The translations under genes and the position numbers were made by a program. A DNA stretch of 64,000 nt from the NCBI GenBank assembly GCA_947488905.1, contig CANLBJ010000002.1:310001-374000 (forward strand), in the 5' to 3' direction. Shown piece by piece: positions 1 through 64,000 of the stretch; position 1 is the first letter of the stretch; the number at the start of each line of letters is the position of its first letter. The notes below the pieces were generated by a model. That model made no database searches. It had not been told where the DNA came from and was given only the letters and a program-made list of their open reading frames with translations. This DNA comes from Ulvibacter algarum (lineage in GTDB: Bacteria > Bacteroidota > Bacteroidia > Flavobacteriales > Flavobacteriaceae).

Positions 1-633
1 ATAGGTGGAGTAAGGTAAATTTAAGCCGTTTTCATTTTTCTTATATGCGACTTCAAAGTTTACAAGATTGTAAGTAATCTTATACCCCAGATATTTGTTT
101 TTAATTATGAGCGGTTCTCTGGCGCTCGCCACTAATAGGTTTGAAGACGGAATATATTTTAACCTTATATCATCTTCATTTTTAATATCACATAACTCGA
201 GAACTGGATATTTGCCAATAAACTGACTCTTAAAAATACGCAGTTTCTTTTTTCTACTCCATGTGTCTACTTCAAGTTGCACAGCTTCTAATTCTTCTAG
301 CTTTTCATCTAGATAAATCGTGATATTTTTATCTTTAAATCTATCATCATTAAGATCAATTGCAAGAGAAGAATAACCAATTGCACTTATAACTAGAAAA
401 GAGTTGTTTTGTTTAAAAGGAAGTTCAAACTCACCGTCAATGGTTGTAGAAGCGCCAATACTTGTACCATCAAAATATACAGAAGCTCCTAGTATTGCTG
501 TAGAGTCACTTGCTTTATATACAAAGCCCTTTACAGCTTCTTGCGAATAACTGTTAGCTATGTTAAATACGTAAATAAGACTAACAAATACTAAAGTGAT
601 AGTAGGCTTTATGTTAACAGAATATTGCCTCAT
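1..633 (-). CDS. Carboxypeptidase-like regulatory domain protein (partial, C-terminus off window)
   Basis: The reading frame opens at an ATG on the minus strand and stays open for 211 codons to the window edge, so the C-terminus is missing. Residues 1 to about 30 form a signal peptide ending in NSYSQ. Residues 32-105 look like the CarboxypepD_reg-like beta-sandwich common at the N-terminus of Bacteroidetes outer-membrane proteins (VKGFVYKASD, GASVYFDGTSIGAS, IDGEFELPF). The remaining 100 residues are charged and unrecognised. It lies 46 bp after mutB on the same strand and may end that operon. It is probably envelope-associated; whether it is a receptor or a periplasmic protein cannot be told from this fragment. 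Confidence 0.75.
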   Translation of the reverse strand, partial: MRQYSVNIKPTITLVFVSLIYVFNIANSYSQEAVKGFVYKASDSTAILGASVYFDGTSIGASTTIDGEFELPFKQNNSFLVISAIGYSSLAIDLNDDRFKDKNITIYLDEKLEELEAVQLEVDTWSRKKKLRIFKSQFIGKYPVLELCDIKNEDDIRLKYIPSSNLLVASAREPLIIKNKYLGYKITYNLVNFEVAYKKNENGLNLPYSTY

Positions 634-679
634 ATCTATTTTTCTTGTGAGTTGGAAACTTAGGTTTATATACTTATTG

Positions 680-2812
680 TTAAGCAACAGACGCTATTAA
701 TATACCCAACATCTCAATAGCAGCCTCGCTAATTTTAGTTCCCGGGCCATAAACGGCTACTGCACCAGCATCAAATAAAAACTGATAATCTTGCGCAGGG
801 ATTACTCCACCTACAATCACCATAATATCATCACGCCCTAATGCTTTCATCTCTGCAATAACTTGAGGGACTAATGTTTTATGTCCTGCTGCAAGAGAGG
901 AGATTCCTAAGATATGAACGTCATTTTCAACCGCTTGTTTAGCTGCTTCTTTTGGGGTTTGAAATAAAGGTCCTATATCTACATCAAAGCCTACATCTGC
1001 ATAGCCCGTAGCAACAACTTTTGCGCCACGATCGTGACCATCTTGTCCCATTTTTGCAATCATAATTCTAGGACGACGGCCTTCAAGTTCTGCAAACTCG
1101 TTTGCTAGTTCTCTTGCTTTTGCAAATGATGGGTCTTGTTTCATTTCTTTACTATAAACTCCACTAAAGGATCTAATTTGTGCTTTATATCTACCAAAAG
1201 CTTCTTCAAGTGCATCACTAATTTCGCCAAGTGTAGCACGCTCTCTTGCTGCATCAACGGCTAAAGCTAGTAAATTTCCTTCACCTAACTTAGCAGCTTT
1301 AGTTAATTCTAATAATGCAGTAGCAACGGCTTCTGTATTTCTTGATGCCTTGATGCTAGCTAAACGTTCTAACTGCGCATTACGTACCATTTCATTATCT
1401 ACGTCTAATATGTGTAGAGGATCTTCTTTTGCTAATCTGTATTTATTAACTCCTATAATGCTGTCTTGACCACTATCTATTCTAGCTTGTTTTTTTGCAG
1501 CAGCTTCTTCTATACGTAATTTAGGTATACCGGCTTCAATGGCTTTTGTCATTCCGCCAAGTTCTTCTACCTCTTCAATTAACGACCATGCTTTTTCTGC
1601 GATGTCATTAGTTAAGTTCTCAACATAATAACTACCAGCCCAAGGGTCTACCGTTTTTGTTATCTGTGTTTCTTCTTGTAAGTAAATTTGTGTATTTCTC
1701 GCAATACGGGCAGAAAAGTCTGTAGGTAAAGCAATGGCTTCATCTAATGCGTTTGTATGCAAAGATTGTGTTCCTCCAAAAGCTGCCGCAGATGCCTCAA
1801 TACAAGTACGCGCCACATTATTAAAAGGATCTTGTGCCGTTAAGCTCCATCCAGATGTTTGTGAGTGTGTTCTTAATGCAAGTGATTTAGCGTTTTTAGG
1901 ATTGAACTGCGCAACCATCTTTGCCCAAAGTAATCGAGCTGCTCGCATTTTTGCAATCTCCATAAAATGGTTCATCCCTATGGCCCAGAAAAATGATAGG
2001 CGAGGAGCAAAGGTGTCAATATCCATACCTGCTGCTAGTCCTTTTCTAATGTATTCTAATCCATCTGCTAGTGTATATGCAAGCTCAATGTCACAAGTAG
2101 CACCGGCTTCTTGCATATGATAACCAGAAATAGAAATAGAATTAAACTTAGGCATCTTCTGTGATGAAAACTCAAAAATATCACTGATGATTTTCATAGA
2201 TGGTGTAGGAGGGTAGATGTACGTGTTACGCACCATAAACTCCTTTAAAATGTCATTCTGTATCGTTCCAGATAATGCCGAAATATCTACACCTTGTTCT
2301 TCTGCTGCTACTATATAAAAAGCCATAATAGGAAGTACGGCACCATTCATTGTCATTGAGACACTCATCTTATCAAGTGGAATTTGATCAAAAAGAATCT
2401 TCATATCCTCAACACTATCTATGGCAACACCTGCTTTACCAACATCACCCACCACACGCTCGTGGTCACTATCATAACCTCTATGCGTAGCAAGATCAAA
2501 AGCCACAGAAAGTCCTTTTTGTCCTGCTGCTAAGTTGCGACGGTAAAAAGCATTACTTTCTTCTGCAGTAGAGAAACCAGCGTATTGTCTTATAGTCCAG
2601 GGTCTACGTACATACATTGTTGAGTATGGTCCGCGGAGATTAGGCGCAAGTCCCGCTACAAAATCTAAATGATCTAAAGAATCAAGATCTTCTTTTGCAT
2701 ACGTTTTTTGTACAGAAATACCTTCTGCAGTTTCGCTTGTTTCTTTGTTTGTTATTTCGGGATTAGGCTGTGCTCCAATTGCAATGCCAGATATGTCTTT
2801 TCTTTTCATCAT
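680..2812 (-). CDS. mutB: Methylmalonyl-CoA mutase, large subunit
   Basis: This enzyme interconverts succinyl-CoA and (R)-methylmalonyl-CoA with adenosylcobalamin. The 710-residue protein has the full large-subunit architecture. A TIM-barrel domain fills residues 50-560 with family motifs ([47 protein letters not shown]). A C-terminal cobalamin domain from about 580 carries DGHDRG, whose His at about 593 is the lower axial cobalt ligand, followed by the GISSLAAGH and GGVIPAQDY motifs. The start overlaps the stop of the upstream lipoprotein gene by 4 bp (ATGA), which indicates translational coupling. Two tandem Met codons leave the exact start open by one residue. With mutA it forms the heterodimer. 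No epimerase or MeaB-type chaperone gene is in the window. Confidence 0.97.
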
Positions 2813-3444
2813 CTAAATACCATTTTAGCAACTATAGGATCAAAATTGATCATAAATGAAGTGCTCAATTGCACATAAACTGTTTTATCTATTTCAGATA
2901 TAAAGTATACCGTAGAGTACCAAGTAGACTTGTCCTTCTTGTTTTCCATTTTATAGATGGCTTTAAAGGTTCTTCTCCCTTCGCTAGCATAATACTTACC
3001 AGTTACTTTCTCTACTGTTATATCTTTAGATTTGTTATTCTTTTTAAAACTTTCACTTAGATTACCTAGCATAAAACTAGCGTCTTCTCTTGTAAAAGCA
3101 TAATACTCCATTGTGTTTATCGTATAACTAGCACGATTAATAGGGTCAAAGTACATATAAAGGTTGCCATCCATCTCCATCAACTTTTCAATTCTTAGCA
3201 CCTCTGCATTGTATTGATCCTTTGTAGAAACTGAGTCTACCATACGCTGATAATCATATAAAGAATATCGCTCAAATTCTGTAGGCAGTGATATTTTTAT
3301 ACCGTCATCCTCAAGTACATGTGTTGTAGTGGCGATTTCGCTAGGTTTATCACTATTCATCCAGCCCGTTATCTCTTCGTTAACGAGATTGCAACTGCTT
3401 AAGATAATGCTGCAAAGTATGATGTATAAAAAGGGTTTCTTCAT
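2809..3444 (-). CDS. Lipoprotein of unknown function between mutA and mutB
   Basis: The 211-residue protein begins with a lipoprotein signal peptide with lipobox LSSC and Cys at residue 18. The mature part has no motif I recognise. It is a mixed alpha/beta sequence with an even spread of charges and several [13 protein letters not shown]-type aromatic stretches. Its position is odd: it sits between the two mutase subunits, 57 bp after mutA, and its stop overlaps the mutB start, so it is almost certainly co-transcribed and coupled. A catalytic link to the mutase is unlikely because the protein should be membrane-anchored outside the cytoplasm. It may simply be a lineage-specific insertion into the operon. 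Confidence 0.8.
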
Positions 3445-3501
3445 GTTTTGTTTGTGGGCTGTGTTGGTGTCAATTTTATTAGCTGAATTTAAGAGGAATA
3501 A

Positions 3502-4863
3502 TCACTCTTCTTCTGCTAGTCTTTTCTGTTCTAAGGCTTGTGCTAACCGCTTTGCAATCACAGGTTTGATAAGCGTTTTTCTTGGGTTGTGTTTTAAAAA
3601 AGGATATAACTCAAGGTCATCTTTCATCCTATCTTGAGTGTTGGGATGCTTGTTAGTACCTAATAATACTAGCTTTCCTTCATTAAACAGTGCTTGCTCT
3701 TTTTCTGCGCTTTCTGCAATCTTGCGTTGTATGGTTCCATCTTTTAATTGAGATAAAAACCCTCCACTAGACTCTATGTCTTTTAACAGGCGCAAGCTTT
3801 TTTCTGCGAGCTCTTGCGTGAGCGACTCTATATAATAACTACCATCTGCAGTGTTGCTCACAGCATCAAAATAGCTTTCTTCTTTTAAAATTAACAATTG
3901 GTTGCGAGATATACGCTCACCAAATTCGTTACTCTTGTGGTAAATAGCATCATACGGCAAATTCATCACCATATCTGCACCGCCTAGTACCGCACTCATA
4001 CACTCTGTTGTGGTACGTAACATATTTACATTATAATCATATAATGTTTTATTGCGTAGTGTGGGGGTGGCAATAATCTTACATTCTGGGTTCACATTAT
4101 GCACTTTTGCTAGTGCAGCATACCCTAGGCGTAACGCACGTATTTTTGCGATTTCAAAAAAGTAATTACTCCCTACGGAAATTTTAAAAGTTAGATAATT
4201 GTTATTTAATGAGTCACTATAATGATTAAGATATTCATTTGCGTGACTTAAAGCATAAGCAATCTGTTGCACCATATTTGCGCCAGCGTTTTGATAGTGT
4301 GAAGTATCAATCAATAGGGCAGTGGGTGTCTTTTTTAATATTTCCGAAGTAATTTTTAAATCTTCTTGCTCTTTACTAAACCAGTTACCGTCTGTCCCTA
4401 AATTACCTATTGGGTCAACTAATACCTGAAGTTGTAAACCATTAGATTTTGCATACGTTTTTAATTCTGTAACAAAATTTGCATCAAGAAAATGAAGGTA
4501 AACTTGTATGAGTATTTTTGAAGTGAAACCATTAAAAACAGTCTTATAATCAAAGGTTTTATGGGCTGTAAAGTATAAGCTCTCTGCGCCACGGCTTGCT
4601 GCATCAAGGGCTAGTGAGTTTACGATAGCCTCGTCATCAATAAATAGATGTTGTCCTATTTTCCAGGAAATAGGCTGTCCAGGTATAGGGATAAAGGGTT
4701 TGTTAAAATCGTCTTGGTGATAAAACGGCTTCACTTTTATGCCTTCTAGACTTTCCCAAATAAGGGTGTCATTATAATCTGCACCTTTAAGGTCTACTTG
4801 AATTTTTTGTTTCCAAGCTTTAGCAGAAACAGGTTCAAAATCTTTAAATAAGTTGGTCTTCAT
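3502..4863 (-). CDS. mutA: Methylmalonyl-CoA mutase, small subunit (short form)
   Basis: This is the non-catalytic partner of MutB. The 453 residues match the mutase barrel (VKPFYHQDDF, VGSNYFFEIAKIRALR, TTTECMSAVLGGADMVMNLPYDA, NTADGSYYIESLTQELAEKS). Small subunits with a vestigial C-terminal flavodoxin-like domain are about 620-640 residues. This one stops shortly after the barrel and has no DxHxxG cobalamin motif, so it is a naturally short form and not a truncation by frameshift; the C-terminus runs to a clean stop. It lies 32 bp downstream of the divIC-like gene, and the lipoprotein gene follows after 57 bp. One TTTCCGAAG dispersed motif (4341-4349) lies in the coding region. Confidence 0.93.
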   Translation of the reverse strand: MKTNLFKDFEPVSAKAWKQKIQVDLKGADYNDTLIWESLEGIKVKPFYHQDDFNKPFIPIPGQPISWKIGQHLFIDDEAIVNSLALDAASRGAESLYFTAHKTFDYKTVFNGFTSKILIQVYLHFLDANFVTELKTYAKSNGLQLQVLVDPIGNLGTDGNWFSKEQEDLKITSEILKKTPTALLIDTSHYQNAGANMVQQIAYALSHANEYLNHYSDSLNNNYLTFKISVGSNYFFEIAKIRALRLGYAALAKVHNVNPECKIIATPTLRNKTLYDYNVNMLRTTTECMSAVLGGADMVMNLPYDAIYHKSNEFGERISRNQLLILKEESYFDAVSNTADGSYYIESLTQELAEKSLRLLKDIESSGGFLSQLKDGTIQRKIAESAEKEQALFNEGKLVLLGTNKHPNTQDRMKDDLELYPFLKHNPRKTLIKPVIAKRLAQALEQKRLAEEE

Positions 4864-4895
4864 CCGGCTATTTTATTTTTCACTACTACAACTAA

Positions 4896-5213
4896 CTACT
4901 TAATACTATCCTCGTGTTCTATAATATAGATGTCTTCGTTTTCTCTTTTGAGATAGTATTTTTCTCGAGCAAATTTTTCTAGCTCTGTGCTATCTTTCAT
5001 TTTTTCGAGAAACTTTTTGTCTTGTTTTATTTCTTCTTTATAGTGGTCTATGTTTTCTTCTATTGCATTGATATCACTGTCAAGCTCATCGTGAATAAAC
5101 CAGTTGTTAGTGTCAAAGAAAAACATCCATATTATGAATAGTAGAAACACGAGCACATACTTGTTGCTCAAAAACCGAAACCACTTTTCTTTTTTTAATT
5201 CTGAGTACTTCAC
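4896..5213 (-). CDS. FtsB/DivIC-type septum formation initiator
   Basis: This small bitopic division protein has 105 residues: a basic cytoplasmic tail (1-19), one membrane segment (about 20-31, VLVFLLFIIWMFF), a heptad-patterned coiled coil (about 40-80) and a C-terminal segment with the family-typical EKFAREKYYLKRENEDIY. In the FtsB/DivIC family this pattern binds the FtsL and FtsQ partners in the periplasm. It starts 3 bp after udk, a neighbourhood I recognise in other Flavobacteriia, and the mutase genes follow. Whether it is called FtsB or DivIC is only a naming choice. Confidence 0.88.
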   Translation of the reverse strand: MKYSELKKEKWFRFLSNKYVLVFLLFIIWMFFFDTNNWFIHDELDSDINAIEENIDHYKEEIKQDKKFLEKMKDSTELEKFAREKYYLKRENEDIYIIEHEDSIK

Positions 5214-5216
5214 AAA

Positions 5217-5825
5217 CTAGGTTAATTTTTTTTGAATGACAGAACGAATAACATCTACCGCCACCGTATTATATCTATTAGTTGGGATAATGATATCTGC
5301 AAACTCTTTTGTAGGGTCTATAAACTCTTGGTGCATAGGCTTTAAAGTGGTTTGGTATCTTGTTAAAACCTCTTCAAGATCTCTACCTCTTTCTTGAATA
5401 TCACGTTTTAATCTTCTTATCAATCTCTCATCGCTATCTGCGTGAACGTAGATTTTAATGTCAAATAATTCACGTACCTCAGGGTGTGTGAGTATTAAAA
5501 TACCTTCTACAATAACAACTCTTTTAGGTTCAGTCTTTTCTGTTTCTCCTGTACGGTTATGCTCTATAAAAGAGTATACAGGTTGGTCAATAGCTTTACC
5601 TGCTTTTAGATCAATTAAATGTTTTTCTAATAAAGCAAAATCTATAGAGTTAGGGTGATCAAAGTTGATTTCAACACGTTCTTCCATCGTTAAATGGCTA
5701 GTGTCATTATAATAAGAGTCTTGCGATATTACCGCCACATCGCACGCTGGTAACTGGTCAATAATTTGTTGTACTACGGTGGTTTTTCCACTTCCGGTAC
5801 CGCCTGCGATTCCTATAATAAGCAT
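5217..5825 (-). CDS. udk: Uridine kinase
   Basis: The enzyme phosphorylates uridine and cytidine to UMP and CMP in pyrimidine salvage. The 202-residue length is normal. The N-terminus carries the P-loop GIAGGTGSGKTT, followed by SQDSYY, the NFDHPNSIDF motif, and the IVEGIL segment of the Walker B region. The C-terminal RLIRRLKRDIQERGR lid helix is also present. It is the first gene of a minus-strand run that continues through the divIC-like gene, mutA, a lipoprotein and mutB. A good -7 box (TATCTTTG) lies 18 bp upstream of the ATG, with a GAAATC hexamer array just behind it. Confidence 0.96.
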   Translation of the reverse strand: MLIIGIAGGTGSGKTTVVQQIIDQLPACDVAVISQDSYYNDTSHLTMEERVEINFDHPNSIDFALLEKHLIDLKAGKAIDQPVYSFIEHNRTGETEKTEPKRVVIVEGILILTHPEVRELFDIKIYVHADSDERLIRRLKRDIQERGRDLEEVLTRYQTTLKPMHQEFIDPTKEFADIIIPTNRYNTVAVDVIRSVIQKKLT

Positions 5826-5843
5826 ATTTTATTGGGTTTTAAG

Positions 5844-5851
5844 CAAAGATA
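5844..5851 (-). promoter_or_regulatory. -7 promoter box of udk operon
   Basis: On the minus strand the sequence reads TATCTTTG, a perfect match to the Bacteroidetes TAnnTTTG box, 18 bp before the udk start. The place of the -33 element is filled by GAAATC repeats and shows no clear TTTG. Confidence 0.6.
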
Positions 5852-5890
5852 GGGTTTCTTGAAATCGAAATCGAAAACGAAATCGAAAAA
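5851..5890. repeat. GAAATC hexamer array
   Basis: Here GAAATCGAAATCGAAAACG and further GAAATCGAAAA units follow each other with a period of six. Related arrays occur at 8937-8956, 26747-26775, 30495-30541, 35892-35907 and 44503-44522, all between genes. This copy abuts the -7 box of udk. Confidence 0.7.
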
Positions 5891-5937
5891 TGAATAAAAA
5901 GTGAATATTACTTAGCTTTATTTTAATATGATAAATT

Positions 5938-6771
5938 CTAAAGGTCAACATAAGTATGTTCAATAATTTGAGTTGGAATGTTAGGGTTAGAATCTGGAGG
6001 GAGTTCAGTACTCATAATTACTCTTCCATCTAAATCATACTCAAGACTAATATCCCAACTAACTGTATAATCACAAAACTGTCCAGCAATATAGGTTCCA
6101 CTCAACGGGTTGTTTTCTGAAGTTTTTAAATTTAAAATATTAAATAGAATTCTTAACCATCGATAATAAGGGTGGTACATTGGCGCAGGATTTATTTTTT
6201 TTCCAGTATCAAAACTTGTAAACTCATATAGTCCACAATCACCACCTACTATTGAAATTAGATTATCATTAGTATCACGATTGAAAAATGTTTCAGAAGG
6301 GGAGTCCGTATGATTAGCACGATAAAATTTTATGTAATCTATAAACCCATTATCGACCTCTATTTCAAGTGTCAAACTATTTTCTTCACTTGAAATAAGT
6401 GTGATGATATTTTGATCTGTAGTGACATTATAATAGAAGTTGTTATTTTGAGAAGAAAAATTGATTCTTGATAATAAATTGTCAGTATAAATTAACATCC
6501 AAGTATCATAACCCGACATATCTGCATTACTTAAGTTATAAGATTTTAGTTTTTTATCATCATAATACTCCCATTTATGATTTATATATAAATAGTCATC
6601 TTGATAATATTTAGATTCAAGAGGGAACAATGTTAATATGCTATTTAGTGGGCTCTCCACATCATCTTCGGTAATCTCCACATCATCCTGTGTATCCTTA
6701 TTGTCATTAGATGAACAGGAGGTTAGCGCAAAGCCAATAAATACTATAATTAAAATTTTTAGTTTATTCAT
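5938..6771 (-). CDS. Lipoprotein, unknown function
   Basis: The 277-residue protein has a lipoprotein signal with lipobox LTSC (Cys 19) followed by an Asp/Asn-rich linker (SSNDNKDTQDDVEITEDD). The rest is rich in Tyr, Asn and Asp with beta-prone stretches (YYQDDYLYINHKWEYYDDK, LISIVGGDCGLYEFTSF), like the large group of extracytoplasmic YD-rich lipoproteins in Flavobacteriia. I do not recognise a catalytic motif. It stands alone between the udk operon promoter and the C1 peptidase gene, with 66 bp separating it from the latter. An origin as a rapidly evolving surface protein is an inference from its composition. Confidence 0.75.
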   Translation of the reverse strand: MNKLKILIIVFIGFALTSCSSNDNKDTQDDVEITEDDVESPLNSILTLFPLESKYYQDDYLYINHKWEYYDDKKLKSYNLSNADMSGYDTWMLIYTDNLLSRINFSSQNNNFYYNVTTDQNIITLISSEENSLTLEIEVDNGFIDYIKFYRANHTDSPSETFFNRDTNDNLISIVGGDCGLYEFTSFDTGKKINPAPMYHPYYRWLRILFNILNLKTSENNPLSGTYIAGQFCDYTVSWDISLEYDLDGRVIMSTELPPDSNPNIPTQIIEHTYVDL

Positions 6772-6837
6772 TTTGTAGGTTTTATAAAATTAGAAAAACT
6801 TCTGTTTTTAATAATAATAATAGCAATCAAATTATTG

Positions 6838-7959
6838 TTAAAAATTCAACTTCCTTGAAGTCCCACTAGGCACCGCATCTTTATGCACCGTTACATTTAT
6901 CGCTTTTAAACGCATATATGCCTCACTAAAATAAACATACCCTCCATTTGCATTTCTTTTTTCATCTGTTCCCCAGCTGTTTTTTACTTTGTAATAGGTG
7001 TTTCCGTTTTGGTCTTTTACGGTACCAGTGATGTGCATTAAGTGGTCATCTGTGGTTGTAAAGTTTTCAAACTCGTCTTGACGGTATTCTTGCGTTACTT
7101 TCATTTCTGGGTAGATGGCTGTTAACGCTTTTTCATTATTTGATGTTTCTGCAGGAATAACTGCCACACCATTTTTAGATGAGAAGGTTGCTTCACTCAC
7201 ATCACAATCTAACTCTACAGAAAAACCTTTTGCTAGTGCGTTATCAACTGCTGCCATTAGTTCATCAAGTGGTACATTGTACATACTACCATAACTCCAG
7301 TTGTCTGGAATGTTAAGTATGAAAGACTTATAAAAAGGGGCTTGTGTAAAAGAGGTAAGCGTCACATAATCTGCAGGTTCAATTTTCATTGCTTTTCTGA
7401 AACTTTCTGGTGTGTAGCTTTTTCCTTCAAAAGTAAAATTATTCACGTTTTTACCAAGATAAATGTCTAGCACAGCCTCTGTAGCCGGACGCCATTTTTT
7501 ACTTAGTTTTCTTGCAGGATTATCTACATACGTTTGTGCCATTGCTTTTAAAACAGCAACTAGTTCAGCGTGATTGTGTGAAGTCTCTTGTGCAAAAAGA
7601 CCACTAAAAGCTTCTTGAGGTACTAAGCCGTAATCTGCAACAGAGTTGATTACATCATGTGCAAGACCTCCTTCACTCAATTGCGCTTTGCCTTGACGCA
7701 TTACATAATTGTCTAACTTTTTTGGGTAGGTATTACGTACGGTGTACATTTCAGATAAATCTACTTGTTTACCTGTGAGTCTAATGATCTCAGATTCTAA
7801 AAAAGAAGTGCTAGAAAAACTCCAGCAAGTTCCTGTTCTTCCTTGACTAATAACTGGTGTTGCTTCTAGGTCAATAACATCTGTAAATTGATAAGGAGCT
7901 TGGGCTAGAGTAGAAGCCGTTAGTAGAATACTTCCGAAGAAAAAAATGATTTTACGCAT
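6838..7959 (-). CDS. Secreted C1-family cysteine peptidase (bleomycin-hydrolase/PepC type)
   Basis: This papain-fold peptidase is exported by a signal peptide (residues 1-20, ending LAQ). The catalytic triad can be placed: Cys45 in GRTGTCWSFSS, His309 in DDHLMHITG, and Asn327 in KVKNSWG, with Gln39 supplying the oxyanion hole. The long insert between Cys and His resembles the C1B (bleomycin hydrolase/PepC) group rather than classical papains. At 373 residues it is somewhat shorter than cytoplasmic PepC. A signal peptide on a C1B enzyme is usual in Bacteroidetes and points to periplasmic or secreted peptide degradation. It is monocistronic as far as can be seen. Confidence 0.9.
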   Translation of the reverse strand: MRKIIFFFGSILLTASTLAQAPYQFTDVIDLEATPVISQGRTGTCWSFSSTSFLESEIIRLTGKQVDLSEMYTVRNTYPKKLDNYVMRQGKAQLSEGGLAHDVINSVADYGLVPQEAFSGLFAQETSHNHAELVAVLKAMAQTYVDNPARKLSKKWRPATEAVLDIYLGKNVNNFTFEGKSYTPESFRKAMKIEPADYVTLTSFTQAPFYKSFILNIPDNWSYGSMYNVPLDELMAAVDNALAKGFSVELDCDVSEATFSSKNGVAVIPAETSNNEKALTAIYPEMKVTQEYRQDEFENFTTTDDHLMHITGTVKDQNGNTYYKVKNSWGTDEKRNANGGYVYFSEAYMRLKAINVTVHKDAVPSGTSRKLNF

Positions 7960-7976
7960 ACAAAATTTGCTATTGC

Positions 7977-8055
7977 TGTCAGGTTGAGTGAAGTCTAAAT
8001 GAATTAAAATTAAATTTTTTAACGTAATTCACTACGACGGCGCTCAGTGTGACAA
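7977..8055. repeat. Degenerate REP-like inverted pair
   Basis: The left arm TGTCAGGTTGAGTGAAGTCT and the right arm CGACGGCGCTCAGTGTGACA are imperfectly complementary, with TGTCA and TGACA at the outer ends. The right arm resembles the flavobacterial dispersed palindrome CTTCGACTGCGCTCAGTG, also seen at 31221-31352. The right arm overlaps the expected -33 region of menB. Confidence 0.55.
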
Positions 8056-8065
8056 TGTGAATTAT

Positions 8066-8073
8066 TATCTTTG
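8066..8073 (+). promoter_or_regulatory. -7 promoter box of menB
   Basis: TATCTTTG matches TAnnTTTG exactly and ends 17 bp before the menB ATG. The -33 region falls in the right arm of the REP-like pair and has no clear TTTG. Confidence 0.6.
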
Positions 8074-8090
8074 AAGTAAAAATAACAATT

Positions 8091-8930
8091 ATGCTCAAAC
8101 CAGACTGGAAAACAGCCAAAGAATATACAGATATTACATATAAAAAATCGCACAATGTAGCAAGGATTGCATTTAACCGTCCAGATGTACGTAATGCTTT
8201 TCGCCCAAAAACTACGGCTGAGCTATTAGATGCCTTACACGATGCGCAAGAAGACACCTCTATTGGTGTGGTTTTGCTATCTGCAGAAGGACCTTCTAGC
8301 AAAGATGGAGTGTACAGTTTCTGCTCTGGTGGAGATCAAAAGGCGAGAGGTCACCAAGGCTATGTGGGAGATGATGGGTATCACCGTTTAAATATACTTG
8401 ACGCACAGCGAATGATTCGTTTTATGCCTAAGGCTGTAATATGCGTAGTGCCAGGATGGGCAGTAGGTGGCGGTCATAGTTTGCACGTGGTTTGTGATAT
8501 GACGTTAGCTAGTAAAGAACACGCTATTTTTAAACAAACAGATGCAGATGTAACGAGCTTTGATGGTGGCTACGGAAGCGCCTATCTTGCAAAAATGGTA
8601 GGACAGAAGAAAGCGAGAGAGATATTTTTCTTAGGTCGTAACTATAACGCACAAGAAGCATACGAAATGGGAATGGTTAACGCCGTTGTCCCTCACGATG
8701 AGCTAGAACAAACCGCTTTTGACTGGGCACAAGAAGTGTTAGGTAAATCGCCAACTTCTATAAAAATGCTCAAGTTTGCAATGAACTTAACAGATGATGG
8801 TATGGTAGGACAGCAAGTATTTGCAGGAGAAGCAACGCGATTAGCATATATGACAGAAGAGGCGAAGGAAGGTAGAGATGCTTTTTTAGAGAAGCGTAAG
8901 CCTAACTTTGATAAAAAATGGTTACCATAA
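8091..8930 (+). CDS. menB: 1,4-dihydroxy-2-naphthoyl-CoA synthase
   Basis: This crotonase-fold enzyme closes the naphthoate ring of menaquinone, the respiratory quinone of Bacteroidetes, from o-succinylbenzoyl-CoA. The 279-residue protein has the MenB signature: FCSGGDQKARG, VPGWAVGGGHSLHVVCDMT (oxyanion-hole glycines), and TSFDGGYGSAYLA. The C-terminal tail KEGRDAFLEKRKPNFDKKW is the family-typical helix that covers a neighbouring active site. The Asp of SFDGGYG is the conserved acid of MenB and is absent from general enoyl-CoA hydratases. The other men genes are not in the window. A bidirectional terminator follows at 9035-9070. Confidence 0.96.
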   Translation: MLKPDWKTAKEYTDITYKKSHNVARIAFNRPDVRNAFRPKTTAELLDALHDAQEDTSIGVVLLSAEGPSSKDGVYSFCSGGDQKARGHQGYVGDDGYHRLNILDAQRMIRFMPKAVICVVPGWAVGGGHSLHVVCDMTLASKEHAIFKQTDADVTSFDGGYGSAYLAKMVGQKKAREIFFLGRNYNAQEAYEMGMVNAVVPHDELEQTAFDWAQEVLGKSPTSIKMLKFAMNLTDDGMVGQQVFAGEATRLAYMTEEAKEGRDAFLEKRKPNFDKKWLP

Positions 8931-8936
8931 TAATCT

Positions 8937-8956
8937 GAAATTGAAATCGTAAAAGA
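8937..8956. repeat. Short GAAATY hexamer run
   Basis: Two to three GAAATT/GAAATC units follow the menB stop directly. It is a short relative of the arrays at 5851-5890 and 30495-30541. Confidence 0.45.
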
Positions 8957-9034
8957 AACAATACTTCGATAAAATTCTGTAGAAAATGCGGAATAACTCA
9001 GTAACCTTGATATTTCCTAATTAAAAATTGACAT

Positions 9035-9070
9035 AAAAAAAGCTGCCATTGGCGAAAATGGCAGCTTTTA
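9035..9070. terminator. Bidirectional rho-independent terminator
   Basis: A perfect stem AAAGCTGCCATT/AATGGCAGCTTT around a TGGCGA-like loop has A-runs on one side and T-runs on the other. It sits between the convergent ends of menB and the LamG lipoprotein gene and can serve both. Confidence 0.85.
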
Positions 9071-9101
9071 AGTCAACTAAATTAACCTAAACAAACTATT
9101 T

Positions 9102-11420
9102 TTAATATTCTACACAGTCATAGCAATCTGCTGGTAACTGATAGAGTGTTGTAATTTCATTTGGATTTAAGACTCTTCTATATACTCTAAGATCATCTAG
9201 GCTTCCTGTAAAGTTGTTTCCTAGTTCATAATTTATCAATGCATCTAGACCTATATCCATACCTAGCCCTTCATTTCTTAACACTCCGTCTCTCCATAAC
9301 TGTGCAAAATTATTTGCATCTCTAGTAACTACAAGATGGTGCCAGTCTGTGTTTTCCCAATCAACGTCAACTTCTTGGTTCCAGTCGTCATCCCAAAGAT
9401 TAAAAGGAGGATTTTCTGAGAAGACTAGTGGTGTGTTTAAATCATAAACTGCAATAGTAAAACTTTCATTTGGGGTGCTTCCTTTACTAAACAAGGTTTC
9501 TAAATCTCCAGCTTGTGTATTATTCATTTTAAACCATAGACTTACAGTTATATTGTCATTTGTTGTTAGCGAATTTTCATTTGTCACTGGTATAAGTATA
9601 CTAACTTCTCCATTGTAAAGTGACGCGCAGCCTTCGTTACCATCTCGATCAGTATCGTAATCATTATTGTCATTTATGATCATCCCAGAAATTAATTCTT
9701 TCGTTTGAAAGTCCCCAAAAGGCATGTAAATAACAAGATCATCTATTAATACTCCTGGGTTATCGCATAGTAAAGAGCAGTCTCTTTCTATAATATTAAA
9801 AGGAATAGGATTGTTTGCAGGGTCTAAAGAGTGAAGGTTAATCACTTCGCCTAAGCAGAAGCCAGTTTCATATACATTGTTTAGTATCTCAAAATTACCA
9901 GTGAATCCTGATAAAGTAAATTGAGTGAAAAATTGTCCAGAGCTTTCTATGTTAAATGTACTGGTGGTATACTGTCCTGTTTGTGTATCATCAACTAATG
10001 TTGCAGTTACTTCTCCATTGTTAAAATTAAGTGTAAAAGAGTTTGTGCCGTCTGTTACCCAAATACAATCGTTTAAAAAGGCGTTGAGTGTAGATTCATC
10101 ACAAATTTGATCATTACAGTTTTCTACGATTAGTGTAAGTTCATATACATTAAACTCTTCTGGATTATCTGTAGGTGAAACTCTAATATAGATTGTGTTC
10201 TCTGTATAAGGTGATTCTACCGCGTAGTTGTTTACTTCTGCAATAGGGGACTGATTAGTGATTGCGGCATCTTCTGTAAAATGATATGTAATTGTAAATC
10301 CAACCTCATTTTCACAATTATTATTTGCAAAGTTTAGATTAAAATATGCAAGGTCAAGAGAACTGTTAACACAACTCGTTAATACGTATTCTTGTTCATC
10401 AAAGCAGCTAAAGTCTGTTACTCCATCACAAGCTTCAACGACAATCTCTAATGGTTGTATTTCAAACTCACCCGTAGAGATTCTTTCTGTTCTGCGGTAA
10501 AGTGTTTGTGATGTTAACTCTAATGGTTCATTAGGGATGATACCTTCTGCAGGTACATTGTTAATGGCATCTTCTAATGTAAAGTGTAAAGTAGTAGAGA
10601 AAGGCAGTAATGCTACACAATCTTGAGAATCCCAATTAAAGCTAGTTGCTATAACAACTGTTGCTATCCCATCATTGTCATCATCACACTCTTGCTCTAC
10701 AATAAAAAAGTCGTGACACCCAAACTCTGTCTGGTTCATCATATTGCACTCAAGTTCTGCATTTTGTATGGCATCTTGTAATTCTGTATTGTTATTTACT
10801 TCTACATTATCTCCATTTTGCAATTGCATCATTACTGGAAAATTAAGGCTCACAAGGGTTCCTGCTTCAATATTTCCGATGAAAAAATAGAGCTCCTCAT
10901 TTGAGTTTATCTCTATAGTATCAATAAGTTCAAACTCTATATTATATATAGAAAACGATAAAGGGAAGACAAACTCTATACATGGTATGTCGTTATCCAT
11001 CTCTTGACAAGCCTCTACATAGGGTATTAATTCATCTTCAGAGTTTATTACAATTTGTGTATAATCACTCAGTGTTATTACTATAGGGTATACAATCTCT
11101 AGGTCAAATTTGTTATTAAGCTTAGTTATAAGTGCTATAACATCATCATAATCATTCTCATCATTAATGGTGATTGAAATATCATTTATAGTGATTGTAA
11201 GCGGTAAGTTTATAGAAAGACAGTCTGCAAGGTCTATAAAATCATCAAAAGAACGATCTTCTATTGCAGCTCTTTGTATTAAGGTTGCAATATCAGATCC
11301 TTCTGTGATACTATCTTCTACAGGAGGATTTTCTAAAACATTTTCATCATCTGAGCACGAACTAAATAAAAGAGCACTCCAGACAAATAGAATACTTAAT
11401 ATGTGTAAATAATTTTTCAT
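9102..11420 (-). CDS. Surface-exposed LamG-domain lipoprotein with internal repeats
   Basis: I chose the ATG at 11420; an upstream TTG at 11435 gives only five extra residues. The signal has lipobox FSSC (Cys 22) followed by SDDEN, the acidic pattern that marks surface-exported lipoproteins in Bacteroidetes. Residues about 70-230 hold four diverged repeats of 35-45 residues, each with an ITIND/VINSE/EINSN/EVNNN-x-ELxxxI pattern. Two beta domains follow (HFTLEDAINN and HFTEDAAITN), then a C-terminal LamG/jellyroll domain (about 560-770: NITVSLWFKM, WHHLVVTRD, GSLDDLRVYRRVL). There is no type IX sorting domain. The gene diverges from the ECF sigma gene and shares its GGTAGGGA element with fecR, so sigma-dependent expression is likely. 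A role in binding glycan or another surface ligand is inferred from LamG. Confidence 0.85.
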   Translation of the reverse strand: MKNYLHILSILFVWSALLFSSCSDDENVLENPPVEDSITEGSDIATLIQRAAIEDRSFDDFIDLADCLSINLPLTITINDISITINDENDYDDVIALITKLNNKFDLEIVYPIVITLSDYTQIVINSEDELIPYVEACQEMDNDIPCIEFVFPLSFSIYNIEFELIDTIEINSNEELYFFIGNIEAGTLVSLNFPVMMQLQNGDNVEVNNNTELQDAIQNAELECNMMNQTEFGCHDFFIVEQECDDDNDGIATVVIATSFNWDSQDCVALLPFSTTLHFTLEDAINNVPAEGIIPNEPLELTSQTLYRRTERISTGEFEIQPLEIVVEACDGVTDFSCFDEQEYVLTSCVNSSLDLAYFNLNFANNNCENEVGFTITYHFTEDAAITNQSPIAEVNNYAVESPYTENTIYIRVSPTDNPEEFNVYELTLIVENCNDQICDESTLNAFLNDCIWVTDGTNSFTLNFNNGEVTATLVDDTQTGQYTTSTFNIESSGQFFTQFTLSGFTGNFEILNNVYETGFCLGEVINLHSLDPANNPIPFNIIERDCSLLCDNPGVLIDDLVIYMPFGDFQTKELISGMIINDNNDYDTDRDGNEGCASLYNGEVSILIPVTNENSLTTNDNITVSLWFKMNNTQAGDLETLFSKGSTPNESFTIAVYDLNTPLVFSENPPFNLWDDDWNQEVDVDWENTDWHHLVVTRDANNFAQLWRDGVLRNEGLGMDIGLDALINYELGNNFTGSLDDLRVYRRVLNPNEITTLYQLPADCYDCVEY

Positions 11421-11475
11421 AATTTCTTTTTTCAAATTGGTTATGCTCGAGCTTCAATAATAAAACAGTTTAAAA

Positions 11476-11492
11476 TCTATTTTCCCTACCTT
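11476..11492 (-). promoter_or_regulatory. GGTAGGGA element before LamG lipoprotein (candidate ECF promoter)
   Basis: On the minus strand this reads CAAGGTAGGGAAAATA, about 60 bp before the lipoprotein ATG. In the same orientation relative to its gene, CAGGGTAGGGATTTTAA precedes fecR (12238-12252). I infer a target of the ECF sigma encoded between them. Confidence 0.5.
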
Positions 11493-11538
11493 GAATATTA
11501 AAAAAAAAATTCACTTCTTTGTAAAACCAAATAATAGA

Positions 11539-12054
11539 ATGAATAGAGAACTGCAAGATAACGTTTGTAAAAAAGAAATTTTTGATGCTATTTACACAAA
11601 ATACGCAAAGAACATTAGTGACTTCTTATATTATAAATATGGCAGTAAGCTACATCCTCAAGATAAAATGCAGGAGGCTTTTATTAAACTCTGGGAAAAC
11701 TGTAAAAAAGTAACCCCCTCAAAAGCAAAAAGTTTTTTGTTTACCACCGCAAATAATCTTTCTATTAATGAGTACAATCATCAAAAGGTGGTGCTTAAAT
11801 TTAATGAAAGTCCTCAAAAAACAATAAATCACGAAACTCCAGAATTTCTATTAAGAGAGAAGGAGCATAAAATAAAGATAGAAAATGCCATCGCGAGTTT
11901 AACAGAAGCAGAGCGTGTAGCATTTTTATTAAATAGAGTAGAAGGTAAGCGCTTTAAAGAAGTGGCAGCTTTACTAGATATTAGTGTGAAGGCTGTAGAA
12001 AAAAGAGTGTATGGTGCTTTAAAAAAGATAAGAAAGCAGATAGATGGCATTTAA
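11539..12054 (+). CDS. ECF RNA polymerase sigma factor
   Basis: This sigma-70-family (extracytoplasmic function) protein has 171 residues from the ATG at 11539. A TTG at 11491 would add 16 basic residues that homologs usually lack. Region 2 lies at about 15-80 (IYTKYAKNISDFLYYKYG, QDKMQEAFIKLWENC) and region 4 at about 115-165 (LTEAERVAFLLNRVEGKRFKEVAALLDIS, a helix-turn-helix for -35 recognition). The next genes are fecR and a TonB receptor, which fits a FecI-like cell-surface signalling system. It has no domain beyond regions 2 and 4. The divergent start of the LamG lipoprotein is only 118 bp away. Confidence 0.92.
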   Translation: MNRELQDNVCKKEIFDAIYTKYAKNISDFLYYKYGSKLHPQDKMQEAFIKLWENCKKVTPSKAKSFLFTTANNLSINEYNHQKVVLKFNESPQKTINHETPEFLLREKEHKIKIENAIASLTEAERVAFLLNRVEGKRFKEVAALLDISVKAVEKRVYGALKKIRKQIDGI

Positions 12055-12070
12055 TAACGCAAGTTTTTTA

Positions 12071-12079
12071 CTTCGGAAA
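12071..12079 (-). repeat. TTTCCGAAG dispersed motif copy
   Basis: The plus strand reads TTTTACTTCGGAAATGT, 17 bp after the sigma-factor stop. It shares the longer context of the copies at 26820 and 30468. Confidence 0.7.
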
Positions 12080-12126
12080 TGTTAATTTTTTATTTTATTT
12101 AGAAAATTTTTAAAGTTTAAATCAAA

Positions 12127-12170
12127 TTAAAAAAACCTCTAATCACTTGTTAGTGAGTATCTTGAGGCTT
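12127..12170 (+). terminator. Possible imperfect hairpin after ECF sigma gene
   Basis: CCTCTAATCACT and AGTGAGTATCTTGAGG can pair around a TGTT loop with bulges, followed by a short T-rich stretch. It may end the sigma transcript and so separate it from fecR. The fold is imperfect. Confidence 0.35.
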
Positions 12171-12237
12171 TGTGTGCTTCAATAAAAATAAGAGAAAATG
12201 GTTTTTCTTCTATTATTTTAAAAATAATTTAAAAACA

Positions 12238-12252
12238 GGGTAGGGATTTTAA
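12238..12252 (+). promoter_or_regulatory. GGTAGGGA element before fecR (candidate ECF promoter)
   Basis: GGGTAGGGATTTTAA lies 31 bp before the fecR ATG and matches the element in front of the LamG lipoprotein gene (11476-11492) in the same relative orientation. Confidence 0.5.
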
Positions 12253-12283
12253 TTTCTGAAATGTTATATACATATAGATTGCT

Positions 12284-13180
12284 ATGAAAGAGGAAAGTTT
12301 AATTAGAAAGTGGCTAGATTATGATCTAACCCCTGAGGAATTAAAAGTGCTAGAGGGATCTGAAGATTTTCAGACCCTCCAGCACATTTCCAATATAGCA
12401 GCTGGTGCCAAGGCTCCAGAATTTGATGTTGCCGCTTCACTTGCAGCATTGCCTATATCTCAACCTAAAGAAAAATCTCAAAGTATTTTTACAATCGCTA
12501 CTCTTGCAAAGATTGCAGCTGTGTTAGTGCTTGCTCTAGGTGTTTATTTTTATACAACAACACTAGACACAAATATTCAAACTCAATTTGCTAGAACAGA
12601 ATCAGTTGTTTTACCAGATGATTCTTCTGTTATTATAAATGCTGATACAGAATTAAGTTTTAATAAAAGCGCTTGGAAAACTAATAGAAACTTATCTTTA
12701 AACGGTGAAGCTTATTTTAAGGTTGCCAAAGGGGAGAAGTTTACGGTAGCAACTCCTGGAGGCTCAATAACTGTTTTAGGTACTCAATTTAATGTCAAGT
12801 ATAGAGACGATAAACTAGAAGTTACTTGTTATGAAGGCTCTGTTAAGGTAAGTGCGGGTACTGCAACTATAGTACTAGAACCAACACATAAGGTGATTTT
12901 AGAAAACAATAAAATCATTAAAAAATATAAAGACAACACAAATGCACCAACCTGGATAGCAGGAGAAAGCACTTTTGTAAGTGTACCTTATATAGATGTG
13001 ATTAGAGAATTTGAAAGACAATATAATGTGACTATAGAGACTCATGATGTAGATGTTGCTAAACTATTTACGGGTAGTTTTAAGCATCAAGATATTGAGA
13101 TAGCTTTAAAGACCATTATTTCCCCAATGCAATTAATAGTAACTAAAGAAGGAAAAAAGATTATAATATCGAGTGAATAA
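12284..13180 (+). CDS. FecR-family anti-sigma factor/regulator
   Basis: The 298-residue inner-membrane regulator passes the signal from a TonB receptor to an ECF sigma factor. An N-terminal cytoplasmic segment (1-65) binds sigma, one membrane helix follows (about 68-90, IATLAKIAAVLVLALGVYFY), and then comes the periplasmic FecR domain (about 100-200: VVLPDDSSVIINADTELSF, LNGEAYFKVAKGEKFTVATPGG, VLGTQFNVKY). The C-terminal DUF4974/STN-like domain (about 220-298, YIDVIREFERQYNVTIE, FTGSFKHQDIEIALKTI) is the usual contact for the receptor. The receptor gene overlaps its end by 8 bp. The 229-bp gap after the sigma gene holds the GGTAGGGA element, so transcription can start here separately. Confidence 0.94.
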   Translation: MKEESLIRKWLDYDLTPEELKVLEGSEDFQTLQHISNIAAGAKAPEFDVAASLAALPISQPKEKSQSIFTIATLAKIAAVLVLALGVYFYTTTLDTNIQTQFARTESVVLPDDSSVIINADTELSFNKSAWKTNRNLSLNGEAYFKVAKGEKFTVATPGGSITVLGTQFNVKYRDDKLEVTCYEGSVKVSAGTATIVLEPTHKVILENNKIIKKYKDNTNAPTWIAGESTFVSVPYIDVIREFERQYNVTIETHDVDVAKLFTGSFKHQDIEIALKTIISPMQLIVTKEGKKIIISSE

Positions 13181-15476
13181 AACGTTGCGAGTTTTTGTTC
13201 TAATTTCTACCCTCTATTTATTAGGGGTAAATCTACTTGCCGCACAATCTTCAGAAAAAGTACCTCTTGAAGATGCCTTACAACTTATAGAAACAGCTTA
13301 CCATATCAAGTTTTCTTTTGCAGATGAAGACATAGGCGGAAAAAGTATTTCGTTGCCAGATATGACCACTATGAGCAAAGATGAGATGGTATACTGGTTG
13401 CAGTTTACCACAAACTTGACTTTTGAAGTGTTATCTGAAAGATACATCTCCATTTATAAAAGTAACAGCACTATCACAAACAATGTAGAGGCATTAAGCG
13501 AGGTTTTAATATTTCATTATCTAGCCCCAGGTATTGCAAAAAATACAGATGGAAGTGTGACTGTTAACCCTTCTTCATTAGGTATATTACCTGGGCTTAT
13601 AGAGCCAGACGCCTTACAAACTATACAGGCTGTTCCTGGTATAACAAGTACAGAAGAAAAAATATCTAACATTAATGTTCGTGGTGGAGCTCACGATCAA
13701 AACCTTTTTCTTTATGAAGGTGTTAAAATGTATCAAACAGGACATTTTTTCGGATTAATATCTGGGTTTAATCCTTATTTGATTGATGAGGTTACCGTCT
13801 ACAAAAATGTTTCTTCTTCTCAATTTTCTGAGGGGATTTCTTCTGTGATTGACATTAGTTTAAAAGATAATATACAGGGAACTAATCAATCTGGTGCTGG
13901 TTTTAATTTTGTGGCGGCAGATGCTTTTTCAAATTTTAAAATTTCTAAAAACACCCGTTTAATGGTCTCTGGTAGAAGGTCATTAACAGATTTTGCTTAC
14001 ACACCCACTTACAGTCAATACAGTAGTAGGATTTTTCAGGACTCTGATTTTTCTAACAATCCTTCTTATACAAGCATTGATAGTGATGAGCAATTTTATT
14101 TTTATGATGCTTCTTTAAAAGTGATGCATGACTTCTCTGATGATGATCAAGTAAGTGCAAATTTACTTTTAATGGATAACAGCCTTAGTTATGCAGAAGA
14201 GGGCTCAGACGGAAGGTCTTCAGGGTCTTTAAGAAGTGGTCTCGAACAGCGTACAGTGCTGGCTAGTATAGATTATGAAAAATCACTATCCTCACAGTGG
14301 AATGTAAGAACACAGGCCTTTGCAAGTAAATATGCCTTAGAGGCTACTAATGTAGATGTGATTAATGATCAGCGATTGTTGCAAGAAAATAGCGTGACAG
14401 AATACGGGCTTAAACTAGATGCAAATTATATAGTATCTAAAAAAATGAGAACTAAATATGGCTATCATTTTACAGAAACAAGCGTAGAGAACTTAACAGA
14501 TGTAAATAGACCAGATTTCAGAAATTTTACTAGAGATGTTCTTAGGTTACATAGTTTGTATGGAGAGGTTCATTATACGTCTAAAAACCAAAAAATAAAA
14601 TTAAAAACTGGAGGTAGAGGTACTTACTATGAGAAATTTGACAATATAAGATTAGAACCTTTTGCAAATTTTCAATGGCAAGCAGATGAAGTGTTTTCAG
14701 TTGATATTTCCGCAGAGACAAAAAGCCAAACTACCTCTCAAATTATAGATTTACAAGATGATTTTTTAGGGATAGAAAAAAGGAGATGGGTGATAGCAGA
14801 TGAGCTAGATAACCCTATAGTTAGGGCAAAAAAACTCTCTGCAGGTGCTGGTTTTAGCAGAAAAAAACTAAATATAACTATTGAGGGGTATATTAAAGAA
14901 GTAAACGGAATTACTACAAGAGGTCAAGGTTTTCAAAATCAATTTGAATTTACAAAGGCAGTGGGTGATTATAATGTTAAAGGAGTAGATGTGTTATTGC
15001 AGAAAGAATGGAAAGGAGTTACTACGTGGTTAGGATATTCTTATGCCAGAAACAAGTATGATTTTAATGAATTGTTACCTCCTATTTTCCCTAATAATCT
15101 TGATATCAGTCACTCATTTAATGCTGCATTAACCTACAAAAGAAAAGGCTTGCAAGTAGGGCTGGGAGCGCGCTATAATACAGGAAAACCTTTTACTGCT
15201 CCTTTAGTGTCAACTCCTGTGATAGATGGAGAGATTACCTTTGAAACTCCTAACTCTTCTAGATTACCAGACTATTTTAAACTAGATTTTTCTACTACCT
15301 ATGTTTTTGAAATTTCAGAAAAAATGAGGGGTAGTATGGGGATTTCTATATGGAATATTTTGAACCGTGAGAATATAATAAATACTTATTATGTATTGAT
15401 TGACGGTACTCCAGTTATTGTTGAAAATAAGGCCTTAGATCTTACGCCAAACTTGAGCTTGAGACTTTATTTTTAA
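13173..15476 (+). CDS. TonB-dependent receptor with N-terminal STN signalling domain
   Basis: The 767-residue outer-membrane transporter starts at GTG inside the fecR end, a coupled overlap of 8 bp. A signal peptide (1-24, ending LLAAQ) precedes an STN/secretin domain (about 28-95, EDALQLIETAYHIKFSFADED). The STN domain links it to the FecR protein. The plug follows (about 105-220: NVRGGAHDQNLFLYEGVKMYQTGHFFG), then a 22-strand-type barrel ending in the aromatic LSLRLYF. There is no SusD-like gene next to it, so it is closer to FecA-type than to SusC-type systems. The substrate (a siderophore, vitamin or oligomer) cannot be told. Its stop overlaps the stop of the convergent DUF2254 gene by 4 bp. 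Confidence 0.93.
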   Translation: MNKTLRVFVLISTLYLLGVNLLAAQSSEKVPLEDALQLIETAYHIKFSFADEDIGGKSISLPDMTTMSKDEMVYWLQFTTNLTFEVLSERYISIYKSNSTITNNVEALSEVLIFHYLAPGIAKNTDGSVTVNPSSLGILPGLIEPDALQTIQAVPGITSTEEKISNINVRGGAHDQNLFLYEGVKMYQTGHFFGLISGFNPYLIDEVTVYKNVSSSQFSEGISSVIDISLKDNIQGTNQSGAGFNFVAADAFSNFKISKNTRLMVSGRRSLTDFAYTPTYSQYSSRIFQDSDFSNNPSYTSIDSDEQFYFYDASLKVMHDFSDDDQVSANLLLMDNSLSYAEEGSDGRSSGSLRSGLEQRTVLASIDYEKSLSSQWNVRTQAFASKYALEATNVDVINDQRLLQENSVTEYGLKLDANYIVSKKMRTKYGYHFTETSVENLTDVNRPDFRNFTRDVLRLHSLYGEVHYTSKNQKIKLKTGGRGTYYEKFDNIRLEPFANFQWQADEVFSVDISAETKSQTTSQIIDLQDDFLGIEKRRWVIADELDNPIVRAKKLSAGAGFSRKKLNITIEGYIKEVNGITTRGQGFQNQFEFTKAVGDYNVKGVDVLLQKEWKGVTTWLGYSYARNKYDFNELLPPIFPNNLDISHSFNAALTYKRKGLQVGLGARYNTGKPFTAPLVSTPVIDGEITFETPNSSRLPDYFKLDFSTTYVFEISEKMRGSMGISIWNILNRENIINTYYVLIDGTPVIVENKALDLTPNLSLRLYF

Positions 15477-16762
15477 GCTAATGCTTTCACAATCTTTTTT
15501 ATTCTTTTTCTATCTGTTTTTGAGTTAATAGAAGACTTTGCGTCTTGCAATAGCGTTTTTATTTCTACATCTACAACTGCTTTGTATTCTAATGAACAAA
15601 TATGTTTTTCATTTTTTAAATATGAAAGCATCCCTAATAATTTTTCTACAATTATAGGGTCGTGAGACGCGTAAGTGCGTAAAGTTGCCATTACATATTT
15701 TAATAAATTTTTAAATGACACTACTTCTATTTTGATGTGCTGTACTTCATCTATTATAATAGTGCCAGTATCTAGTTTGTGCATTCTCAAACCAAACAAT
15801 TCTGTTAGATAATCTATTGCATTTATTGCAGTCCCTGGATCATTAATACCCGGTGACATAGCCTTAATAGCTATTTCTGTTAGTTGTTTAAATGCTAATA
15901 CATAATTGTCTTCTACAATCTCGCCACGTGAAAAATTGATATTAGAGTAGATGTTCTGTAAAGTGTTTTCGTCTATTTCTTTTTCAGAAGCAATAAAGGA
16001 TTCGTGTTTTAGAACAAATGAACCTTTGGGTTTTAAGATGTGAATTTTTAGGTCGTTTGCTTCACAAATTTCGTGAATATTCCTGTAAGATATATTCTGA
16101 AAATATCCGCTTTTATCAATACTGTATCGTTTCCAGTTTTTAGTGTCTGGAAATTTGACAACCTTTTTTTTATTAGATTCTGTCTCTATAGTAGCTAAAA
16201 GTCGTTCGCGAGATTTGTCATAAATAGCATCTAGAATATTAGAAATTTGAATACTCTGTGACATATTATGAATAAAATAAATAAAAGCTGCTAAGCATAG
16301 TATAGTAAGTGCAATACCAATCATTATAGATAGTCCCGGTAGCATATAAGTCTTTGCATCTGGTTCTATAGAAAAGAGAGTAAAAATTAAGTATAAAATA
16401 GTAGCGAGGTAAGTACCTAATATAATTTGGTTCTTTTTATCGCTAACTAATCCAGGTAAAATTCTTGGAGAAAAATTACTAGAAGCTTGACTTAACAAAA
16501 GCATCACCATAGAAAAACTAAACACCATCATAGAGATAAGGCCTCCTATACAAACGCTAAAAATAGTAAGCGCCGTATCACCGTCTTGCAACATTAATTG
16601 AGGAGTTACCTCGAGTATTTTTTTTGAAATGCCAGTGTCTTCAATCCACGCCATTAAAAAGGCAAAATTAAAACCGAACAAAGCAAATAGAGTAGGGTAA
16701 AAGGCTATTTTACCTTGAATTGTATTAAAAAAAGTACCTAATCTTCTAAATATCTTAGTCAT
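15473..16762 (-). CDS. DUF2254-family membrane protein
   Basis: This family of unknown function is widespread in bacteria. The 429-residue protein has four predicted membrane helices in the first 170 residues (about 19-40, 63-92, 110-130, 138-167) and a large soluble C-terminal part with family motifs (ASSNFSPRILPGLVSDKKNQ, AIKAMSPGINDPGTAINAIDYL). The INDP motif is the most conserved feature of DUF2254. The gene appears monocistronic. It converges with the TonB receptor gene and diverges from hsp20. I see no clear TAnnTTTG box before it; CTAAGATA (16782) is a near match. Confidence 0.85.
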   Translation of the reverse strand: MTKIFRRLGTFFNTIQGKIAFYPTLFALFGFNFAFLMAWIEDTGISKKILEVTPQLMLQDGDTALTIFSVCIGGLISMMVFSFSMVMLLLSQASSNFSPRILPGLVSDKKNQIILGTYLATILYLIFTLFSIEPDAKTYMLPGLSIMIGIALTILCLAAFIYFIHNMSQSIQISNILDAIYDKSRERLLATIETESNKKKVVKFPDTKNWKRYSIDKSGYFQNISYRNIHEICEANDLKIHILKPKGSFVLKHESFIASEKEIDENTLQNIYSNINFSRGEIVEDNYVLAFKQLTEIAIKAMSPGINDPGTAINAIDYLTELFGLRMHKLDTGTIIIDEVQHIKIEVVSFKNLLKYVMATLRTYASHDPIIVEKLLGMLSYLKNEKHICSLEYKAVVDVEIKTLLQDAKSSINSKTDRKRIKKIVKALA

Positions 16763-16832
16763 AAATATGGTTAGTTATTGCTAAGATAAATCATAAAACT
16801 AATATGTTTCTTAAAATTCTGGTAAATGATAA

Positions 16833-16841
16833 CTTCGGAAA
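16833..16841 (-). repeat. TTTCCGAAG dispersed motif copy
   Basis: The plus strand reads AACTTCGGAAACGTT in the DUF2254-hsp20 intergenic region, giving the ACGTTTCCGAAG form of the motif on the minus strand. Confidence 0.7.
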
Positions 16842-16851
16842 CGTTCTTAAA

Positions 16852-16923
16852 TTGACAAAAAGACAGTTTAATTCTATTTATTTAAGACAGAATGACATAA
16901 AAACAGATTTGGAATTACTTTTG
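16852..16923 (+). promoter_or_regulatory. hsp20 upstream region with GACA/GACAG repeats and promoter-like box
   Basis: TTGACAAAAAGACAG (16852-16866) and AAGACAGAATGACATAAAAACAG (16884-16906) are direct relatives of each other. TACTTTTG (16916-16923) fits TAnnTTTG. The overlapping TTGG-N10-TTGA could also be a degenerate sigma-54 -24/-12 element, with A where C is expected. A heat-shock control role is an inference from the gene downstream. Confidence 0.4.
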
Positions 16924-16967
16924 ACTTAGACATAGCAACAAAGAAATTAATACTAAAAATATATACT

Positions 16968-17396
16968 ATGAAAACATTACAGAACACAAATGCTTGGTTG
17001 CCTTCTATTTTTGAAGATTTATTAAAAGAGGGTAGAATAGACGCTACAAATAATAAACATGTGGCTAATCGTATTAATATTATAGAGAATGAAAATGAGT
17101 TTGAACTCCAAATATTAGCGCCAGGTTTTACAAAAAAATCTTTTACTATTGAGTTAGAAAAAAACACGTTATTAGTAACTGGTACTACAGAAAAAGTAGA
17201 AGCTAATGATGAAAAAGAAACACTCAAGTTTACACGCAAAGAGTTTATGGTAAGCGGTTTTAAAAGATCATTTACATTACCAGAAACAATAGACGTTGAT
17301 GCTATAAAGGCAAACTATGAAAATGGAATTCTAGCAGTTACTTTACCAAAAAAAGAAGAAGTAGCAGTAACAAAAAAAATGGTTGAGATTTCGTAA
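16968..17396 (+). CDS. Small heat-shock protein, Hsp20/alpha-crystallin family
   Basis: This ATP-independent chaperone holds unfolding proteins during stress. The 142-residue protein has an N-terminal arm (1-40), the alpha-crystallin domain (about 42-135) with FELQILAPGFTKKSFTIELE and ENGILAVTLPKKEE, where the GILAVTLPK strand is the family signature, and a short C-terminal tail lacking a clear IxI motif. It is transcribed alone, with a strong terminator at 17428-17463. The 205-bp upstream region carries repeated GACA/GACAG elements and candidate promoter boxes. Confidence 0.95.
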   Translation: MKTLQNTNAWLPSIFEDLLKEGRIDATNNKHVANRINIIENENEFELQILAPGFTKKSFTIELEKNTLLVTGTTEKVEANDEKETLKFTRKEFMVSGFKRSFTLPETIDVDAIKANYENGILAVTLPKKEEVAVTKKMVEIS

Positions 17397-17427
17397 TAAC
17401 GAAATAGATTTGGTTGGTTAGTTAAGT

Positions 17428-17463
17428 CACCGTGCATTGCTCAATCGATGCACGGTTTTTTTG
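17428..17463 (+). terminator. Rho-independent terminator of hsp20
   Basis: ACCGTGCAT and ATGCACGGT form a perfect stem around TGCTCAATCG, followed by a run of seven T. It lacks a T-run in the other direction. Confidence 0.85.
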
Positions 17464-17487
17464 TGCCTAATTTTAACATTAGGTTTA

Positions 17488-18036
17488 CTACCTTATTTTT
17501 TGATACATCTGTATTTTATCGCTGTAAGTAATACCGCTTTTAAAAAAATCTTTGATAGTTCCACTAACCTCAAATCCAGAGTTTTTATATAATTGTAAGC
17601 CTAGATTATTTGTAGCATAAACATCAAGCCATACAATTTCAATATTAGAATGATTCTTAGCCCAATCTAAGGTATTGTTAATTAGTATTTTGCCTAAACC
17701 TTGATTTCTCCATTCTTCTTTGATGCCCATACCAATCATAGCGGTATGATTCATTTTTATTCTTTTACTCCCAGTTAAATCAATATTTCCGATAAGTTGC
17801 CCTTCAAATTCTGCAACTAGAAAGATGCTATTGTTACTATCAATATAGCTTGTGATAAGATGTATTTCTTTATCAAGATTGTTAGGATATTCTTCTAAAA
17901 TAAAGGGTAGTGTAGTGGTGTTTTTTATGTAGTTTCTTTTTAAATCAAGAATAGCTTGTGTATCACATATTTCGGCAAATCTAATTTTAACCTCCTTATT
18001 GTTCTTTGTTACAGCTGTCTTTGCTTTAAATTTCAA
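17488..18036 (-). CDS. GNAT-family N-acetyltransferase
   Basis: The protein fits the GNAT fold: residues about 18-180 cover the domain, with acetyl-CoA-binding segment MGIKEEWRNQGLGKILINNTL (the QGLG is motif A) and the beta5-alpha4 stretch WLDVYATNNLGLQLYKNSGFEVSG. The frame runs from a TTG at 18036. There is no ATG before the conserved domain. A true Shine-Dalgarno sequence, AAGGAGG (minus strand, 17997-17991), stands 5 bp before an ATT codon at 17985, which would give a start IRFAEICD typical of this family. ATT may therefore be the real start. The gene is separated by 21 bp from rluF upstream and may be co-transcribed with it. The substrate is unknown. Confidence 0.85.
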   Translation of the reverse strand: MKFKAKTAVTKNNKEVKIRFAEICDTQAILDLKRNYIKNTTTLPFILEEYPNNLDKEIHLITSYIDSNNSIFLVAEFEGQLIGNIDLTGSKRIKMNHTAMIGMGIKEEWRNQGLGKILINNTLDWAKNHSNIEIVWLDVYATNNLGLQLYKNSGFEVSGTIKDFFKSGITYSDKIQMYQKIR

Positions 18037-18057
18037 CTTTTATTTTTCTTTTTTAAA

Positions 18058-18933
18058 TTAATCGTACCTGTTATTTCTCCCGCGTCTTCTTCCAGGGTTA
18101 TTCAATCTAGATTCTCTTTTAGGAGCCTCATTTCTTGGGCGATTTCTATTAGCATCACCAGTTTTTGGCGCTAATTTTCTTTTTTCTTCTGCATCTATAA
18201 AAGAGGCATTTTCACTTTTTGCAACAGCATCTTTTAATCCTTGCAGTTCTTCTTTAGTAAGATCACGCCACTCTCCATAAGGTAGATCACCAAGCTCTAT
18301 ATTCATTATTCTCTCTCGCTTGAGTTCCATAACTTCATAGTCAAGGTACTCACACATACGGCGTATTTGTCTATTAAGCCCTTGTACTAGAATAATCCTA
18401 AAAACAAAACGGCTTACTTGCTCTACAAAACATTTTTTAGTGGTCGTTTCTAGTTCGTCAAGCGGTACACCATTTCCCATTCTTCTAATAAACTCAGAAG
18501 TAATAGGTCTATCTACTTTTACAAAGTATTCTTTCTCGTGGCTATTTCCAGCTCGTAAAATTTTGTTTACAATGTCACCATCGTTGGTCATTAATAATAA
18601 GCCTTCACTAGGTTTGTCTAAACGCCCTACGTGAAAAATACGTTCTTTATGGCCTATATAATCTACTACATTGCCTTCTACTCGTAGGTCTGTAGTACAA
18701 GTAATACCTACTGGTTTATTGAGAACTATATAAACTAGATTGTTATTTTCTGAAATAAGATTGCCTTCTACATGGATTACGTCATCTGGCATAGCGCGAT
18801 CACCAAGACTTACTGGGTTTCCATTTAAAGTAACCTTTCCTTCCTCGATAAGTTTATCTGCTTGTCTTCTTGAGCAGTAACCGCTATCGCTAATTGCTTT
18901 ATTTAATCTAGTAGAATCTGGATGATTTGCCAT
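18058..18933 (-). CDS. rluF: 23S rRNA pseudouridine synthase, RluF type
   Basis: The 291-residue enzyme makes a pseudouridine in 23S rRNA helix 80 (the RluF/RluB group of the RsuA family). An S4 RNA-binding domain (about 8-55, SGYCSRRQADKLIEEGKV) precedes the catalytic domain with the signature GRLDKPSEGLLLMTND, containing the catalytic Asp, and LVQGLNRQIRRMCEYL. The RluF assignment rests on the ITCTTD and MCEYLDYEVMELKRERIMNIELG stretches. The C-terminus is a basic, Arg/Asn-rich tail (about 250-291) typical of Bacteroidetes homologs. A perfect -7 box ends 4 bp from the ATG, suggesting a nearly leaderless mRNA. Confidence 0.92.
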   Translation of the reverse strand: MANHPDSTRLNKAISDSGYCSRRQADKLIEEGKVTLNGNPVSLGDRAMPDDVIHVEGNLISENNNLVYIVLNKPVGITCTTDLRVEGNVVDYIGHKERIFHVGRLDKPSEGLLLMTNDGDIVNKILRAGNSHEKEYFVKVDRPITSEFIRRMGNGVPLDELETTTKKCFVEQVSRFVFRIILVQGLNRQIRRMCEYLDYEVMELKRERIMNIELGDLPYGEWRDLTKEELQGLKDAVAKSENASFIDAEEKRKLAPKTGDANRNRPRNEAPKRESRLNNPGRRRGRNNRYD

Positions 18934-18937
18934 ACTG

Positions 18938-18945
18938 CAAAGATA
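18938..18945 (-). promoter_or_regulatory. -7 promoter box of rluF, almost at the start codon
   Basis: The minus strand reads TATCTTTG with only four bases before ATG. If used, transcription would begin at or next to the start codon. Confidence 0.5.
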
Positions 18946-19031
18946 GTATAAAGACCTATAGTTAAAGTTAATTTAAACCTTTTAAAGAACTCATTATTTT
19001 CTAGTAAATTTACGACAAACATAAATTTATC

Positions 19032-20549
19032 ATGGCAATATTAGGTTCGCTTATCAAAGGCGCAATAGATCTCAAAGACACTTTTACTTCAGAGGGTTCT
19101 CCCGTTACAGAACAACAAGAGGTACTTAAAAGTTTATTAGATCAAGCAAAAAATACAGCCTTTGGTAAATATTATGGTTTTAGTAAAATCTTAGAATCAG
19201 ATACAATTTCTTCTGCATTTGCTAAAGCAATCCCGTTTTATGATTATCATAAAATGAAAAGAGATTGGTGGTGCAAAGTAGAAGATGGGCTTGAAGATAT
19301 TGTATGGCCAGGTAAACCTCGCTATTTTGCATTAAGTAGCGGTACCACAGGAAAAAAGAGTAAACGTATTCCTGTAACAGATGCAATGATTACAGCTATA
19401 CGTGATGCAGGTATACAACAAGTATCTGCGCTATCTAATTTTGATTTGCCTTCAGATTTTTTTGAAAAAGAAATTATGATGCTCGGTAGTTCTACAGATC
19501 TTACAGAAAGAGACGAGTTTTTAGAGGGTGAGATTAGTGGTATATCTGCTAGTAACATTCCTTTTTGGTTTAAAGGTTATTATAAGCCGGGAGAAGATAT
19601 AGCAAAAATAGATGATTGGGATCAACGAGTGCAAACCATAGCAGAACGCGCAAAAGATTGGGACATTGGTGCTTTAAGTGGCATACCTTCTTGGATGGAG
19701 CTAATGCTAAAAAAAGTAATTGAATATCATGGTGTAAAAACGATACATGACATTTGGCCTAACCTACAGGTATTTACAAGTGGTGGTGTGGCTTTTCAGC
19801 CCTATGAAAAAAGCTTTAATTTATTGCTAGACAAACCTATCACAGTTATTGATACTTACTTAGCGAGTGAAGGGTTTATAGCATTTCAGCAGCGACCAGA
19901 GACTACTGCTATGAAGTTGGTTACAGATAACGGGATCTATTTTGAGTTTGTACCATTTAAGCCAGAATATATTCTTGAAGATGGTTCATTAAGTCAAGAT
20001 GCAGATGTAGTAACCCTAGAAAATGTAACAACAGATCAAGATTATGTGTTAATAATGAGTACGGTTTCTGGTACTTGGCGATATTTAATAGGAGATACCA
20101 TAGCTTTTACAGATGTAGAAAAAGCAGAAATCATTATTACTGGAAGAACAAAATTTTTCTTAAATGTTGTAGGTTCTCAGCTTTCGGTAAATAAAATGGA
20201 TACGGCGTTAAGAGAGTTAGAACAAAAATTTGATATTGAGATTCCTGAGTTTACAGTAGCTGCTGTACAAAAAGATGGAGCGTTTTACCATCATTGGTAT
20301 TTAGGTACAGAGAGTGATATTGACACAGGAAAACTAAGAGATGCCTTAGATGAAGCGCTGAAAGAATCAAATAAAAATTATAGAGTTGCCAGAAGTAAAT
20401 CATTAAAAGGAGTTATTGTTAGCACAGTCTCTCCTTCAAAATTTAATGACTGGAATGGTGAAAACAAGAAAAAAGGAGGTCAGGTAAAAATGGCACGAGT
20501 GATGAAAGAAGATAAATTTAAAGATTGGCAAGCCTTTGTGGGAGAATAG
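19032..20549 (+). CDS. GH3-family acyl-acid amido synthetase-like protein
   Basis: The 505-residue protein belongs to the GH3 family of the ANL (adenylating) superfamily, in which plant members join amino acids to jasmonate or auxin. An adenylation P-loop-like motif is visible (about 100: ALSSGTTGKKSKRIPVT), followed by SGGVAFQPYE, YLASEGFIAFQQ and the ISGTWRYLIGDTIAFTD-type segment (SGTWRYLIGDTIAFTD). The C-terminal domain (about 385-500) ends GGQVKMARVMKEDKF. Bacterial members have no assigned substrate that I can name. A lipoprotein gene follows after 38 bp and may be in the same transcript. A weak TAAATTTA box lies at 19005-19012. Confidence 0.9.
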   Translation: MAILGSLIKGAIDLKDTFTSEGSPVTEQQEVLKSLLDQAKNTAFGKYYGFSKILESDTISSAFAKAIPFYDYHKMKRDWWCKVEDGLEDIVWPGKPRYFALSSGTTGKKSKRIPVTDAMITAIRDAGIQQVSALSNFDLPSDFFEKEIMMLGSSTDLTERDEFLEGEISGISASNIPFWFKGYYKPGEDIAKIDDWDQRVQTIAERAKDWDIGALSGIPSWMELMLKKVIEYHGVKTIHDIWPNLQVFTSGGVAFQPYEKSFNLLLDKPITVIDTYLASEGFIAFQQRPETTAMKLVTDNGIYFEFVPFKPEYILEDGSLSQDADVVTLENVTTDQDYVLIMSTVSGTWRYLIGDTIAFTDVEKAEIIITGRTKFFLNVVGSQLSVNKMDTALRELEQKFDIEIPEFTVAAVQKDGAFYHHWYLGTESDIDTGKLRDALDEALKESNKNYRVARSKSLKGVIVSTVSPSKFNDWNGENKKKGGQVKMARVMKEDKFKDWQAFVGE

Positions 20550-20587
20550 ATTAAAACCGCTTAAGTTTGTGGCATAAATAGTTAGTT

Positions 20588-21382
20588 ATGCAATTGCTTC
20601 TGAAATTTTCTTCTCTTTTAATATTGTTATTCTTTTTTAACTCTTGTAAACAAGAAACAAGAGTAGAACAAGAGTTTATGGCCTGTACTTACGCGGCTTT
20701 TGATGATAACGGTAAAGAGCTGAAGTCATTTATGAAAGAGTATGAGCAAATGTTGTTTGAGGCAGATATACTTAAGGGGACAACAGGTAAAGATTATATG
20801 CAATTGTTAGATCATCTGTCTACCGGCAACTTAGAAGATATAGTAGCTCCAGACTCATTTTTAGCAAAAGTGCAAGAAATGAAAAAACCAGATTCTGATA
20901 TTCTTACCGCTTGTCAGGCTACTATATTTCAAGATACATTACGCTATAATACATCAAAAATTTTATTGTTAGAAACGACTTTAAATGGTTTAAATCAAAC
21001 AGGTGATTTTAAACCAACCCTCATAGCAAAAAATACCGCCGAAATTTTAACAGTAGATGATTTAGAGTTAGATTTTTATAAAATGAGAGTCTATTTGTTA
21101 ATGGATATGATGTTAATCAATGCAGGTGTTTATTCTACAATAGATAGGGTAGAAGCTACACTAGAGAGGGAATTTGATCTTGATAATGCCTTAGATTTAA
21201 AATTGAATGCAGAAAGTGGTTTATCTGTTGATGAAAAGCCTACAGATATTAAAAATCTAAAAAGTTTAGTCTTAGCCTATTTAAGAAAAAATGAATCTAA
21301 TTCTGTAATACAATTAAAAGCAGAAAACGATACTGCTTACGCTACATATATAGCGGTGCAAAATGAAGTTATTGCAGCATAG
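20588..21382 (+). CDS. Lipoprotein downstream of GH3 gene, unknown function
   Basis: The 264-residue protein has a lipoprotein signal with lipobox FNSC (Cys 20). The mature part looks all-alpha: long amphipathic stretches (GKELKSFMKEYEQMLFEADILKG, VEATLEREFDLDNALDLKLN) with few glycines. I do not recognise a domain. Its close spacing (38 bp) behind the GH3 gene suggests joint expression, but no functional link can be drawn. A short out-of-frame ORF follows directly. Confidence 0.75.
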   Translation: MQLLLKFSSLLILLFFFNSCKQETRVEQEFMACTYAAFDDNGKELKSFMKEYEQMLFEADILKGTTGKDYMQLLDHLSTGNLEDIVAPDSFLAKVQEMKKPDSDILTACQATIFQDTLRYNTSKILLLETTLNGLNQTGDFKPTLIAKNTAEILTVDDLELDFYKMRVYLLMDMMLINAGVYSTIDRVEATLEREFDLDNALDLKLNAESGLSVDEKPTDIKNLKSLVLAYLRKNESNSVIQLKAENDTAYATYIAVQNEVIAA

Positions 21383-21387
21383 ATATT

Positions 21388-21498
21388 GTGAGAGAGCAAG
21401 AGGCGCAAATAAGATTTAATAGCTCGTGGGAGTCATTAAACAAAGAGCAAAAAGATGAAATTATTTTAAAATTTCCGAAGAATATAATAGATAATTAA
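21388..21498 (+). CDS. Possible 36-residue ORF (GTG start)
   Basis: A GTG-started frame of 36 codons begins six bases after the lipoprotein stop and encodes a charged peptide with SWESLNKEQKDEIILKFP. It contains a TTTCCGAAG motif at 21472-21480 and overlaps the stop of the convergent metallopeptidase-like gene by four bases. It may be a short gene, a remnant of a longer one, or chance; the upstream frame is closed. Confidence 0.25.
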   Translation: MREQEAQIRFNSSWESLNKEQKDEIILKFPKNIIDN

Positions 21499-22106
21499 TG
21501 CTCGTTAATTAAATGCATTACCTCTTCTGGAGACATATATAACCTACGTAGCTTCGCCTTATATTTTTCTGAAATATCTGCGTGATCAAGAATAAAGCTT
21601 TTTGTTTTTAAGATATAATCACCCATTCCGTGTTTAATAGCATAGGTATCTGCAGCGCGTTCTACTTCTTGAATATGTGCAGAGGAGAATAAATATTTAA
21701 TTCCGAAAATCAACATCCCAAAACTAGAGCGATCTCTATAATCCATTACATGACCTAACTCGTGACCAAGCCACCCTATCATCACATCTTTTGGTACATC
21801 ATTTATAGATAACTCTTTAGAGTCAATCTGTATTTTACGACTTATTTTTATAACGTAAGCTCTGTTTTTCTTTCCTTTAAAAAAACTAAAAAACTTAGGC
21901 TGTGCTTGCATAGTAGATTTTTTAATATTGTCTTTAAAGACAAAACTAATATCTGTTTTTGCTAATTCTGGGTAATGTGATAATGCAATAAGTGCTTCTT
22001 CTTTAATAGATGAAGGTATTGTTTTATTGTCAAGAGATATTTCTGTGGTTGCTATCATACTTAGCGGAAAATACAAGAATGCAATTAAAAAGTATGTTAA
22101 GGGCAT
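21495..22106 (-). CDS. Exported zinc-metallopeptidase-like protein
   Basis: The 203-residue protein has an N-terminal signal or anchor (about 1-20, FLIAFLYFPLSMIA) and a gluzincin-like HExxH motif at about residue 118 (WLGHELGHVMDY), followed by a glutamate-containing helix (EVERAADTYAIKHGM) that suits the third zinc ligand. It is small for a complete M48 peptidase and has no further transmembrane helices. I therefore call it metallopeptidase-like and make no claim about activity. It is 29 bp downstream of uvrB on the same strand, so it may be transcribed with it. Confidence 0.8.
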   Translation of the reverse strand: MPLTYFLIAFLYFPLSMIATTEISLDNKTIPSSIKEEALIALSHYPELAKTDISFVFKDNIKKSTMQAQPKFFSFFKGKKNRAYVIKISRKIQIDSKELSINDVPKDVMIGWLGHELGHVMDYRDRSSFGMLIFGIKYLFSSAHIQEVERAADTYAIKHGMGDYILKTKSFILDHADISEKYKAKLRRLYMSPEEVMHLINEH

Positions 22107-22135
22107 ATTAATATATTTAGGGCAAAAGCGATTAT

Positions 22136-24136
22136 TTACTCTTTAGCAAGTTCTGTCTGCCAGCGTTTAATCTTATCTCGCAACTTCGCCGCCATCATAA
22201 AGTCTAGTTCTTTTGCAGCAGTTTCCATTGCTTTACGGGTATCTCGTATTTTCTTTTCTATCTGTGGCTTTGTTAAATATTCATTCTCAGCAGACTCTGC
22301 AGCAAGACTCTCTGCAGTCTCAATAATGTAAGCATTCTTTTTACTATTTGATAAGGCATTATCAAATGACTTTTTAATCTGCGTAGGTGTAATGTTATTT
22401 TTCGTGTTGTATGCAATTTGCTTTTCACGTTTATAGTCTGTAGCATCCATAGTGAGCTGCATACTTTTAGTTATTTTATCTGCATACATAATTGCCCGCC
22501 CATTTATGTTACGTGCTGCACGACCTACAGTTTGGGTTAAAGAACGATGACTACGTAAAAACCCTTCCTTGTCTGCGTCAAGAATAGCTACAAGACTTAC
22601 CTCTGGTAAATCTAGTCCTTCACGTAACAGATTTACACCTATAAGTACATCAAAGATTCCCATACGTAAATCTTGCATAATCTCTACACGTTCTAGTGTA
22701 TCTACATCACTGTGTATGTATCTACATCGCACATTTACTCTAGATAAATATTTAGTGAGTTCTTCTGCCATACGTTTTGTAAGCGTAGTCACAAGTACGC
22801 GCTCATCTTTTTCAACTCGTATGTGTATTTCTTCTAACAAGTCATCAATCTGGTTAAGACTTGGTCTAATCTCTATAGGCGGATCTAGTAATCCTGTAGG
22901 TCTAATAATTTGTTCTACAAAGACACCACCTGTTTTTTCTAGTTCGTAATCTGCAGGTGTAGCACTTACAAAAATCACTTGATTTTGTAATAACTCAAAC
23001 TCTTCAGACTTTAAAGGTCTGTTGTCCATTGCTGCAGGAAGTCTAAAACCATAATCTACAAGATTCTCTTTTCTAGATCTATCACCACCATACATCGCGC
23101 CCACTTGCGGGATAGAAACGTGGCTTTCATCAACTACCATTAAATAATCTTCAGGAAAGTAATCAAGCAAACAGAATGGTCGTGTTCCCGGTAAACGTTT
23201 GTCTAAGTAGCGTGAATAATTCTCAATACCGCTGCAATAGCCTAGTTCTCTTATCATTTCAAGATCAAAAATAGTACGTTCTTCTAGTCTTTTTGCTTCT
23301 AGATGTTTTCCTATCTCTTTAAAATAATCTACTTGTTTTACAAGATCTTGCTGTATCTCCCAGATGGCATCTTTTAATACATCTGGCGATGTCACAAACA
23401 TATTTGCTGGGTAAATAGTAAGACGTTCAAATTTTTCTAGAACCTCATTATTCTCAGGGTTGAAAGCTTCAATCTCTTCAATCTCATCACCAAAAAAGTG
23501 AATTCTATAGGCGTTATCTGCATAACTAGGAAAAACATCTAAAGTATCTCCTTTAATTCTAAAACGCCCATGGCTAAACTCTGCCTCAGTACGTGAATAT
23601 AGACTGTGCACAAGTTGGTGTAATAATTTTGTTCTAGATATTATCTGCCCAGACTCAAGTGAAATTACACTTTTCTTAAACTCAGCAGGATTACCTATAC
23701 CGTAAATACACGATACAGATGCCACCACAATCACATCTCGCCGTCCAGAAAGTAGGGCAGAAGTGGTGCTCAGTCGCATTACTTCTATCTCTTCATTAAT
23801 GGAGAGATCTTTCTCAATAAAGGTTCCGCTTGACGGAATAAATGCTTCTGGCTGGTAATAATCATAATAAGAAACATAATACTCTACAGCATTATTAGGA
23901 AACAGGTTTTTAAACTCTGTATACAGCTGAGCTGCGAGTGTTTTGTTATGCGCAAGCACCAATGTTGGTTTTTGCGTTTTTTCAATCACGTTAGCCACCG
24001 TAAATGTCTTACCACTACCGGTAACACCCAGTAGGGTTTGGTATTTTTCTCCAGACTCAATGCCTGTAACTAATGCTTTTATAGCAGATGGTTGATCTCC
24101 GGTGGGCGAAAAAGGTGAAACAATGTTAAACTTCAT
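22136..24136 (-). CDS. uvrB: Excinuclease ABC subunit B
   Basis: UvrB is the DNA-damage verification helicase of nucleotide excision repair, loaded by UvrA and cut beside by UvrC. I place the start at the ATG at 24136 (MKFNIVSPFSPTGDQPSAI); a TTG nine bases upstream is unlikely. The 666 residues hold all helicase motifs: Walker A LLGVTGSGKTFT, the beta-hairpin segment YYDYYQPEAFIPSSGTFIEKD, the DESH box VVDESHVSIPQVG, and motif VI QTVGRAARN. The C-terminal UVR domain is the UvrC contact (about 625-666, KKIRDTRKAMETAAKELDFMMAAKLRD). A TATTTTTG box ends 6 bp before the ATG, so the mRNA may be nearly leaderless. Confidence 0.98.
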   Translation of the reverse strand: MKFNIVSPFSPTGDQPSAIKALVTGIESGEKYQTLLGVTGSGKTFTVANVIEKTQKPTLVLAHNKTLAAQLYTEFKNLFPNNAVEYYVSYYDYYQPEAFIPSSGTFIEKDLSINEEIEVMRLSTTSALLSGRRDVIVVASVSCIYGIGNPAEFKKSVISLESGQIISRTKLLHQLVHSLYSRTEAEFSHGRFRIKGDTLDVFPSYADNAYRIHFFGDEIEEIEAFNPENNEVLEKFERLTIYPANMFVTSPDVLKDAIWEIQQDLVKQVDYFKEIGKHLEAKRLEERTIFDLEMIRELGYCSGIENYSRYLDKRLPGTRPFCLLDYFPEDYLMVVDESHVSIPQVGAMYGGDRSRKENLVDYGFRLPAAMDNRPLKSEEFELLQNQVIFVSATPADYELEKTGGVFVEQIIRPTGLLDPPIEIRPSLNQIDDLLEEIHIRVEKDERVLVTTLTKRMAEELTKYLSRVNVRCRYIHSDVDTLERVEIMQDLRMGIFDVLIGVNLLREGLDLPEVSLVAILDADKEGFLRSHRSLTQTVGRAARNINGRAIMYADKITKSMQLTMDATDYKREKQIAYNTKNNITPTQIKKSFDNALSNSKKNAYIIETAESLAAESAENEYLTKPQIEKKIRDTRKAMETAAKELDFMMAAKLRDKIKRWQTELAKE

Positions 24137-24142
24137 ATCTAA

Positions 24143-24150
24143 CAAAAATA
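24143..24150 (-). promoter_or_regulatory. -7 promoter box of uvrB, close to the start codon
   Basis: The minus strand reads TATTTTTG, matching TAnnTTTG, six bases before the ATG. A TTTCCGCAG near-copy of the dispersed motif lies just upstream (24161-24170). Confidence 0.45.
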
Positions 24151-24266
24151 AGGATTATTTCTGCGGAAATGTGCTGCATTGACAATAGCTTAACATTTTT
24201 GAAAAAGACCACTATCACTGAAAGAACAAAGTAGAAAGACCGCTGTTTTAAAAGATAATATATGCT

Positions 24267-26693
24267 TCAATAATTAACATATACAAATCCCAACAAAGGC
24301 TTCGTAAAATTAGGGTCATTTAAGTGTAGCGAATAATAATAAGTACCAACAGGAACTAGCTTTTCTTGATAAAATAAACCGTCATTAGGTATGCCATCCC
24401 AAAGACCTAATTCTGGACCGCCTTCGTAGATTTGGGTGCCATAACGATTGTATATTTTAAGGTGATATTCTTCAAATATATTTTGTAAACCATCTATATT
24501 AAACACATCATTTATAGTATCATTATTAGGTGAAAAACCTTCAGGAATTTGAGGCGGGCAATTTTCTGTTTTAATTAAAAAAGAAGCAATTGTGAAGCAA
24601 ATCTCGTTTTTTAGTCTTATAAAAATAACTTGTGGATCTTCTGTATTACTGAAATTTTCTGGATCAAATATCACATTAGTTTGTAATAAAGCGTCTTCTT
24701 CTGTTAGGTAATAAGAAGTGATACCATCAATGAGACTTGTTGCAATTTCGTCTTGATCTCTAAGGTTAAAAAATGCCGTGTTAAACCCTAGATCACACTC
24801 AGTTAAATCTGGCAAAGGTGGAATCTTTGGGATGTTTCCGAAGTTAGTATCTACCGTCCATTTATTATTAGTTTCGTCTAGTTCTTCTACAATACCTTGA
24901 CCATCGCCAGTATCATCTACAATGGCCTCTAGTATAAAAGAATCTGGGGTCGAGGCAGGAAATGTAAAAGAAATATATCCTGTCTCACTACCGCCAATAA
25001 CAATGTCTGCCTGGGTTTCTGCTTGGGCAACTAAATAAGTATCTACATAAAAAGCAATGGGAGTATCTGCTGGTAATATGGCGGTGCCTTCTAGATTAGA
25101 GACCACATATTCAATCTCTATTTCTCGCATACGGCACGCAAACACCTCTGACGTAAACGTGATAGTCGCATCTGGTAATGGACACAAAGCAACACCTATA
25201 GAGAAGGATTCTATAATAAAACAATCTGCATTTTCTACCCTTGCAAAAATGGCAAGTAACGGACTTTCGGTTTCAAAACCGTCTGGGTTTATAATGGGGT
25301 TTTCTTGGTTCTCAGCATCTTCTTGAGTTAGATAAAACGTGACGTTTGTAACGTTACCGATGATAGTAATGGCGTCATTTAAATCGAAAACTTCTACGCC
25401 CACGGCATTACAAATTTCTAAATTTTCTACTGTAAAATCTGGAAAAACTAGTAGATGTACTGGCGCACTGTCTTCGTTATTATCTTCTATGATTTCTTCT
25501 ACTATGCCGGTACCATTACCGGTGTCATCAACAACAACGCGTAGGGTAAAATCTGCAGGTATGCTAGACGGAATAACTAGTGTCTCAAAACCTATGGCAG
25601 AGCCGCCTATGGGGATTTCTATAGTAGTTTGTGACTGGGCAATTAGAGTGTTATTTGCGTAAAATGCAATGGGCGTATTTACGGGTAGTGGGGCAGAGCT
25701 GTTTTCATTAAAGACGGTGTACTTTAATTCTAGGGTTCTATTACCGCAAACTGGATCAAAAGAATTTTCTGTAATCTCTATGGTGGCTTCTGGTAACTCG
25801 CTATTAAAAACAGTGACAATGTTATTAATCATCACAAAATCTTGCCCAGAGTTTAGGTCTATAATAGCCTGTGTATCTCCCGCATTTATTAATGTCTCAA
25901 CATTATAAACATCAATATCCATATTATAAAGGTCATCTGCTCCCGTAAAACTATTAGTGCTGTTAAAGGCGTTGTTGACAGGATTAAGCGGAGGATTACC
26001 TATTAAGGTTCCGTTAATTCTCAGTGATTCTTCTACGGCTAGAGAGCTATCTCCTTCCCAGGCAAGAAACCCAATTTTTGCACCGTCTGAGTCTATGACG
26101 TTAAGATTGTCAAGCACAATGCTAAGTTGATTTTCTGAAATATTAACGCTTTCTAATCCTTCAAATATGTTGATGTTTCTTAGGTTAAAAGATGGGTCTT
26201 CATAGATGAGTGTGACCGCCCAACCTGCAAAGTTGGTAGAGTTACCTGTACAGTAGTAATCTATGTTTGCAGAAACGTCAAGATCTGTTAGTGTGTATGT
26301 TCCGTTTCCATTTGCTAGTATAATATCTGTGACATCTGCTACTGCTGCGAAGTAGGTGTATTCACTACCGCCAGATAAAAATGAAAGTGTAAAGTCACGT
26401 TCTGCAATAACTTGGGTTCCGTTAAGGTTTACTTCAAGGTCTCCTGGGTCTAGACTTCCTGCCCAATAAAGATAAGCTGCAACGACAGTCTGTGAAGGTA
26501 ATAATGTTAGTTCTGCGCTTGTTGTGGTTAATTGCTCACAAGGATCATCTGCTCCGTTTTCTCTGGTGTTTTGTGTATTACCAAAGGCTAAGTAATCATA
26601 ACGCCCATTAAAAGATTCAAATAATTGTACGTCCTGCGCTTGGGCAGAAAGACATATTAAAAGAAAAAATAGTAGGGACGTTAGCCGTCTCAT
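24267..26693 (-). CDS. Secreted T9SS type-B sorted protein with repeated beta domains
   Basis: The 808-residue protein has a signal peptide (1-20, ending AQAQ). An N-terminal beta domain of about 280 residues follows (AYLYWAGSL, YYCTGNSTNFAGWAVTLIYED). Two copies of a CARDB-like repeat (about 300-410 and 515-625: PVNTPIAFYANNTLIAQSQT and LPADTPIAFYVDTYLVAQAET) alternate with YYLTEEDA-type modules. The C-terminus (from about 720) is the gliding-motility-associated/type-B sorting domain: IPEGFSPNNDTINDVFNIDG, IYNRYGTQIYEG, LWDGIPNDG, VPVGTYYYSLHLN. Such proteins are exported by the type IX system and attached to the cell surface or released. Adhesin-like use is inferred. Confidence 0.9.
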   Translation of the reverse strand: MRRLTSLLFFLLICLSAQAQDVQLFESFNGRYDYLAFGNTQNTRENGADDPCEQLTTTSAELTLLPSQTVVAAYLYWAGSLDPGDLEVNLNGTQVIAERDFTLSFLSGGSEYTYFAAVADVTDIILANGNGTYTLTDLDVSANIDYYCTGNSTNFAGWAVTLIYEDPSFNLRNINIFEGLESVNISENQLSIVLDNLNVIDSDGAKIGFLAWEGDSSLAVEESLRINGTLIGNPPLNPVNNAFNSTNSFTGADDLYNMDIDVYNVETLINAGDTQAIIDLNSGQDFVMINNIVTVFNSELPEATIEITENSFDPVCGNRTLELKYTVFNENSSAPLPVNTPIAFYANNTLIAQSQTTIEIPIGGSAIGFETLVIPSSIPADFTLRVVVDDTGNGTGIVEEIIEDNNEDSAPVHLLVFPDFTVENLEICNAVGVEVFDLNDAITIIGNVTNVTFYLTQEDAENQENPIINPDGFETESPLLAIFARVENADCFIIESFSIGVALCPLPDATITFTSEVFACRMREIEIEYVVSNLEGTAILPADTPIAFYVDTYLVAQAETQADIVIGGSETGYISFTFPASTPDSFILEAIVDDTGDGQGIVEELDETNNKWTVDTNFGNIPKIPPLPDLTECDLGFNTAFFNLRDQDEIATSLIDGITSYYLTEEDALLQTNVIFDPENFSNTEDPQVIFIRLKNEICFTIASFLIKTENCPPQIPEGFSPNNDTINDVFNIDGLQNIFEEYHLKIYNRYGTQIYEGGPELGLWDGIPNDGLFYQEKLVPVGTYYYSLHLNDPNFTKPLLGFVYVNY

Positions 26694-26746
26694 AAGGTGG
26701 TTGATTATTGTTTAAATATAATCAATTCGCTTAAAAGGTAACTAAG

Positions 26747-26775
26747 AATGAAATTGAATTTGAAATTGAAAATGT
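26747..26775. repeat. GAAATT/GAATTT hexamer array
   Basis: Several GAAATTGAATTT-type units lie just before a long hairpin and 45 bp from a TTTCCGAAG motif (26820), in the gap before the ABC permease gene end. Confidence 0.6.
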
Positions 26776-26823
26776 GCTTGAGCTTTATTATGATGTTCTC
26801 ATAAATAAAACCAAGCACATTTC
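26769..26823 (-). terminator. Long imperfect hairpin after ABC permease gene
   Basis: AAATGTGCTTG pairs perfectly with CAAGCACATTT, and TTTATTATGA pairs with TCATAAATAAA with one extra base. On the minus strand a TTTTCAATTT tail follows, so it can act as a terminator for the ABC permease gene. Its outer arm is part of the TTTCCGAAG motif. Confidence 0.6.
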
Positions 26824-26828
26824 CGAAG
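26820..26828 (+). repeat. TTTCCGAAG dispersed motif copy
   Basis: CACATTTCCGAAGTAAAAAGTA; its reverse complement shares TACTTTTTACTTCGGAAATG with the copy at 30468-30476. It lies 10 bp beyond the permease stop. Confidence 0.75.
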
Positions 26829-26837
26829 TAAAAAGTA

Positions 26838-27674
26838 TTATAAATCTCTCTTTTTAAGAATCACTAATGACCAATAAATAAACAAGAAGGTCCATACAGA
26901 TACAATTGCTATGTTTAGAAAAGTAACATCGTATGATTTTGTGATATCTTCACCTACTTGGCTAGCAATAGATTGTACGCCGCCTAGTCTTGTAAATGGT
27001 TCTTTAATCAAATTATTCATCGCCTCTAGCGGGAAAAACTGAATAATGGTGTCTGCTATTTCTGTTCCTTTAAACAATCCCCATTTTAAAATGGCGTAAA
27101 ATATGCCTTCAAATACCCACCAAATAAATAGAAAACCAAGTGCAAAAGCAGAGCGTTTAACGAGTACTGCTAAGAATAAACAAAATGAAAAGAAGCCAAC
27201 GAGTTTAATAAAGTAAGCAAGTAAGTAATCTAAGTCTCTAAAAATGATAGCCATCTCTGTATAGTCTGAGAAGATAAGACCTAAAATCATTGAAACAATA
27301 AACACAAAAATAGTAGAAGCGGCAGCAAATAATATTACTGTAAGAAATTTTGATAAGACAAATTCTGTTTTGCTTAAACCATCTATCAAATTCTGTTTTA
27401 GGGTTCTATAGCTATATTCATTAGAGACTAATGAGACAATGACTATAGCAAAGAATAGTTTTAACCACGCAGCGAGATAGGTGTTAAAATGCCATATAAA
27501 TGGAAAATTAAAGATGCCTTGATCTGCAACTCTAAAATTAACACTGGCAAAATTAAATTCTATTGAAGCGATAAGAGCAATAAAAGTGATCAATACAAAG
27601 TATATGATAGATATAACTTTGACAGATTTATTATACTTTATTTTCTGAAATTCTATATTGAGAAGACGTAGCAT
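26838..27674 (-). CDS. ABC transporter permease (ABC-2 type)
   Basis: The 278-residue membrane protein has six predicted helices (about 19-40, 60-85, 100-130, 150-180, 180-210, 250-272). The short conserved YSYRTLKQNLIDGLSKTEFVLSKFL, after the second helix, is typical of ABC-2 permeases of the gliding/NatB-like export class. It follows its ATPase partner by only 2 bp, so the two form one unit. The substrate is unknown. A resemblance to antibiotic or bacteriocin exporters is weak, and nothing else in the neighbourhood points to a substrate. Confidence 0.88.
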   Translation of the reverse strand: MLRLLNIEFQKIKYNKSVKVISIIYFVLITFIALIASIEFNFASVNFRVADQGIFNFPFIWHFNTYLAAWLKLFFAIVIVSLVSNEYSYRTLKQNLIDGLSKTEFVLSKFLTVILFAAASTIFVFIVSMILGLIFSDYTEMAIIFRDLDYLLAYFIKLVGFFSFCLFLAVLVKRSAFALGFLFIWWVFEGIFYAILKWGLFKGTEIADTIIQFFPLEAMNNLIKEPFTRLGGVQSIASQVGEDITKSYDVTFLNIAIVSVWTFLFIYWSLVILKKRDL

Positions 27675-27676
27675 GA

Positions 27677-28573
27677 TTAGTTGTTTTTAGTAAGTTCAAG
27701 AAATTGTTCTTCAAGGCTTTCCTTGCGTTTCACGAGATGTGATAATGCAATCCCTTTATCAAAACAGAGCTTATTAATAGCTGCCGCATCCATAGGTTCT
27801 TTTAGATAAGCAACTAGTGTATCATTCTCTTCTTTTACAGATGTAAATGAATTACTGTTCTCAAGTGTGGCTTTAAGTTGAAGCATATCATTTGCTTTTA
27901 CAGTTATAAAACCGTGACTTGCGTTCATATTCTCAACGCTACCTACGTAAAGACTTTTTCCTTTTCTAAGGATGACCACGTGGCTACATACTTTTTCAAC
28001 TTCGTCAAGTAAGTGTGAAGCTAATAGTATCGTTGTTCCTTGAGTTGCGATGGTACGTATTATTTCTCTTATTTGATGTATACCTTGTGGGTCAAGCCCG
28101 TTTGTAGGCTCATCAAGAATCAATATTTCTGGATCGTTAAGTAGGGCAGAGGCAATCGCTAGACGTTGTTTCATTCCTAAACTAAAGGTGCTAAACTTGC
28201 TGTGTTGTCTCTCTTCAAGACCAACAATATTAAGTTTTTCTGAAATTTTATGAGTTGGAACTCCTTTAATTTTACAAACCAATTCTAGATTTTGGTAAGC
28301 AGACATATAAGGGTAAAAGTTAGGGTGCTCAATAATAGCTCCTACTTTATTAAGTGCCTCGTGTGTAGTCCCAGTGCCGTCAAACCAATGAAACTCTCCC
28401 GAAGTTTTATTAACTACGTTTAATACAATACCAAGGGTAGTAGATTTTCCACTTCCGTTGGGTCCAAGAATTCCGTAGACATTTCCTTTTTCTATGGTAA
28501 ACGATAAATCATTTACTGCCGTAATAGGACCAAACTTTTTAGTCAGGTTATTAATGGTGAGAATAGTATTCAC
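27677..28573 (-). CDS. ABC transporter ATP-binding protein
   Basis: The 298-residue ATPase has Walker A GILGPNGSGKST, the Q-loop region, signature FSLGMKQRLAIASAL, and Walker B LLNDPEILILDEPTNGLDP followed by the H-loop LLASHLLDEVEKVC. The C-terminal 80 residues are a DUF4162-like extension typical of ABC-2 exporters. The start is GTG at 28573. It is encoded 2 bp before the permease. The pair is preceded by a terminator at 28671-28705 that ends the nucleoid-protein transcript, so the transporter has its own promoter in the 100-bp gap. Confidence 0.93.
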   Translation of the reverse strand: MNTILTINNLTKKFGPITAVNDLSFTIEKGNVYGILGPNGSGKSTTLGIVLNVVNKTSGEFHWFDGTGTTHEALNKVGAIIEHPNFYPYMSAYQNLELVCKIKGVPTHKISEKLNIVGLEERQHSKFSTFSLGMKQRLAIASALLNDPEILILDEPTNGLDPQGIHQIREIIRTIATQGTTILLASHLLDEVEKVCSHVVILRKGKSLYVGSVENMNASHGFITVKANDMLQLKATLENSNSFTSVKEENDTLVAYLKEPMDAAAINKLCFDKGIALSHLVKRKESLEEQFLELTKNN

Positions 28574-28670
28574 GTGCGGTTGGTTTTTAAGGTTGTTAGT
28601 ATGACGAGTAATGGGAAGATTTGTTACAGTAGAAATTTCAAACTTTTAAAACCAGTTAAGATTAAAAAAG

Positions 28671-28705
28671 AAAAATCTTCAATTGCTTGCAACTGAAGAT
28701 TTTTA
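28671..28705 (-). terminator. Terminator after the nucleoid-associated protein gene
   Basis: AAAAATCTTCAATTG and CAACTGAAGATTTTT form a nearly perfect stem around CTTG. On the minus strand a T-run follows, directly after the stop of the 28723-29781 gene. Confidence 0.8.
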
Positions 28706-28722
28706 ATATTGTTGAAGAAAAA

Positions 28723-29781
28723 TTAACTCTTCTCTTCTTTATTAAAATAAACAAGATAATAATACATCTGCTTGTCTTCATCCCATCCTTTTTCTACAAA
28801 CTTGTCTGCACTTTCTGGATTAATAAAGTCCATTTTAATCTGTATGTGAGTATCAAGATTAATTACATTTTTAATCTTTTTACGCGCTGCAGTTACTGCT
28901 GTGTTAGCAATAGGGAAGGTTGTTAAATCTTCTATACTATACTTAGGTGCTTTTTCGTTTTTATAGTGATTAAATTCAGGTATTAGATCTGGATTGTCTA
29001 TCACATCTGTCATAAAATCAGACTCGTTAAAGCTGTCATTTTTTGCAAAATGATTAACCGCACGGTTCATAAACATCACTTCTTCTTTCTTGTCTTCTGC
29101 AGGTAAAACAACGTCTTTAGCAAAATCTTGACAGAATTTTAAGTACTTTTTTGTGTAAAAGTTATCGTCTTGAAAAGCGTCTAGACCTAAAAAACTCTCA
29201 ATCCAGTAGCGGGCATCATACCTGTTACTATCTACAGAAAGTACCTTATAGCCATCTTCTCTATTTTTATTAAAAATAATACAACCCTTATCAAGTTTAT
29301 TAAGACTAACCCCTTGTTGTAAAACGGCATCTAGCTGGTTTTCAGTTTCAGAAAACTGTAAGAAGTCTTGCTTTAACTCAGATTTAAAGATACCAATGGC
29401 ATCCATCTTTTCATTGTCTAATTGTACGTTTTCTAAATAAGCAATATATACTTCACCGTTTTTAATATGCGGGTGCATAGACTGATCAAAAAGATATTTT
29501 GCAATGGTCTTACTTACTTCGTGTGCAGACTCTGGGTTATCAAAAATAGTGTTAGCTGCTTTATATATTTCGTGAAATTCTAGGTCAGCTTCGTGATGAA
29601 AATGAAAATAATTTTCTTCTTTTTCTCTAAAAGGTTTTAAGAAAAACTCTTTCATTAATGGTCTAATCTCGTCATCAATCTTGTAGGTGTTATTAGATAG
29701 TACAACAGACTCATTACGGCTTTTATTACCTACGCGATGTATAGAAAGTGAAGATATTTGTGTGTTAAATAAGTTGATCAT
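28723..29781 (-). CDS. Nucleoid-associated protein, NdpA/YejK family
   Basis: The 352-residue protein matches the 37-kDa nucleoid-associated (NdpA) family: the N-terminal LFNTQISSLSIHRVGNKSRNESVVLS, the central KNGEVYIAYLENVQLDNEKMDAIGIFKSE and the C-terminal INLDTHIQIKMDF stretch. In Escherichia coli the homolog YejK co-purifies with the nucleoid, and its precise role is poorly known. It is single, with a good terminator after it. The 100 bp before its start carry a GCTTTATG-type tandem repeat (29788-29826). Confidence 0.85.
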   Translation of the reverse strand: MINLFNTQISSLSIHRVGNKSRNESVVLSNNTYKIDDEIRPLMKEFFLKPFREKEENYFHFHHEADLEFHEIYKAANTIFDNPESAHEVSKTIAKYLFDQSMHPHIKNGEVYIAYLENVQLDNEKMDAIGIFKSELKQDFLQFSETENQLDAVLQQGVSLNKLDKGCIIFNKNREDGYKVLSVDSNRYDARYWIESFLGLDAFQDDNFYTKKYLKFCQDFAKDVVLPAEDKKEEVMFMNRAVNHFAKNDSFNESDFMTDVIDNPDLIPEFNHYKNEKAPKYSIEDLTTFPIANTAVTAARKKIKNVINLDTHIQIKMDFINPESADKFVEKGWDEDKQMYYYLVYFNKEEKS

Positions 29782-29787
29782 TTTACT

Positions 29788-29826
29788 GCGTGCTTTATGC
29801 TTTATGCGCTATGCTTCAAGCTTTAT
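29788..29826. repeat. GCTTTATG imperfect tandem repeats
   Basis: GTGCTTTATGCTTTATGCG and further CTATGC/GCTTTATG units repeat with a period of about 7-9 bases, upstream of the nucleoid-protein gene. Confidence 0.5.
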
Positions 29827-29884
29827 GTTGTTATTAATTTGCTTTTTGCTTAAAGTTTGTAGCTTAAAGAAAAAAAACTTTTTA

Positions 29885-30397
29885 CTAATTCCAGTTTTCG
29901 TCAAAATCCATTGAGTCATAATCTGTGTCATCATAATCGTCATCATAATCATCGCCAAACTCATCTTCATCACCACTCTTCATCTCAGGTTCTAATACCT
30001 CTAGAGGTATTTCACCTTGAGCAAACATAAGAGTAGGGTACTGCATTCCTGGTTCTGGCTCTACAATCTCTGCTAGCTCGACCATAAATGTCCACATATA
30101 TAAAAAATCATATACGTAGACTAACCTTGTTTGCTTTTCCCATAGAGTATCACCTAAAATTGTGTCGCTCATAACGCGCTTTTCTCCAGGCTTTTCGCTC
30201 ATGTCAAACAATGCAATTTCTTGTCCTTGTTCCCAAGCCTCGTTGCTCACATAAAAAGACGCCATTTCTTCTCCTTCAAACCCAAACGACTGTGTAATAA
30301 CGTTATGAAAATCTTCTAAATTGCTAGAAGCCTGTATTTCTATGTCTCTGTAGATGTCTTCAACAGTGTCTAGAGTAACTCTTAATCGGTAAATCAT
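29885..30397 (-). CDS. pRiA4b ORF-3/IS1096-passenger-type domain protein with acidic tail
   Basis: The 170-residue protein starts MIYRLRVTLDTVEDIYRDIEI and continues with FHNVITQSFGFEGEEMASFYVS, the pattern of the pRiA4b ORF-3-like domain (about 1-110). The C-terminal 35 residues are an extreme acidic tail of Asp/Glu/Tyr (DDYDDDYDDTDYDSMDFDE). The family is named after genes carried on a plasmid and on an insertion sequence, but this copy is chromosomal and has no transposase beside it. Function is unknown. A -7 box (TATCTTTG) lies 19 bp upstream of its ATG. Confidence 0.8.
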   Translation of the reverse strand: MIYRLRVTLDTVEDIYRDIEIQASSNLEDFHNVITQSFGFEGEEMASFYVSNEAWEQGQEIALFDMSEKPGEKRVMSDTILGDTLWEKQTRLVYVYDFLYMWTFMVELAEIVEPEPGMQYPTLMFAQGEIPLEVLEPEMKSGDEDEFGDDYDDDYDDTDYDSMDFDENWN

Positions 30398-30416
30398 TGT
30401 AAAAAATATTAGCCTG

Positions 30417-30424
30417 CAAAGATA
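30417..30424 (-). promoter_or_regulatory. -7 promoter box of pRiA4b-type gene
   Basis: The minus strand reads TATCTTTG, 19 bases before the ATG at 30397. Confidence 0.55.
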
Positions 30425-30467
30425 TTAGTTTCCTATCAAGTTTGAAGAATGAGATGGGTACTTTTTA

Positions 30468-30541
30468 CTTCGGAAATGTGATAGATATTAACAATGTCGA
30501 AATTGAAATTGAAATCGAAAACGAAACTGAATTTGAATTTA
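30468..30541. repeat. TTTCCGAAG motif followed by GAAATY hexamer array
   Basis: CTTCGGAAATGTG (30468-30480) is followed within 20 bp by GAAATTGAAATTGAAATCG and more hexamer-like units to 30541. A short ACGGTT/AACCGT hairpin follows at about 30553-30572. Nothing else is seen in this 267-bp gap between genes. Confidence 0.7.
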
Positions 30542-30664
30542 AAAATAAAATGACGGTTTGATGCTCAACCGTTCGCTTTGCTTACTCCACGAATCACGAT
30601 ATTTATTCATAGAAACTTTAGTCTTTAATCTTAATGTCGTGTCTCGTATTTCTAAAACATTTTT

Positions 30665-31177
30665 TTATCTTCTTCTTGACAGCGTAGCTTCACTTATATA
30701 AGGACTAAAAACGGTAAAATTTGTGCCAGTACGCTCTGCAAAGTCTTTTGCATAAAGAATTGCCATTTCTTCTGTTTTAAATTCTTTGATAAGTAGTTTT
30801 TCTCTGTGGGTTTCGTTGAGTAAAAAGACCACAAATAATCGGTTTTTAGTAGTAATTGGTATTCCTGCACCATAATAGGAGGTACCTTTTAAATTAGTTA
30901 ATAAAACACACACGTCAGGAAAGTCTTTAAATGATTTCCATTCGCCTTGTTTTACCCAAAAATGTCTATTGTAATATTTAAAACGATTTTTGCTTTTTTC
31001 TACTTGAATTCCTATGATAGAAAAAGCTAGATAAACCCCTATTATTAATAGAGTAGCCCCAGAAAAAAGATATTGAGTAGAAAATAACAATACAGATAAA
31101 CCGATAAAAAAATAACCCAAAAAGACTCCTGCAGGAGGGTACTTTTGTTCTACAAACTGGTCAAAATTATTTTTCAT
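30665..31177 (-). CDS. Two-helix membrane protein, PH-like
   Basis: The 170-residue protein has two adjacent membrane helices (about 15-33 and 36-55) and a cytoplasmic region of about 110 residues that reads like a bacterial PH-type beta domain (FWVKQGEWKSFKDFPDVCVLL, TKNRLFVVFLLNETHREKLLIKEF). It ends with a basic SRRR. A similarly built protein occurs at 42413-43018. I do not recognise a family. It is encoded alone between two repeat-rich gaps. Confidence 0.7.
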   Translation of the reverse strand: MKNNFDQFVEQKYPPAGVFLGYFFIGLSVLLFSTQYLFSGATLLIIGVYLAFSIIGIQVEKSKNRFKYYNRHFWVKQGEWKSFKDFPDVCVLLTNLKGTSYYGAGIPITTKNRLFVVFLLNETHREKLLIKEFKTEEMAILYAKDFAERTGTNFTVFSPYISEATLSRRR

Positions 31178-31220
31178 AATTGTTAGTAGTAATAGAGTCT
31201 AAAATATGATAAAATCTCTT

Positions 31221-31352
31221 CTGTCAGTCTGAGCGCAGTCGAAGATCATTAGAAATCCCAAAGTTTTCTAGAATCACTAAATTATGATAATTAACAATAT
31301 TAAGACTTTAAACTTTGTTTTTATAAGCACTTCGACTGCGCTCAGCGTGACA
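31221..31352. repeat. REP-like inverted repeat pair (GAGCGCAGTCGAAG)
   Basis: TGTCAGTCTGAGCGCAGTCG AAG at 31222 and CACTTCGACTGCGCTCAGCG TGACA at 31328 are complementary arms about 85 bp apart. I recognise the sequence as a dispersed palindrome of Flavobacteriia intergenic regions. Related degenerate pairs are at 7977-8055 and 45898-45970. Confidence 0.8.
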
Positions 31353-31397
31353 TTATTTTTTTTTAGTCCAAAATCGTACATCGTCAATCGAATACCC

Positions 31398-32411
31398 TTA
31401 TTTACTATACCTGTGCAAAGTAAAAGTCATTGCAGCAAGTAAAAAGAAGGCAAACACTTGATGAAGTACTCCTAGTAGAACAGGAACTTGTAAAACAAGC
31501 GTTAAAACCCCTAGTACAAACTGTACCATAACAAGTATAGCAAGTGTGTTTACACCCTTGGCTTGTAGAGCTGTCTGTGTTTTTTGCTTTGATTTCCACC
31601 AGATTAATGCAATAAAAATCACCACTACATATGCAAAAGTTCGATGCACAAGTTGTACACCACTTTTTCCTTCTATAAAATTACGCCATACAGGAGTTTG
31701 CTCAATGGTAACCGAATCATGAATCCATTGCCCGTCACTCATTAATGGCCAGTGGTTGTGTATCCATCCAGCATCTAAGCCAGCCACAAAAGCGCCATAG
31801 ATTATTTGAACAATAAGTACTACAAGACCTACTCTTATAAGATTTCTAAAACCTTTATCAATTTCTATTTTTTTAGGAAACCAAAGGTCTAGTGCTACCC
31901 AAAGTGTATAAGCAAATGTTATAAATGCTGTAGTTAAGTGCATAGCAAGTCTATAATGACTCACGTCTGGTCTATCAACCAGCCCACTCTTGACCATATA
32001 CCAACCTAAAAATCCTTGAAAACCACCCAAAAATAATAACAGAATACATTTTTTGATAGTGGGTTTTGAGAGTTGGCGTTTCAGAAGAAAATATAGGAAA
32101 GGCACTAAAAATACGACCCCAATAAAACGACCTATTACTCGGTGAATCCATTCCCAGAAGTAAATGTCTTTAAACTCCTCTAGAGACATCCCGCTGTTCT
32201 TTTTTTGATACTCAGGAAACTCTTTATAATGATCAAAAGCCGCTGTCCATTCTATCTCATTCATAGGAGGGATGGTGCCAGAGATAAGCTTATAATTTGA
32301 TATAGAAAGTCCAGAATGTGTGAGGCGTGTAATACCACCTACTACAACCATAATAAAGATTAGGAAGCAGCCTGTAAGTAGCCAGTAAATAACTTTTTTA
32401 TTGTCTTTCAT
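31398..32411 (-). CDS. ctaA: Heme A synthase (COX15/CtaA)
   Basis: The enzyme oxidises heme O to heme A for aa3-type cytochrome oxidase. The 337-residue membrane protein has eight predicted helices. The first carries GGITRLTHSGLS and the second FKDIYFWEWIHRVIGRFIGV, with the conserved His of EWIHR. The second half repeats this pattern with LVHRTFAYVVV and VLLGVLHQVFAFFLL, whose His residues are heme ligands. The gene overlaps the end of the acetyltransferase gene by 14 bp and belongs to the cca transcript. Cytochrome oxidase genes themselves are not in the window. Confidence 0.95.
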   Translation of the reverse strand: MKDNKKVIYWLLTGCFLIFIMVVVGGITRLTHSGLSISNYKLISGTIPPMNEIEWTAAFDHYKEFPEYQKKNSGMSLEEFKDIYFWEWIHRVIGRFIGVVFLVPFLYFLLKRQLSKPTIKKCILLLFLGGFQGFLGWYMVKSGLVDRPDVSHYRLAMHLTTAFITFAYTLWVALDLWFPKKIEIDKGFRNLIRVGLVVLIVQIIYGAFVAGLDAGWIHNHWPLMSDGQWIHDSVTIEQTPVWRNFIEGKSGVQLVHRTFAYVVVIFIALIWWKSKQKTQTALQAKGVNTLAILVMVQFVLGVLTLVLQVPVLLGVLHQVFAFFLLAAMTFTLHRYSK

Positions 32412-32931
32412 AATGTGATTTTGTGAGTAAATGCCACTCTGTAATCTTTGTTTCGTTGGGATACGGTTTTACAGCGATTTTCTGAAAATTTAGCTTGCTT
32501 AACACCATAGCAGATGCAGGGTTTTCTGGATACACAAAACCATAAATTTCTTCTAGTTTTAGTTTTTCAAAAGCATATTTTATGATGGCTTTTGAAGACT
32601 CTGTAGCGATTCCTTTTCCCCAATATTCTGGTAAAAATCGATAGCCTAAATCTGTATGACCAAAGTCTGATAAATATTTAACTCCATTAAAACCTATGAT
32701 TTTATTATCTGCTTTATGTATTACAGCAAACCTGCCGTAGCCATAATTTTGATAGTCTTTAAGCCAAACATCATTAATTAAATCAATGGCTTCTTCAATT
32801 GTGTTTCTTACAATATCGCCAGTATGTTGCTGTGCTAATTTATTAGAGCAAAACTCGAGTATACCTTCTTCATCGCCCATTTTAAAAGGGCGAAGTAATA
32901 ATCGTTCTGTCTCTAATATTATATTATTCAT
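32398..32931 (-). CDS. GNAT-family acetyltransferase, RimJ/RimL type
   Basis: The 177-residue protein has the RimJ/RimL layout: NIILETERLLLRPFKMGDEEGILEFC at the N-terminus, then the acetyl-CoA-binding stretch (about 95-130) GYRFLPEYWGKGIATESSKAI and GFVYPENPASAMVLSKLNFQ. The family acetylates N-termini of ribosomal proteins or other acceptors; the acceptor cannot be predicted. The start overlaps the cca end by 8 bp, and its own end overlaps ctaA by 14 bp, so the three are translationally coupled. Some alternatives, such as an antibiotic acetyltransferase, have no support here. Confidence 0.88.
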   Translation of the reverse strand: MNNIILETERLLLRPFKMGDEEGILEFCSNKLAQQHTGDIVRNTIEEAIDLINDVWLKDYQNYGYGRFAVIHKADNKIIGFNGVKYLSDFGHTDLGYRFLPEYWGKGIATESSKAIIKYAFEKLKLEEIYGFVYPENPASAMVLSKLNFQKIAVKPYPNETKITEWHLLTKSHYERQ

Positions 32932-34348
32932 CTATAGTAAGCCCTAAAGCTTTTCCTTTTTTTATCATAAAAGCATACGCCTCATCATAATCATTTGCTA
33001 TATCGCCTTCTAAAATGGCTTCTTTTATAGCATCTTTAATTTGCCCAATTTCGCGTGAAGGTTTTAAGTTAAAAGTCTTCATAATCTCTTCACCACTCAC
33101 AGGTGGTTGAAAATTACGTACAGAGTCACGCTCTTCAACTTCTACAATCTTGTTGCGAACTACCTCAAAATTCTTGTGATATTTTTTAAACTTCTTTGGG
33201 TTTTTAGTAGTGATGTCTGCTTCGCAGAGCGTCATTAAGTCTTCTACATAATCACCAGCATCAAAAACTAATCTACGTACAGCACTATCTGTGACTTCTG
33301 TGGCTAAGACAATAGGACGCGAGCTCATTAATACCATTTTTTGTACAAACTTCATCTTGTCATTTAGCGGCATTTTAAGACGCTTAAATAATTTGTAAAC
33401 CATTTTTGACCCTACAAACTCGTGGCCGTGAAAGGTCCATCCTATTTTTTTATGAAATCGTTTAGTAGGTGCTTTGCCTATATCGTGTAGTAATGCAGCC
33501 CATCTTAACCAGAGGTTATCTGTTGTTTTTGCTATATTATCTACTACTTCTAGCGTGTGCCAGAAGTTATCTTTATGTTTTTGCCCTTCTATCTCGTCAA
33601 TACCTTGTAGAGCTACTAATTCTGGAAATATATGTGGTAATAATCCTGTTTTATGTAATAATGCAAAACCTTTTGATGGAACTGGCGCGCTTAATATTTT
33701 ATTAATTTCTGTTACAACACGCTCTTTACTAATAATCGTAATTCTATCTGCATTTCTAGTAATAGATTCTAGCGATTTATCCTCGATAATAAAATCTAGT
33801 TGTGTTGCAAACCGTATGGCACGAAGCATACGTAAAGGATCGTCACTATATGTGATATCTGGATCTAGCGGTGTTCTTATAATTTTGTTGTGTAAATCTT
33901 CAACTCCATTAAAAGGGTCTAATAAATCACCATATGTCTCATCATTAAGACTTAAGGCTAAGGCGTTTATTGTAAAATCTCTTCGGTTTTGATCGTCTTG
34001 CAGAGTTCCATTTTCTACGGCTGGGTTTCTGCTCTCTTCAGAGTAGCTTTCTTTTCTGGCACCTACAAATTCTAGCTCTACGTTAGCAGATTTAAGCATT
34101 GCTGTTCCATATGTTTTAAAAACAGATACGTTTGGTTTGCCAGGTAATAGCTTAGATACTTCTTTTGCTAAAGAAATACCGCTACCTACCGCTACAATAT
34201 CAATATCTTTTGCATCGCCTCGTTCTAACAGAAAATCACGAACAAAGCCGCCTATTACATATGTGTCAAGTTTTAAATTACTTGCAGCTTTGCTCACGCT
34301 ATTAAAAATAGGATTCTTAAGGGCAGTTTTATAATTTGGGGTATTCAA
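32924..34348 (-). CDS. cca: CCA tRNA nucleotidyltransferase (with HD domain)
   Basis: The enzyme adds or repairs the 3'-CCA end of tRNAs. The 474-residue class II polymerase has the nucleotidyltransferase head (about 20-150: YVIGGFVRDFLL and DIDIVAVG, the metal-binding D-x-D), the RRDFTINALALSL template motif, the SDDPLRMLRAIRFATQL segment, and an HD phosphohydrolase domain (about 245-370, LRWAALLHDIGKAPTKRF). Absence of a second CCA-adding gene suggests it adds all three bases, but the window cannot show the rest of the genome. It starts a run continuing into the acetyltransferase and ctaA, each with overlapping ends. Confidence 0.96.
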   Translation of the reverse strand: MNTPNYKTALKNPIFNSVSKAASNLKLDTYVIGGFVRDFLLERGDAKDIDIVAVGSGISLAKEVSKLLPGKPNVSVFKTYGTAMLKSANVELEFVGARKESYSEESRNPAVENGTLQDDQNRRDFTINALALSLNDETYGDLLDPFNGVEDLHNKIIRTPLDPDITYSDDPLRMLRAIRFATQLDFIIEDKSLESITRNADRITIISKERVVTEINKILSAPVPSKGFALLHKTGLLPHIFPELVALQGIDEIEGQKHKDNFWHTLEVVDNIAKTTDNLWLRWAALLHDIGKAPTKRFHKKIGWTFHGHEFVGSKMVYKLFKRLKMPLNDKMKFVQKMVLMSSRPIVLATEVTDSAVRRLVFDAGDYVEDLMTLCEADITTKNPKKFKKYHKNFEVVRNKIVEVEERDSVRNFQPPVSGEEIMKTFNLKPSREIGQIKDAIKEAILEGDIANDYDEAYAFMIKKGKALGLTIDE

Positions 34349-34380
34349 GAGGTAAATAGTTTATTGTTTATAGTTTTGAC

Positions 34381-35118
34381 TTAATTGGTAGCCGTAATTT
34401 TCACGACATCTTTATATTCTAACCAATTGAGTGGTTCTGCTAATTGATGTGTATTAAATTCTAAATGAATAACTCTTCGTTTTTTTCCATTAGTCGTTTT
34501 GCTAGATGCGTGTAAAGTGAGCGGTTTCATTAACATTACACCTCCTTTTGGCACTTCACAAATGTGTTCGTTTTGTATATTCCATTCGTCTGCATCTGTT
34601 CTAATTACTCCTTTGCTGTGTGACTTTGGGATTACTTTAATAGCTCCGTTTTCTTTAGTTGTATTATCTAAATGAATGCGAATAGTAACAGTTTCCTGTA
34701 AAATGTTGATTGGCGGTTGTACACCATATTGACCTTTTTTAAAAGTCCAATTTTTGTAATTATCAACTTCATTTTTTTTATCTACCGAAATACTCAAATC
34801 TTGATGATACCCCACAAACCAATTAGAATCACTCGTTTTATCAAAATAAATCGCTTTTGTTAAAAACGGGAGATCATCAAAGAGGTCAGTAATTAAATTA
34901 GTAAGCTTTAAATTAAAAATTAAATTTTCTAATTCTGGGATATTATTTAATAATTGACGGATTGCAAATAAATCTTTTGTTTTAAGAAACCCATCACCTG
35001 TTTGCTCTGCATTATCAATACAAGCTAAAATGTTTTTTATTTCAGTTTCAGAATACAAGTCGAATAAAACAGCATGTCCGTTTTCTTCTAGTTCTATTTT
35101 ATTTTCTGAATAACTCAT
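34381..35118 (-). CDS. Phytanoyl-CoA dioxygenase (PhyH)-family protein
   Basis: The 245-residue protein fits the PhyH branch of Fe(II)/2-oxoglutarate dioxygenases: YHQDLS is the H-x-D iron motif (about residue 106), and the distal His is in MLMKPLTLHASS (about 204), followed by RRVIHLEF with the oxoglutarate-binding Arg. The family hydroxylates diverse small molecules or lipids, and the substrate is unknown. It lies 32 bp upstream of cca on the same strand and may be in the same transcript. Confidence 0.85.
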   Translation of the reverse strand: MSYSENKIELEENGHAVLFDLYSETEIKNILACIDNAEQTGDGFLKTKDLFAIRQLLNNIPELENLIFNLKLTNLITDLFDDLPFLTKAIYFDKTSDSNWFVGYHQDLSISVDKKNEVDNYKNWTFKKGQYGVQPPINILQETVTIRIHLDNTTKENGAIKVIPKSHSKGVIRTDADEWNIQNEHICEVPKGGVMLMKPLTLHASSKTTNGKKRRVIHLEFNTHQLAEPLNWLEYKDVVKITATN

Positions 35119-35174
35119 TTTACAGTTTGACTTGGCCGTTTTATTCTAAAAGCCTGATAACAATTTAATTAATA

Positions 35175-35183
35175 TTTCCGAAG
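35175..35183 (+). repeat. TTTCCGAAG dispersed motif copy
   Basis: AATATTTCCGAAGCAATTA, four bases beyond the stop of the Sua5/YrdC-family gene. Confidence 0.7.
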
Positions 35184-35186
35184 CAA

Positions 35187-35747
35187 TTATTTTCTAATGA
35201 TCTTAACGCCACCATCAACGCTTAATTTAATTATAGCAGATGGTTTTCCGTTTTTTTCATTCTTGCGCCAGTCTACTACATGATCTACACCATCTATAAT
35301 CTCTTGCGAAATCTCATTAAAACTTCTTGGTGTTTTTGCACCGCTTATATTTGCAGAAGTTGATACAATAGGCCATCTAAATTTTCTTAATAATTTAGTG
35401 CAAAATTCATCTTCTGTTACTCTAAAGCCTAGTGTATTATCTGGAGCAACTATGTTTTCTGCAATACGTATAGGGTCGTCAAAAACAATGGTAGTAGGCT
35501 TTTCTGCATATTTTAAAATATCATAAGCAACCTCAGGGATGTTTTCTACAAACTGGTTGAGCATTTTAAAATCGTGCACTAAGCATATGAGAGATTTTGT
35601 CTCTACACGTTGTTTTAACTTGTAAACTTTCTCTACCGCCTCTGCATTTGTGGCGTCGCAGCCTATGCCCCAAACGGTATCTGTAGGGTAGAGGATAATG
35701 CCTCCTTTTTTTAATACTTCTAGTGCTTTAAAAAGTTCTTCTCTCAT
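35187..35747 (-). CDS. Threonylcarbamoyl-AMP synthase, short Sua5/YrdC/YciO type
   Basis: The enzyme makes threonylcarbamoyl-AMP for tRNA t6A37. I use the ATG at 35747 (MREELFKALEVLKKGGIILY); the frame extends 27 codons upstream but those residues are not family-like. The 186 residues hold the TDTVWGIGCDATNAEAVEKVYKLK ATP/threonine-binding stretch, KPTTIVF, LGFRVTEDEFCTKLL and the STSANISGA loop. It lacks the extra C-terminal Sua5 domain. A TATCTTTG box lies 137 bp upstream (35884-35891). It could be a YciO paralog, so I leave the symbol empty. Confidence 0.9.
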   Translation of the reverse strand: MREELFKALEVLKKGGIILYPTDTVWGIGCDATNAEAVEKVYKLKQRVETKSLICLVHDFKMLNQFVENIPEVAYDILKYAEKPTTIVFDDPIRIAENIVAPDNTLGFRVTEDEFCTKLLRKFRWPIVSTSANISGAKTPRSFNEISQEIIDGVDHVVDWRKNEKNGKPSAIIKLSVDGGVKIIRK

Positions 35748-35811
35748 TATTTGATTGCTCTTAAATTTTATAGATAGCCGTTTATGCGTACTTTTGATGT
35801 CATTATACCGT

Positions 35812-35832
35812 TGAAATGTGTGCCACATTTCA
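35812..35832. repeat. Perfect short palindrome TGAAATGTG-TGC-CACATTTCA
   Basis: Nine bases are perfectly inverted around TGC, upstream of the Sua5/YrdC start and downstream of its -7 box. The arms contain CACATTTC, the left half of the dispersed motif. Confidence 0.6.
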
Positions 35833-35883
35833 GCAAGAAAATAAAGAACACAAGCCCATTTTTAATGGGGTTTAACTATGGTG

Positions 35884-35891
35884 CAAAGATA
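35884..35891 (-). promoter_or_regulatory. -7 promoter box, Sua5/YrdC leader
   Basis: The minus strand reads TATCTTTG. If used, it gives a leader of about 135 bases containing the 35812-35832 palindrome. Confidence 0.5.
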
Positions 35892-35993
35892 GTTGAAATT
35901 GAAATTTTGCAGCGTAGATTTTGACACTATTTTCTTCGGAAATATGCCAGATTTCAATAATAGGCTACATTTCAAAAAAGAACGTTTCCGAAG
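35892..35993. repeat. GAAATT run and an inverted pair of TTTCCGAAG motifs
   Basis: Two motif copies face each other: CTTCGGAAA at 35934-35942 and TTTCCGAAG at 35985-35993, able to form a 9-bp stem with a 42-base loop. A GAAATTGAAATT run lies at 35892. This is the intergenic region between the divergent Sua5/YrdC gene and the GT2 gene. Confidence 0.7.
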
Positions 35994-36026
35994 CAAATAC
36001 AACAACACAAATAATTGAAAAACCAA

Positions 36027-36827
36027 ATGAAAAACTTTAAAACCGCACTATTAGTTTCTACCTATAACTGGCCCGAAGCACTAGCGTTGGTTTTTAAAAG
36101 TGTTGAAAAGCAAACCAAAAAACCCGATGAGTTTATTATCGCAGATGATGGGTCACGCTCAGAAACAACAGCATTAATTGAAGATTTTAAAAAGACATCT
36201 GGATTAAATGTGATTCACGTTTGGCACAAAGACGATGGGTTTAAGCGATCAGAAATTTTAAATAAGGCTATTGCACAATCTACTTGTGATTATATAGTGC
36301 AGACAGATGGAGATTGTATTATCCACCCAAAATTTATAGAAGATCACGTTGCTTTTGCAGCGAAGAATCAATATCTATATGGGAGTCGAGTAAGTATTAT
36401 AGAAGCATATCGCGATGAACTTTTTGAGACTAAAAACATCAAATTCAACTTTTTGCATAAAGGGATTAAAAAGAGAACACGTGCATTGTATCTTCCTTTT
36501 TTGAGTAGTTTATATGGTGTAAAAAATGAACTTTCTAAAAAACTGAGAGGTTGTAATGTGTCCTTTTGGCGAGAAGATTTTATTGCTGTAAATGGATATA
36601 ATGAAGCAATGACAGGATGGGGGAGAGAAGACAGCGAACTCATTATTAGAATGATGAATAAAGGTGTACAAGCTAGAAGATTGCGCTATAGAGGGATTGT
36701 GTATCATATTTGGCATAAAACGGCTTCTAAAGATAGTGTGAATGTTAATGAAGCGATACAGCAAAAAGCGATTAACGAGAGGTTAGATTGGTGTGAGAAT
36801 GGGGTAGATAAGTATTTAAAAAACTAG
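36027..36827 (+). CDS. Glycosyltransferase family 2
   Basis: The 266-residue protein, from the ATG at 36027 (an upstream TTG is unlikely), starts with TALLVSTYNWPEALALVFKSV and the nucleotide-binding DDGS motif (IIADDGSRSETT). The divalent-metal DxD lies at about 95 (QTDGDCIIHPKFI), and NVSFWREDFIAVNGYNEAMTGWGREDSELIIR is the acceptor-side signature of a GT2 subgroup with galactosyltransferase-like GWGREDSE. It faces a CDP-glycerol transferase-like gene and belongs by context to envelope glycan assembly. Donor and acceptor are unknown. Confidence 0.92.
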   Translation: MKNFKTALLVSTYNWPEALALVFKSVEKQTKKPDEFIIADDGSRSETTALIEDFKKTSGLNVIHVWHKDDGFKRSEILNKAIAQSTCDYIVQTDGDCIIHPKFIEDHVAFAAKNQYLYGSRVSIIEAYRDELFETKNIKFNFLHKGIKKRTRALYLPFLSSLYGVKNELSKKLRGCNVSFWREDFIAVNGYNEAMTGWGREDSELIIRMMNKGVQARRLRYRGIVYHIWHKTASKDSVNVNEAIQQKAINERLDWCENGVDKYLKN

Positions 36828-36847
36828 AATTTTTTAATAAATTTTAG
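36824..36847. terminator. Weak AT-rich hairpin between convergent genes
   Basis: CTAGAATTT and AAATTTTAG can pair around TTTAAT, with one G-T pair, between the convergent ends of the GT2 and CDP-glycerol transferase-like genes. It is GC-poor, so confidence is low. Confidence 0.3.
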
Positions 36848-37974
36848 GATAACAAAAACTCCTCTATCTCACGTGCAGCTCTTTCTGAAGGTGTACTGCT
36901 ACTATCTGTAAAATGATTACCAATGTTTAATTCTTTTTGAACAGAGAGGTAAGTAGTCTTGTGTTTCAAGTTTGCAGTATTTAGTGCTTTTTCTAATTCT
37001 GATGCTTTATTAATTACTTCACCACATTTCCAGAAACGATAATTACTATCGTTTTTATAAGCTATACCGTGACTATTTATAAAAATACAGGGTCTTGGCG
37101 TTGTCATAAACTCAAGAGATTGGCTTGAAACATCGCCTAAATAGATTGATGCCATTTTTATATATACCATATCTACACTGGCTTCACTACCTAAGTCAAT
37201 AAATATGTGTTTATCATTTTTAAATGTTTCTAAAAAATCAGAAACAGACTCGCCACCTGTTTTATTAAACAAGTTAATATGTGGTGCAAAAATAAGGTTG
37301 TAGGCATCTTGATTTTTAAAATAATTTAAAACAGCTTCGCCTTCTGTATGCCAAGAAGTTAATTCTGGCGTAAAGTGAGGATTGTAAAAAACAATTGGCT
37401 TGTCATTATTAAAAATAGATTTAGTTTCAATACTTTTTACGGCATCTAGTTTTGAATAACCTACTATAACAGTTTTAGCTCCTAATAATTTTTTTTCTTC
37501 AAGTTGCTCATAATAGTAGCTCCCAAAAATAAGGTGCAAATCAAAATCTAATAGGTCTTTTTTATAACCATATGCCCTGCCGGCCATACCGTGTGGTAGT
37601 TTAATAAATTTTGGGGTAGTTTTTGTCCCTCTATATTTTAGTAAAGGTTTTTGTATATAATCTGTAAAAACTAAGGCGTCAAAATTAGAAAGTAAATATT
37701 TATGGTTTTTTTTAAACCAAAAACCTTTTCTGGGTTGTGATCTTTTTTTTAATGTGTCTGTAAAAGCCCTAAAGGGGTGAGTTTTTAACATTTCGACCTT
37801 AACATTATCGCCATTTAAACGTTTTAAGGTTTTAAACAAATATTCGTGTTTATCAGGGTATGTAATAATTTTGACATCATGTTTTTGTGCTAAAACAATA
37901 GCCATTGTCACAAAATGATTTATGTGATGTAGTTGATCTAAAAAAAGAAAACCAATGCGTAGTTTTTGAGGCAT
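36844..37974 (-). CDS. CDP-glycerol glycerophosphotransferase-like protein (1)
   Basis: The 376-residue protein resembles the GT-B-like Glyphos_transf family (TagB/TagF type) that moves polyol-phosphate from CDP-activated donors. Supporting segments are LPHGMAGRAYGY, KPIVFYNPHFTPELTSW, and the C-terminal YLGDVSSQSLEFMTTPRPCIFINSHG, corresponding to the family's SDxSS-type acceptor-donor loop. In Gram-negative bacteria such proteins may decorate LPS or capsule. A second, diverged member is at 38836-39870, and a cytidylyl-type nucleotidyltransferase is at 39870-40559. The substrate is not known, and a glycosyltransferase role is possible. Confidence 0.72.
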   Translation of the reverse strand: MPQKLRIGFLFLDQLHHINHFVTMAIVLAQKHDVKIITYPDKHEYLFKTLKRLNGDNVKVEMLKTHPFRAFTDTLKKRSQPRKGFWFKKNHKYLLSNFDALVFTDYIQKPLLKYRGTKTTPKFIKLPHGMAGRAYGYKKDLLDFDLHLIFGSYYYEQLEEKKLLGAKTVIVGYSKLDAVKSIETKSIFNNDKPIVFYNPHFTPELTSWHTEGEAVLNYFKNQDAYNLIFAPHINLFNKTGGESVSDFLETFKNDKHIFIDLGSEASVDMVYIKMASIYLGDVSSQSLEFMTTPRPCIFINSHGIAYKNDSNYRFWKCGEVINKASELEKALNTANLKHKTTYLSVQKELNIGNHFTDSSSTPSERAAREIEEFLLS

Positions 37975-38086
37975 TTGTAAATTTAAGATAGTTTGATTAA
38001 AAGTGAAAAGTTATATAAACTTATTTGATATGTTAATTTTTAAATAGATTAAACTGTGTAGATTTGCAGTCTTAAAAAAATACAAT

Positions 38087-38839
38087 TTGAAAAGTGTAAT
38101 TCACCCTTCTTATGTTTCTAAACAAAAAGAAATAGATGCAATAATAACAGATTTTGCAACTAAGGGAGAATATATGTTAGCGCCAAAAAGGAATGCCATT
38201 AAAATCTTTACTCTTGCAGATGAAGAGGTAGCAGTAAAAAGTTTTAAAATTCCAAACACTATAAATAAAATAGCCTATCGTTTTTTTAGAAAAAGTAAAG
38301 CAGAGCGTTCTTATACCTATGCTAATAAATTGATTGACCTAAAAATAGGAACCCCAAAACCTATTGCCTTTTTTGAAGAAAAAACACCATTAGCTTTTAA
38401 AAGCAGTTATTACGTTTGCGAAAATCTTGCGGCAGATTTCACTTATAGAGAATTAATAAACGATAATAGTATTAAAGATGCAGAAGACATTTTGCGTGAG
38501 TTTACAAAGTTTACGCACAATTTGCATGAGAAAAACGTGCTTTTTAAAGACCATTCTCCAGGAAATACGCTCATTAAAAAAATAGGCGAGGAGTATCATT
38601 TTTATTTGGTAGATCTTAATAGAATGGAGTTTAAGGACTTGTCTTTTGATGAGCGTATGCAAAACTTTAGCAGGCTCACACCACGCAAAGAACAAGTGGC
38701 TATAATGAGTGATGAGTATGCTAAGATTTCTGGATTAGATTATGATAAAGTCTTCTCAAAAATGTGGGGATATACTTCCGCTTTTCAAGAAAAATTCTTC
38801 CGTAAAAAAAGATGGAAGAAGCGGTTTAAGTTGGGTTAA
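38087..38839 (+). CDS. LPS core kinase-like protein (Kdo/WaaP family)
   Basis: The 250-residue protein has a reduced protein-kinase fold. The ATP-binding Lys of EVAVKSFKIP is followed by the catalytic loop FKDHSPGNTLI (Asp and Asn) and the metal-binding VDLNRMEF, the counterpart of DFG. WaaP/KdkA-type enzymes phosphorylate heptose or Kdo in the LPS inner core. The frame starts at a TTG (38087); the next ATG would cut 29 residues of a conserved-looking N-terminus, so I keep TTG. It converges with the CDP-glycerol transferase-like gene (stop codons overlap by 4 bp). Confidence 0.85.
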   Translation: MKSVIHPSYVSKQKEIDAIITDFATKGEYMLAPKRNAIKIFTLADEEVAVKSFKIPNTINKIAYRFFRKSKAERSYTYANKLIDLKIGTPKPIAFFEEKTPLAFKSSYYVCENLAADFTYRELINDNSIKDAEDILREFTKFTHNLHEKNVLFKDHSPGNTLIKKIGEEYHFYLVDLNRMEFKDLSFDERMQNFSRLTPRKEQVAIMSDEYAKISGLDYDKVFSKMWGYTSAFQEKFFRKKRWKKRFKLG

Positions 38840-39870
38840 CGTTTAAACAACTTATTAATCTTATACTTTCTAAATAGTGAAAGTTTCCTTTTTTCAGGCA
38901 CTCCATTTTCAGCAATATAATCTTCAATAGCATCTATCATTCTCTCAGAAGAATTTCCGTCATTAAAAGGATGATAATCTGCTATCACCTTTGATCGTTG
39001 GGTTTTAAATGGATCTTCGTTTAGATTATCTAGTACAGCTTTAGATAATTCATCAGGATTTGTAATATTATGCCAGCGTATGTTTTCTGAAATATTATTT
39101 AATGTAATTACAGGCTTGTCTAATAACAAAAACTCATAAATTACAGAAGATGTGTCGCTTATTAGTAAATCTGCCACAATAAATTGCTCCACAATATTTC
39201 TACCTTCTTTAAAGAATACGTTTTTATACCTCTCTGCGAGTGACTTATAATAGTCAATAAAATCTTGTGCCATCAAATCGTGAAATTTGATATTGATTAT
39301 AAACTCGCCAGCAGTTGCTAATGCCTCTAATTGCGTCTTAAAATGTTCAGCAGATGTTAATGATGGTGAGAAAGTGGGTGCATATAGTATTATTTTATCT
39401 GCATCAAGCCTAGTAAGTAAGGCTTTCTTTTCTGCTAATAATGTTTCTTTTTTTAGCGAGTAATTATCCAGTTTTGACCAGCCAGTTTGCACTACTTTAA
39501 AATCTTTATATTTTTCTCTTAGAGCATTAAAGCCTCTTGTAAAATAAGGGCCTTGCGTTAAATATAAATCAAAGTAATTTCTTATTCTAAAATGTCCTTT
39601 TTTCTCTCCCGCTAGCCCGTGAAAAATCTGGACTTTTACACCTCTCAAATAATGAGGTACTTCATTACCAGGGCAAAGAATAGCGTCACTTTTAAAATCA
39701 ATGATGTCTTGTATGCTTTTTGTTACCGGTTCATCTTTAAAAGGAAATAGGGAAGTAAGCTTTGATGTTATAAACCAAGTGTACGTATAGTTGCGTTCTT
39801 TTAATACGGCCACAATAGGGCGCATTATTTCAAAACAATAGGCGTTTTGGCAAAAGAGAACAACCTTCAT
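38836..39870 (-). CDS. CDP-glycerol glycerophosphotransferase-like protein (2)
   Basis: The 344-residue protein has the Glyphos_transf pattern more clearly than its neighbour: FHGLAGEKKGHF, IILYAPTFSPSLTS, INIKFHDLM, and the highly conserved LLISDTSSVIYEFLLLDKPVITL. The nucleotide-binding region is the SDTSS loop. It is overlapped by the nucleotidyltransferase gene (end 39870, shared base), which suggests that the latter makes the CDP- or NDP-activated donor. Target and donor are inferred, not visible. Alternatively it could transfer a phosphoethanolamine-like or ribitol-phosphate group. Confidence 0.78.
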   Translation of the reverse strand: MKVVLFCQNAYCFEIMRPIVAVLKERNYTYTWFITSKLTSLFPFKDEPVTKSIQDIIDFKSDAILCPGNEVPHYLRGVKVQIFHGLAGEKKGHFRIRNYFDLYLTQGPYFTRGFNALREKYKDFKVVQTGWSKLDNYSLKKETLLAEKKALLTRLDADKIILYAPTFSPSLTSAEHFKTQLEALATAGEFIINIKFHDLMAQDFIDYYKSLAERYKNVFFKEGRNIVEQFIVADLLISDTSSVIYEFLLLDKPVITLNNISENIRWHNITNPDELSKAVLDNLNEDPFKTQRSKVIADYHPFNDGNSSERMIDAIEDYIAENGVPEKRKLSLFRKYKINKLFKR

Positions 39871-40559
39871 TATTTTTTGGCTAAAAATTTATTGACATTA
39901 TCTAAATCTTCTTTAAAATCAATTTCCATACAGTTGAACTGTGAGATGTCTACAGCCTTTACTTTGGCGCCATCTTTTTCAATCATTAACTCTAGTCCTC
40001 GTTCAAAATAGTCATTTGCATCACACTCCTCAAGACGATTAATAAAATGATTTATATCGTTTTTAGAGATAAAATTAACACCAACAGCTTCACCTAAACC
40101 GTTTTTAACTTCTTTAGAAAGCTCGTTTATAAAACCATTTTCTAAAGTATATTTTACTTCTTCATCTGCAACAGACTCTGTGTTTACAGATACAAAAGAG
40201 ATGTCTTCCTCTATATGTGGTAGTAAAACTTCTATCAGTTTTCTGTCAAAAACTACATCGCCATTAAACCAAAGCACACTTTCACCTTGACATTTCCGAA
40301 GTGCTAAAAGCAAACTTTTTGAGGTGTTTGTTCGATCAAAATAAGGGTTATAAATATAAGCCATCTGTGGGAAGGCTTCCATAATACTATTCTTTTTAAA
40401 ACCTACAACTGTAAATAGATTTTCTAAAGAAAAATAATGGTCAATATTTTCTGTCATCATTTGCATAATGCTCTTTCCGTTACTTAATGGTGTAAGTGGT
40501 TTTGGGAAAGGGTTTCCTAATCTAGAACCGATACCGGCTGCTAAAATTACTAACTTCAT
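39870..40559 (-). CDS. Nucleotidyltransferase (LicC/sugar-nucleotide type)
   Basis: The 229-residue protein starts with the nucleotidyltransferase signature KLVILAAGIGSRLGNPFPKPLTPL, including the G-x-G-x-R and PK residues. A later acidic WFNGDVVFDRKLIE is the metal-binding region. Sequence length and the GIGSRL pattern fit the phosphocholine/CDP-polyol cytidylyltransferase (LicC) side of the family rather than the longer hexose-1-phosphate enzymes. Its end shares its last base with the CDP-glycerol transferase-like gene, and it overlaps the fusion transferase gene by 4 bp, so it is part of that transcript. Confidence 0.82.
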   Translation of the reverse strand: MKLVILAAGIGSRLGNPFPKPLTPLSNGKSIMQMMTENIDHYFSLENLFTVVGFKKNSIMEAFPQMAYIYNPYFDRTNTSKSLLLALRKCQGESVLWFNGDVVFDRKLIEVLLPHIEEDISFVSVNTESVADEEVKYTLENGFINELSKEVKNGLGEAVGVNFISKNDINHFINRLEECDANDYFERGLELMIEKDGAKVKAVDISQFNCMEIDFKEDLDNVNKFLAKK

Positions 40560-42397
40560 GAGTTGTTTTTTGGGTTATTTTGAATAATCTGTCTTAACTT
40601 TAAGTATTTTAAAAATGTAGTGTAAGCACTAAAAGTGCAAATTACAAAACCATTAAATCCGTCTAAAATTCCTAGACGTAAAATATAGCCTTTAAAAAAT
40701 GTCCAGGTAGGTTTTAAAATGACATCTGCCAGGTTAGAAGTTCTTCCTAGGTCATAATATTCTTTTGCAGCAATAGAAGAAAATTTATGAACTTTAAGAC
40801 TGTGCTGTTCATAAGAGGTGTGTACCCAGTGTAAAATCGCTCCATCTACTATTTTCTTTTTACATTTAGGCCCTAGTTGTATAGTGTCATGAGGGTTTAT
40901 ACCTCCCCAGCTAGCTAGTCTGCGGTCAAAAATACGTAATTTTCTATCAGGATTCCAACCAGAAAATTGTATCCATTGGCCGCAATAATTGTTATAACGT
41001 TGTGCAAAGTAGCCGCTACAATCCCAGTTTGTTTTTAGTCTTAAAATAGAAGTTTGAAGCTCTTTACTTAAAGCTTCATCTGCATCTAATGAAATGATTC
41101 TGTCGTTTTTAGCCAAAGCTATGGCAGCATTTTTTTGCTGAATATGCCCCACAAATGTTTGTTGTTCAAAACGTACAGGATATTGCTCACAGATTTCTTT
41201 TGTTCTGTCTGTGCTATAAGAATCTAAGATGACAATATCTTTTGTAACTGGTAATAAAGATTCTATGCACCTAGCAATGTTTTTTTCTTCATTAAATGTA
41301 ATTACAGTAGCAGAGTATTCTTGTTCTTGTGGCGTTATGATCTCACCGGTAACAAACTCGTGTAGCTTCGGAAATATTAAAGAAGGTTCAAATTTTTGAT
41401 AATGTTTTCCTGCATTTTTCTTTGCAGATTTTTTATTACTGAAATGTGGATTATAATCTATATAATCAAATAAATGAACAGAGACGTGTTTACGCCCATC
41501 TTCATAAATGTTCCAAGAGCCTTTTTTAATCCAAGGACAAAAAATTGAAAAAGTTGGGATATCGATGGCTTTAGCCATATTTGTTGCGCCACCTTCATTA
41601 CCAATTAAGGCATCACATTGAGATGTAAGCGCTATAAATGAACGTAGACTTTTTCCGAAGATATCAAGACGAATTGCTTTTTGAGTCTCTGGGGTACATA
41701 AACTATAAAGCTTTTTTGCGTCTTCTTCTTGTGACGGTATGTAGTTAAAGAGTAGGGTAGCGGCTGTATTTGCTACTAAATAATCTAGCAATTTTGCCAT
41801 ATATGCAAGCGGATAGGTTTTAAAGCTATCGCTACCTAATACGCTAATCATATAAAGTTTTTTGCTAAAATCTATTCCGTTTTTTTCTAACAGTAGTTTA
41901 GCATCTTTCTTTTCTTGATCTGTAAGGTAAATTTTAGGTTGGCGTTTGGTTTGCTTAATGTCTAATAAAGGCTCTAAAAGTTTACATCTATTTTCTATAG
42001 CTAGACCAGCAGCAGAGAGAGATAGTTTTTGCCTTTGTACTGTGTGAGAGTAGGCAACAGCTGTGTACCATTTTTTATAAGAAATTCTATATTGAGCTCC
42101 AGAAGTTTTTGCAATCCAGGCACTACTAATTTTTGAGTAGGCATCAATAACAACATCGTATTTTTCTGCTTTAATGTTTTCGCGAAGTTGTTTAAAAACT
42201 TTTTTGTCTTTATCCATCTCTGGCGTAAACTCAACAATCTTTGCTATCAAAGGGTTGTTTAATACAACTGGGACTGTGCTAGTATTAACTAAAAAGTGCA
42301 ACTCTGATGTAGGGAAACGCTCTTTGAGAATCTCAAAGAGAACGGTAGACGTTAATACGTCTCCTATCATTTTTTGCTGTATGATTAATACTTTCAT
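40556..42397 (-). CDS. Fusion of GT9 heptosyltransferase and KdtX-type GT2 glycosyltransferase
   Basis: The 613-residue protein has two enzymes in one chain. Residues 1 to about 350 are a WaaF/WaaC-type heptosyltransferase (VLIIQQKMIGDVLTSTVLFEIL, YDVVIDAYSKISSAWIAKTSG, and the ADP-heptose-binding DALIGNEGGATNMAKAIDIPTF). Residues about 363-613 are a KdtX/WaaE-like GT2 (YSATVITFNEEKNIARCIES, LDSYSTDRT, SLDADEAL, and an HWVHTSYEQ region) that adds a sugar to the LPS inner core. Such a fusion would couple two sequential core-building steps. The stretch 355-363 looks like the linker. The upstream gene is a small membrane protein; the downstream gene is the nucleotidyltransferase. Confidence 0.9.
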   Translation of the reverse strand: MKVLIIQQKMIGDVLTSTVLFEILKERFPTSELHFLVNTSTVPVVLNNPLIAKIVEFTPEMDKDKKVFKQLRENIKAEKYDVVIDAYSKISSAWIAKTSGAQYRISYKKWYTAVAYSHTVQRQKLSLSAAGLAIENRCKLLEPLLDIKQTKRQPKIYLTDQEKKDAKLLLEKNGIDFSKKLYMISVLGSDSFKTYPLAYMAKLLDYLVANTAATLLFNYIPSQEEDAKKLYSLCTPETQKAIRLDIFGKSLRSFIALTSQCDALIGNEGGATNMAKAIDIPTFSIFCPWIKKGSWNIYEDGRKHVSVHLFDYIDYNPHFSNKKSAKKNAGKHYQKFEPSLIFPKLHEFVTGEIITPQEQEYSATVITFNEEKNIARCIESLLPVTKDIVILDSYSTDRTKEICEQYPVRFEQQTFVGHIQQKNAAIALAKNDRIISLDADEALSKELQTSILRLKTNWDCSGYFAQRYNNYCGQWIQFSGWNPDRKLRIFDRRLASWGGINPHDTIQLGPKCKKKIVDGAILHWVHTSYEQHSLKVHKFSSIAAKEYYDLGRTSNLADVILKPTWTFFKGYILRLGILDGFNGFVICTFSAYTTFLKYLKLRQIIQNNPKNNS

Positions 42398-42412
42398 TTT
42401 TTATTATACTAC

Positions 42413-43018
42413 TTAATTATTTCCAAAACCTATTCTTTTCTTTTCGGGTTTTACAGTGGTTTTTAGTTGGAGATATAATTTCTCGTATTCAACTTTTGAG
42501 ATAACTTCCATACTTTTAAGCCAGTTTAGATTATCAAGCTGTGTTGCGTAGTCTATATTTTCATCAATAGCAGTATAATTCTCAATTAAATGCTTTTTTC
42601 TAGCCTTCATAAGTAATTCCAAAAAAGTAGAAACTTCTTCTTTAGATGGAGAAGTTTTTTCAACAGAAAAATGCCCTGTATTTGTGAGATTAATTTTCCA
42701 ATATTCTTTTCTTGTTATAAAATAGTATACCACTAAAGATGTTGCAGCTGTTAAGTACATTGCAAGAAATATGCTTTCGCTTTCTCCTCCACTTAGCATA
42801 TCGATTATTAGAATGGCACTCAAGCCGTATATAAACAATGCTATATAAATAAGAATATTATTGGACTGTTTGTGGGTAACAATATCTGGGCTAATGTTTT
42901 CAAAAGCAATAACCGATTCTTCGCTATTTCCAAACTTTGAAATAGAGTAGAAAAGTTTTGAATCACTAATTTTAAGATGCTTTGTAATAAAAAGACCTGA
43001 TTGTTTTAATTCATTCAT
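42413..43018 (-). CDS. Two-helix membrane protein with C-terminal helical region
   Basis: The 201-residue protein has two membrane helices (about 53-75 and 82-104) between short cytoplasmic parts. Residues 115-200 are charged and helical, ending in LNWLKSMEVISKVEYEKLYLQL, which resembles a SHOCT-type short helix. It has the same general plan as the protein at 30665-31177. It sits 15 bp before the fusion transferase gene and 10 bp after dapD, so it is in the same transcript. Function is unknown. Confidence 0.7.
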   Translation of the reverse strand: MNELKQSGLFITKHLKISDSKLFYSISKFGNSEESVIAFENISPDIVTHKQSNNILIYIALFIYGLSAILIIDMLSGGESESIFLAMYLTAATSLVVYYFITRKEYWKINLTNTGHFSVEKTSPSKEEVSTFLELLMKARKKHLIENYTAIDENIDYATQLDNLNWLKSMEVISKVEYEKLYLQLKTTVKPEKKRIGFGNN

Positions 43019-43028
43019 ATTTCAGTAA

Positions 43029-43844
43029 TTATACTGCTACATCATACTCGCGTAACGCATCATTTAGCGAGGTCTTTTTGTTTGTGCTTTCTTTACGCTT
43101 ACCAATAATAAGTGCGCAAGGAACATTAAAATCTCCGGCAGGAAATTTCTTAGTATAACTACCAGGAATAACAACAGATCTTGCAGGTACAAGTCCTTTA
43201 GTCTCTACAGGAGTATCTCCAGTTACATCTATAATTTTTGTTGATGCAGTTAATACTACGTTTGCACCAAGAACTGCTTCACTTTCTACACGAACTCCTT
43301 CTACAACAATACAACGCGAACCTATAAAGGCATTATCTTCTATAATCACGGGTGCTGCTTGTAATGGTTCTAATACACCACCAATACCAACACCGCCACT
43401 TAAGTGAACATTTTTACCAATCTGTGCACAACTACCTACAGTTGCCCAAGTATCTACCATAGTACCTTCATCTACGTACGCACCTATATTTACATAACTA
43501 GGCATTAAGATCACACCTTTTGAGATATAAGCTCCGTGACGAGCAACAGCATTAGGTACAACACGTATACCACGAGCTGCAAAGTTTCTTTTTAATGGAA
43601 TTTTATCGTGATATTCAAAAATACCAGCCTCAAGGGTTTCCATTTTTTGAATAGGGAAATATAAAACGACAGCTTTTTTTACCCATTCGTTTACCTGCCA
43701 ACCGTTAATAGTAGGCTCTGCACAGCGAAGTTCTCCTTTATCACAAAGATCTACTACTTCTCGTATAGCATTAATGGTAATCGTTTCGGTAAGTTTAGAA
43801 CGGTCTTCCCAGGCCGTTTCTATTATTTTTTTTAATTCAGTCAT
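43029..43844 (-). CDS. dapD: 2,3,4,5-tetrahydropyridine-2,6-dicarboxylate N-succinyltransferase
   Basis: DapD carries out the succinyl-CoA-dependent step of lysine and diaminopimelate synthesis, which supplies peptidoglycan. The 271-residue left-handed beta-helix protein starts MTELKKIIETAWEDR and contains PTINGWQVNEWVKKAVVLYF, the RHGAYISKGVILMPSYVNIGAYVDEGTMVDTWATVGSCAQ hexapeptide region, GGVLEPLQAAPVIIEDNAFIGSRC and VKGLVPARSVVIPG (as ETKGLVPARSVVIPG). It is the first gene of a minus-strand run that continues into the envelope cluster. A good -33/-7 promoter is present at 44006-44040, giving a leader of about 155 bases. Confidence 0.97.
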   Translation of the reverse strand: MTELKKIIETAWEDRSKLTETITINAIREVVDLCDKGELRCAEPTINGWQVNEWVKKAVVLYFPIQKMETLEAGIFEYHDKIPLKRNFAARGIRVVPNAVARHGAYISKGVILMPSYVNIGAYVDEGTMVDTWATVGSCAQIGKNVHLSGGVGIGGVLEPLQAAPVIIEDNAFIGSRCIVVEGVRVESEAVLGANVVLTASTKIIDVTGDTPVETKGLVPARSVVIPGSYTKKFPAGDFNVPCALIIGKRKESTNKKTSLNDALREYDVAV

Positions 43845-44005
43845 TATTTTGAAGTAAAATGATTTTCTTAATTATTTACGTTAGTTAGTTTGATAGCTGT
43901 TTAAGATCAACAAAATTTGTGAGTTGATAATATACCTAACCTTCTTAAACCTAACAATGAGCTGTACAACCTTATTTAAGTTATACAAGCCTTAATCTCG
44001 TTGCA

Positions 44006-44040
44006 CAAATATACGGTCTCTATCGAAATTGGTAATCAAA
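44006..44040 (-). promoter_or_regulatory. Promoter of dapD operon (TTTG-N23-TATATTTG)
   Basis: On the minus strand TTTG (44040-44037) and TATATTTG (44013-44006) are spaced 23 bases, matching the Bacteroidetes form with a -33 TTTG. The leader of about 155 bases has no riboswitch I recognise. Confidence 0.6.
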
Positions 44041-44064
44041 ATAGCATACTATTTCTAGAACCCT

Positions 44065-44072
44065 TATTTTTG
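44065..44072 (+). promoter_or_regulatory. -7 promoter box of ruvX
   Basis: TATTTTTG ends eight bases before the ruvX ATG. A short leader or leaderless mRNA is likely if it is used. Confidence 0.5.
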
Positions 44073-44080
44073 CATAATCA

Positions 44081-44491
44081 ATGGGAAGAATACTAGCAAT
44101 AGATTATGGAGGAAAGCGTACGGGAATAGCCGTAACAGATGAGATGCAGATTATCGCTTCTGGTTTAACAACGGTTGAGACCAGCAAGCTAATGCCTTTT
44201 TTAAAGGAGTATTTTGCAAATGAAAGTGTTGTAGACGTTGTTGTAGGAGAACCCACCCAAAAAGATGGAACACCTTCTGGTATCGAAGAAGAGATTCAGA
44301 AATTTTTAAAGAAATTTTTGAAACAATTTCCAGAAATGCCCGTCCATCGTATAAATGAAAGGTATACTAGTAAGATGGCTTTCCAGACAATGATAGATAG
44401 TGGGTTAAGAAAAAAGCAAAGAAGAAACAAAGCACTCATTGATGAGATTGCTGCTACCATTATGTTACAAGATTATATGGGGCATAGGTGA
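44081..44491 (+). CDS. ruvX: RuvX/YqgF Holliday junction resolvase-like protein
   Basis: The 136-residue RNase H-fold protein begins ILAIDYGGKRTGIAVTDEMQII (first catalytic Asp), carries VVVGEPTQKDGTPSG (usual family segment), and ends with the conserved RYTSKMAFQTMIDSGLRKKQRR and DEIAATIMLQDY with the last acidic residues. The family is linked to 16S rRNA 5'-end maturation (YqgF) in some bacteria and to junction resolution in others. Size and motifs are complete. It is followed after 144 bp by def. Confidence 0.93.
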   Translation: MGRILAIDYGGKRTGIAVTDEMQIIASGLTTVETSKLMPFLKEYFANESVVDVVVGEPTQKDGTPSGIEEEIQKFLKKFLKQFPEMPVHRINERYTSKMAFQTMIDSGLRKKQRRNKALIDEIAATIMLQDYMGHR

Positions 44492-44502
44492 AAATGATCT
44501 TG

Positions 44503-44522
44503 AACTCTAAATCGAATTTGAA
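44503..44522. repeat. Degenerate GAAATY hexamer run
   Basis: CTAAATCGAATTTGAAAAAA follows the ruvX stop by 11 bases. It is a weak member of the hexamer family, 80 bp before a TTTCCGAAG copy. Confidence 0.4.
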
Positions 44523-44599
44523 AAAAGGAGCCAAGATTGTTAGCTTTTTTGCCAACAGCTAAGGGCCAAAAAGAATAAGAAGTATTAAATAATAGAACA

Positions 44600-44608
44600 T
44601 TTCCGAAG
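44600..44608 (+). repeat. TTTCCGAAG dispersed motif copy
   Basis: ACATTTCCGAAGAGAAAAG, 28 bp before the def ATG, flanked by AGAAC and GTTCT arms that are partly inverted. Confidence 0.7.
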
Positions 44609-44635
44609 AGAAAAGTTCTAGAAAATATAAAAGAA

Positions 44636-45226
44636 ATGATATTACCTATTGTGGCATACGGAGATCCCGTGTTGCGTAAAATGGCAAAAGAGATTGATAA
44701 AGATTATCCTAAGTTGGATGTCTTGCTAGAAAACATGTATGAGACTATGTATAACGCTAAAGGCGTTGGTCTTGCTGCACCACAAATAGGGTTGCCTATT
44801 CGTATTTTTCTTGTAGATGCGACCCCTTTTTCTGATGATGAAGAGTTAAGTGAAAAAGAACAAGAATTCTTAGCAACTTTTAAGCAAACATTTATTAATC
44901 CTACCATTATTGAAGAATCTGGAGATGAATGGGCTTTTAATGAAGGGTGCTTGAGTATTCCAGATGTAAGAGAAGATGTTTTTAGAAAACCAGACATCGT
45001 TGTAGAGTATTTTGACGAGAATTTTAAGAAGCATACAGATAGTTTTACAGGTATTGCGGCTAGAATTATACAACATGAGTACGATCACGTAGAAGGAGTT
45101 TTATTTACAGATAAATTATCTTCTATAAAGAAAAGACTGATTAAGAGGAGGTTAGATGATATAAGTAAAGGAAAAACTAACATTGGGTATAGAATGAAAT
45201 ACCCAAATATGAAAAAGAAACGTTAA
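44636..45226 (+). CDS. def: Peptide deformylase
   Basis: The enzyme removes the formyl group from nascent proteins. The 196-residue protein has all three signatures: GVGLAAPQIG, EGCLSIP with the metal-ligand Cys, and QHEYDHVEG with the HExxH pair. The C-terminal KRLIKRRLDDISKGKTN is typical of Bacteroidetes enzymes and could dock on the ribosome. It is followed after 63 bp by the DUF5606 gene. Upstream the TTTCCGAAG motif lies in its leader. Confidence 0.97.
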   Translation: MILPIVAYGDPVLRKMAKEIDKDYPKLDVLLENMYETMYNAKGVGLAAPQIGLPIRIFLVDATPFSDDEELSEKEQEFLATFKQTFINPTIIEESGDEWAFNEGCLSIPDVREDVFRKPDIVVEYFDENFKKHTDSFTGIAARIIQHEYDHVEGVLFTDKLSSIKKRLIKRRLDDISKGKTNIGYRMKYPNMKKKR

Positions 45227-45229
45227 CTA

Positions 45230-45261
45230 TTTGTATAATCAGTACAAACAAGAGATATTTG
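45230..45261 (+). promoter_or_regulatory. Candidate promoter of DUF5606 gene
   Basis: TTTG at 45230-45233 and GATATTTG at 45254-45261 are spaced by 20 bases. The second box differs from TAnnTTTG only at its first position. Confidence 0.45.
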
Positions 45262-45289
45262 CGTCCCTATTTAAGGAAAAACATACTAT

Positions 45290-45829
45290 ATGAGTTTAGA
45301 AAAAATAATGTCGATTTCTGGTAAGCCAGGATTATATGAGTTAAAAACCCAAACAAGAGGAGGTTTTCTTGCAGAATCTCTTTTAGATGGTAAAAAAGTA
45401 AATGTAAGCGCACGTGAAAATGTGAGTTTACTTTCTGAAATAGCAATTTATACAGAAACGGAAGAGCTTCCATTGCGTGAAGTTTTTAAGAAAATTTCTG
45501 AAAGTGCAGAAGGAAAAGAAACTATTAGTCATAAAGTTTCAAAGAGCGAGCTTGAAGAGTTTTTCTTTAAAGTAGTGCCAGATTATGATGAAGATAGAGT
45601 TTATGCTAGTGATATTAAAAAGGTGGTACAATGGTATAATCTTTTAGTAAAAAAAGGTATCACAAACTTTGAAGCACCAAAAGAAGATGCATCAACTGCT
45701 AAGAAAAAAGATACATCTGCTGTGATTAAAGATAGTGTGAGCGGTAAAGTAGCCTCAAAAGGGGCACAAAAAGCTACATCATCTAGACAAGGTGGAACAG
45801 CAAAAAGTACTGCTGCACGTAAAAAATAA
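45290..45829 (+). CDS. DUF5606-family protein
   Basis: The 179-residue cytoplasmic protein starts MSLEKIMSISGKPGLYELKTQTRGG, characteristic of DUF5606, a Bacteroidetes family with no known function. Residues 1-125 are conserved; the last 55 are a low-complexity, Lys/Ala/Ser/Thr-rich tail (KKKDTSAVIK, STAARKK), probably flexible and basic. It stands next to def as in other Flavobacteriia, and the two may share regulation. A strong terminator at 45855-45887 closes it. Confidence 0.88.
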   Translation: MSLEKIMSISGKPGLYELKTQTRGGFLAESLLDGKKVNVSARENVSLLSEIAIYTETEELPLREVFKKISESAEGKETISHKVSKSELEEFFFKVVPDYDEDRVYASDIKKVVQWYNLLVKKGITNFEAPKEDASTAKKKDTSAVIKDSVSGKVASKGAQKATSSRQGGTAKSTAARKK

Positions 45830-45854
45830 AATTTAAGACTTTTATCTTAATTGA

Positions 45855-45887
45855 TAACCGTTCTATGCAAATAGAGCGGTTTTTTTG
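45855..45887 (+). terminator. Rho-independent terminator of DUF5606 gene
   Basis: AACCGTTCTAT and ATAGAGCGGTT pair around GCAA with one G-T wobble, and a run of T follows. Confidence 0.85.
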
Positions 45888-45897
45888 TGACCGTATT

Positions 45898-45970
45898 CGG
45901 TTCTGCGTAGTCGAAACCTTTTAACAGTAAGCACTATAATACAGTTCTTGACTGCGCTCAAACAGACATC
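45898..45970. repeat. Degenerate REP-like inverted pair
   Basis: GGTTCTGCGTAGTCGAAACC and GTTCTTGACTGCGCTCAAACAG are imperfect complements about 26 bp apart. They are decayed relatives of the pair at 31221-31352. Confidence 0.5.
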
Positions 45971-46026
45971 GTTATTTATCAAAAATAAAGACTGACTACT
46001 GCCACTGTAAAGCATATTTAAAATAG

Positions 46027-46057
46027 TTTGCCTTGCGGCGAAAATGCCATAAATTTA
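46027..46057 (+). promoter_or_regulatory. Candidate promoter of mazG
   Basis: TTTG at 46027-46030 and TAAATTTA at 46050-46057 are separated by 19 bases. The second box differs from TAnnTTTG at the last base. Confidence 0.45.
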
Positions 46058-46073
46058 CTACAAAGTTATATTA

Positions 46074-46847
46074 ATGAACACAAGAGAAGCCCAACTAAAA
46101 GCAATAGACCGTTTACTAACCATAATGGAAGAGCTGCGCGCACAATGTCCTTGGGACATGAAACAAACAATGCAGACGCTAAGACATCTTACCATTGAAG
46201 AAACCTATGAGCTTGGTGATGCCATTTTAGAAAATGATCTTGTAGAAGTAAAAAACGAGCTAGGCGATCTTTTACTACACATCGTTTTCTACTCAAAAAT
46301 AGGGAGTGAAACTAAAGATTTTGACATTGCAGATGTAGCAAATAGTATCTGCGAAAAGTTAATCTCAAGACATCCTCATATTTATGGTGATGTTGTGGTT
46401 GCTAATGAAGAAGAAGTAAAACAAAACTGGGAACGTCTTAAATTAAAAGAAGGTAAAACAAGTGTACTAGAAGGTGTACCTAAGTCTTTGCCAGCATTAG
46501 TAAAAGCAAGCAGAATACAAGATAAAGTAGCAGGAGTAGGTTTTGACTGGGAAGAACCACAGCAGGTTTTTGAAAAACTACAAGAAGAACTAGCAGAGCT
46601 TCAAGTAGAGATTGATGCTAACGATCAAGACAAGATAGAAGATGAGTTTGGTGATGTATTATTCTCGATGATCAATTATGCCAGATTTTTAAAAGTAGAT
46701 CCAGAAAGTGCTCTTGAGCGTACTAATAAGAAATTTATTAAACGTTTTCAGTACTTAGAGGTAAAAGCAAAAGAGATGGGAAAAGAATTACAAGATATGT
46801 CACTAGCAGAAATGGATGTTTACTGGAATGAAGCTAAGAAACAGTAG
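46074..46847 (+). CDS. mazG: Nucleoside triphosphate pyrophosphohydrolase MazG
   Basis: MazG hydrolyses (d)NTPs to the monophosphate and limits damaged or excess nucleotides and (p)ppGpp effects. The 257-residue protein has two tandem MazG folds, the normal bacterial type. The first contains CPWDMKQTMQTLRHLTIEETYEL and NELGDLLLHIVFY (ExxE...ExxD metal motif). The second has DKVAGVGFDWEEPQQVFEKLQEELAEL and DEFGDVLFSMINYAR. The C-terminus is complete. It converges with the LysR-type gene, whose stop is only 2 bp away. Confidence 0.96.
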   Translation: MNTREAQLKAIDRLLTIMEELRAQCPWDMKQTMQTLRHLTIEETYELGDAILENDLVEVKNELGDLLLHIVFYSKIGSETKDFDIADVANSICEKLISRHPHIYGDVVVANEEEVKQNWERLKLKEGKTSVLEGVPKSLPALVKASRIQDKVAGVGFDWEEPQQVFEKLQEELAELQVEIDANDQDKIEDEFGDVLFSMINYARFLKVDPESALERTNKKFIKRFQYLEVKAKEMGKELQDMSLAEMDVYWNEAKKQ

Positions 46848-46849
46848 AA

Positions 46850-47785
46850 CTATTTAAGCGGACTAATTATTTTTACATCTGTAAAAGCAATAGTGCCTCT
46901 AATAACACCAGCTATCACATCATATAATGCATTTATTATTTGCATTTTAAGTTCGCTTTTGTGATATACTAAACTAACCTCTCTTGCAGGAGAAGGTTCT
47001 TCAAAATAACGAAGTTGTTTTTTTTGATTTTCATTGAGTTCTGCAGCATTTAAGTAGGGTAGTAGTGTCATACCTAAACCTTCATGAGATAGTTTAATAA
47101 GTGTTTCAAAACTTCCACTTTCTAGTGTAAAACTATCTTGGTTTGTTGCTCCTTTATTTTTGCATAGGTTAAGTACTCCATCTCTAAAACAATGACCATC
47201 TTCTAATAATAATAAATCATCAATATCAAGATCTTCTACGGTGATTTTTTTCTTTTCGTAAAGTGAATGACCTTGAGGTACATATCCCACAAAAGGCTCA
47301 TAATAAAGTACTCGTTCTTTTAATTTGTCTTCTAATAATGGTGTTGCAGCAATAGCGGCATCAAGGTGTCCATCTTGTAAACGGGTAACAATATCTTCTG
47401 TGTTGAGTTCTTCTATTTTAAGTTGAACCTTTGGGTATTTATTGGTAAAGTTCTTTAAAAACATTGGTAATAGCGTAGGCATAATTGTAGGGATGATACC
47501 TATTTTAAATTCACCACCAATAAATCCTTTTTCTTGATCTACAATATCTTGCATTCGGTCAGCTTCATTAACAATACTCATTGCTTGCTGCACAATTTTT
47601 TCTCCAACGGGAGTTAACTCAATAGGTTTTCTAGAACGATCAAAAATGAGAATGTCTAACTCATCTTCTAGTTTTTGTATTTGCATACTCAAAGTAGGTT
47701 GAGTTACAAAAGTATGTTGAGAAGCTTTTGTAAAGTTTTTATGTTCTGCTACTGCGAGCACATACTTAAGTTGAGTAATTGTCAT
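46850..47785 (-). CDS. oxyR: OxyR-type LysR transcriptional regulator
   Basis: The 311-residue protein starts with a winged helix-turn-helix (about 1-60: NFTKASQHTFVTQPTLSMQIQKLEDELD). The sensor domain has the OxyR redox site: LLLLEDGHCFRDGVLNLC, in which two Cys are nine residues apart as in E. coli OxyR Cys199/Cys208. It should form a disulfide with peroxide and switch on antioxidant genes. The name rests on that pair. A TAGCTTTG box lies 16 bp before the ATG. No catalase or peroxiredoxin gene is in the window. Confidence 0.92.
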   Translation of the reverse strand: MTITQLKYVLAVAEHKNFTKASQHTFVTQPTLSMQIQKLEDELDILIFDRSRKPIELTPVGEKIVQQAMSIVNEADRMQDIVDQEKGFIGGEFKIGIIPTIMPTLLPMFLKNFTNKYPKVQLKIEELNTEDIVTRLQDGHLDAAIAATPLLEDKLKERVLYYEPFVGYVPQGHSLYEKKKITVEDLDIDDLLLLEDGHCFRDGVLNLCKNKGATNQDSFTLESGSFETLIKLSHEGLGMTLLPYLNAAELNENQKKQLRYFEEPSPAREVSLVYHKSELKMQIINALYDVIAGVIRGTIAFTDVKIISPLK

Positions 47786-47801
47786 TTTTGATTGTTTTTT
47801 A

Positions 47802-47809
47802 CAAAGCTA
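47802..47809 (-). promoter_or_regulatory. -7 promoter box of oxyR
   Basis: The minus strand reads TAGCTTTG, a perfect TAnnTTTG, 16 bases before the ATG. Confidence 0.5.
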
Positions 47810-47863
47810 TTGTTTTGTTTGATATTATTGATAATTTTTTCTTGCAAGATTTTATTAATGATA

Positions 47864-47897
47864 AAACTTCCGATAAGAAATGTCTCAACGGAAGTTT
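47864..47897 (-). terminator. Hairpin after DUF2141 gene
   Basis: AAACTTCCG and CGGAAGTTT form a 9-bp perfect stem with a 16-base loop. A TTTTAT tail follows on the minus strand. It is a fair terminator between the DUF2141 gene and oxyR. Confidence 0.5.
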
Positions 47898-47927
47898 AAA
47901 TTTTTAATTAAAAATTAATGAAATACA

Positions 47928-48392
47928 TTACATTCTAATATCTAAAGTTTGTGCTTCATTAGTCACTGTAAATACTGCATCACTCCATTGTGGTGGTCCA
48001 AAATTCATTACATTGTTTGAGACTCCATACATTTCTTTAGGCATTCCGTTTGCTTCAAAATCCATTTGTTTGTTACCGTTTTTGTCCCAGAATAATGTAA
48101 TTGCATATTCTCCCGGAGCTACGTTTATAAAAGTAACAGTTGCTTTTCCGTCCACTATTTTACTCTCTAGATTATCTACACCTCCTTTTAAAAAGTTCTT
48201 TTTAGTCTGTAATGAAAAAAAGATACTACCGTCATTGCTCATTACAGGTACGTTTACAGTAATTGATGTTCCTTCTGTTTCTGCGATTGCTTCTACAGTT
48301 TGGTTTTCTGTGATTGAAGCGTCTGTAATATCTTGTGCAAAAGAAATAAGACTAGAGATTGTTAATGCGATTGTTGCGATAATAGTTTTCAT
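47928..48392 (-). CDS. DUF2141-family exported protein
   Basis: The 154-residue protein has a signal peptide (1-19, ending SFAQ) and the DUF2141 pattern: FINVAPGEYAITLFWDKNGNKQMDFEANGMPKE, a conserved beta motif with YAITLFWDKNGN, and the C-terminal GPPQWSDAVFTVT. Beta-rich exported proteins of this family are common in marine bacteria, and their function is unknown. It may be secreted to the periplasm. A near -7 box (CAAAGATG on the plus strand, 48432) lies 39 bp before the start. Confidence 0.88.
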   Translation of the reverse strand: MKTIIATIALTISSLISFAQDITDASITENQTVEAIAETEGTSITVNVPVMSNDGSIFFSLQTKKNFLKGGVDNLESKIVDGKATVTFINVAPGEYAITLFWDKNGNKQMDFEANGMPKEMYGVSNNVMNFGPPQWSDAVFTVTNEAQTLDIRM

Positions 48393-48648
48393 AATAGTTT
48401 GGTTTTAAAAGGTTTATTATTTTTGTTGGTACAAAGATGCAAGCGGAATAGACTTTTTAAAAAAACTGTTTACTGAACTGTTGGATTTTTAGGATGAGTT
48501 GTTGTTTTGTGAATAATCTGTAGAATGAGGTAGTATATATGATCTATATTAGATTAATAATATATATGTAGTTGATTTATATAAGTAAATTTAGTGCAGA
48601 TTCTCTTACCTGTTATAAAGAGTGAGATTTTAGTGTTATGCTATTTAT

Positions 48649-49980
48649 CTATAAAAGCCCTCTCGCTTTAATCTCTAGATATTTATTAATAGTGTTTACA
48701 GTAAGGTCTTCTGGGGCAGTTAAAACTGTTTGAATTCCTCTTTGTTGGAGTTCACGTACCATTAATTTTTTATCAAACTGAAATTGTTCTGCTATGGTTT
48801 GGTCATAAATTTCTGGGAGCGTTTTTGCGTCAACTTCACTTAAAACTCTTAGTTCTGTATTTTCAAAAAACACTACTACTAGCACATGTTTTTTTGAGAT
48901 GGCTTGTAAATAGGGTAGTTGCCTATGCAAAGATGATATGTGCTCAAAATTTGTATATAACATTAACAAGCTTCTGTGTGTAATGCGTTGTTTTACAAAT
49001 GCTTGTAAAGCTCCAAAATCACTATCTAAAAACTGTGTGTTTGTGTTGTAGAGTGTATCAAGAATAGTATTGAGATATGTTTTTTTAGCAACAGCCGGCA
49101 GATAGTTTCCTATTTTATGAGAAAAATCTAGTAGTCCTACTTTGTCGTTTTTCTTTAAAGCAATATTACTAAAAGCTAACGCACTGTTAATTGCATAATC
49201 AACTAGTTTTAAGCCTTTAAATGGCATTTTCATCACTCTGCTAGTGTCTATTATATTATAGACTGGTTGCATTTTTTCGTCTTGGTATTGATTAACCATT
49301 AAGGCACCTCGCTTTGCAGTTGCCTTCCAGTTTACGTTACGTACATCATCACCAATTACATAATCTTTAATTTGCTCAAACTCCATGGTTTGGCCTATGC
49401 GTCTTATTTTTTTTAATCCGGCAAGACTTAATCTATTATCAATAGCAAGAAAGTCATACTTTTTCATTTGGATAAAAGAAGGGTATACTTTTACTAGCTG
49501 TTCATTATCAAAAATATAACGTTTCCGAAGTAATCCTATTACCGAAGAAGCGTAACAGTTTAATTTTCCGAAGCTATACTCACCACGATCAACAGGGCGA
49601 ACCATATATTGAAACGTTTGCCTTTCTTTTCCTTTAATATTTATAGATTTAAAAAAATCTCTTTTCTGAAATTGTACAGGTAGCTCATCAATAATGGCCA
49701 CTTTTATGTTAAACGTGTACTTATTTTCTAATTGTATGAGTACTTCATTAGGATCACTATTACTAAATTTATCTGGCAAAACTCTTTTACCTTTTAATCC
49801 TTTACCGCTCCATAGCATACTAGCGTCTATGAGTAAAAGAAGACCAAAAGCAAGTACGGCAAGCCAAACGATGCCATAGATTGCTGGCTGCCAAAAACTC
49901 ACTAAAAAAGCTATTGAAAGTAGTGCAAGCGCATAAAATATGCGTGGTGGTAGGTAAAGTGATTTGATGAATTTAATCAA
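48649..49980 (-). CDS. DUF58-domain membrane protein
   Basis: The 443-residue protein has two N-terminal membrane helices (about 13-35 and 38-55) and a C-terminal DUF58 domain with the family segment KDYVIGDDVRNVNWKATAKRG followed by LMVNQYQDEKMQPVYNIIDTSR, similar to a von Willebrand A-like fold. DUF58 proteins nearly always stand next to MoxR-type AAA+ ATPases, and they are thought to be the substrate or partner. It is the last gene of a six-gene operon, and the MoxR gene ends 3 bp before it. Two TTTCCGAAG copies (49522-49530, 49565-49573) fall in its coding sequence. Confidence 0.9.
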   Translation of the reverse strand: MIKFIKSLYLPPRIFYALALLSIAFLVSFWQPAIYGIVWLAVLAFGLLLLIDASMLWSGKGLKGKRVLPDKFSNSDPNEVLIQLENKYTFNIKVAIIDELPVQFQKRDFFKSINIKGKERQTFQYMVRPVDRGEYSFGKLNCYASSVIGLLRKRYIFDNEQLVKVYPSFIQMKKYDFLAIDNRLSLAGLKKIRRIGQTMEFEQIKDYVIGDDVRNVNWKATAKRGALMVNQYQDEKMQPVYNIIDTSRVMKMPFKGLKLVDYAINSALAFSNIALKKNDKVGLLDFSHKIGNYLPAVAKKTYLNTILDTLYNTNTQFLDSDFGALQAFVKQRITHRSLLMLYTNFEHISSLHRQLPYLQAISKKHVLVVVFFENTELRVLSEVDAKTLPEIYDQTIAEQFQFDKKLMVRELQQRGIQTVLTAPEDLTVNTINKYLEIKARGLL

Positions 49981-49983
49981 AGC

Positions 49984-50982
49984 TTATCTTGGTATTTCTA
50001 CAGATTGAGTTATCATTTCTATTACTGTTTCTGGTGTCATTCCTTCCATTTCTCTCTCTGGAGAAAGTATGATACGATGACTTAAGACTGGAGCTAACGT
50101 CTTTTTAATATCATCTGGTGTTACAAAATCACGACCATTAATTGCTGCATAGGCTTTTGAAGCATTCATTACCGCAATTGATGCACGAGGTGATCCACCT
50201 AGGTATAGGTGTGGATGATTACGGGTTTTGTCTACTATTTGTGCTATGTAACTAAAGAGTCTGTCTTCTATTAAGATTTCTTGTACTTGTGCTCTAAATT
50301 TCTTTAAGTTTTCTGGTGTTAAAACTCCTTCTACTAAGTCTTGTGGCAAAGCTTGTTTGCGACTGTGGTGTGATTTTAATATAGAAACTTCTTCTTCTAG
50401 ATTAGGATACCCCACCTTTATTTTAAATAGAAAACGGTCTAATTGTGCCTCTGGTAAAGCATAAGTTCCTTCTTGCTCTACAGGGTTTTGAGTTGCAAGC
50501 ACCATAAACGGGTATTCCATAATATAGCGATGTCCATCCATTGTAATCTGGCGTTCTTCCATAACCTCAAATAAGGCAGCTTGTGTTTTTGCTGGGGCTC
50601 TGTTAATCTCATCAATGAGAACTAGATTTGAAAAAATAGGGCCTTTTTTAAACTCAAATTCTGTAGACTTCATATTTAAAACACTAGTCCCTAAAACGTC
50701 ACTAGGCATTAAATCTGGTGTAAACTGTATACGGCTAAAATCTGTTTTTAGGGTTTTTGCAAAAAGTTTTGCAGTGATGGTTTTAGCAATACCTGGTACT
50801 CCTTCAATTAAAACATGACCATTGGCTAAGAGACTTACAATAAGTAATTCTATAAAGTCTTCTTGACCTATAATAACCTTTGCCAGTTGTTGCTTGATAG
50901 CTGCTACTGCTGTTTTTAATTCATCTAACGGGATACGATTGTTAAAATGAAGATCATCGTTTGTTGCATCAAGATTTTCCAT
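49984..50982 (-). CDS. MoxR-family AAA+ ATPase
   Basis: The 332-residue ATPase has Walker A LIEGVPGIAKT, Walker B LVLIDEINRAPAKTQAALFEVMEE, sensor 1 FMVLATQNPVEQEGTYALPEAQLDRF, and the sensor-2 GGSPRASIAVM. MoxR proteins act as chaperones in maturation of protein complexes or cell-surface structures. The gene overlaps the DUF4350 gene by 14 bp and is followed after 3 bp by DUF58. Its normal length and complete motifs suggest an active ATPase. Confidence 0.96.
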   Translation of the reverse strand: MENLDATNDDLHFNNRIPLDELKTAVAAIKQQLAKVIIGQEDFIELLIVSLLANGHVLIEGVPGIAKTITAKLFAKTLKTDFSRIQFTPDLMPSDVLGTSVLNMKSTEFEFKKGPIFSNLVLIDEINRAPAKTQAALFEVMEERQITMDGHRYIMEYPFMVLATQNPVEQEGTYALPEAQLDRFLFKIKVGYPNLEEEVSILKSHHSRKQALPQDLVEGVLTPENLKKFRAQVQEILIEDRLFSYIAQIVDKTRNHPHLYLGGSPRASIAVMNASKAYAAINGRDFVTPDDIKKTLAPVLSHRIILSPEREMEGMTPETVIEMITQSVEIPR

Positions 50983-52192
50983 CTGTTTGTTTTTTAAATT
51001 TTGAAATAGTATTATATAATTCTTCTAACTGAGCTTGTGTGGTGAGCTCGCTATTCTGGTATTGTATTTTTTCAATCATTGTAAAAATAGCCTGTGTATC
51101 TTCTAATGTATTACCGCTTCTTGCAGCAACTGCTTTAAAAAAACGGTTGTCCACTTTTTCTGTAGGTAATCGTAATCGTGTTCTAATAAACTCAAAAAAT
51201 AAATTAATTTGTTTTAAAGCTATTTTGTGATGCTCTTTTTTATCTAGATACATACCAGAAATAGTCTGTGTATATTCAAATGTTTTGTTTTTGAGTGGTG
51301 TTACAATTTTTATGCTACGTTGTTTTCGTTTTCCTTGAAAAAGTACGTATAAAACCACACCAATAAGCATAATATAATAAGCCCATTTTAAGTAGCGATT
51401 AGTAAGTATTGCACGCAAGGGTGATGTATTAATTCTTTTACCAGACTTATAATGATTGTCCCAGATTAGATTGTTATCTTCAGGAATATACGATAGCGCT
51501 TTCTCTGCAAGCTCTTTGTTTTCTTCTGAAAGTAACACGTAATTACTGAAAATTTGAGGCTGTAGGTGTATATAGATTTTTCCTTCTCCAAAGGGTGCTT
51601 CTATAAAATTAACATTAGGTCTTGTAATTTTTAAAGTGTCATTAAATATTTGAGTTAATCCTAACATTTTTTGATTAAGTGTGTCTACCTCTTCAAAATA
51701 AGCAACATTAAATTCTTTGTTTAATCTATAAGCGTTTTTAGCTTTTAATTTTTTGTTTGTAAAATTAAGAATAGGTTCGCTACCCATATTATCTAGTAGA
51801 TAGTCACTTGTGGTTTTTAATGATAAAGTGTCTATTATTTTATCTGGTAAGGAAGAAGCAGCAATAAAAATTTGATTTCCTTTACTAGTCCATTCTAATA
51901 AATCTTCAACTTCAGTTTTATCAAAGCTTACATAATTGTTTAAAAAGAAATATGTGCCGGTTAGCGTAGAGTCTTTTAAAACTTCATAAGGAGGTTTATT
52001 AACTTCTATAAAACGATCACCCATTTTTGCAGAAAGCAAATCGTGAAGAACGTATGTGCCTAAAGGTATTTTATCTAATTTACTGTAGCTAGGAAACCAG
52101 TTAATAGGTTGCTTTTTTGTAGCTTCTGTATAAACAAGTAAAGCTAAAACGGCTACAAAAACAATGAGTAATATTTTCTGAAATTTAGACAT
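50969..52192 (-). CDS. DUF4350-domain membrane protein
   Basis: The 407-residue protein has one N-terminal helix (about 6-22), a periplasmic domain (about 25-255) with FLNNYVSFDKTEVEDLLEWTSKGNQIFIAAS and a second membrane helix (about 272-292, YYIMLIGVVLYVLFQG). The C-terminal cytoplasmic part is helical and ends near 407. The DUF4350 family keeps the same place in such operons. It overlaps MoxR by 14 bp and DUF4129 by 8 bp. Function unknown, probably a structural partner in the membrane. Confidence 0.83.
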   Translation of the reverse strand: MSKFQKILLIVFVAVLALLVYTEATKKQPINWFPSYSKLDKIPLGTYVLHDLLSAKMGDRFIEVNKPPYEVLKDSTLTGTYFFLNNYVSFDKTEVEDLLEWTSKGNQIFIAASSLPDKIIDTLSLKTTSDYLLDNMGSEPILNFTNKKLKAKNAYRLNKEFNVAYFEEVDTLNQKMLGLTQIFNDTLKITRPNVNFIEAPFGEGKIYIHLQPQIFSNYVLLSEENKELAEKALSYIPEDNNLIWDNHYKSGKRINTSPLRAILTNRYLKWAYYIMLIGVVLYVLFQGKRKQRSIKIVTPLKNKTFEYTQTISGMYLDKKEHHKIALKQINLFFEFIRTRLRLPTEKVDNRFFKAVAARSGNTLEDTQAIFTMIEKIQYQNSELTTQAQLEELYNTISKFKKQTDGKS

Positions 52193-52940
52193 CTGTAGTG
52201 GGGATATTTCGTTCTAAATTTTGAAACTGGTGTTCTGCCTTTAAATAATCTTCTCTGGTAACTTCAAAGTTTCCGTACCAGATATAATCATAAATATTTG
52301 TAGTTTTTCTGAAATTTGAATTTAATGATGCATCGTTAATCTCGTTGAAGTATTCAGAATTTGTTTTATCAAATTCATAATCTATTAATTCTGATTCTGT
52401 TAAACGTTTTAGTATTAAAAGATAGTAATAGCGTACTGCAAGTCTATAATCATTATTCATTAATGCTTTTTCAATTAATTTTTTAATGTCTTTAGACTTA
52501 ATAATTTCTTCTTCTTCAGAAAAGAAAACACTAGCACTATCTTGAGAGGCTAAAATTTTTGAACCTGGATTTAACTTTATAACAAGCCACACCACAAATG
52601 CAATACATCCTGCTAAAAATAAATAGGGGAGTGCTTCAATAAATATTGCTAATAAAGTACCTCCTTCTATGTCCCCAAAAATCCAGTCTATTAAACGACC
52701 CCACATACGACCTACCCAGTCTTTAAAACGAGTCCACCAGTTTTCTTCTAGGCTTTCTTCATAATTAAAATCTGAGTCATCTTTATAATTGTTAATCTTC
52801 CCATCGTCAAAAGCTATGGGCGTAAGTTCACTATCTACATCATACTGTACCACCGCAGGAGACACTACAATTGTAGTGTCTTGGGTAGAAGCAAATGTAA
52901 CCGTGGTTACAAACAGTAAGATGTAAAAAAGTTTAGGCAT
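52185..52940 (-). CDS. DUF4129-domain membrane protein
   Basis: The 251-residue protein has a signal peptide (1-18), an acidic periplasmic stretch with WWTRFKDWVGRMWGRLIDWIFGD, one helix (about 96-117, ALPYLFLAGCIAFVVWLV), and a cytoplasmic C-terminal DUF4129 region (about 145-245: DYRLAVRYYYLLILKRLTESELIDYEFDKTNSEY, LKAEHQFQNLER). DUF4129 proteins often neighbour DUF58/MoxR or transglutaminase genes. It overlaps neighbours by 8 bp on each side. Function unknown. Confidence 0.83.
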   Translation of the reverse strand: MPKLFYILLFVTTVTFASTQDTTIVVSPAVVQYDVDSELTPIAFDDGKINNYKDDSDFNYEESLEENWWTRFKDWVGRMWGRLIDWIFGDIEGGTLLAIFIEALPYLFLAGCIAFVVWLVIKLNPGSKILASQDSASVFFSEEEEIIKSKDIKKLIEKALMNNDYRLAVRYYYLLILKRLTESELIDYEFDKTNSEYFNEINDASLNSNFRKTTNIYDYIWYGNFEVTREDYLKAEHQFQNLERNIPTTDV

Positions 52941-53814
52941 TATCTTGAGTTGTAGATCCTATATTGTCAATAGACTCAATGGTACCTGTAAAGTTTTTCT
53001 TTTCGTTTAGGTTGAAATAAACAAAGGCAGTAGATATAACTAGTATTGTTTGCAGTATATATTGGGCAATTAATGAAATAGCATTAAGAGCAGTATATAC
53101 CCAGTCAAACATGTCTGCAGGGTTTAATGAAGTATCATTAATAGCAGTAAATGTGTTTATGAAAGTATAGATTATTAATGGGATTTGAAATATCAAATTA
53201 ACGACATAAAAAAGAATGTAAATAACTATGTATGTAGCAAAAGTAATCCACCACTCATTTTTTATAAATTTAAAACTATAGCTTATAGTGTCTGTAACAT
53301 CTCTTTTCTGAAATACATAAATAGCATAAGCAGTACCAAAAACTACTCCTACATAAATACCAGGGATAATACAGAGGATGAAACCAACAATACTAATCAT
53401 ACCAACAAGAAAACCTAATCCTATTAAGCTCCAGAAGTTATCAAAAACTTGCTTTTTAACTTCATCTGCATTGATATTTCCAGTATTAGCTATATAAGAC
53501 TTTATATAATAGAGTACCGTACCATATAGTAAACCAAAATAGGCAATAGCAGAAATAAACATTACAAGCAAGCTAATAAGCAATGTAGGTGTAAAAACTT
53601 CGATACCTGTATTGTTCATACCAAATGTCCCAAAACCACCTAAGGCGGTTTGTGTATACATACTAGCGGCAATAACAAGAATAAGCAAAGCTGGTCCAGC
53701 AATTCTTAAAATTAAAGTACCCAAAGGTTTCCATTCTTCTCTTATAAACTTGAAGGTATCTGTGATAATATCTCCAATGTCACGTTGTTTTTTAAATTGA
53801 ATTTTCTCGATCAT
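52933..53814 (-). CDS. Multi-pass membrane protein of the SpoIIM-MoxR operon
   Basis: The 293-residue protein has about six predicted helices (about 37-58, 80-105, 130-160, 158-178, 192-215, 245-280). The N-terminal 35 residues are soluble (QRDIGDIITDTFKFIREEW), and FIKNEWWITFATYIVIYILFYVVN is similar in form to other small integral proteins found in this operon. I do not recognise a named domain. It overlaps the SpoIIM-like gene by 23 bp and DUF4129 by 8 bp, so it is coupled to both. Confidence 0.75.
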   Translation of the reverse strand: MIEKIQFKKQRDIGDIITDTFKFIREEWKPLGTLILRIAGPALLILVIAASMYTQTALGGFGTFGMNNTGIEVFTPTLLISLLVMFISAIAYFGLLYGTVLYYIKSYIANTGNINADEVKKQVFDNFWSLIGLGFLVGMISIVGFILCIIPGIYVGVVFGTAYAIYVFQKRDVTDTISYSFKFIKNEWWITFATYIVIYILFYVVNLIFQIPLIIYTFINTFTAINDTSLNPADMFDWVYTALNAISLIAQYILQTILVISTAFVYFNLNEKKNFTGTIESIDNIGSTTQDNA

Positions 53815-54763
53815 ATTTTCTTTTTAATTGTATTGGGTAAATTACGTAATAGTAAACTATTAGTGCTAGCGAACTACCTATTATTAATATAGCTAACCAG
53901 TCTGGCATTTCTGTATGTCTCGTTACAAAACCTTCTAGAAAACCTGCGATGATAAAAAAGGGTATTGTACTTATTAATATTTTTACTCCATCTTTTGCAC
54001 CTCGCACAAAAGATTGTACCCTAGTATAAGTACCTGGAAATAGAATGCTATTACCTATAACAAGACCCGCACAACCGGCAATAATAATAACAGATATCTC
54101 AATAGTACCGTGTATCCAGATAGTTCTTACAGACTCCCAGAGTAATCCTTTCTCGTAAAAAAAATATTGAAAAGACCCAAGCATTATAGCATTTTGCATT
54201 ATAATATAAAGTGTCCCAATACTGAGTAAAACGCCAAATGCAAAAGCCATAAGAGCCACTCTAATATTGTTGACAGTGATACCTAAAAACATTTCTATCT
54301 CATTCATGTCTTTATAGACGGCCATTGGGTCGCCTTTTTCAATGTTGTCTAAGGTCATATTTACATACCCATCACCCAAGATGAGTCTTACAAAGTCTCC
54401 ATCTGTTGCAGCGCTATACGCACCTACAATGCTAAAAAGTAAAAAAGTAAGAAATGTTATTAATAATTGTCTTTGGTATTGCGCAAAAAACAAAGGAAAC
54501 TCTTTTGTATAAAAGGTAAGAAAGCGAGATCTGCTTTCTCTTTTTGTTTTATAAATTTTTTGATGAGCTAGTACAGATAGTCCATTAAGATACATTAATG
54601 TGTTACTGCCAGGGTAAAAAGTCTGCGCGTAGCTAAGGTGATCTGTAACTTCTACGTACAATTCACTAAGTTCATCTGGATTAATCTGAGTATTATTCTT
54701 AAGAACACTTTCAAATCTTAACCATTTATCTTTATTTTGCTTGGCAAAAGCAGCTTCGCGCAT
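53792..54763 (-). CDS. SpoIIM-family membrane protein
   Basis: The 323-residue protein starts MREAAFAKQNKDKWLRFESVL and has about six helices. The segment NNIRVALMAFAFGVLLSIGTLYIIMQNAIMLGSFQYFFYEKGL with GTIEISVIIIAGCAGLVIGNSILFPGTYTR is the signature of SpoIIM (stage II sporulation protein M) and related DUF95 proteins. In Bacillus SpoIIM acts in engulfment as part of a complex. In this non-sporulating group the name only marks homology. It is the first gene of the minus-strand operon and starts 36 bp from the divergent RDD gene, so the two share a promoter region. Confidence 0.87.
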   Translation of the reverse strand: MREAAFAKQNKDKWLRFESVLKNNTQINPDELSELYVEVTDHLSYAQTFYPGSNTLMYLNGLSVLAHQKIYKTKRESRSRFLTFYTKEFPLFFAQYQRQLLITFLTFLLFSIVGAYSAATDGDFVRLILGDGYVNMTLDNIEKGDPMAVYKDMNEIEMFLGITVNNIRVALMAFAFGVLLSIGTLYIIMQNAIMLGSFQYFFYEKGLLWESVRTIWIHGTIEISVIIIAGCAGLVIGNSILFPGTYTRVQSFVRGAKDGVKILISTIPFFIIAGFLEGFVTRHTEMPDWLAILIIGSSLALIVYYYVIYPIQLKRKYDRENSI

Positions 54764-54799
54764 ATATGCTGTATTATTTTTACCAAAGAAACAGATTTA

Positions 54800-55522
54800 A
54801 TGGATAAATTTCAAATAGAAACAGCTCAAAATGTCAACATTGTTCAAAATGTTGCAGGAGTAGGAGACAGAATATTAGCATACCTTATTGATGGAGCGAT
54901 AATGCTTGTATATTATTTTATAGTATTCCTATTGTTAGTGGGTACCATAGACGCCCTAGGGGACAGTGCTACCTTTTTAGTTATTATGGTTATTTTATTA
55001 CCCGTACTTGTATATCATCTTTTGTTTGAAATGTTCTGGGATGGAAAAAGCCCAGGAAAAGCAGTAATGAAGTTACGTGTTGTAAAACTAGATGGCTCTA
55101 AACCCGCCTTCTCAAATTTCTTGTTAAGATGGCTGTTAAGGGTCATAGATATTGCCCTAGCGAGTGGAGCAGTCGCTCTAGTTACTATATTATTAAACGG
55201 TAGAGGTCAGCGTCTAGGCGATTTGGCGGCAGGTACTACTGTTATTTCAGAAAAAACTCCTGTTGCTTTTTCTCAAACTATTTTAACAGTTATACCAGAA
55301 GACTATGTACCTCAATATCCCCAAGTAACTGTTTTTAATGATGCCGAAATGCAAAAGATAAAACAGATTTATATTGAGAATAGATATAAAGGCAATCATA
55401 ATATTATTTTACGTCTATCTAATAGAATCGCTAACGTAATGCAAATTGAAATAGATGGTACACCCATAACTTTTGTTGATAAGGTGATTAAAGATTATAA
55501 CTATTACACACAAAACATGTAG
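54800..55522 (+). CDS. RDD-family membrane protein
   Basis: The 240-residue protein (ATG at 54800, MDKFQIETAQNV; a longer frame from 54737 overlaps the divergent gene) has the RDD domain in residues 20-150: GDRILAYLIDGAIMLVYY, FEMFWDGKSPGKAVMKLRVV and NGRGQRLGDLAAGTTVIS. Three membrane helices fit. A C-terminal soluble part of about 85 residues is charged. In many Flavobacteriia the RDD gene precedes this SpoIIM-MoxR operon, so it probably belongs to the same system. Function unknown. Confidence 0.88.
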   Translation: MDKFQIETAQNVNIVQNVAGVGDRILAYLIDGAIMLVYYFIVFLLLVGTIDALGDSATFLVIMVILLPVLVYHLLFEMFWDGKSPGKAVMKLRVVKLDGSKPAFSNFLLRWLLRVIDIALASGAVALVTILLNGRGQRLGDLAAGTTVISEKTPVAFSQTILTVIPEDYVPQYPQVTVFNDAEMQKIKQIYIENRYKGNHNIILRLSNRIANVMQIEIDGTPITFVDKVIKDYNYYTQNM

Positions 55523-55631
55523 AGAAGCAATATTTTACTTTGGAATAAAAAAGATTGAGTAAATATTTAGCAAAAATAATTTCAGTCAATTTTCTTTACT
55601 ACATAATCAATTTTCAAAATAAAAAGAATAA

Positions 55632-56261
55632 ATGACTTTACTTCTTATCATAGATATACTTGGTACTATAGCGTTTGCAGTTTCTGGATCTTTAACTGCG
55701 ATGAAGAAACGTTTAGATCCTTTTGGGATTGCTATTATTGCTTTTGTAACCGCTGTAGGAGGTGGTACGTTGCGTGATTTGCTTATAGGAGCAAACATTA
55801 CGTGGATGAGAGATATGACATATTTTTATGTTATTATTGGATCTGTTGTGCTTGCGATTATTTTTAGAAAAAAATTACAGTATGTGCGCCGCTCTTTATT
55901 TTTGTTTGACACTATTGGGATTGCCTTATATACTATAGTAGGAGTGGAGAAGGGGATTGATGCAGATTTTCCTCCTTTAATATGCGTAGCGCTAGGTACA
56001 ATGTCTGCTTGTTTTGGTGGAGTTATACGTGATATTCTTTGTAATGAAATTCCAGTTATTTTTAGAAAAAACATATATGCTACGGCTTGTATTGTAGGTG
56101 GTATTGCTTACTTTTTATTACAGAAAACCCCTTTAACAGATGATTTTATAGTGATAATAGCAGGTTCTTTAGTGATACTTATACGTATTCTGGCTGTTTA
56201 CTTTAATTGGTCTTTACCTAATTTTTATCCAGAAGGTGATGATAAGCAAAAGCTCTCTTAG
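55632..56261 (+). CDS. TRIC/YadS-type trimeric intracellular cation channel homolog
   Basis: The 209-residue protein has seven predicted helices arranged as two inverted three-helix units plus one. Each unit contains a GG-x-x-RD signature: FVTAVGGGTLRDLLIG (first) and SACFGGVIRDILCNE (second), which is the pattern of the UPF0126/TRIC family. Prokaryotic TRIC homologs conduct K+ and Na+. The N-terminus lacks a signal peptide. It is transcribed alone. Confidence 0.9.
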   Translation: MTLLLIIDILGTIAFAVSGSLTAMKKRLDPFGIAIIAFVTAVGGGTLRDLLIGANITWMRDMTYFYVIIGSVVLAIIFRKKLQYVRRSLFLFDTIGIALYTIVGVEKGIDADFPPLICVALGTMSACFGGVIRDILCNEIPVIFRKNIYATACIVGGIAYFLLQKTPLTDDFIVIIAGSLVILIRILAVYFNWSLPNFYPEGDDKQKLS

Positions 56262-56388
56262 GTTTTTATAAACTATAGTTGTTATCAGTCTGTGTATTTT
56301 TGACTTCAGTATATAATTATAGAGTTTGAGTCTTCAGTATGATATTACTCTCACAATATTTAAACCCTTAATATTTCCGCATAAAAAA

Positions 56389-56418
56389 ATGTCCCAATAT
56401 TGCTATTGGGACATTTTT
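56389..56418. terminator. Bidirectional rho-independent terminator
   Basis: ATGTCCCAATA and TATTGGGACAT form a perfect stem around TTGC with flanking A and T runs. It lies between TRIC and the convergent PPIase operon and can serve both. Confidence 0.9.
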
Positions 56419-56437
56419 AATTATTTGTGTAATAAGT

Positions 56438-57541
56438 TTACTTTACTACCTCTGTAATCTCAAGTTCAAAGATTAAATCTTCGTTAGCTGGGATTATTGG
56501 TGGGTAACCTCTTTCTCCATAACCTAGGTGAGAAGGGATATAAACAACTGCTTTATCACCTACAGACATATTAAGTAACGCTTCTCTAAAACCAGGAATC
56601 ATTTGTGCTTCTGGTCCGTAATTTTTAACTAAAGATGGGGCATAACCGTTTGCTGCTTTTCTTGCTGGATCTACTGTCATAAATTCTTCTGCAACTTCTA
56701 GTTTGTTACTATCAAAAAGTTTTCCGTCAGAGAAAAAACCTGCGTAGTTCATTTTAATGCTAGAACCTACTGCTGGCTTTTCGCCATTTGCTTTTTCAAT
56801 AAAAGCAATTTTAAGACCAGACTCAAGCGTTTCAGCTTTCTTTAAAACCTTATTAAGATTCTTTAATCTTTTTGAAGCAATTTTGTTAAGTTCTTCTTCT
56901 TTCTTGATTTTCTCTTTCTCAATTTCTTCCATCTGGTCAGTAAACAATGGCACTTTTACACCACGTTCAATGATATCCATAGACTCAATAATAACAGGTG
57001 TAACAGGCTTGTCTCCAGCTGCTGTCTCTAGCATACCTATTTTGTCTACTACTTCTTGTCCTATTACAACTTTACCAAAAACAGTGTGCTTACCGTCTAA
57101 CCATGGTGTAGCTTTTAGGGTAACAAAAAACTGACTTCCGTTAGTTCCAGGTCCTGAGTTTGCCATAGATAAGATCCCTTTATCTGTATGCTTTAATTCT
57201 GGTACAAACTCATCAGGGAATTTATATCCAGGATTTCCTCCACCTGTTCCTAATGGATCTCCACCTTGAATCATAAAATCTTTAATCACACGGTGAAAAG
57301 TAAGACTGTCATAAAATTTCTTTCCTTTGTACTGATCTTCAACCATTCCGTTAGTTCCTTTTGCAAGACCTACAAAGTTTGCAACGGTAAGTGGTGTTTG
57401 TTCATTATATAATTCTGCTACAAAAACACCTTGATTGGTTGTAAACTCTGCATAAACACCATCTTCAAGTTCTGGATATTTACTTTGGCAAGAACCAAGT
57501 GTGATTGTTAAAACTAGTAATAAAAACGATATTTTTTTCAT
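56438..57541 (-). CDS. Lipoprotein peptidyl-prolyl isomerase: cyclophilin-FKBP fusion
   Basis: The 367-residue protein has lipobox LGSC (Cys 18). It fuses two isomerase folds. The cyclophilin domain is at about 30-190: FHRVIKDFMIQGGDPLGTGGG, GPGTNGSQFFVTLKATPWLDGKHTVFGKV. A charged helical linker (about 205-240) follows, then the FKBP domain is at about 255-366: GSSIKMNYAGFFSDGKLFDSN, QMIPGFREALLNMSVGDKAVVYIPSHLGYGERGYPPIIPANEDLIFELEI. It would refold secreted or outer-membrane proteins in the periplasm. It follows gldI by 15 bp. Confidence 0.92.
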   Translation of the reverse strand: MKKISFLLLVLTITLGSCQSKYPELEDGVYAEFTTNQGVFVAELYNEQTPLTVANFVGLAKGTNGMVEDQYKGKKFYDSLTFHRVIKDFMIQGGDPLGTGGGNPGYKFPDEFVPELKHTDKGILSMANSGPGTNGSQFFVTLKATPWLDGKHTVFGKVVIGQEVVDKIGMLETAAGDKPVTPVIIESMDIIERGVKVPLFTDQMEEIEKEKIKKEEELNKIASKRLKNLNKVLKKAETLESGLKIAFIEKANGEKPAVGSSIKMNYAGFFSDGKLFDSNKLEVAEEFMTVDPARKAANGYAPSLVKNYGPEAQMIPGFREALLNMSVGDKAVVYIPSHLGYGERGYPPIIPANEDLIFELEITEVVK

Positions 57542-57556
57542 AATAATTTATTGGGT

Positions 57557-58093
57557 TTATTCTATTGATTTTAAAGTTACTGTACTCTTTACAGGAACAT
57601 TAGCTCCTATTTTATCTATAATACCATAATAGCCATAAGCCTTATGTGAAGGAAACAGAAACGTTACCATTTCTCCTTCTCTCATTAATTTTAAGCCTTG
57701 TCTTATTCCGGTAATTAATTCTTGATTTGTTTGGTCTATTACAAATTCTTGAACGCCATTTTCTTGTTCAGATAGAATCATATTACCGTCAAGGTCAACT
57801 ACATTATAAGTGAACTTAACAAGATCGCCAAATTTTGCAGTTGCAGTCCCTAGGGTATCTTTAGTTCTGTAAAAATACCAGAAGCCATTGTCTGATGTTA
57901 TGTACTCCTCCTTTGGGTTTGCAGCCATTATTGCAGCAATTTGTGCTTCTTCTGCTTCAACAAGTTTTTTATTGCGTTCAATAGATGCGTCAATAAATGT
58001 TCCAGAGTTTTGCTGTACAGGTTGTCTAGCCTCTGGAGTTTTACACCCCTGAAGTAATGATACTATACCTATTATAAAAAGTAGTTTATGCAT
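57557..58093 (-). CDS. gldI: Gliding motility lipoprotein GldI (FKBP-type PPIase)
   Basis: GldI is required for gliding and type IX secretion in Flavobacterium johnsoniae. The 178-residue protein has lipobox LQGC (Cys 17), a short charged N-terminal helix (EEAQIAAIMAANPKEEYITSDNGFWYFYRTKD), and an FKBP domain (about 85-178: KFGDLVKFTYNVVDLDGNMIL, GIRQGLKLMREGEMVTFLFPSHKAYGYYG). The match in size, signal and N-terminal motif is good. It overlaps the DHH phosphoesterase gene by 8 bp and precedes the cyclophilin-FKBP gene, forming a fold-assistance operon. Confidence 0.9.
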   Translation of the reverse strand: MHKLLFIIGIVSLLQGCKTPEARQPVQQNSGTFIDASIERNKKLVEAEEAQIAAIMAANPKEEYITSDNGFWYFYRTKDTLGTATAKFGDLVKFTYNVVDLDGNMILSEQENGVQEFVIDQTNQELITGIRQGLKLMREGEMVTFLFPSHKAYGYYGIIDKIGANVPVKSTVTLKSIE

Positions 58094-59108
58094 GTGCTAA
58101 AAGCTGGTCTTTATAATGTGGCAATATACTAATAAAATAGCTAATTGTTTTTGCAAGTGATTCGTCGCTTTTTCCGCCAGCAGCATTGTTGTGACCGCCT
58201 CCATGAAAATGTTCTCTACTCACTAAATTAACATTAAAATCTCCTTTACTACGCAGTGATATTTTGACAATATTGTTCTTTCTATCTTCTATAAAAATGG
58301 CAGCAAAAATAATGCCTTTTACAGATAGTGCATAATTAACAAAGCCTTCTGTATCTCCTTTCTGAAATTTATTTTCATCAAGTTCTTTTTGAGACAAGCT
58401 AATAAATGCGGTTCTGTACTCAGGGAAAATCTGCATATTATTAAGTGCAACTCCTAGTAGCTTAAGACGTTCTGGAGAGCTAGAGTCGTATACATGCTCG
58501 TGTATTAAATGATGTTTAATACCCGTATTTTTAAGATGTGCAATAACGTTATGCGTTGCAGCCGTTGTACTAGCAAACCTAAATGATCCCGTATCTGTCA
58601 TAATACCAGTATATATGTTTGTAGCAATATCTTCGGAAATATGCTCAGCTTCACCCATAGCTTCTATAAAATGAAATACCATCTCACAAGTAGACCCCAT
58701 AGCGGTATCACTATATGTTAAAACAGCATAATCATCTGGAGATTGATGGTGATCTATCATTATATAGTCTGCTGTTGCATTTGTCAACGCATCTTGCATA
58801 TCACCCACACGAGTAAAAGAATTGAAATCTAAAGTACAAATGATGTCAGCATTATTAATAAGATCGTCTGCTTGAGCTTTGTTTTGATTGTATATCAAAA
58901 TGTCTTCAGAGGCTGGCATCCATTTTAAGAAATCTGGAAAATCATTTGGGACAATAACCTGTGTATCGTGTCCTTGACTTTTCAGAAATAAAGATAGGGC
59001 AGAGGTAGACCCTACGGCATCACCATCTGGGTTTTTATGACCTACAATTACTATTTTTTTTGACCCATCTAAGAGCTTCTTTGCTATTACTATTTGTGCT
59101 TCATTCAT
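58086..59108 (-). CDS. DHH-family phosphoesterase (NrnA-like)
   Basis: The 340-residue cytoplasmic protein shows the DHH-DHHA1 layout. Residues 20-40 (GHKNPDGDAVGSTSAL) form the first metal motif, DHHQSP at about 120 is the DHH signature, and the DHHA1 C-terminus carries EHFHGGGHNNAAGG. NrnA enzymes degrade nanoRNA and pAp. The first gene of a three-gene operon, it is placed by a TATCTTTG box five bases before its ATG, and overlaps gldI by 8 bp. Confidence 0.93.
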   Translation of the reverse strand: MNEAQIVIAKKLLDGSKKIVIVGHKNPDGDAVGSTSALSLFLKSQGHDTQVIVPNDFPDFLKWMPASEDILIYNQNKAQADDLINNADIICTLDFNSFTRVGDMQDALTNATADYIMIDHHQSPDDYAVLTYSDTAMGSTCEMVFHFIEAMGEAEHISEDIATNIYTGIMTDTGSFRFASTTAATHNVIAHLKNTGIKHHLIHEHVYDSSSPERLKLLGVALNNMQIFPEYRTAFISLSQKELDENKFQKGDTEGFVNYALSVKGIIFAAIFIEDRKNNIVKISLRSKGDFNVNLVSREHFHGGGHNNAAGGKSDESLAKTISYFISILPHYKDQLLAHA

Positions 59109-59113
59109 TACCG

Positions 59114-59121
59114 CAAAGATA
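59114..59121 (-). promoter_or_regulatory. -7 promoter box of DHH/gldI/PPIase operon
   Basis: The minus strand reads TATCTTTG five bases before the ATG. Together with the box of rluF it is among the clearest candidates for a nearly leaderless mRNA here. Confidence 0.5.
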
Positions 59122-59205
59122 CGATTTAGGGTTTAAAATTTAAATTATTATTTTGAAATCGATATATTGTAAAAGACTATTATTGTCGTATTTAAAACAG
59201 AACAT

Positions 59206-60030
59206 ATGAATAAAAATTTTACGCTACTATTTTTGATTTTAATAAGCTTCTCTTGTAGTGCTCAAAAACTCGATAAAATAAAAGGAAACAAAGAAGTTGT
59301 TGATATTTATGAAACGCTAGAAGCCTTTACTTCTCTAGAGGTGAGTAGTGGTTTAGAGATTTCTATAAAGCAAGGAGATGAAGAAGGGTATCACTTAGAG
59401 GCAGATTCTAACTTAGTAGATGTGATCTCTTTTGAGGTTGTAGAAGATAAGCTTCATATTTATGCTAAAAGTAGTATTCAATCTAGTAAGCGATTAAAAA
59501 TAGATCTTACAGTTGCTAATCTTGATATGATAACTATTAATGATGGCGCAGAAATAAATACATTAAATAAAATTGAAGCAACATCTTTAACACTTGTTGT
59601 GTTAGATAATAGTGAGTACAAGCTAGATCTTAAAGCAGATGAATTGTCTGTTACTATGGGTGGTAGTAGTAAAGGTGACCTTGCTTTTAAAGGCGAAAAG
59701 CTTTCTGTTACACTTAATGATAATAGTACCTTAAAGGGAGACCTAACAATCACGGAGTGTGTGCTAGCAGTAAATGAAAAGGCAGATTTTGATATGGATG
59801 GTGATGTTGTAGATTTAAATCTAACCATAACAGGCACTGCAAGTGTAAAGGCAAGTGTACTACGTGCAGAAACTGTAAATTTAATTGCATCAGACAATTG
59901 TGATATATATGTAAATGCCACTAAAAACCTTACCATTTACGCGCAAGATAAAAGTACAATCAATCTCTACGGAAATCCAGAAATAATTATTGAAGGATTT
60001 AAAGATTCTAGTAGACTTATAAAGAAATAA
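59206..60030 (+). CDS. DUF2807 (GIN-domain) exported protein
   Basis: The 274-residue protein has an N-terminal signal (1-20, ISFSCSAQ) that may be a lipoprotein or a standard cleavage site. The rest is one repetitive right-handed beta-helix-like DUF2807/GIN domain: LEVSSGLEISIKQGDEE, IDLTVANLDMITINDGAEI, and VDLNLTITGTASVKASVLRAE with frequent T/S/N positions. Proteins of this type in Bacteroidetes are predicted autotransporter-head-like adhesive or scaffold elements. It is followed after 162 bp by ndk. Confidence 0.85.
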   Translation: MNKNFTLLFLILISFSCSAQKLDKIKGNKEVVDIYETLEAFTSLEVSSGLEISIKQGDEEGYHLEADSNLVDVISFEVVEDKLHIYAKSSIQSSKRLKIDLTVANLDMITINDGAEINTLNKIEATSLTLVVLDNSEYKLDLKADELSVTMGGSSKGDLAFKGEKLSVTLNDNSTLKGDLTITECVLAVNEKADFDMDGDVVDLNLTITGTASVKASVLRAETVNLIASDNCDIYVNATKNLTIYAQDKSTINLYGNPEIIIEGFKDSSRLIKK

Positions 60031-60150
60031 TGGTTTATTTCTTACTATTTGATTGGTAGTCTTTTGAGTACTTTTTTTATATTTTTTGATAAATTAATTT
60101 CTTTAAAAATAGTATCTACCTTACTGCTTAAAATAAGCCCTTGTATATCT

Positions 60151-60180
60151 AACATAAAGGCTTATTTTTGCAAAAAAATT
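60151..60180 (+). promoter_or_regulatory. Promoter of ndk (TTG-N19-TATTTTTG)
   Basis: TTG at 60151 and TATTTTTG at 60173-60180 are separated by 19 bases. This is the best full -33/-7 match in the window, twelve bases before the ndk ATG. Confidence 0.65.
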
Positions 60181-60192
60181 AATAAGACTCTT

Positions 60193-60612
60193 ATGAGAAC
60201 TGATAGAACATTTACAATGTTAAAGCCAGATAGTGTTGAGAAAGGACACATTGGTGCAATTTTAGAAAAAATAAACGCTGCTGGTTTTAGAATCGTAGCT
60301 TTAAAAGAAACACAAATGACAACTGCAGATGCTGAGGCATTTTACGCAGTACACAACGAGCGTCCATTTTTTGGAGAGTTAGTTGAGTATATGACAAGAG
60401 GTCCTATTGTAGCTGCTATCTTAGAGAAAGATAACGCTGTAGATGATTTTCGTACGTTAATTGGTGCAACTAACCCAGCAGATGCTGCAGAAGGTACTAT
60501 CCGTAAATTATATGCTGCGTCTATAGGAGAAAATGCTGTTCACGGTAGTGATAGCGATGAGAATGCTGCTATTGAAGGTGCATTCCATTTTTCTGGAAGA
60601 GAGATGTTTTAA
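60193..60612 (+). CDS. ndk: Nucleoside diphosphate kinase
   Basis: The enzyme transfers the gamma-phosphate between nucleoside di- and triphosphates via a phospho-His. I use the ATG at 60193, giving 139 residues ([20 protein letters not shown]), the typical length; the longer frame from 60049 adds a non-conserved hydrophobic stretch. The catalytic His117 is in [14 protein letters not shown], and the nucleotide-binding KPD is near residue 11. A perfect terminator follows at 60632-60668. Confidence 0.98.
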
Positions 60613-60631
60613 TTAGCACTCAACAAAATTT

Positions 60632-60668
60632 AAAACCGCGTTTTGCTTTTGCAAAACGCGGTTTTTTT
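60632..60668. terminator. Rho-independent terminator of ndk
   Basis: AACCGCGTTTTGC and GCAAAACGCGGTT form a 13-bp perfect stem around TTTT, followed by TTTTTTT. The T-rich stretch in the other direction is weaker but may also serve the 60693 gene. Confidence 0.9.
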
Positions 60669-60692
60669 ATGCTCTAGAGTTACTGGGTTTTA

Positions 60693-61052
60693 TTATTCTA
60701 CTTTCACTTTAATTGGTCCTCCACTAGAAACCCACGATCCACCTATCTCATCAATATTAACATCAAGCTCATCTGTAGTATTAATACTATTTAAACTTAC
60801 TTTAACCTCATCATAGGTATCAACGCTTTTAAGATTTACATTCATTTCATCACTCGTATTAATATCTACAATACGCACATCCATCACCTGGTTAGGCATT
60901 ACAGGAACTAAATGGTATTCTACCTCAGGTTTATCTGTATTGTTATTTGCAGCGTGTGCAGTTGGTATAATGTCTAAGTTGTTGATAACGTTAATAGTTA
61001 AGCAAACGGCGATCACTGTTAAAATGACTTTTGTGTAAGTATCTGTTTTCAT
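60693..61052 (-). CDS. Small exported protein with 13-residue repeats
   Basis: The 119-residue protein has an N-terminal helix (about 8-24, VILTVIAVCLTINVINN) followed by AHA, likely a signal peptide or anchor. Residues 57-105 consist of four 13-residue units: MDVRIVDINTSDE, MNVNLKSVDTYDE, VKVSLNSINTTDE and LDVNIDEIGG, each with a [MVL]-x-V-x-[IL] strand and a [ST]-x-[DE]-E turn. This suggests a short repeated beta structure. Ten bp separate it from the upstream cyclase gene, so the two are probably co-transcribed. No family is recognised. Confidence 0.75.
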   Translation of the reverse strand: MKTDTYTKVILTVIAVCLTINVINNLDIIPTAHAANNNTDKPEVEYHLVPVMPNQVMDVRIVDINTSDEMNVNLKSVDTYDEVKVSLNSINTTDELDVNIDEIGGSWVSSGGPIKVKVE

Positions 61053-61062
61053 AAAGTATGGT

Positions 61063-62190
61063 TTAAGATTTTACTTTTAGTTTTTTATAGGTTACTAGCG
61101 CTACATCTTCTGCTTTTCCTTTGAGGGTTTCTTCTCCCATATCATAGGCTTTAACTCCTTTGGGCAACTCTACTGCAATCGTAGCAAAACTTTTTGAGGC
61201 TAATATCTCTACGTCAAGATCATTGCAGGCAGCTGTAATTCTAGCAGCTGTATTTAATACATCTCCAGAAAATACAATCTCTCTTTTTATCTGTCCTATC
61301 TCACCAACCATAACTGGGCCAAAATGAATTCCCACTTTAAAAGAAGGAGCAACACCATACTTTTTTATGTAGCGGGGTGCTTTATAGGTAATAATCTTAC
61401 GCATACTATAATAACATTGTAAGACATTCCCTTTTTTTAGTCCGTTTTTCATTTTCCAAGAGATCACTACTTCATCACCCACGTATTGATACACCTCACC
61501 ACGAGTCTGTACAATAGCAGGAGCAATGTCTCTAAAAAAATCTTTTAAAAAGTTAAAGTATTTTTCTTCGCCTAGTTCTTCTGCTATGGTGGTAGCATCT
61601 TTTATATCTGCAAACATAAAAATACGTCGCTCATTTTTTGGGTGAAAGTATCTACCCATCAAATAATCTGGAAACACCCCAGGACCGTACTTGTCATTAA
61701 TCATAAACACAATTAAAGTAGATAATACGATCACTAACCAAATAAAGAAGTTTTTAATAAAAACCCATTCTTTAAAGAACCCTTTAAGTTCGTGTAAAAC
61801 CTCAGGGTGAAATATAGGCTTCCCTAGCCCTTCACTGTAATAATACAATCCAGCTGCGCTACCCACAACAAGGGCTGCCAGGGTATAAGTTATGGTGATT
61901 AAAATAAGAGCCTTCCAGAAAGCATATTTCCGAAGCCATCGTTCCATAAGGTTTACCGTAACAATACCTCCTATAAGCCCTGCAGATACAGCAACAATTA
62001 AGTTAGTTATAAAAGATTGCTTAAAATCATATAATGTAGTGAGTGCTTTGTGTTCTATAAGTGTAAAATATTCAAAATAAAACAGCACTAAGGCGATAAT
62101 TGTCCAAGAAAATAACACTAAAAGTGCCCGTCTGGTGTAAAACCATAATTGGCGTTTAGAATAACTTTTAAAACGTGGTGCTTTTGCCAT
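61063..62190 (-). CDS. Membrane-bound class III adenylate/guanylate cyclase
   Basis: The 375-residue protein has four membrane helices (about 18-38, 50-70, 88-118, 140-160) and a cytoplasmic cyclase homology domain (about 190-365): FADIKDATTIAEELGEEKYFNFLKDFF (metal-binding Asp), VYQYVGDEVVISWKMK (second Asp and the substrate loop), VGIHFGPVMVGEIG and VFSGDVLNTAARI with the Asn-Arg pair for transition-state contact. Nucleotide choice cannot be told from here. Sensing by the membrane part is inferred. A short exported repeat protein follows after 10 bp. A TTTCCGAAG copy (61927-61935) is in the coding region. Confidence 0.9.
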   Translation of the reverse strand: MAKAPRFKSYSKRQLWFYTRRALLVLFSWTIIALVLFYFEYFTLIEHKALTTLYDFKQSFITNLIVAVSAGLIGGIVTVNLMERWLRKYAFWKALILITITYTLAALVVGSAAGLYYYSEGLGKPIFHPEVLHELKGFFKEWVFIKNFFIWLVIVLSTLIVFMINDKYGPGVFPDYLMGRYFHPKNERRIFMFADIKDATTIAEELGEEKYFNFLKDFFRDIAPAIVQTRGEVYQYVGDEVVISWKMKNGLKKGNVLQCYYSMRKIITYKAPRYIKKYGVAPSFKVGIHFGPVMVGEIGQIKREIVFSGDVLNTAARITAACNDLDVEILASKSFATIAVELPKGVKAYDMGEETLKGKAEDVALVTYKKLKVKS

Positions 62191-62406
62191 TAACAGTTTT
62201 TATAGGTATTGTGAGGTTCTTCGTTTTTTAAAATCTTATTATGATTTTGAGAGTGAAGATACTTTTTATCATTTAAAAGGTAGATAACAAAATGCTAAAT
62301 TTCATTTTTGACATTTCGGGATTAATATTCAACAGTTGGGTTCTTATTATTTATTTCTGAAATGTTCTTTCGTCAAATTTGTAGTAGATTTATAAAACCA
62401 ACCACT

Positions 62407-64000
62407 ATGACCTTTACTACACAATCACTTCTGAAATACACAATACTTGTCACTGTGTGCCTTTTATTTATCACCTTGGCACAAGCACAAACCACCATAT
62501 CTGGAATCGTAACTGAAAAGAATGGAACCCCAATTTTAGGGGCAAACATCTATCTAGATGGCACTTATGATGGAGCAACATCTACCATTGATGGTGTTTA
62601 TAGTTTTACTACAGATGAAGTAGGTCAACAAACTCTAGTTGTGAGTTTTATATCTTTTGAAACTTTTAGAATAACACAAGATGTTAGCTTGTATAATAAT
62701 TATATGGTAGTCTTAAAAGAAGATGTAAACTCACTAGATACTGTAGTGATATCTGCGGGTTCTTTTGAGGCAAGTGACAATAGTAAAGTGTCTGTTTTAA
62801 AGCCACTAGATGTTGTGACTACGGCAAGTGCATTAGGTGATTTTGTAGGCGCATTACAAACCTTACCTGGCACAACTACGGTTGCAGAAGATGGTAGATT
62901 GTTTGTGAGAGGTGGTGATGCAAACGAAACTCAGATATTTATAGATGGGCTTAGAGTATTTAGCCCTTATACGCCTACAACTGCAAATACGCCTACTCGT
63001 GGTAGATACAGTCCTTTTCTTTTTGATGGGATCACTTTTAGTACCGGTGGTTATAGTGCAGAATATGGGCAAGCATTATCATCTGTTTTATTACTAAACA
63101 CTATAGATGAACCAGATCAAGAAAAAACAGAAATTGCATTAATGACAGTAGGTGGAGGCTTAGGTAATACTCAAAAATGGGATAAGTCTTCAGTAAGCGT
63201 AAACGCATCTTATATTAATCTTGCACCATATGTAGCATTGTTGCCAGACCGTAATGAGTGGGATAAACCTTTTGAGAGTATCTCTGGAGAGACTGTTTAT
63301 AGACACAAAATAGGTGATGGACAATTAAAGGCTTATGCTGCTTTTGATACCACTAACTTTAAATTAAACATAGAAGATATTAATGCGCCAGAGGGTATCG
63401 ATTTTGGTTTAAAAAACAATAATTTTTATTCTAACTTAAGCTATCAAGCACCATTGGGTAATAAGTGGAGGCTTTTAACAGGAGGTAGTTATACCTACTC
63501 AAATAACAAAACAGATTTTGACACTACCGCTATAGATAGTGATGAGACATCTATTCATGTAAAAGCAAAGCTGCGTAAGAGTTTTAATAGCAAGTTTAAA
63601 TTAAGCGTAGGAGCAGAGCAGTTTTTTACAGATTATGGCGAGCAATTTGACACCTCTTTTGCCAATGGTAAAATAGGGTATGATAATAATATTACAGCTT
63701 TGTTTACAGAAGCAGATTATGTGTTTAGTAGAAAATTTGCGGCAAAAGTAGGGTTGAGAGGTAGTTACAGTCAGTTGTTTAATGAAGTGACGGTTGCTCC
63801 TAGAGTATCATTAGCCTACAAAACAGGTAAAAACAGCCAGCTATCTCTAGCTTATGGTGATTTTTACCAACAGCCTCAAAGCGAGTTTTTAAAGTATACA
63901 CAAAATCTTGAAGCTGCAAGAGCCCAACATTTTATTGCTAATTACCAGTATACAGCAAATGACAGAATTTTTAGGGCAGAGCTTTTCAGAAAAGAATATA
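62407..64000 (+). CDS. TonB-dependent receptor with carboxypeptidase-type regulatory domain (partial)
   Basis: The frame runs to the window end for 531 codons. A signal peptide (1-28, ending TLAQAQ) is followed by a CarboxypepD_reg-like domain (about 30-115: GIVTEKNGTPILGANIYLDGTYDGA, IDGVYSF) and a plug (about 120-235: LPGTTTVAEDGRLFVRGGDANETQIFIDGLRVF, TGGYSAEYGQALSSVL). Barrel strands begin near residue 240. There is no STN domain, so it is not of the FecA signalling type. It is transcribed away from the cyclase operon, with 216 bp between. The substrate is unknown. Confidence 0.9.
   Translation, partial: MTFTTQSLLKYTILVTVCLLFITLAQAQTTISGIVTEKNGTPILGANIYLDGTYDGATSTIDGVYSFTTDEVGQQTLVVSFISFETFRITQDVSLYNNYMVVLKEDVNSLDTVVISAGSFEASDNSKVSVLKPLDVVTTASALGDFVGALQTLPGTTTVAEDGRLFVRGGDANETQIFIDGLRVFSPYTPTTANTPTRGRYSPFLFDGITFSTGGYSAEYGQALSSVLLLNTIDEPDQEKTEIALMTVGGGLGNTQKWDKSSVSVNASYINLAPYVALLPDRNEWDKPFESISGETVYRHKIGDGQLKAYAAFDTTNFKLNIEDINAPEGIDFGLKNNNFYSNLSYQAPLGNKWRLLTGGSYTYSNNKTDFDTTAIDSDETSIHVKAKLRKSFNSKFKLSVGAEQFFTDYGEQFDTSFANGKIGYDNNITALFTEADYVFSRKFAAKVGLRGSYSQLFNEVTVAPRVSLAYKTGKNSQLSLAYGDFYQQPQSEFLKYTQNLEAARAQHFIANYQYTANDRIFRAELFRKEY

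Follow-up and report, generated by a model that had tools for sequence, protein, structure and literature searches.

A dispersed 9-bp word in Ulvibacter and other Flavobacteriaceae: a candidate DNA uptake sequence

The window analyzed here, a stretch of 64,000 nucleotides of flavobacterial DNA, raises the question why one short word, TTTCCGAAG, recurs in it so often. The original prediction listed 18 copies of this 9-mer, and all of their coordinates and strands were verified; 100 dinucleotide shuffles yielded a mean of 0.33 and a maximum of 3. The reported preference for AYR in the preceding three bases was recovered as well, since 15 of the 18 copies read AYRTTTCCGAAG, compared to 0.05 expected. 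According to gene calls, nine copies are genic and nine intergenic, just as had been estimated, intergenic DNA making up 8.4% of the window.

The intergenic copies comprise 12071..12079 (minus), located 16 bp past the stop codon of a gene that ends at 12054; 16833..16841 (minus); 21472..21480 (plus), in a convergent-gene gap with the stop of gene 21495-22106 at 14 bp; 26820..26828 (plus) and 30468..30476 (minus), where the closest relative, G005, has the tolerated variants TTTCCGCAG and TTTCCGTAG, respectively; 35175..35183 (plus), with the stop of gene 35187-35828 at 3 bp; and 44600..44608 (plus), which is exact in G005. In a divergent-gene gap, 35934..35942 (minus) forms the left half of an outward-facing pair, whose right half, 35985..35993 (plus), lies 51 bp apart. 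Two genic copies are antisense to genes on the minus strand, namely 4341..4349 (plus; TSEI frame) within 3502-4863 and 24835..24843 (plus) within 24267-26693. Gene 40556-42397 contains a sense copy at 41366..41374 (minus; FPK) and an antisense copy at 41652..41660 (plus), and gene 58086-59108 a sense copy at 58631..58639 (minus; ISED). All five are exact in G005. The claim that three of the nine genic copies fall on LRK with the codon CGG holds for 40293..40301 within 39870-40559, 49522..49530 within 48649-49818, and 61927..61935 within 61063-62190 (each plus, antisense); the first of them reads TTTTTTAAG in G005, a substitution without a gap. Gene 48649-49818 carries a further antisense copy at 49565..49573 (plus). 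The near variants named in the prediction exist, i.e., TTTCCGCAG at 14704 and 24162, TTTCCGCAT at 56371, and ATTTCAGAAAT at 12253 and 62353. A tolerated class, TTTCCG[CTG]AG, is itself enriched in a 464-kb genome sample; its representatives in the window are TTTCCGCAG at 14707..14715 (plus) and 24161..24169 (minus), and TTTCCGTAG at 4173..4181 and 59967..59975 (both minus).

On the scale of the whole genome (3.55 Mb), the excess is larger than the original prediction had suggested. The 9-mer occurs 817 times (409 plus, 408 minus) versus 58 times (32 and 26) for a reversed-word control, and the 12-mer 156 times on either strand versus 4 and 3 for its control. At the genome density of approximately 1 per 4.3 kb, about 15 copies would fall into the window, and thus its 9-mer density is ordinary; the share of full 12-mers is higher in the window (15/18) than in the genome (312/817). 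In the 464-kb sample, genic copies exceed a codon-aware null of synonymous-codon shuffles about 50-fold (78 versus 1.5) and intergenic copies a Markov null about 170-fold (45 versus 0.27). Along the sampled contig the sites are spread at 3 to 9 per 20 kb, where a slight under-dispersion (p ~0.14) gave no significant sign of even spacing.

The core is surrounded in the window's genus by a patterned AT context reaching from about -36 to +14. The upstream AT pattern was seen only in this genus and was missing in five other genera sampled; a downstream AAA also accompanies the related word TTTCAGAAG. Intergenic sites are spread evenly across gap types, with 16 in ++, 11 in -+, 11 in -- and 7 in +- gaps, which cover 13.0, 13.4, 12.8, and 8.3 kb, respectively. 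As convergent gaps are as dense as divergent ones, and 78 of 123 sampled sites lie in genes, a promoter or operator site was rejected. Close pairs are most often inverted and face outward.

Maintenance of the sites is evident from the comparison with G005: of 10 aligned sites, 7 are unchanged and 2 carry tolerated variants, where the expected share of identical 9-mers is 13.9%. Relatives at about 71% identity preserve 6 of 28 sites exactly, most sites having turned over.

At the level of the family, the consensus of the original prediction proved too narrow: the core there is the looser HTTCCGAAG, and the AYR flank is preferred in the window's genus. With word-rich genomes defined by at least 0.12 HTTCCGAAG per kb and at least 3 times the control, 27 genomes, belonging to 17 genera, pass out of 299 Flavobacteriaceae genomes, the maximum being 2,611 copies. 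The type strain of Cochleicola gelatinilyticus, a word-positive species, has 1,447 copies of this core (G072, assigned to the named genome through matching 9-mer counts). The window's genus uses a dialect with T at position 1 and the wider AT context, while other genera accept A or C at position 1 together with a downstream AAA. The core is shared by a clade that shows such lineage dialects, the clade structure being taken from one gene tree. Six species of the window's genus have the word at background level, and it has apparently been lost in some lineages, e.g., in small-genome species of this genus. No replacement dialect word of comparable strength was found in 60 kb each of the word-negative relatives G010 and G007. 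Ten strong words from named 20-kb loci include five tandem or local repeats (L071, L055, L034, L021, L011), palindromes at 3 and 2 places (L040 and L017, respectively), a hairpin element (L059), the word itself (L003), and a dispersed CTTCAGAAAG (L019).

What, then, could build up such a word? Uptake tags are, to our knowledge, well characterized in two unrelated families of bacteria only, and competence is not known for any of the word-positive species. Among the readings offered by the original prediction, an uptake signal fits the sequence pattern best. TTTCCGAAG probably forms the core of a word for DNA uptake, of the self-recognition tag type. Like known uptake words, it lies far above chance on both strands and throughout the genome, within genes and more densely between them, regardless of promoter context. 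It is unrelated to the known cores AAGTGCGGT, ACAAGCGGT, and GCCGTCTGAA as printed in the available part of PMC1626085.

The uptake signal sequence (USS) of the Pasteurellaceae resembles our word in its 9-bp core, AT-rich flanks, family-wide occurrence and two subclade dialects, with 1,465 core copies in Haemophilus influenzae (excerpts of PMC1626085 and PMC7811141), as well as in an orientation bias within genes (excerpt of PMC2346458). It differs in its unrelated sequence and its phylum, and its AT context is described in these excerpts on the 3' side, while that of TTTCCGAAG extends to both sides and is longest upstream. The Neisseriaceae DUS likewise combines one core with lineage dialects, abundant inverted pairs and thousands of copies (PMC3630211, in part); its sequence is unrelated, and the available text of PMC1626085 reports it without flanking motifs.

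The closest precedent for a machinery comes from Riemerella. According to the accessible portion of PMC8459023, transformable Riemerella species are, unlike USS bearers, without detected pilus genes, and transformation relies on ComEC, DprA, ComF, RecA, a CarboxypepD_reg outer-membrane protein, and a DUF5689 protein. Own-DNA preference is described for Riemerella columbina, and the first k-mers of a Riemerella table are A-rich (PMC7965970, in part); no uptake word is established there. Riemerella is placed in the same family as the window's genome. This genome encodes ComEC and an adjacent CarboxypepD_reg/DUF5689 gene pair with the Pfam domains known from Riemerella; our search covered these components. 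Word-negative genomes are equipped with them as well: PF18942 matches 42 of 44 genomes (41 above cut-off) and ComEC is found in 43 of 44. With both nearly universal, the machinery does not track the word, and presence or absence of the receptor gene was rejected as an explanation of the word. The regulatory domain is the sole Pfam match of the barrel candidate, and neither this protein nor the lipoprotein gave a hit among solved structures. The word label has to change 6 times on the lipoprotein tree and 3 times on the barrel tree, and for this reason tracking of the word by the receptor is not part of our claim. Furthermore, 37 of 42 named genomes, including both Chryseobacterium genomes, stay below 2 times the control, so that by analogy self-preference in Riemerella cannot rest on this word.

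Recognition of the word by a receptor, and the build-up of its excess through biased uptake, are our inference. In such a mechanism, the surface DNA receptor of a pilus-less flavobacterial transformation machinery would bind HTTCCGAAG, its target in the window's genus being TTTCCGAAG within the patterned AT context. Binding would favor uptake of kin DNA, and recombination of the imported fragments would then add copies, and preserve them, at any place where the sequence can accommodate them. The barrel/DUF5689 lipoprotein pair is our candidate for the receptor, a guess from Riemerella genetics. Tentatively, and at a level that falls short of probable, HTTCCGAAG may be an old uptake word of the Flavobacteriaceae with genus dialects, outside Pasteurellaceae and Neisseriaceae, read by an outer-membrane barrel and a DUF5689 surface lipoprotein and not by a pilin such as ComP, the DUS receptor.

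The list of interpretations in the original prediction was borne out in part, its chromosome-organising site being a live, if unlikely, rival. A nucleoid or chromosome-organising protein would contact about 50 bp, i.e., core plus AT tracts, in the service of packaging, segregation, or division control. This explanation suits the extended, structured flanks seen in the window's genus and the spread of sites along the sampled contig, and the close pairs, which frequently face outward, could represent double sites with cooperative binding. Against it stand the location of most sampled sites in genes and a copy number of up to 2,611, far above the site numbers of parS, matS, or Noc; background levels in six congeneric species would be odd for a core chromosome function.

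The suggestion of a Chi-like recombination hotspot read by AddAB/RecBCD, which we regard as improbable, draws on the density of the word, its copy number per genome being similar to that of Chi in Escherichia coli, and on matches to PF12705 (AddB/RecB-type nuclease) in 32 of 32 genomes tested. Unlike Chi, the word is without strand polarity, as 13 stretches sampled between 350 and 1000 kb, all of positive GC skew, hold 38 plus and 38 minus copies; all 20 sampled stretches together split into 54 and 51. The strong intergenic excess and the AT context, neither of which is a known feature of Chi, disfavor it further, and AddAB-type genes occur equally in word-negative genomes. The 32 of 32 matches likewise led us to reject AddAB loss as the cause of word loss.

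That the word was created or is retained through a DNA methyltransferase or an associated repair system appears very improbable. HIP1, on which this reading is modelled, is another hyper-abundant word, with low or almost no occurrence in some cyanobacteria (excerpt of PMC4390886), but it is palindromic and methyltransferase-tied. TTTCCGAAG, whose reverse complement is CTTCGGAAA, is asymmetric and has position-specific flanks reaching to -36, and the methylation or HIP-type reading is disfavored for these reasons. A signal acting in the RNA, for instance a terminator or a processing site that follows stop codons, would account for the observation that 13 of 14 intergenic sites with a stop codon as nearest boundary (within 20 bp) point toward that gene. 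It is hardly credible, given that coding sequence contains 30 sense and 48 antisense copies and that sites also occur between divergent genes. The orientation bias could also come from the need to fit a long AT flank on the 5' side into the intergenic space.

A small mobile element remnant, with which the dispersed and repeated occurrence of the word would agree, can practically be dismissed, as in the comparison of G000 with its closest relative G005 none of 10 sites is gapped in either direction and the differences are substitutions. In distant, less certain alignments, sites of G008 are gapped in 2 of 7 cases against G006 and in 1 of 3 against the word-negative set. A few other rows of these alignments carry insertions.

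Of the open-licence papers containing TTTCCGAAG, the 20 listed out of 236 have no title on flavobacteria, and those for TTCCGAAG with flavobacteria are unrelated by title; the word is likewise unreported in the listed titles and abstract starts on uptake sequences in Flavobacteriaceae and Bacteroidetes. Should another explanation hold, the factor that recognizes the word, at up to 2,600 places in a genome and in 17 genera, would still be undescribed in the searchable open-licence literature. If the uptake reading is true, it concerns a phylum in which screening for uptake genes dates only from 2021, with no pilus among these genes. The word would then provide a DNA substrate for finding the flavobacterial receptor and a practical handle for transformation, and would allow testing whether uptake words serve to exclude foreign DNA or are by-products of receptor bias. 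Kin-biased transformation by a sequence tag would have arisen a third time, convergently and on unrelated machinery.

The enrichment of the word TTTCCGAAG put forward in the original prediction holds in detail: 18 copies were recovered in the window at every position and strand named (shuffles give 0.33), and 15 of them are, as described, the full 12-mer AYRTTTCCGAAG. The 3.55 Mb genome to which the window belongs (G000) contains 817 copies of the 9-mer (409 plus, 408 minus) compared with 58 of the reversed word, our control, and 312 copies of the 12-mer versus 7 for its control. Thus, the 9-mer density of the window is ordinary for its genome, and only the proportion of full 12-mers is raised. 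After low-complexity filtering, the word itself or a string containing it ranks first among the 8- to 10-mers, both in the window and in the same-genus genomes G005, G006, and G008. Short GAAATCGAAA-type repeats are also present at two widely separated places of the window (5859-5899 and 30491-30531).

A G000 sample composed of the window and 20 stretches of 20 kb from one contig (464 kb in total, genes predicted by our own simple calls) reveals 123 sites, 78 inside predicted genes and 45 in intergenic DNA, which makes up 10.7% of it. Synonymous-codon shuffling predicts 1.5 genic sites (maximum 5 in 40 shuffles), and for intergenic DNA a Markov model whose training masked the word predicts 0.27 sites. 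The arginine codon CGG is rare, as had been suspected (58 of 138,192 codons in the sample), and five of these 58 lie inside the word.

The core tolerates limited variation. Position 7 accepts C, T or G (TTTCCG[CTG]AG, 31 in genes versus 4.5 expected), and one-mismatch forms combined amount to 147 versus 64 expected in G000, mainly at positions 5 and 7. Genes of the G000 sample have few copies of TTTCCGAA with A, C or T as the next base (1 versus 8.0 expected), as though near misses of the word were being avoided or converted; this scarcity is not clear in most other sampled genomes. In the window's genus, the core is embedded in a patterned AT context, where AT-only triplets peak at about -36 to -26, -19 to -13, -7 to -4, and +9 to +14 and dip at -24 to -22 and +18 to +20 (182 sites from four genomes; excluding the core's edge, z ranges from -3.4 to +8.3). 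Of this context, five other genera (n=249) clearly display only the AAA located downstream, at +9 to +12, and no such pattern accompanies the reversed word (n=22). A comparable AT surplus follows the comparison word TTTCAGAAG on its downstream side (n=84, z of about 5); hence the downstream part is possibly common to a related word. A second enriched word, the palindrome ATTTCWGAAAT, was observed in the window and the sampled stretches, e.g., at 12252, 14515, and 62353, with 24 intergenic strand-counts versus 0.47 expected and 14 in genes versus 3.1 expected. Its inner TTTCWGAAA is mildly enriched, word-negative genomes included.

The number of intergenic sites in divergent (11), convergent (7), and codirectional (27) gaps roughly follows the length of these gaps, and we therefore rejected an operator function. 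Genic copies occur in both orientations (48 antisense, 30 sense; p 0.05), 33 of the 45 intergenic sites are oriented to the nearer gene (p 0.0025), and 13 of 14 sites lying no more than 20 bp from a stop codon are oriented towards the gene that it ends. Among neighbors less than 400 bp apart, outward-facing pairs are the commonest (12 of 16 in G000, 4 of 7 in G005, G006, and G008, 19 of 45 in other genera), compared with 0, 1, and 6 inward-facing pairs, respectively; pairs 400 bp to 3 kb apart show no outward-facing excess. A long 5' AT flank would produce both biases, since it fits best in intergenic DNA and could be shared by an outward-facing pair.

Conservation of the sites in relatives, one of the checks named in the original prediction, is evident at short range. 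In the closest relative, G005 (77.7% DNA identity), 7 of 10 alignable G000 sites are exact (6 of 9 in the window-only subset), while 13.9% of ordinary 9-mers are identical; two of the other three sites read TTTCCGCAG or TTTCCGTAG, one is changed by substitutions, and none of the ten is gapped. In the reverse direction, 7 of 10 G005 sites are exact and three substituted. Conservation fades in more distant pairs with about 70-73% identity and 6-8% of 9-mers unchanged, where, counting pairs in both directions, 6 of 28 aligned sites are exact and 3 are gapped: 0/3 for G000, 2/3 from G005 and 1/3 from G006 to G008, and, from G008, 0/4 to G000, 2/5 to G005, 1/7 to G006, and 0/3 to word-negative relatives. 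Sites are thus gained and lost mostly via point mutation, being held in the short term and turned over in the long term.

Among 11 genomes of the window's genus, G000, G005, G006, G008, and the 59%-complete G009 carry 326 to 967 copies of the 9-mer; the other six (1.7 to 2.1 Mb, 77-90% complete) carry 18 to 57, about or below control. Of 299 Flavobacteriaceae genomes, 27 from 17 genera (hand count) have the looser core HTTCCGAAG at 3 times the reversed control or more and also at a density of at least 0.12 per kb, and two further genomes reach the ratio only; two thresholds were set because the reversed word gives an approximate reference when base composition varies. The highest counts were found in G304 (2,611; control 202), G096 (2,020), G022 (2,001), and G269 (1,795), with strands about equal. 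A hand count over 149 genomes of the class, 145 of them outside the family, shows none of the latter at 0.12 per kb or more; 12 surpass 3 times control, owing to the rarity of the control word in these genomes.

Of the 42 named genomes drawn from 80 loci, Cochleicola gelatinilyticus, classed in Flavobacteriaceae, alone shows a clear excess of the 9-mer (613 versus 76); its counts equal those of G072. Four more exceed twice the control, namely Pukyongia (201/76), Flagellimonas sp. S3867 (138/54), Salegentibacter (235/98), and Sinomicrobium (310/130); the Maribacter, Winogradskyella, Flavobacterium, Chryseobacterium, and Aquimarina genomes among the 42 stay below. Dialects are apparent, A or C taking the first position in 1,445 of 2,611 copies in G304 versus 44 of 861 in G000, about the G000 control level. 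The Flavobacterium MAG locus L019 contains six dispersed CTTCAGAAAG (reverse complement CTTTCTGAAG; 781, 2545, 14219, 16933, 17697, 19472) versus 0.19 expected in 20 kb, which could be a T-centred dialect. Other repeats encountered are GCTATCGGGA in Flavobacterium sp. ZT3R18 (L059; 436, 3806, 4606, 4614, 8743, 8751), at two places forming the self-complementary CCCGATAGCTATCGGG and probably representing hairpin elements; a telomere-like tandem array of the 7-bp CCCTTAA in Allomuricauda taeanensis (L021:19640-19684); and an array in Olleya namhaensis (L011:7007-7496) whose units of about 60 bp each contain GAGGAGGCC. Two MAG contigs look mistitled: L045 (Bifidobacterium breve) and L068 (Chitinophaga pinensis) encode DapD with 83% and 82% identity, respectively, to the window's flavobacterial protein.

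G000 encodes ComEC. On its contig 1 (175.2-180.3 kb), near a gene that we take to be recA, a 953-aa CarboxypepD_reg protein adjoins a 728-aa protein with two DUF5689 domains, whose N-terminus has a lipobox followed by KDDD, presumably the surface-export signal of flavobacterial lipoproteins. Several word-positive genomes have such a two-domain lipoprotein (open frames of 713-756 aa; L154:8144-10330 in G000, L138, L139, L143-L146), most others a single domain (about 480 aa); word-negative G150 likewise has two. Pfam found the regulatory domain alone in the 953-aa protein; its beta-barrel nature is a prediction of PMC8459023. According to that study, transformation of R. anatipestifer needs ComEC, DprA, ComF, RecA, and an outer-membrane protein with a carboxypeptidase-regulatory domain, along with one protein each of the DUF5689, helix-hairpin-helix, and DUF1343 types, and pilus homologues were not found; its authors place Riemerella in Flavobacteriaceae. 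R. columbina is described as preferring its own DNA (PMC7965970).

PF18942 matches in 42 of 44 genomes (41 over cut-off) and ComEC is present in 43 of 44, word-negative genomes equally, so that loss of the word would require loss or change of specificity. For the barrel candidate, a tree was built with a quick method from 40 of the 44 genomes (G001, G002, G009, and G323 gave no row); as the tree of one gene, it does not stand for the species tree. On it, the word-poor label needs 3 changes (shuffles: 11.1) and the word-rich label 4 (shuffles: 11.7). Word-poor rows are nested among word-rich ones, the genus of the window fails to form a single clade, and this gene tree suggests one gain and at least two losses of the word.

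Judged by analogy, the anatomy is that of DNA uptake sequences: a short core repeated hundreds to thousands of times, symmetrical between strands, tolerated in genes and in excess between them, set in an AT context, occurring also as inverted pairs, shared by a clade that has dialects, maintained locally, and turned over in the long term. Together with transformation in Riemerella and the machinery genes in G000, this makes a DNA uptake word the best explanation, and a probable one, albeit with considerable doubt. The word, its flanks, maintenance, spread, and machinery genes are the observed links of the uptake model; beyond these, a receptor would recognize the word, uptake would be biased towards DNA bearing it, and a particular protein would have to be that receptor. 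Counting against uptake are the equal presence of the machinery in word-negative genomes and the two tested Chryseobacterium genomes, which have no word excess; the literature consulted yielded no report of competence in any word-positive species.

As an alternative, the word could be the site of a nucleoid protein, which we consider unlikely. An AddAB-type Chi word appears still less plausible: PF12705 (AddB/RecB-type nuclease) matches in 32 of 32 genomes, but strand polarity is absent, with 38 plus and 38 minus sites in 13 sampled stretches of positive GC skew (350 to 1000 kb) and 54 versus 51 across all 20 sampled stretches. A methylation-linked word is the most improbable of these readings.

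As a kind of thing, the word resembles known uptake words. Those of Pasteurellaceae combine a 9-bp core with AT-rich segments and have two subclade dialects, Haemophilus influenzae carrying 1,465 core copies (PMC1626085, PMC7811141); those of Neisseriaceae are described with eight dialects and inverted pairs (PMC3630211), and orientation biases inside genes are reported for uptake words (PMC2346458). Among the titles and abstract starts listed from the open-licence literature, none reports this word. New to us are its sequence, the phylum, and the likely machinery.
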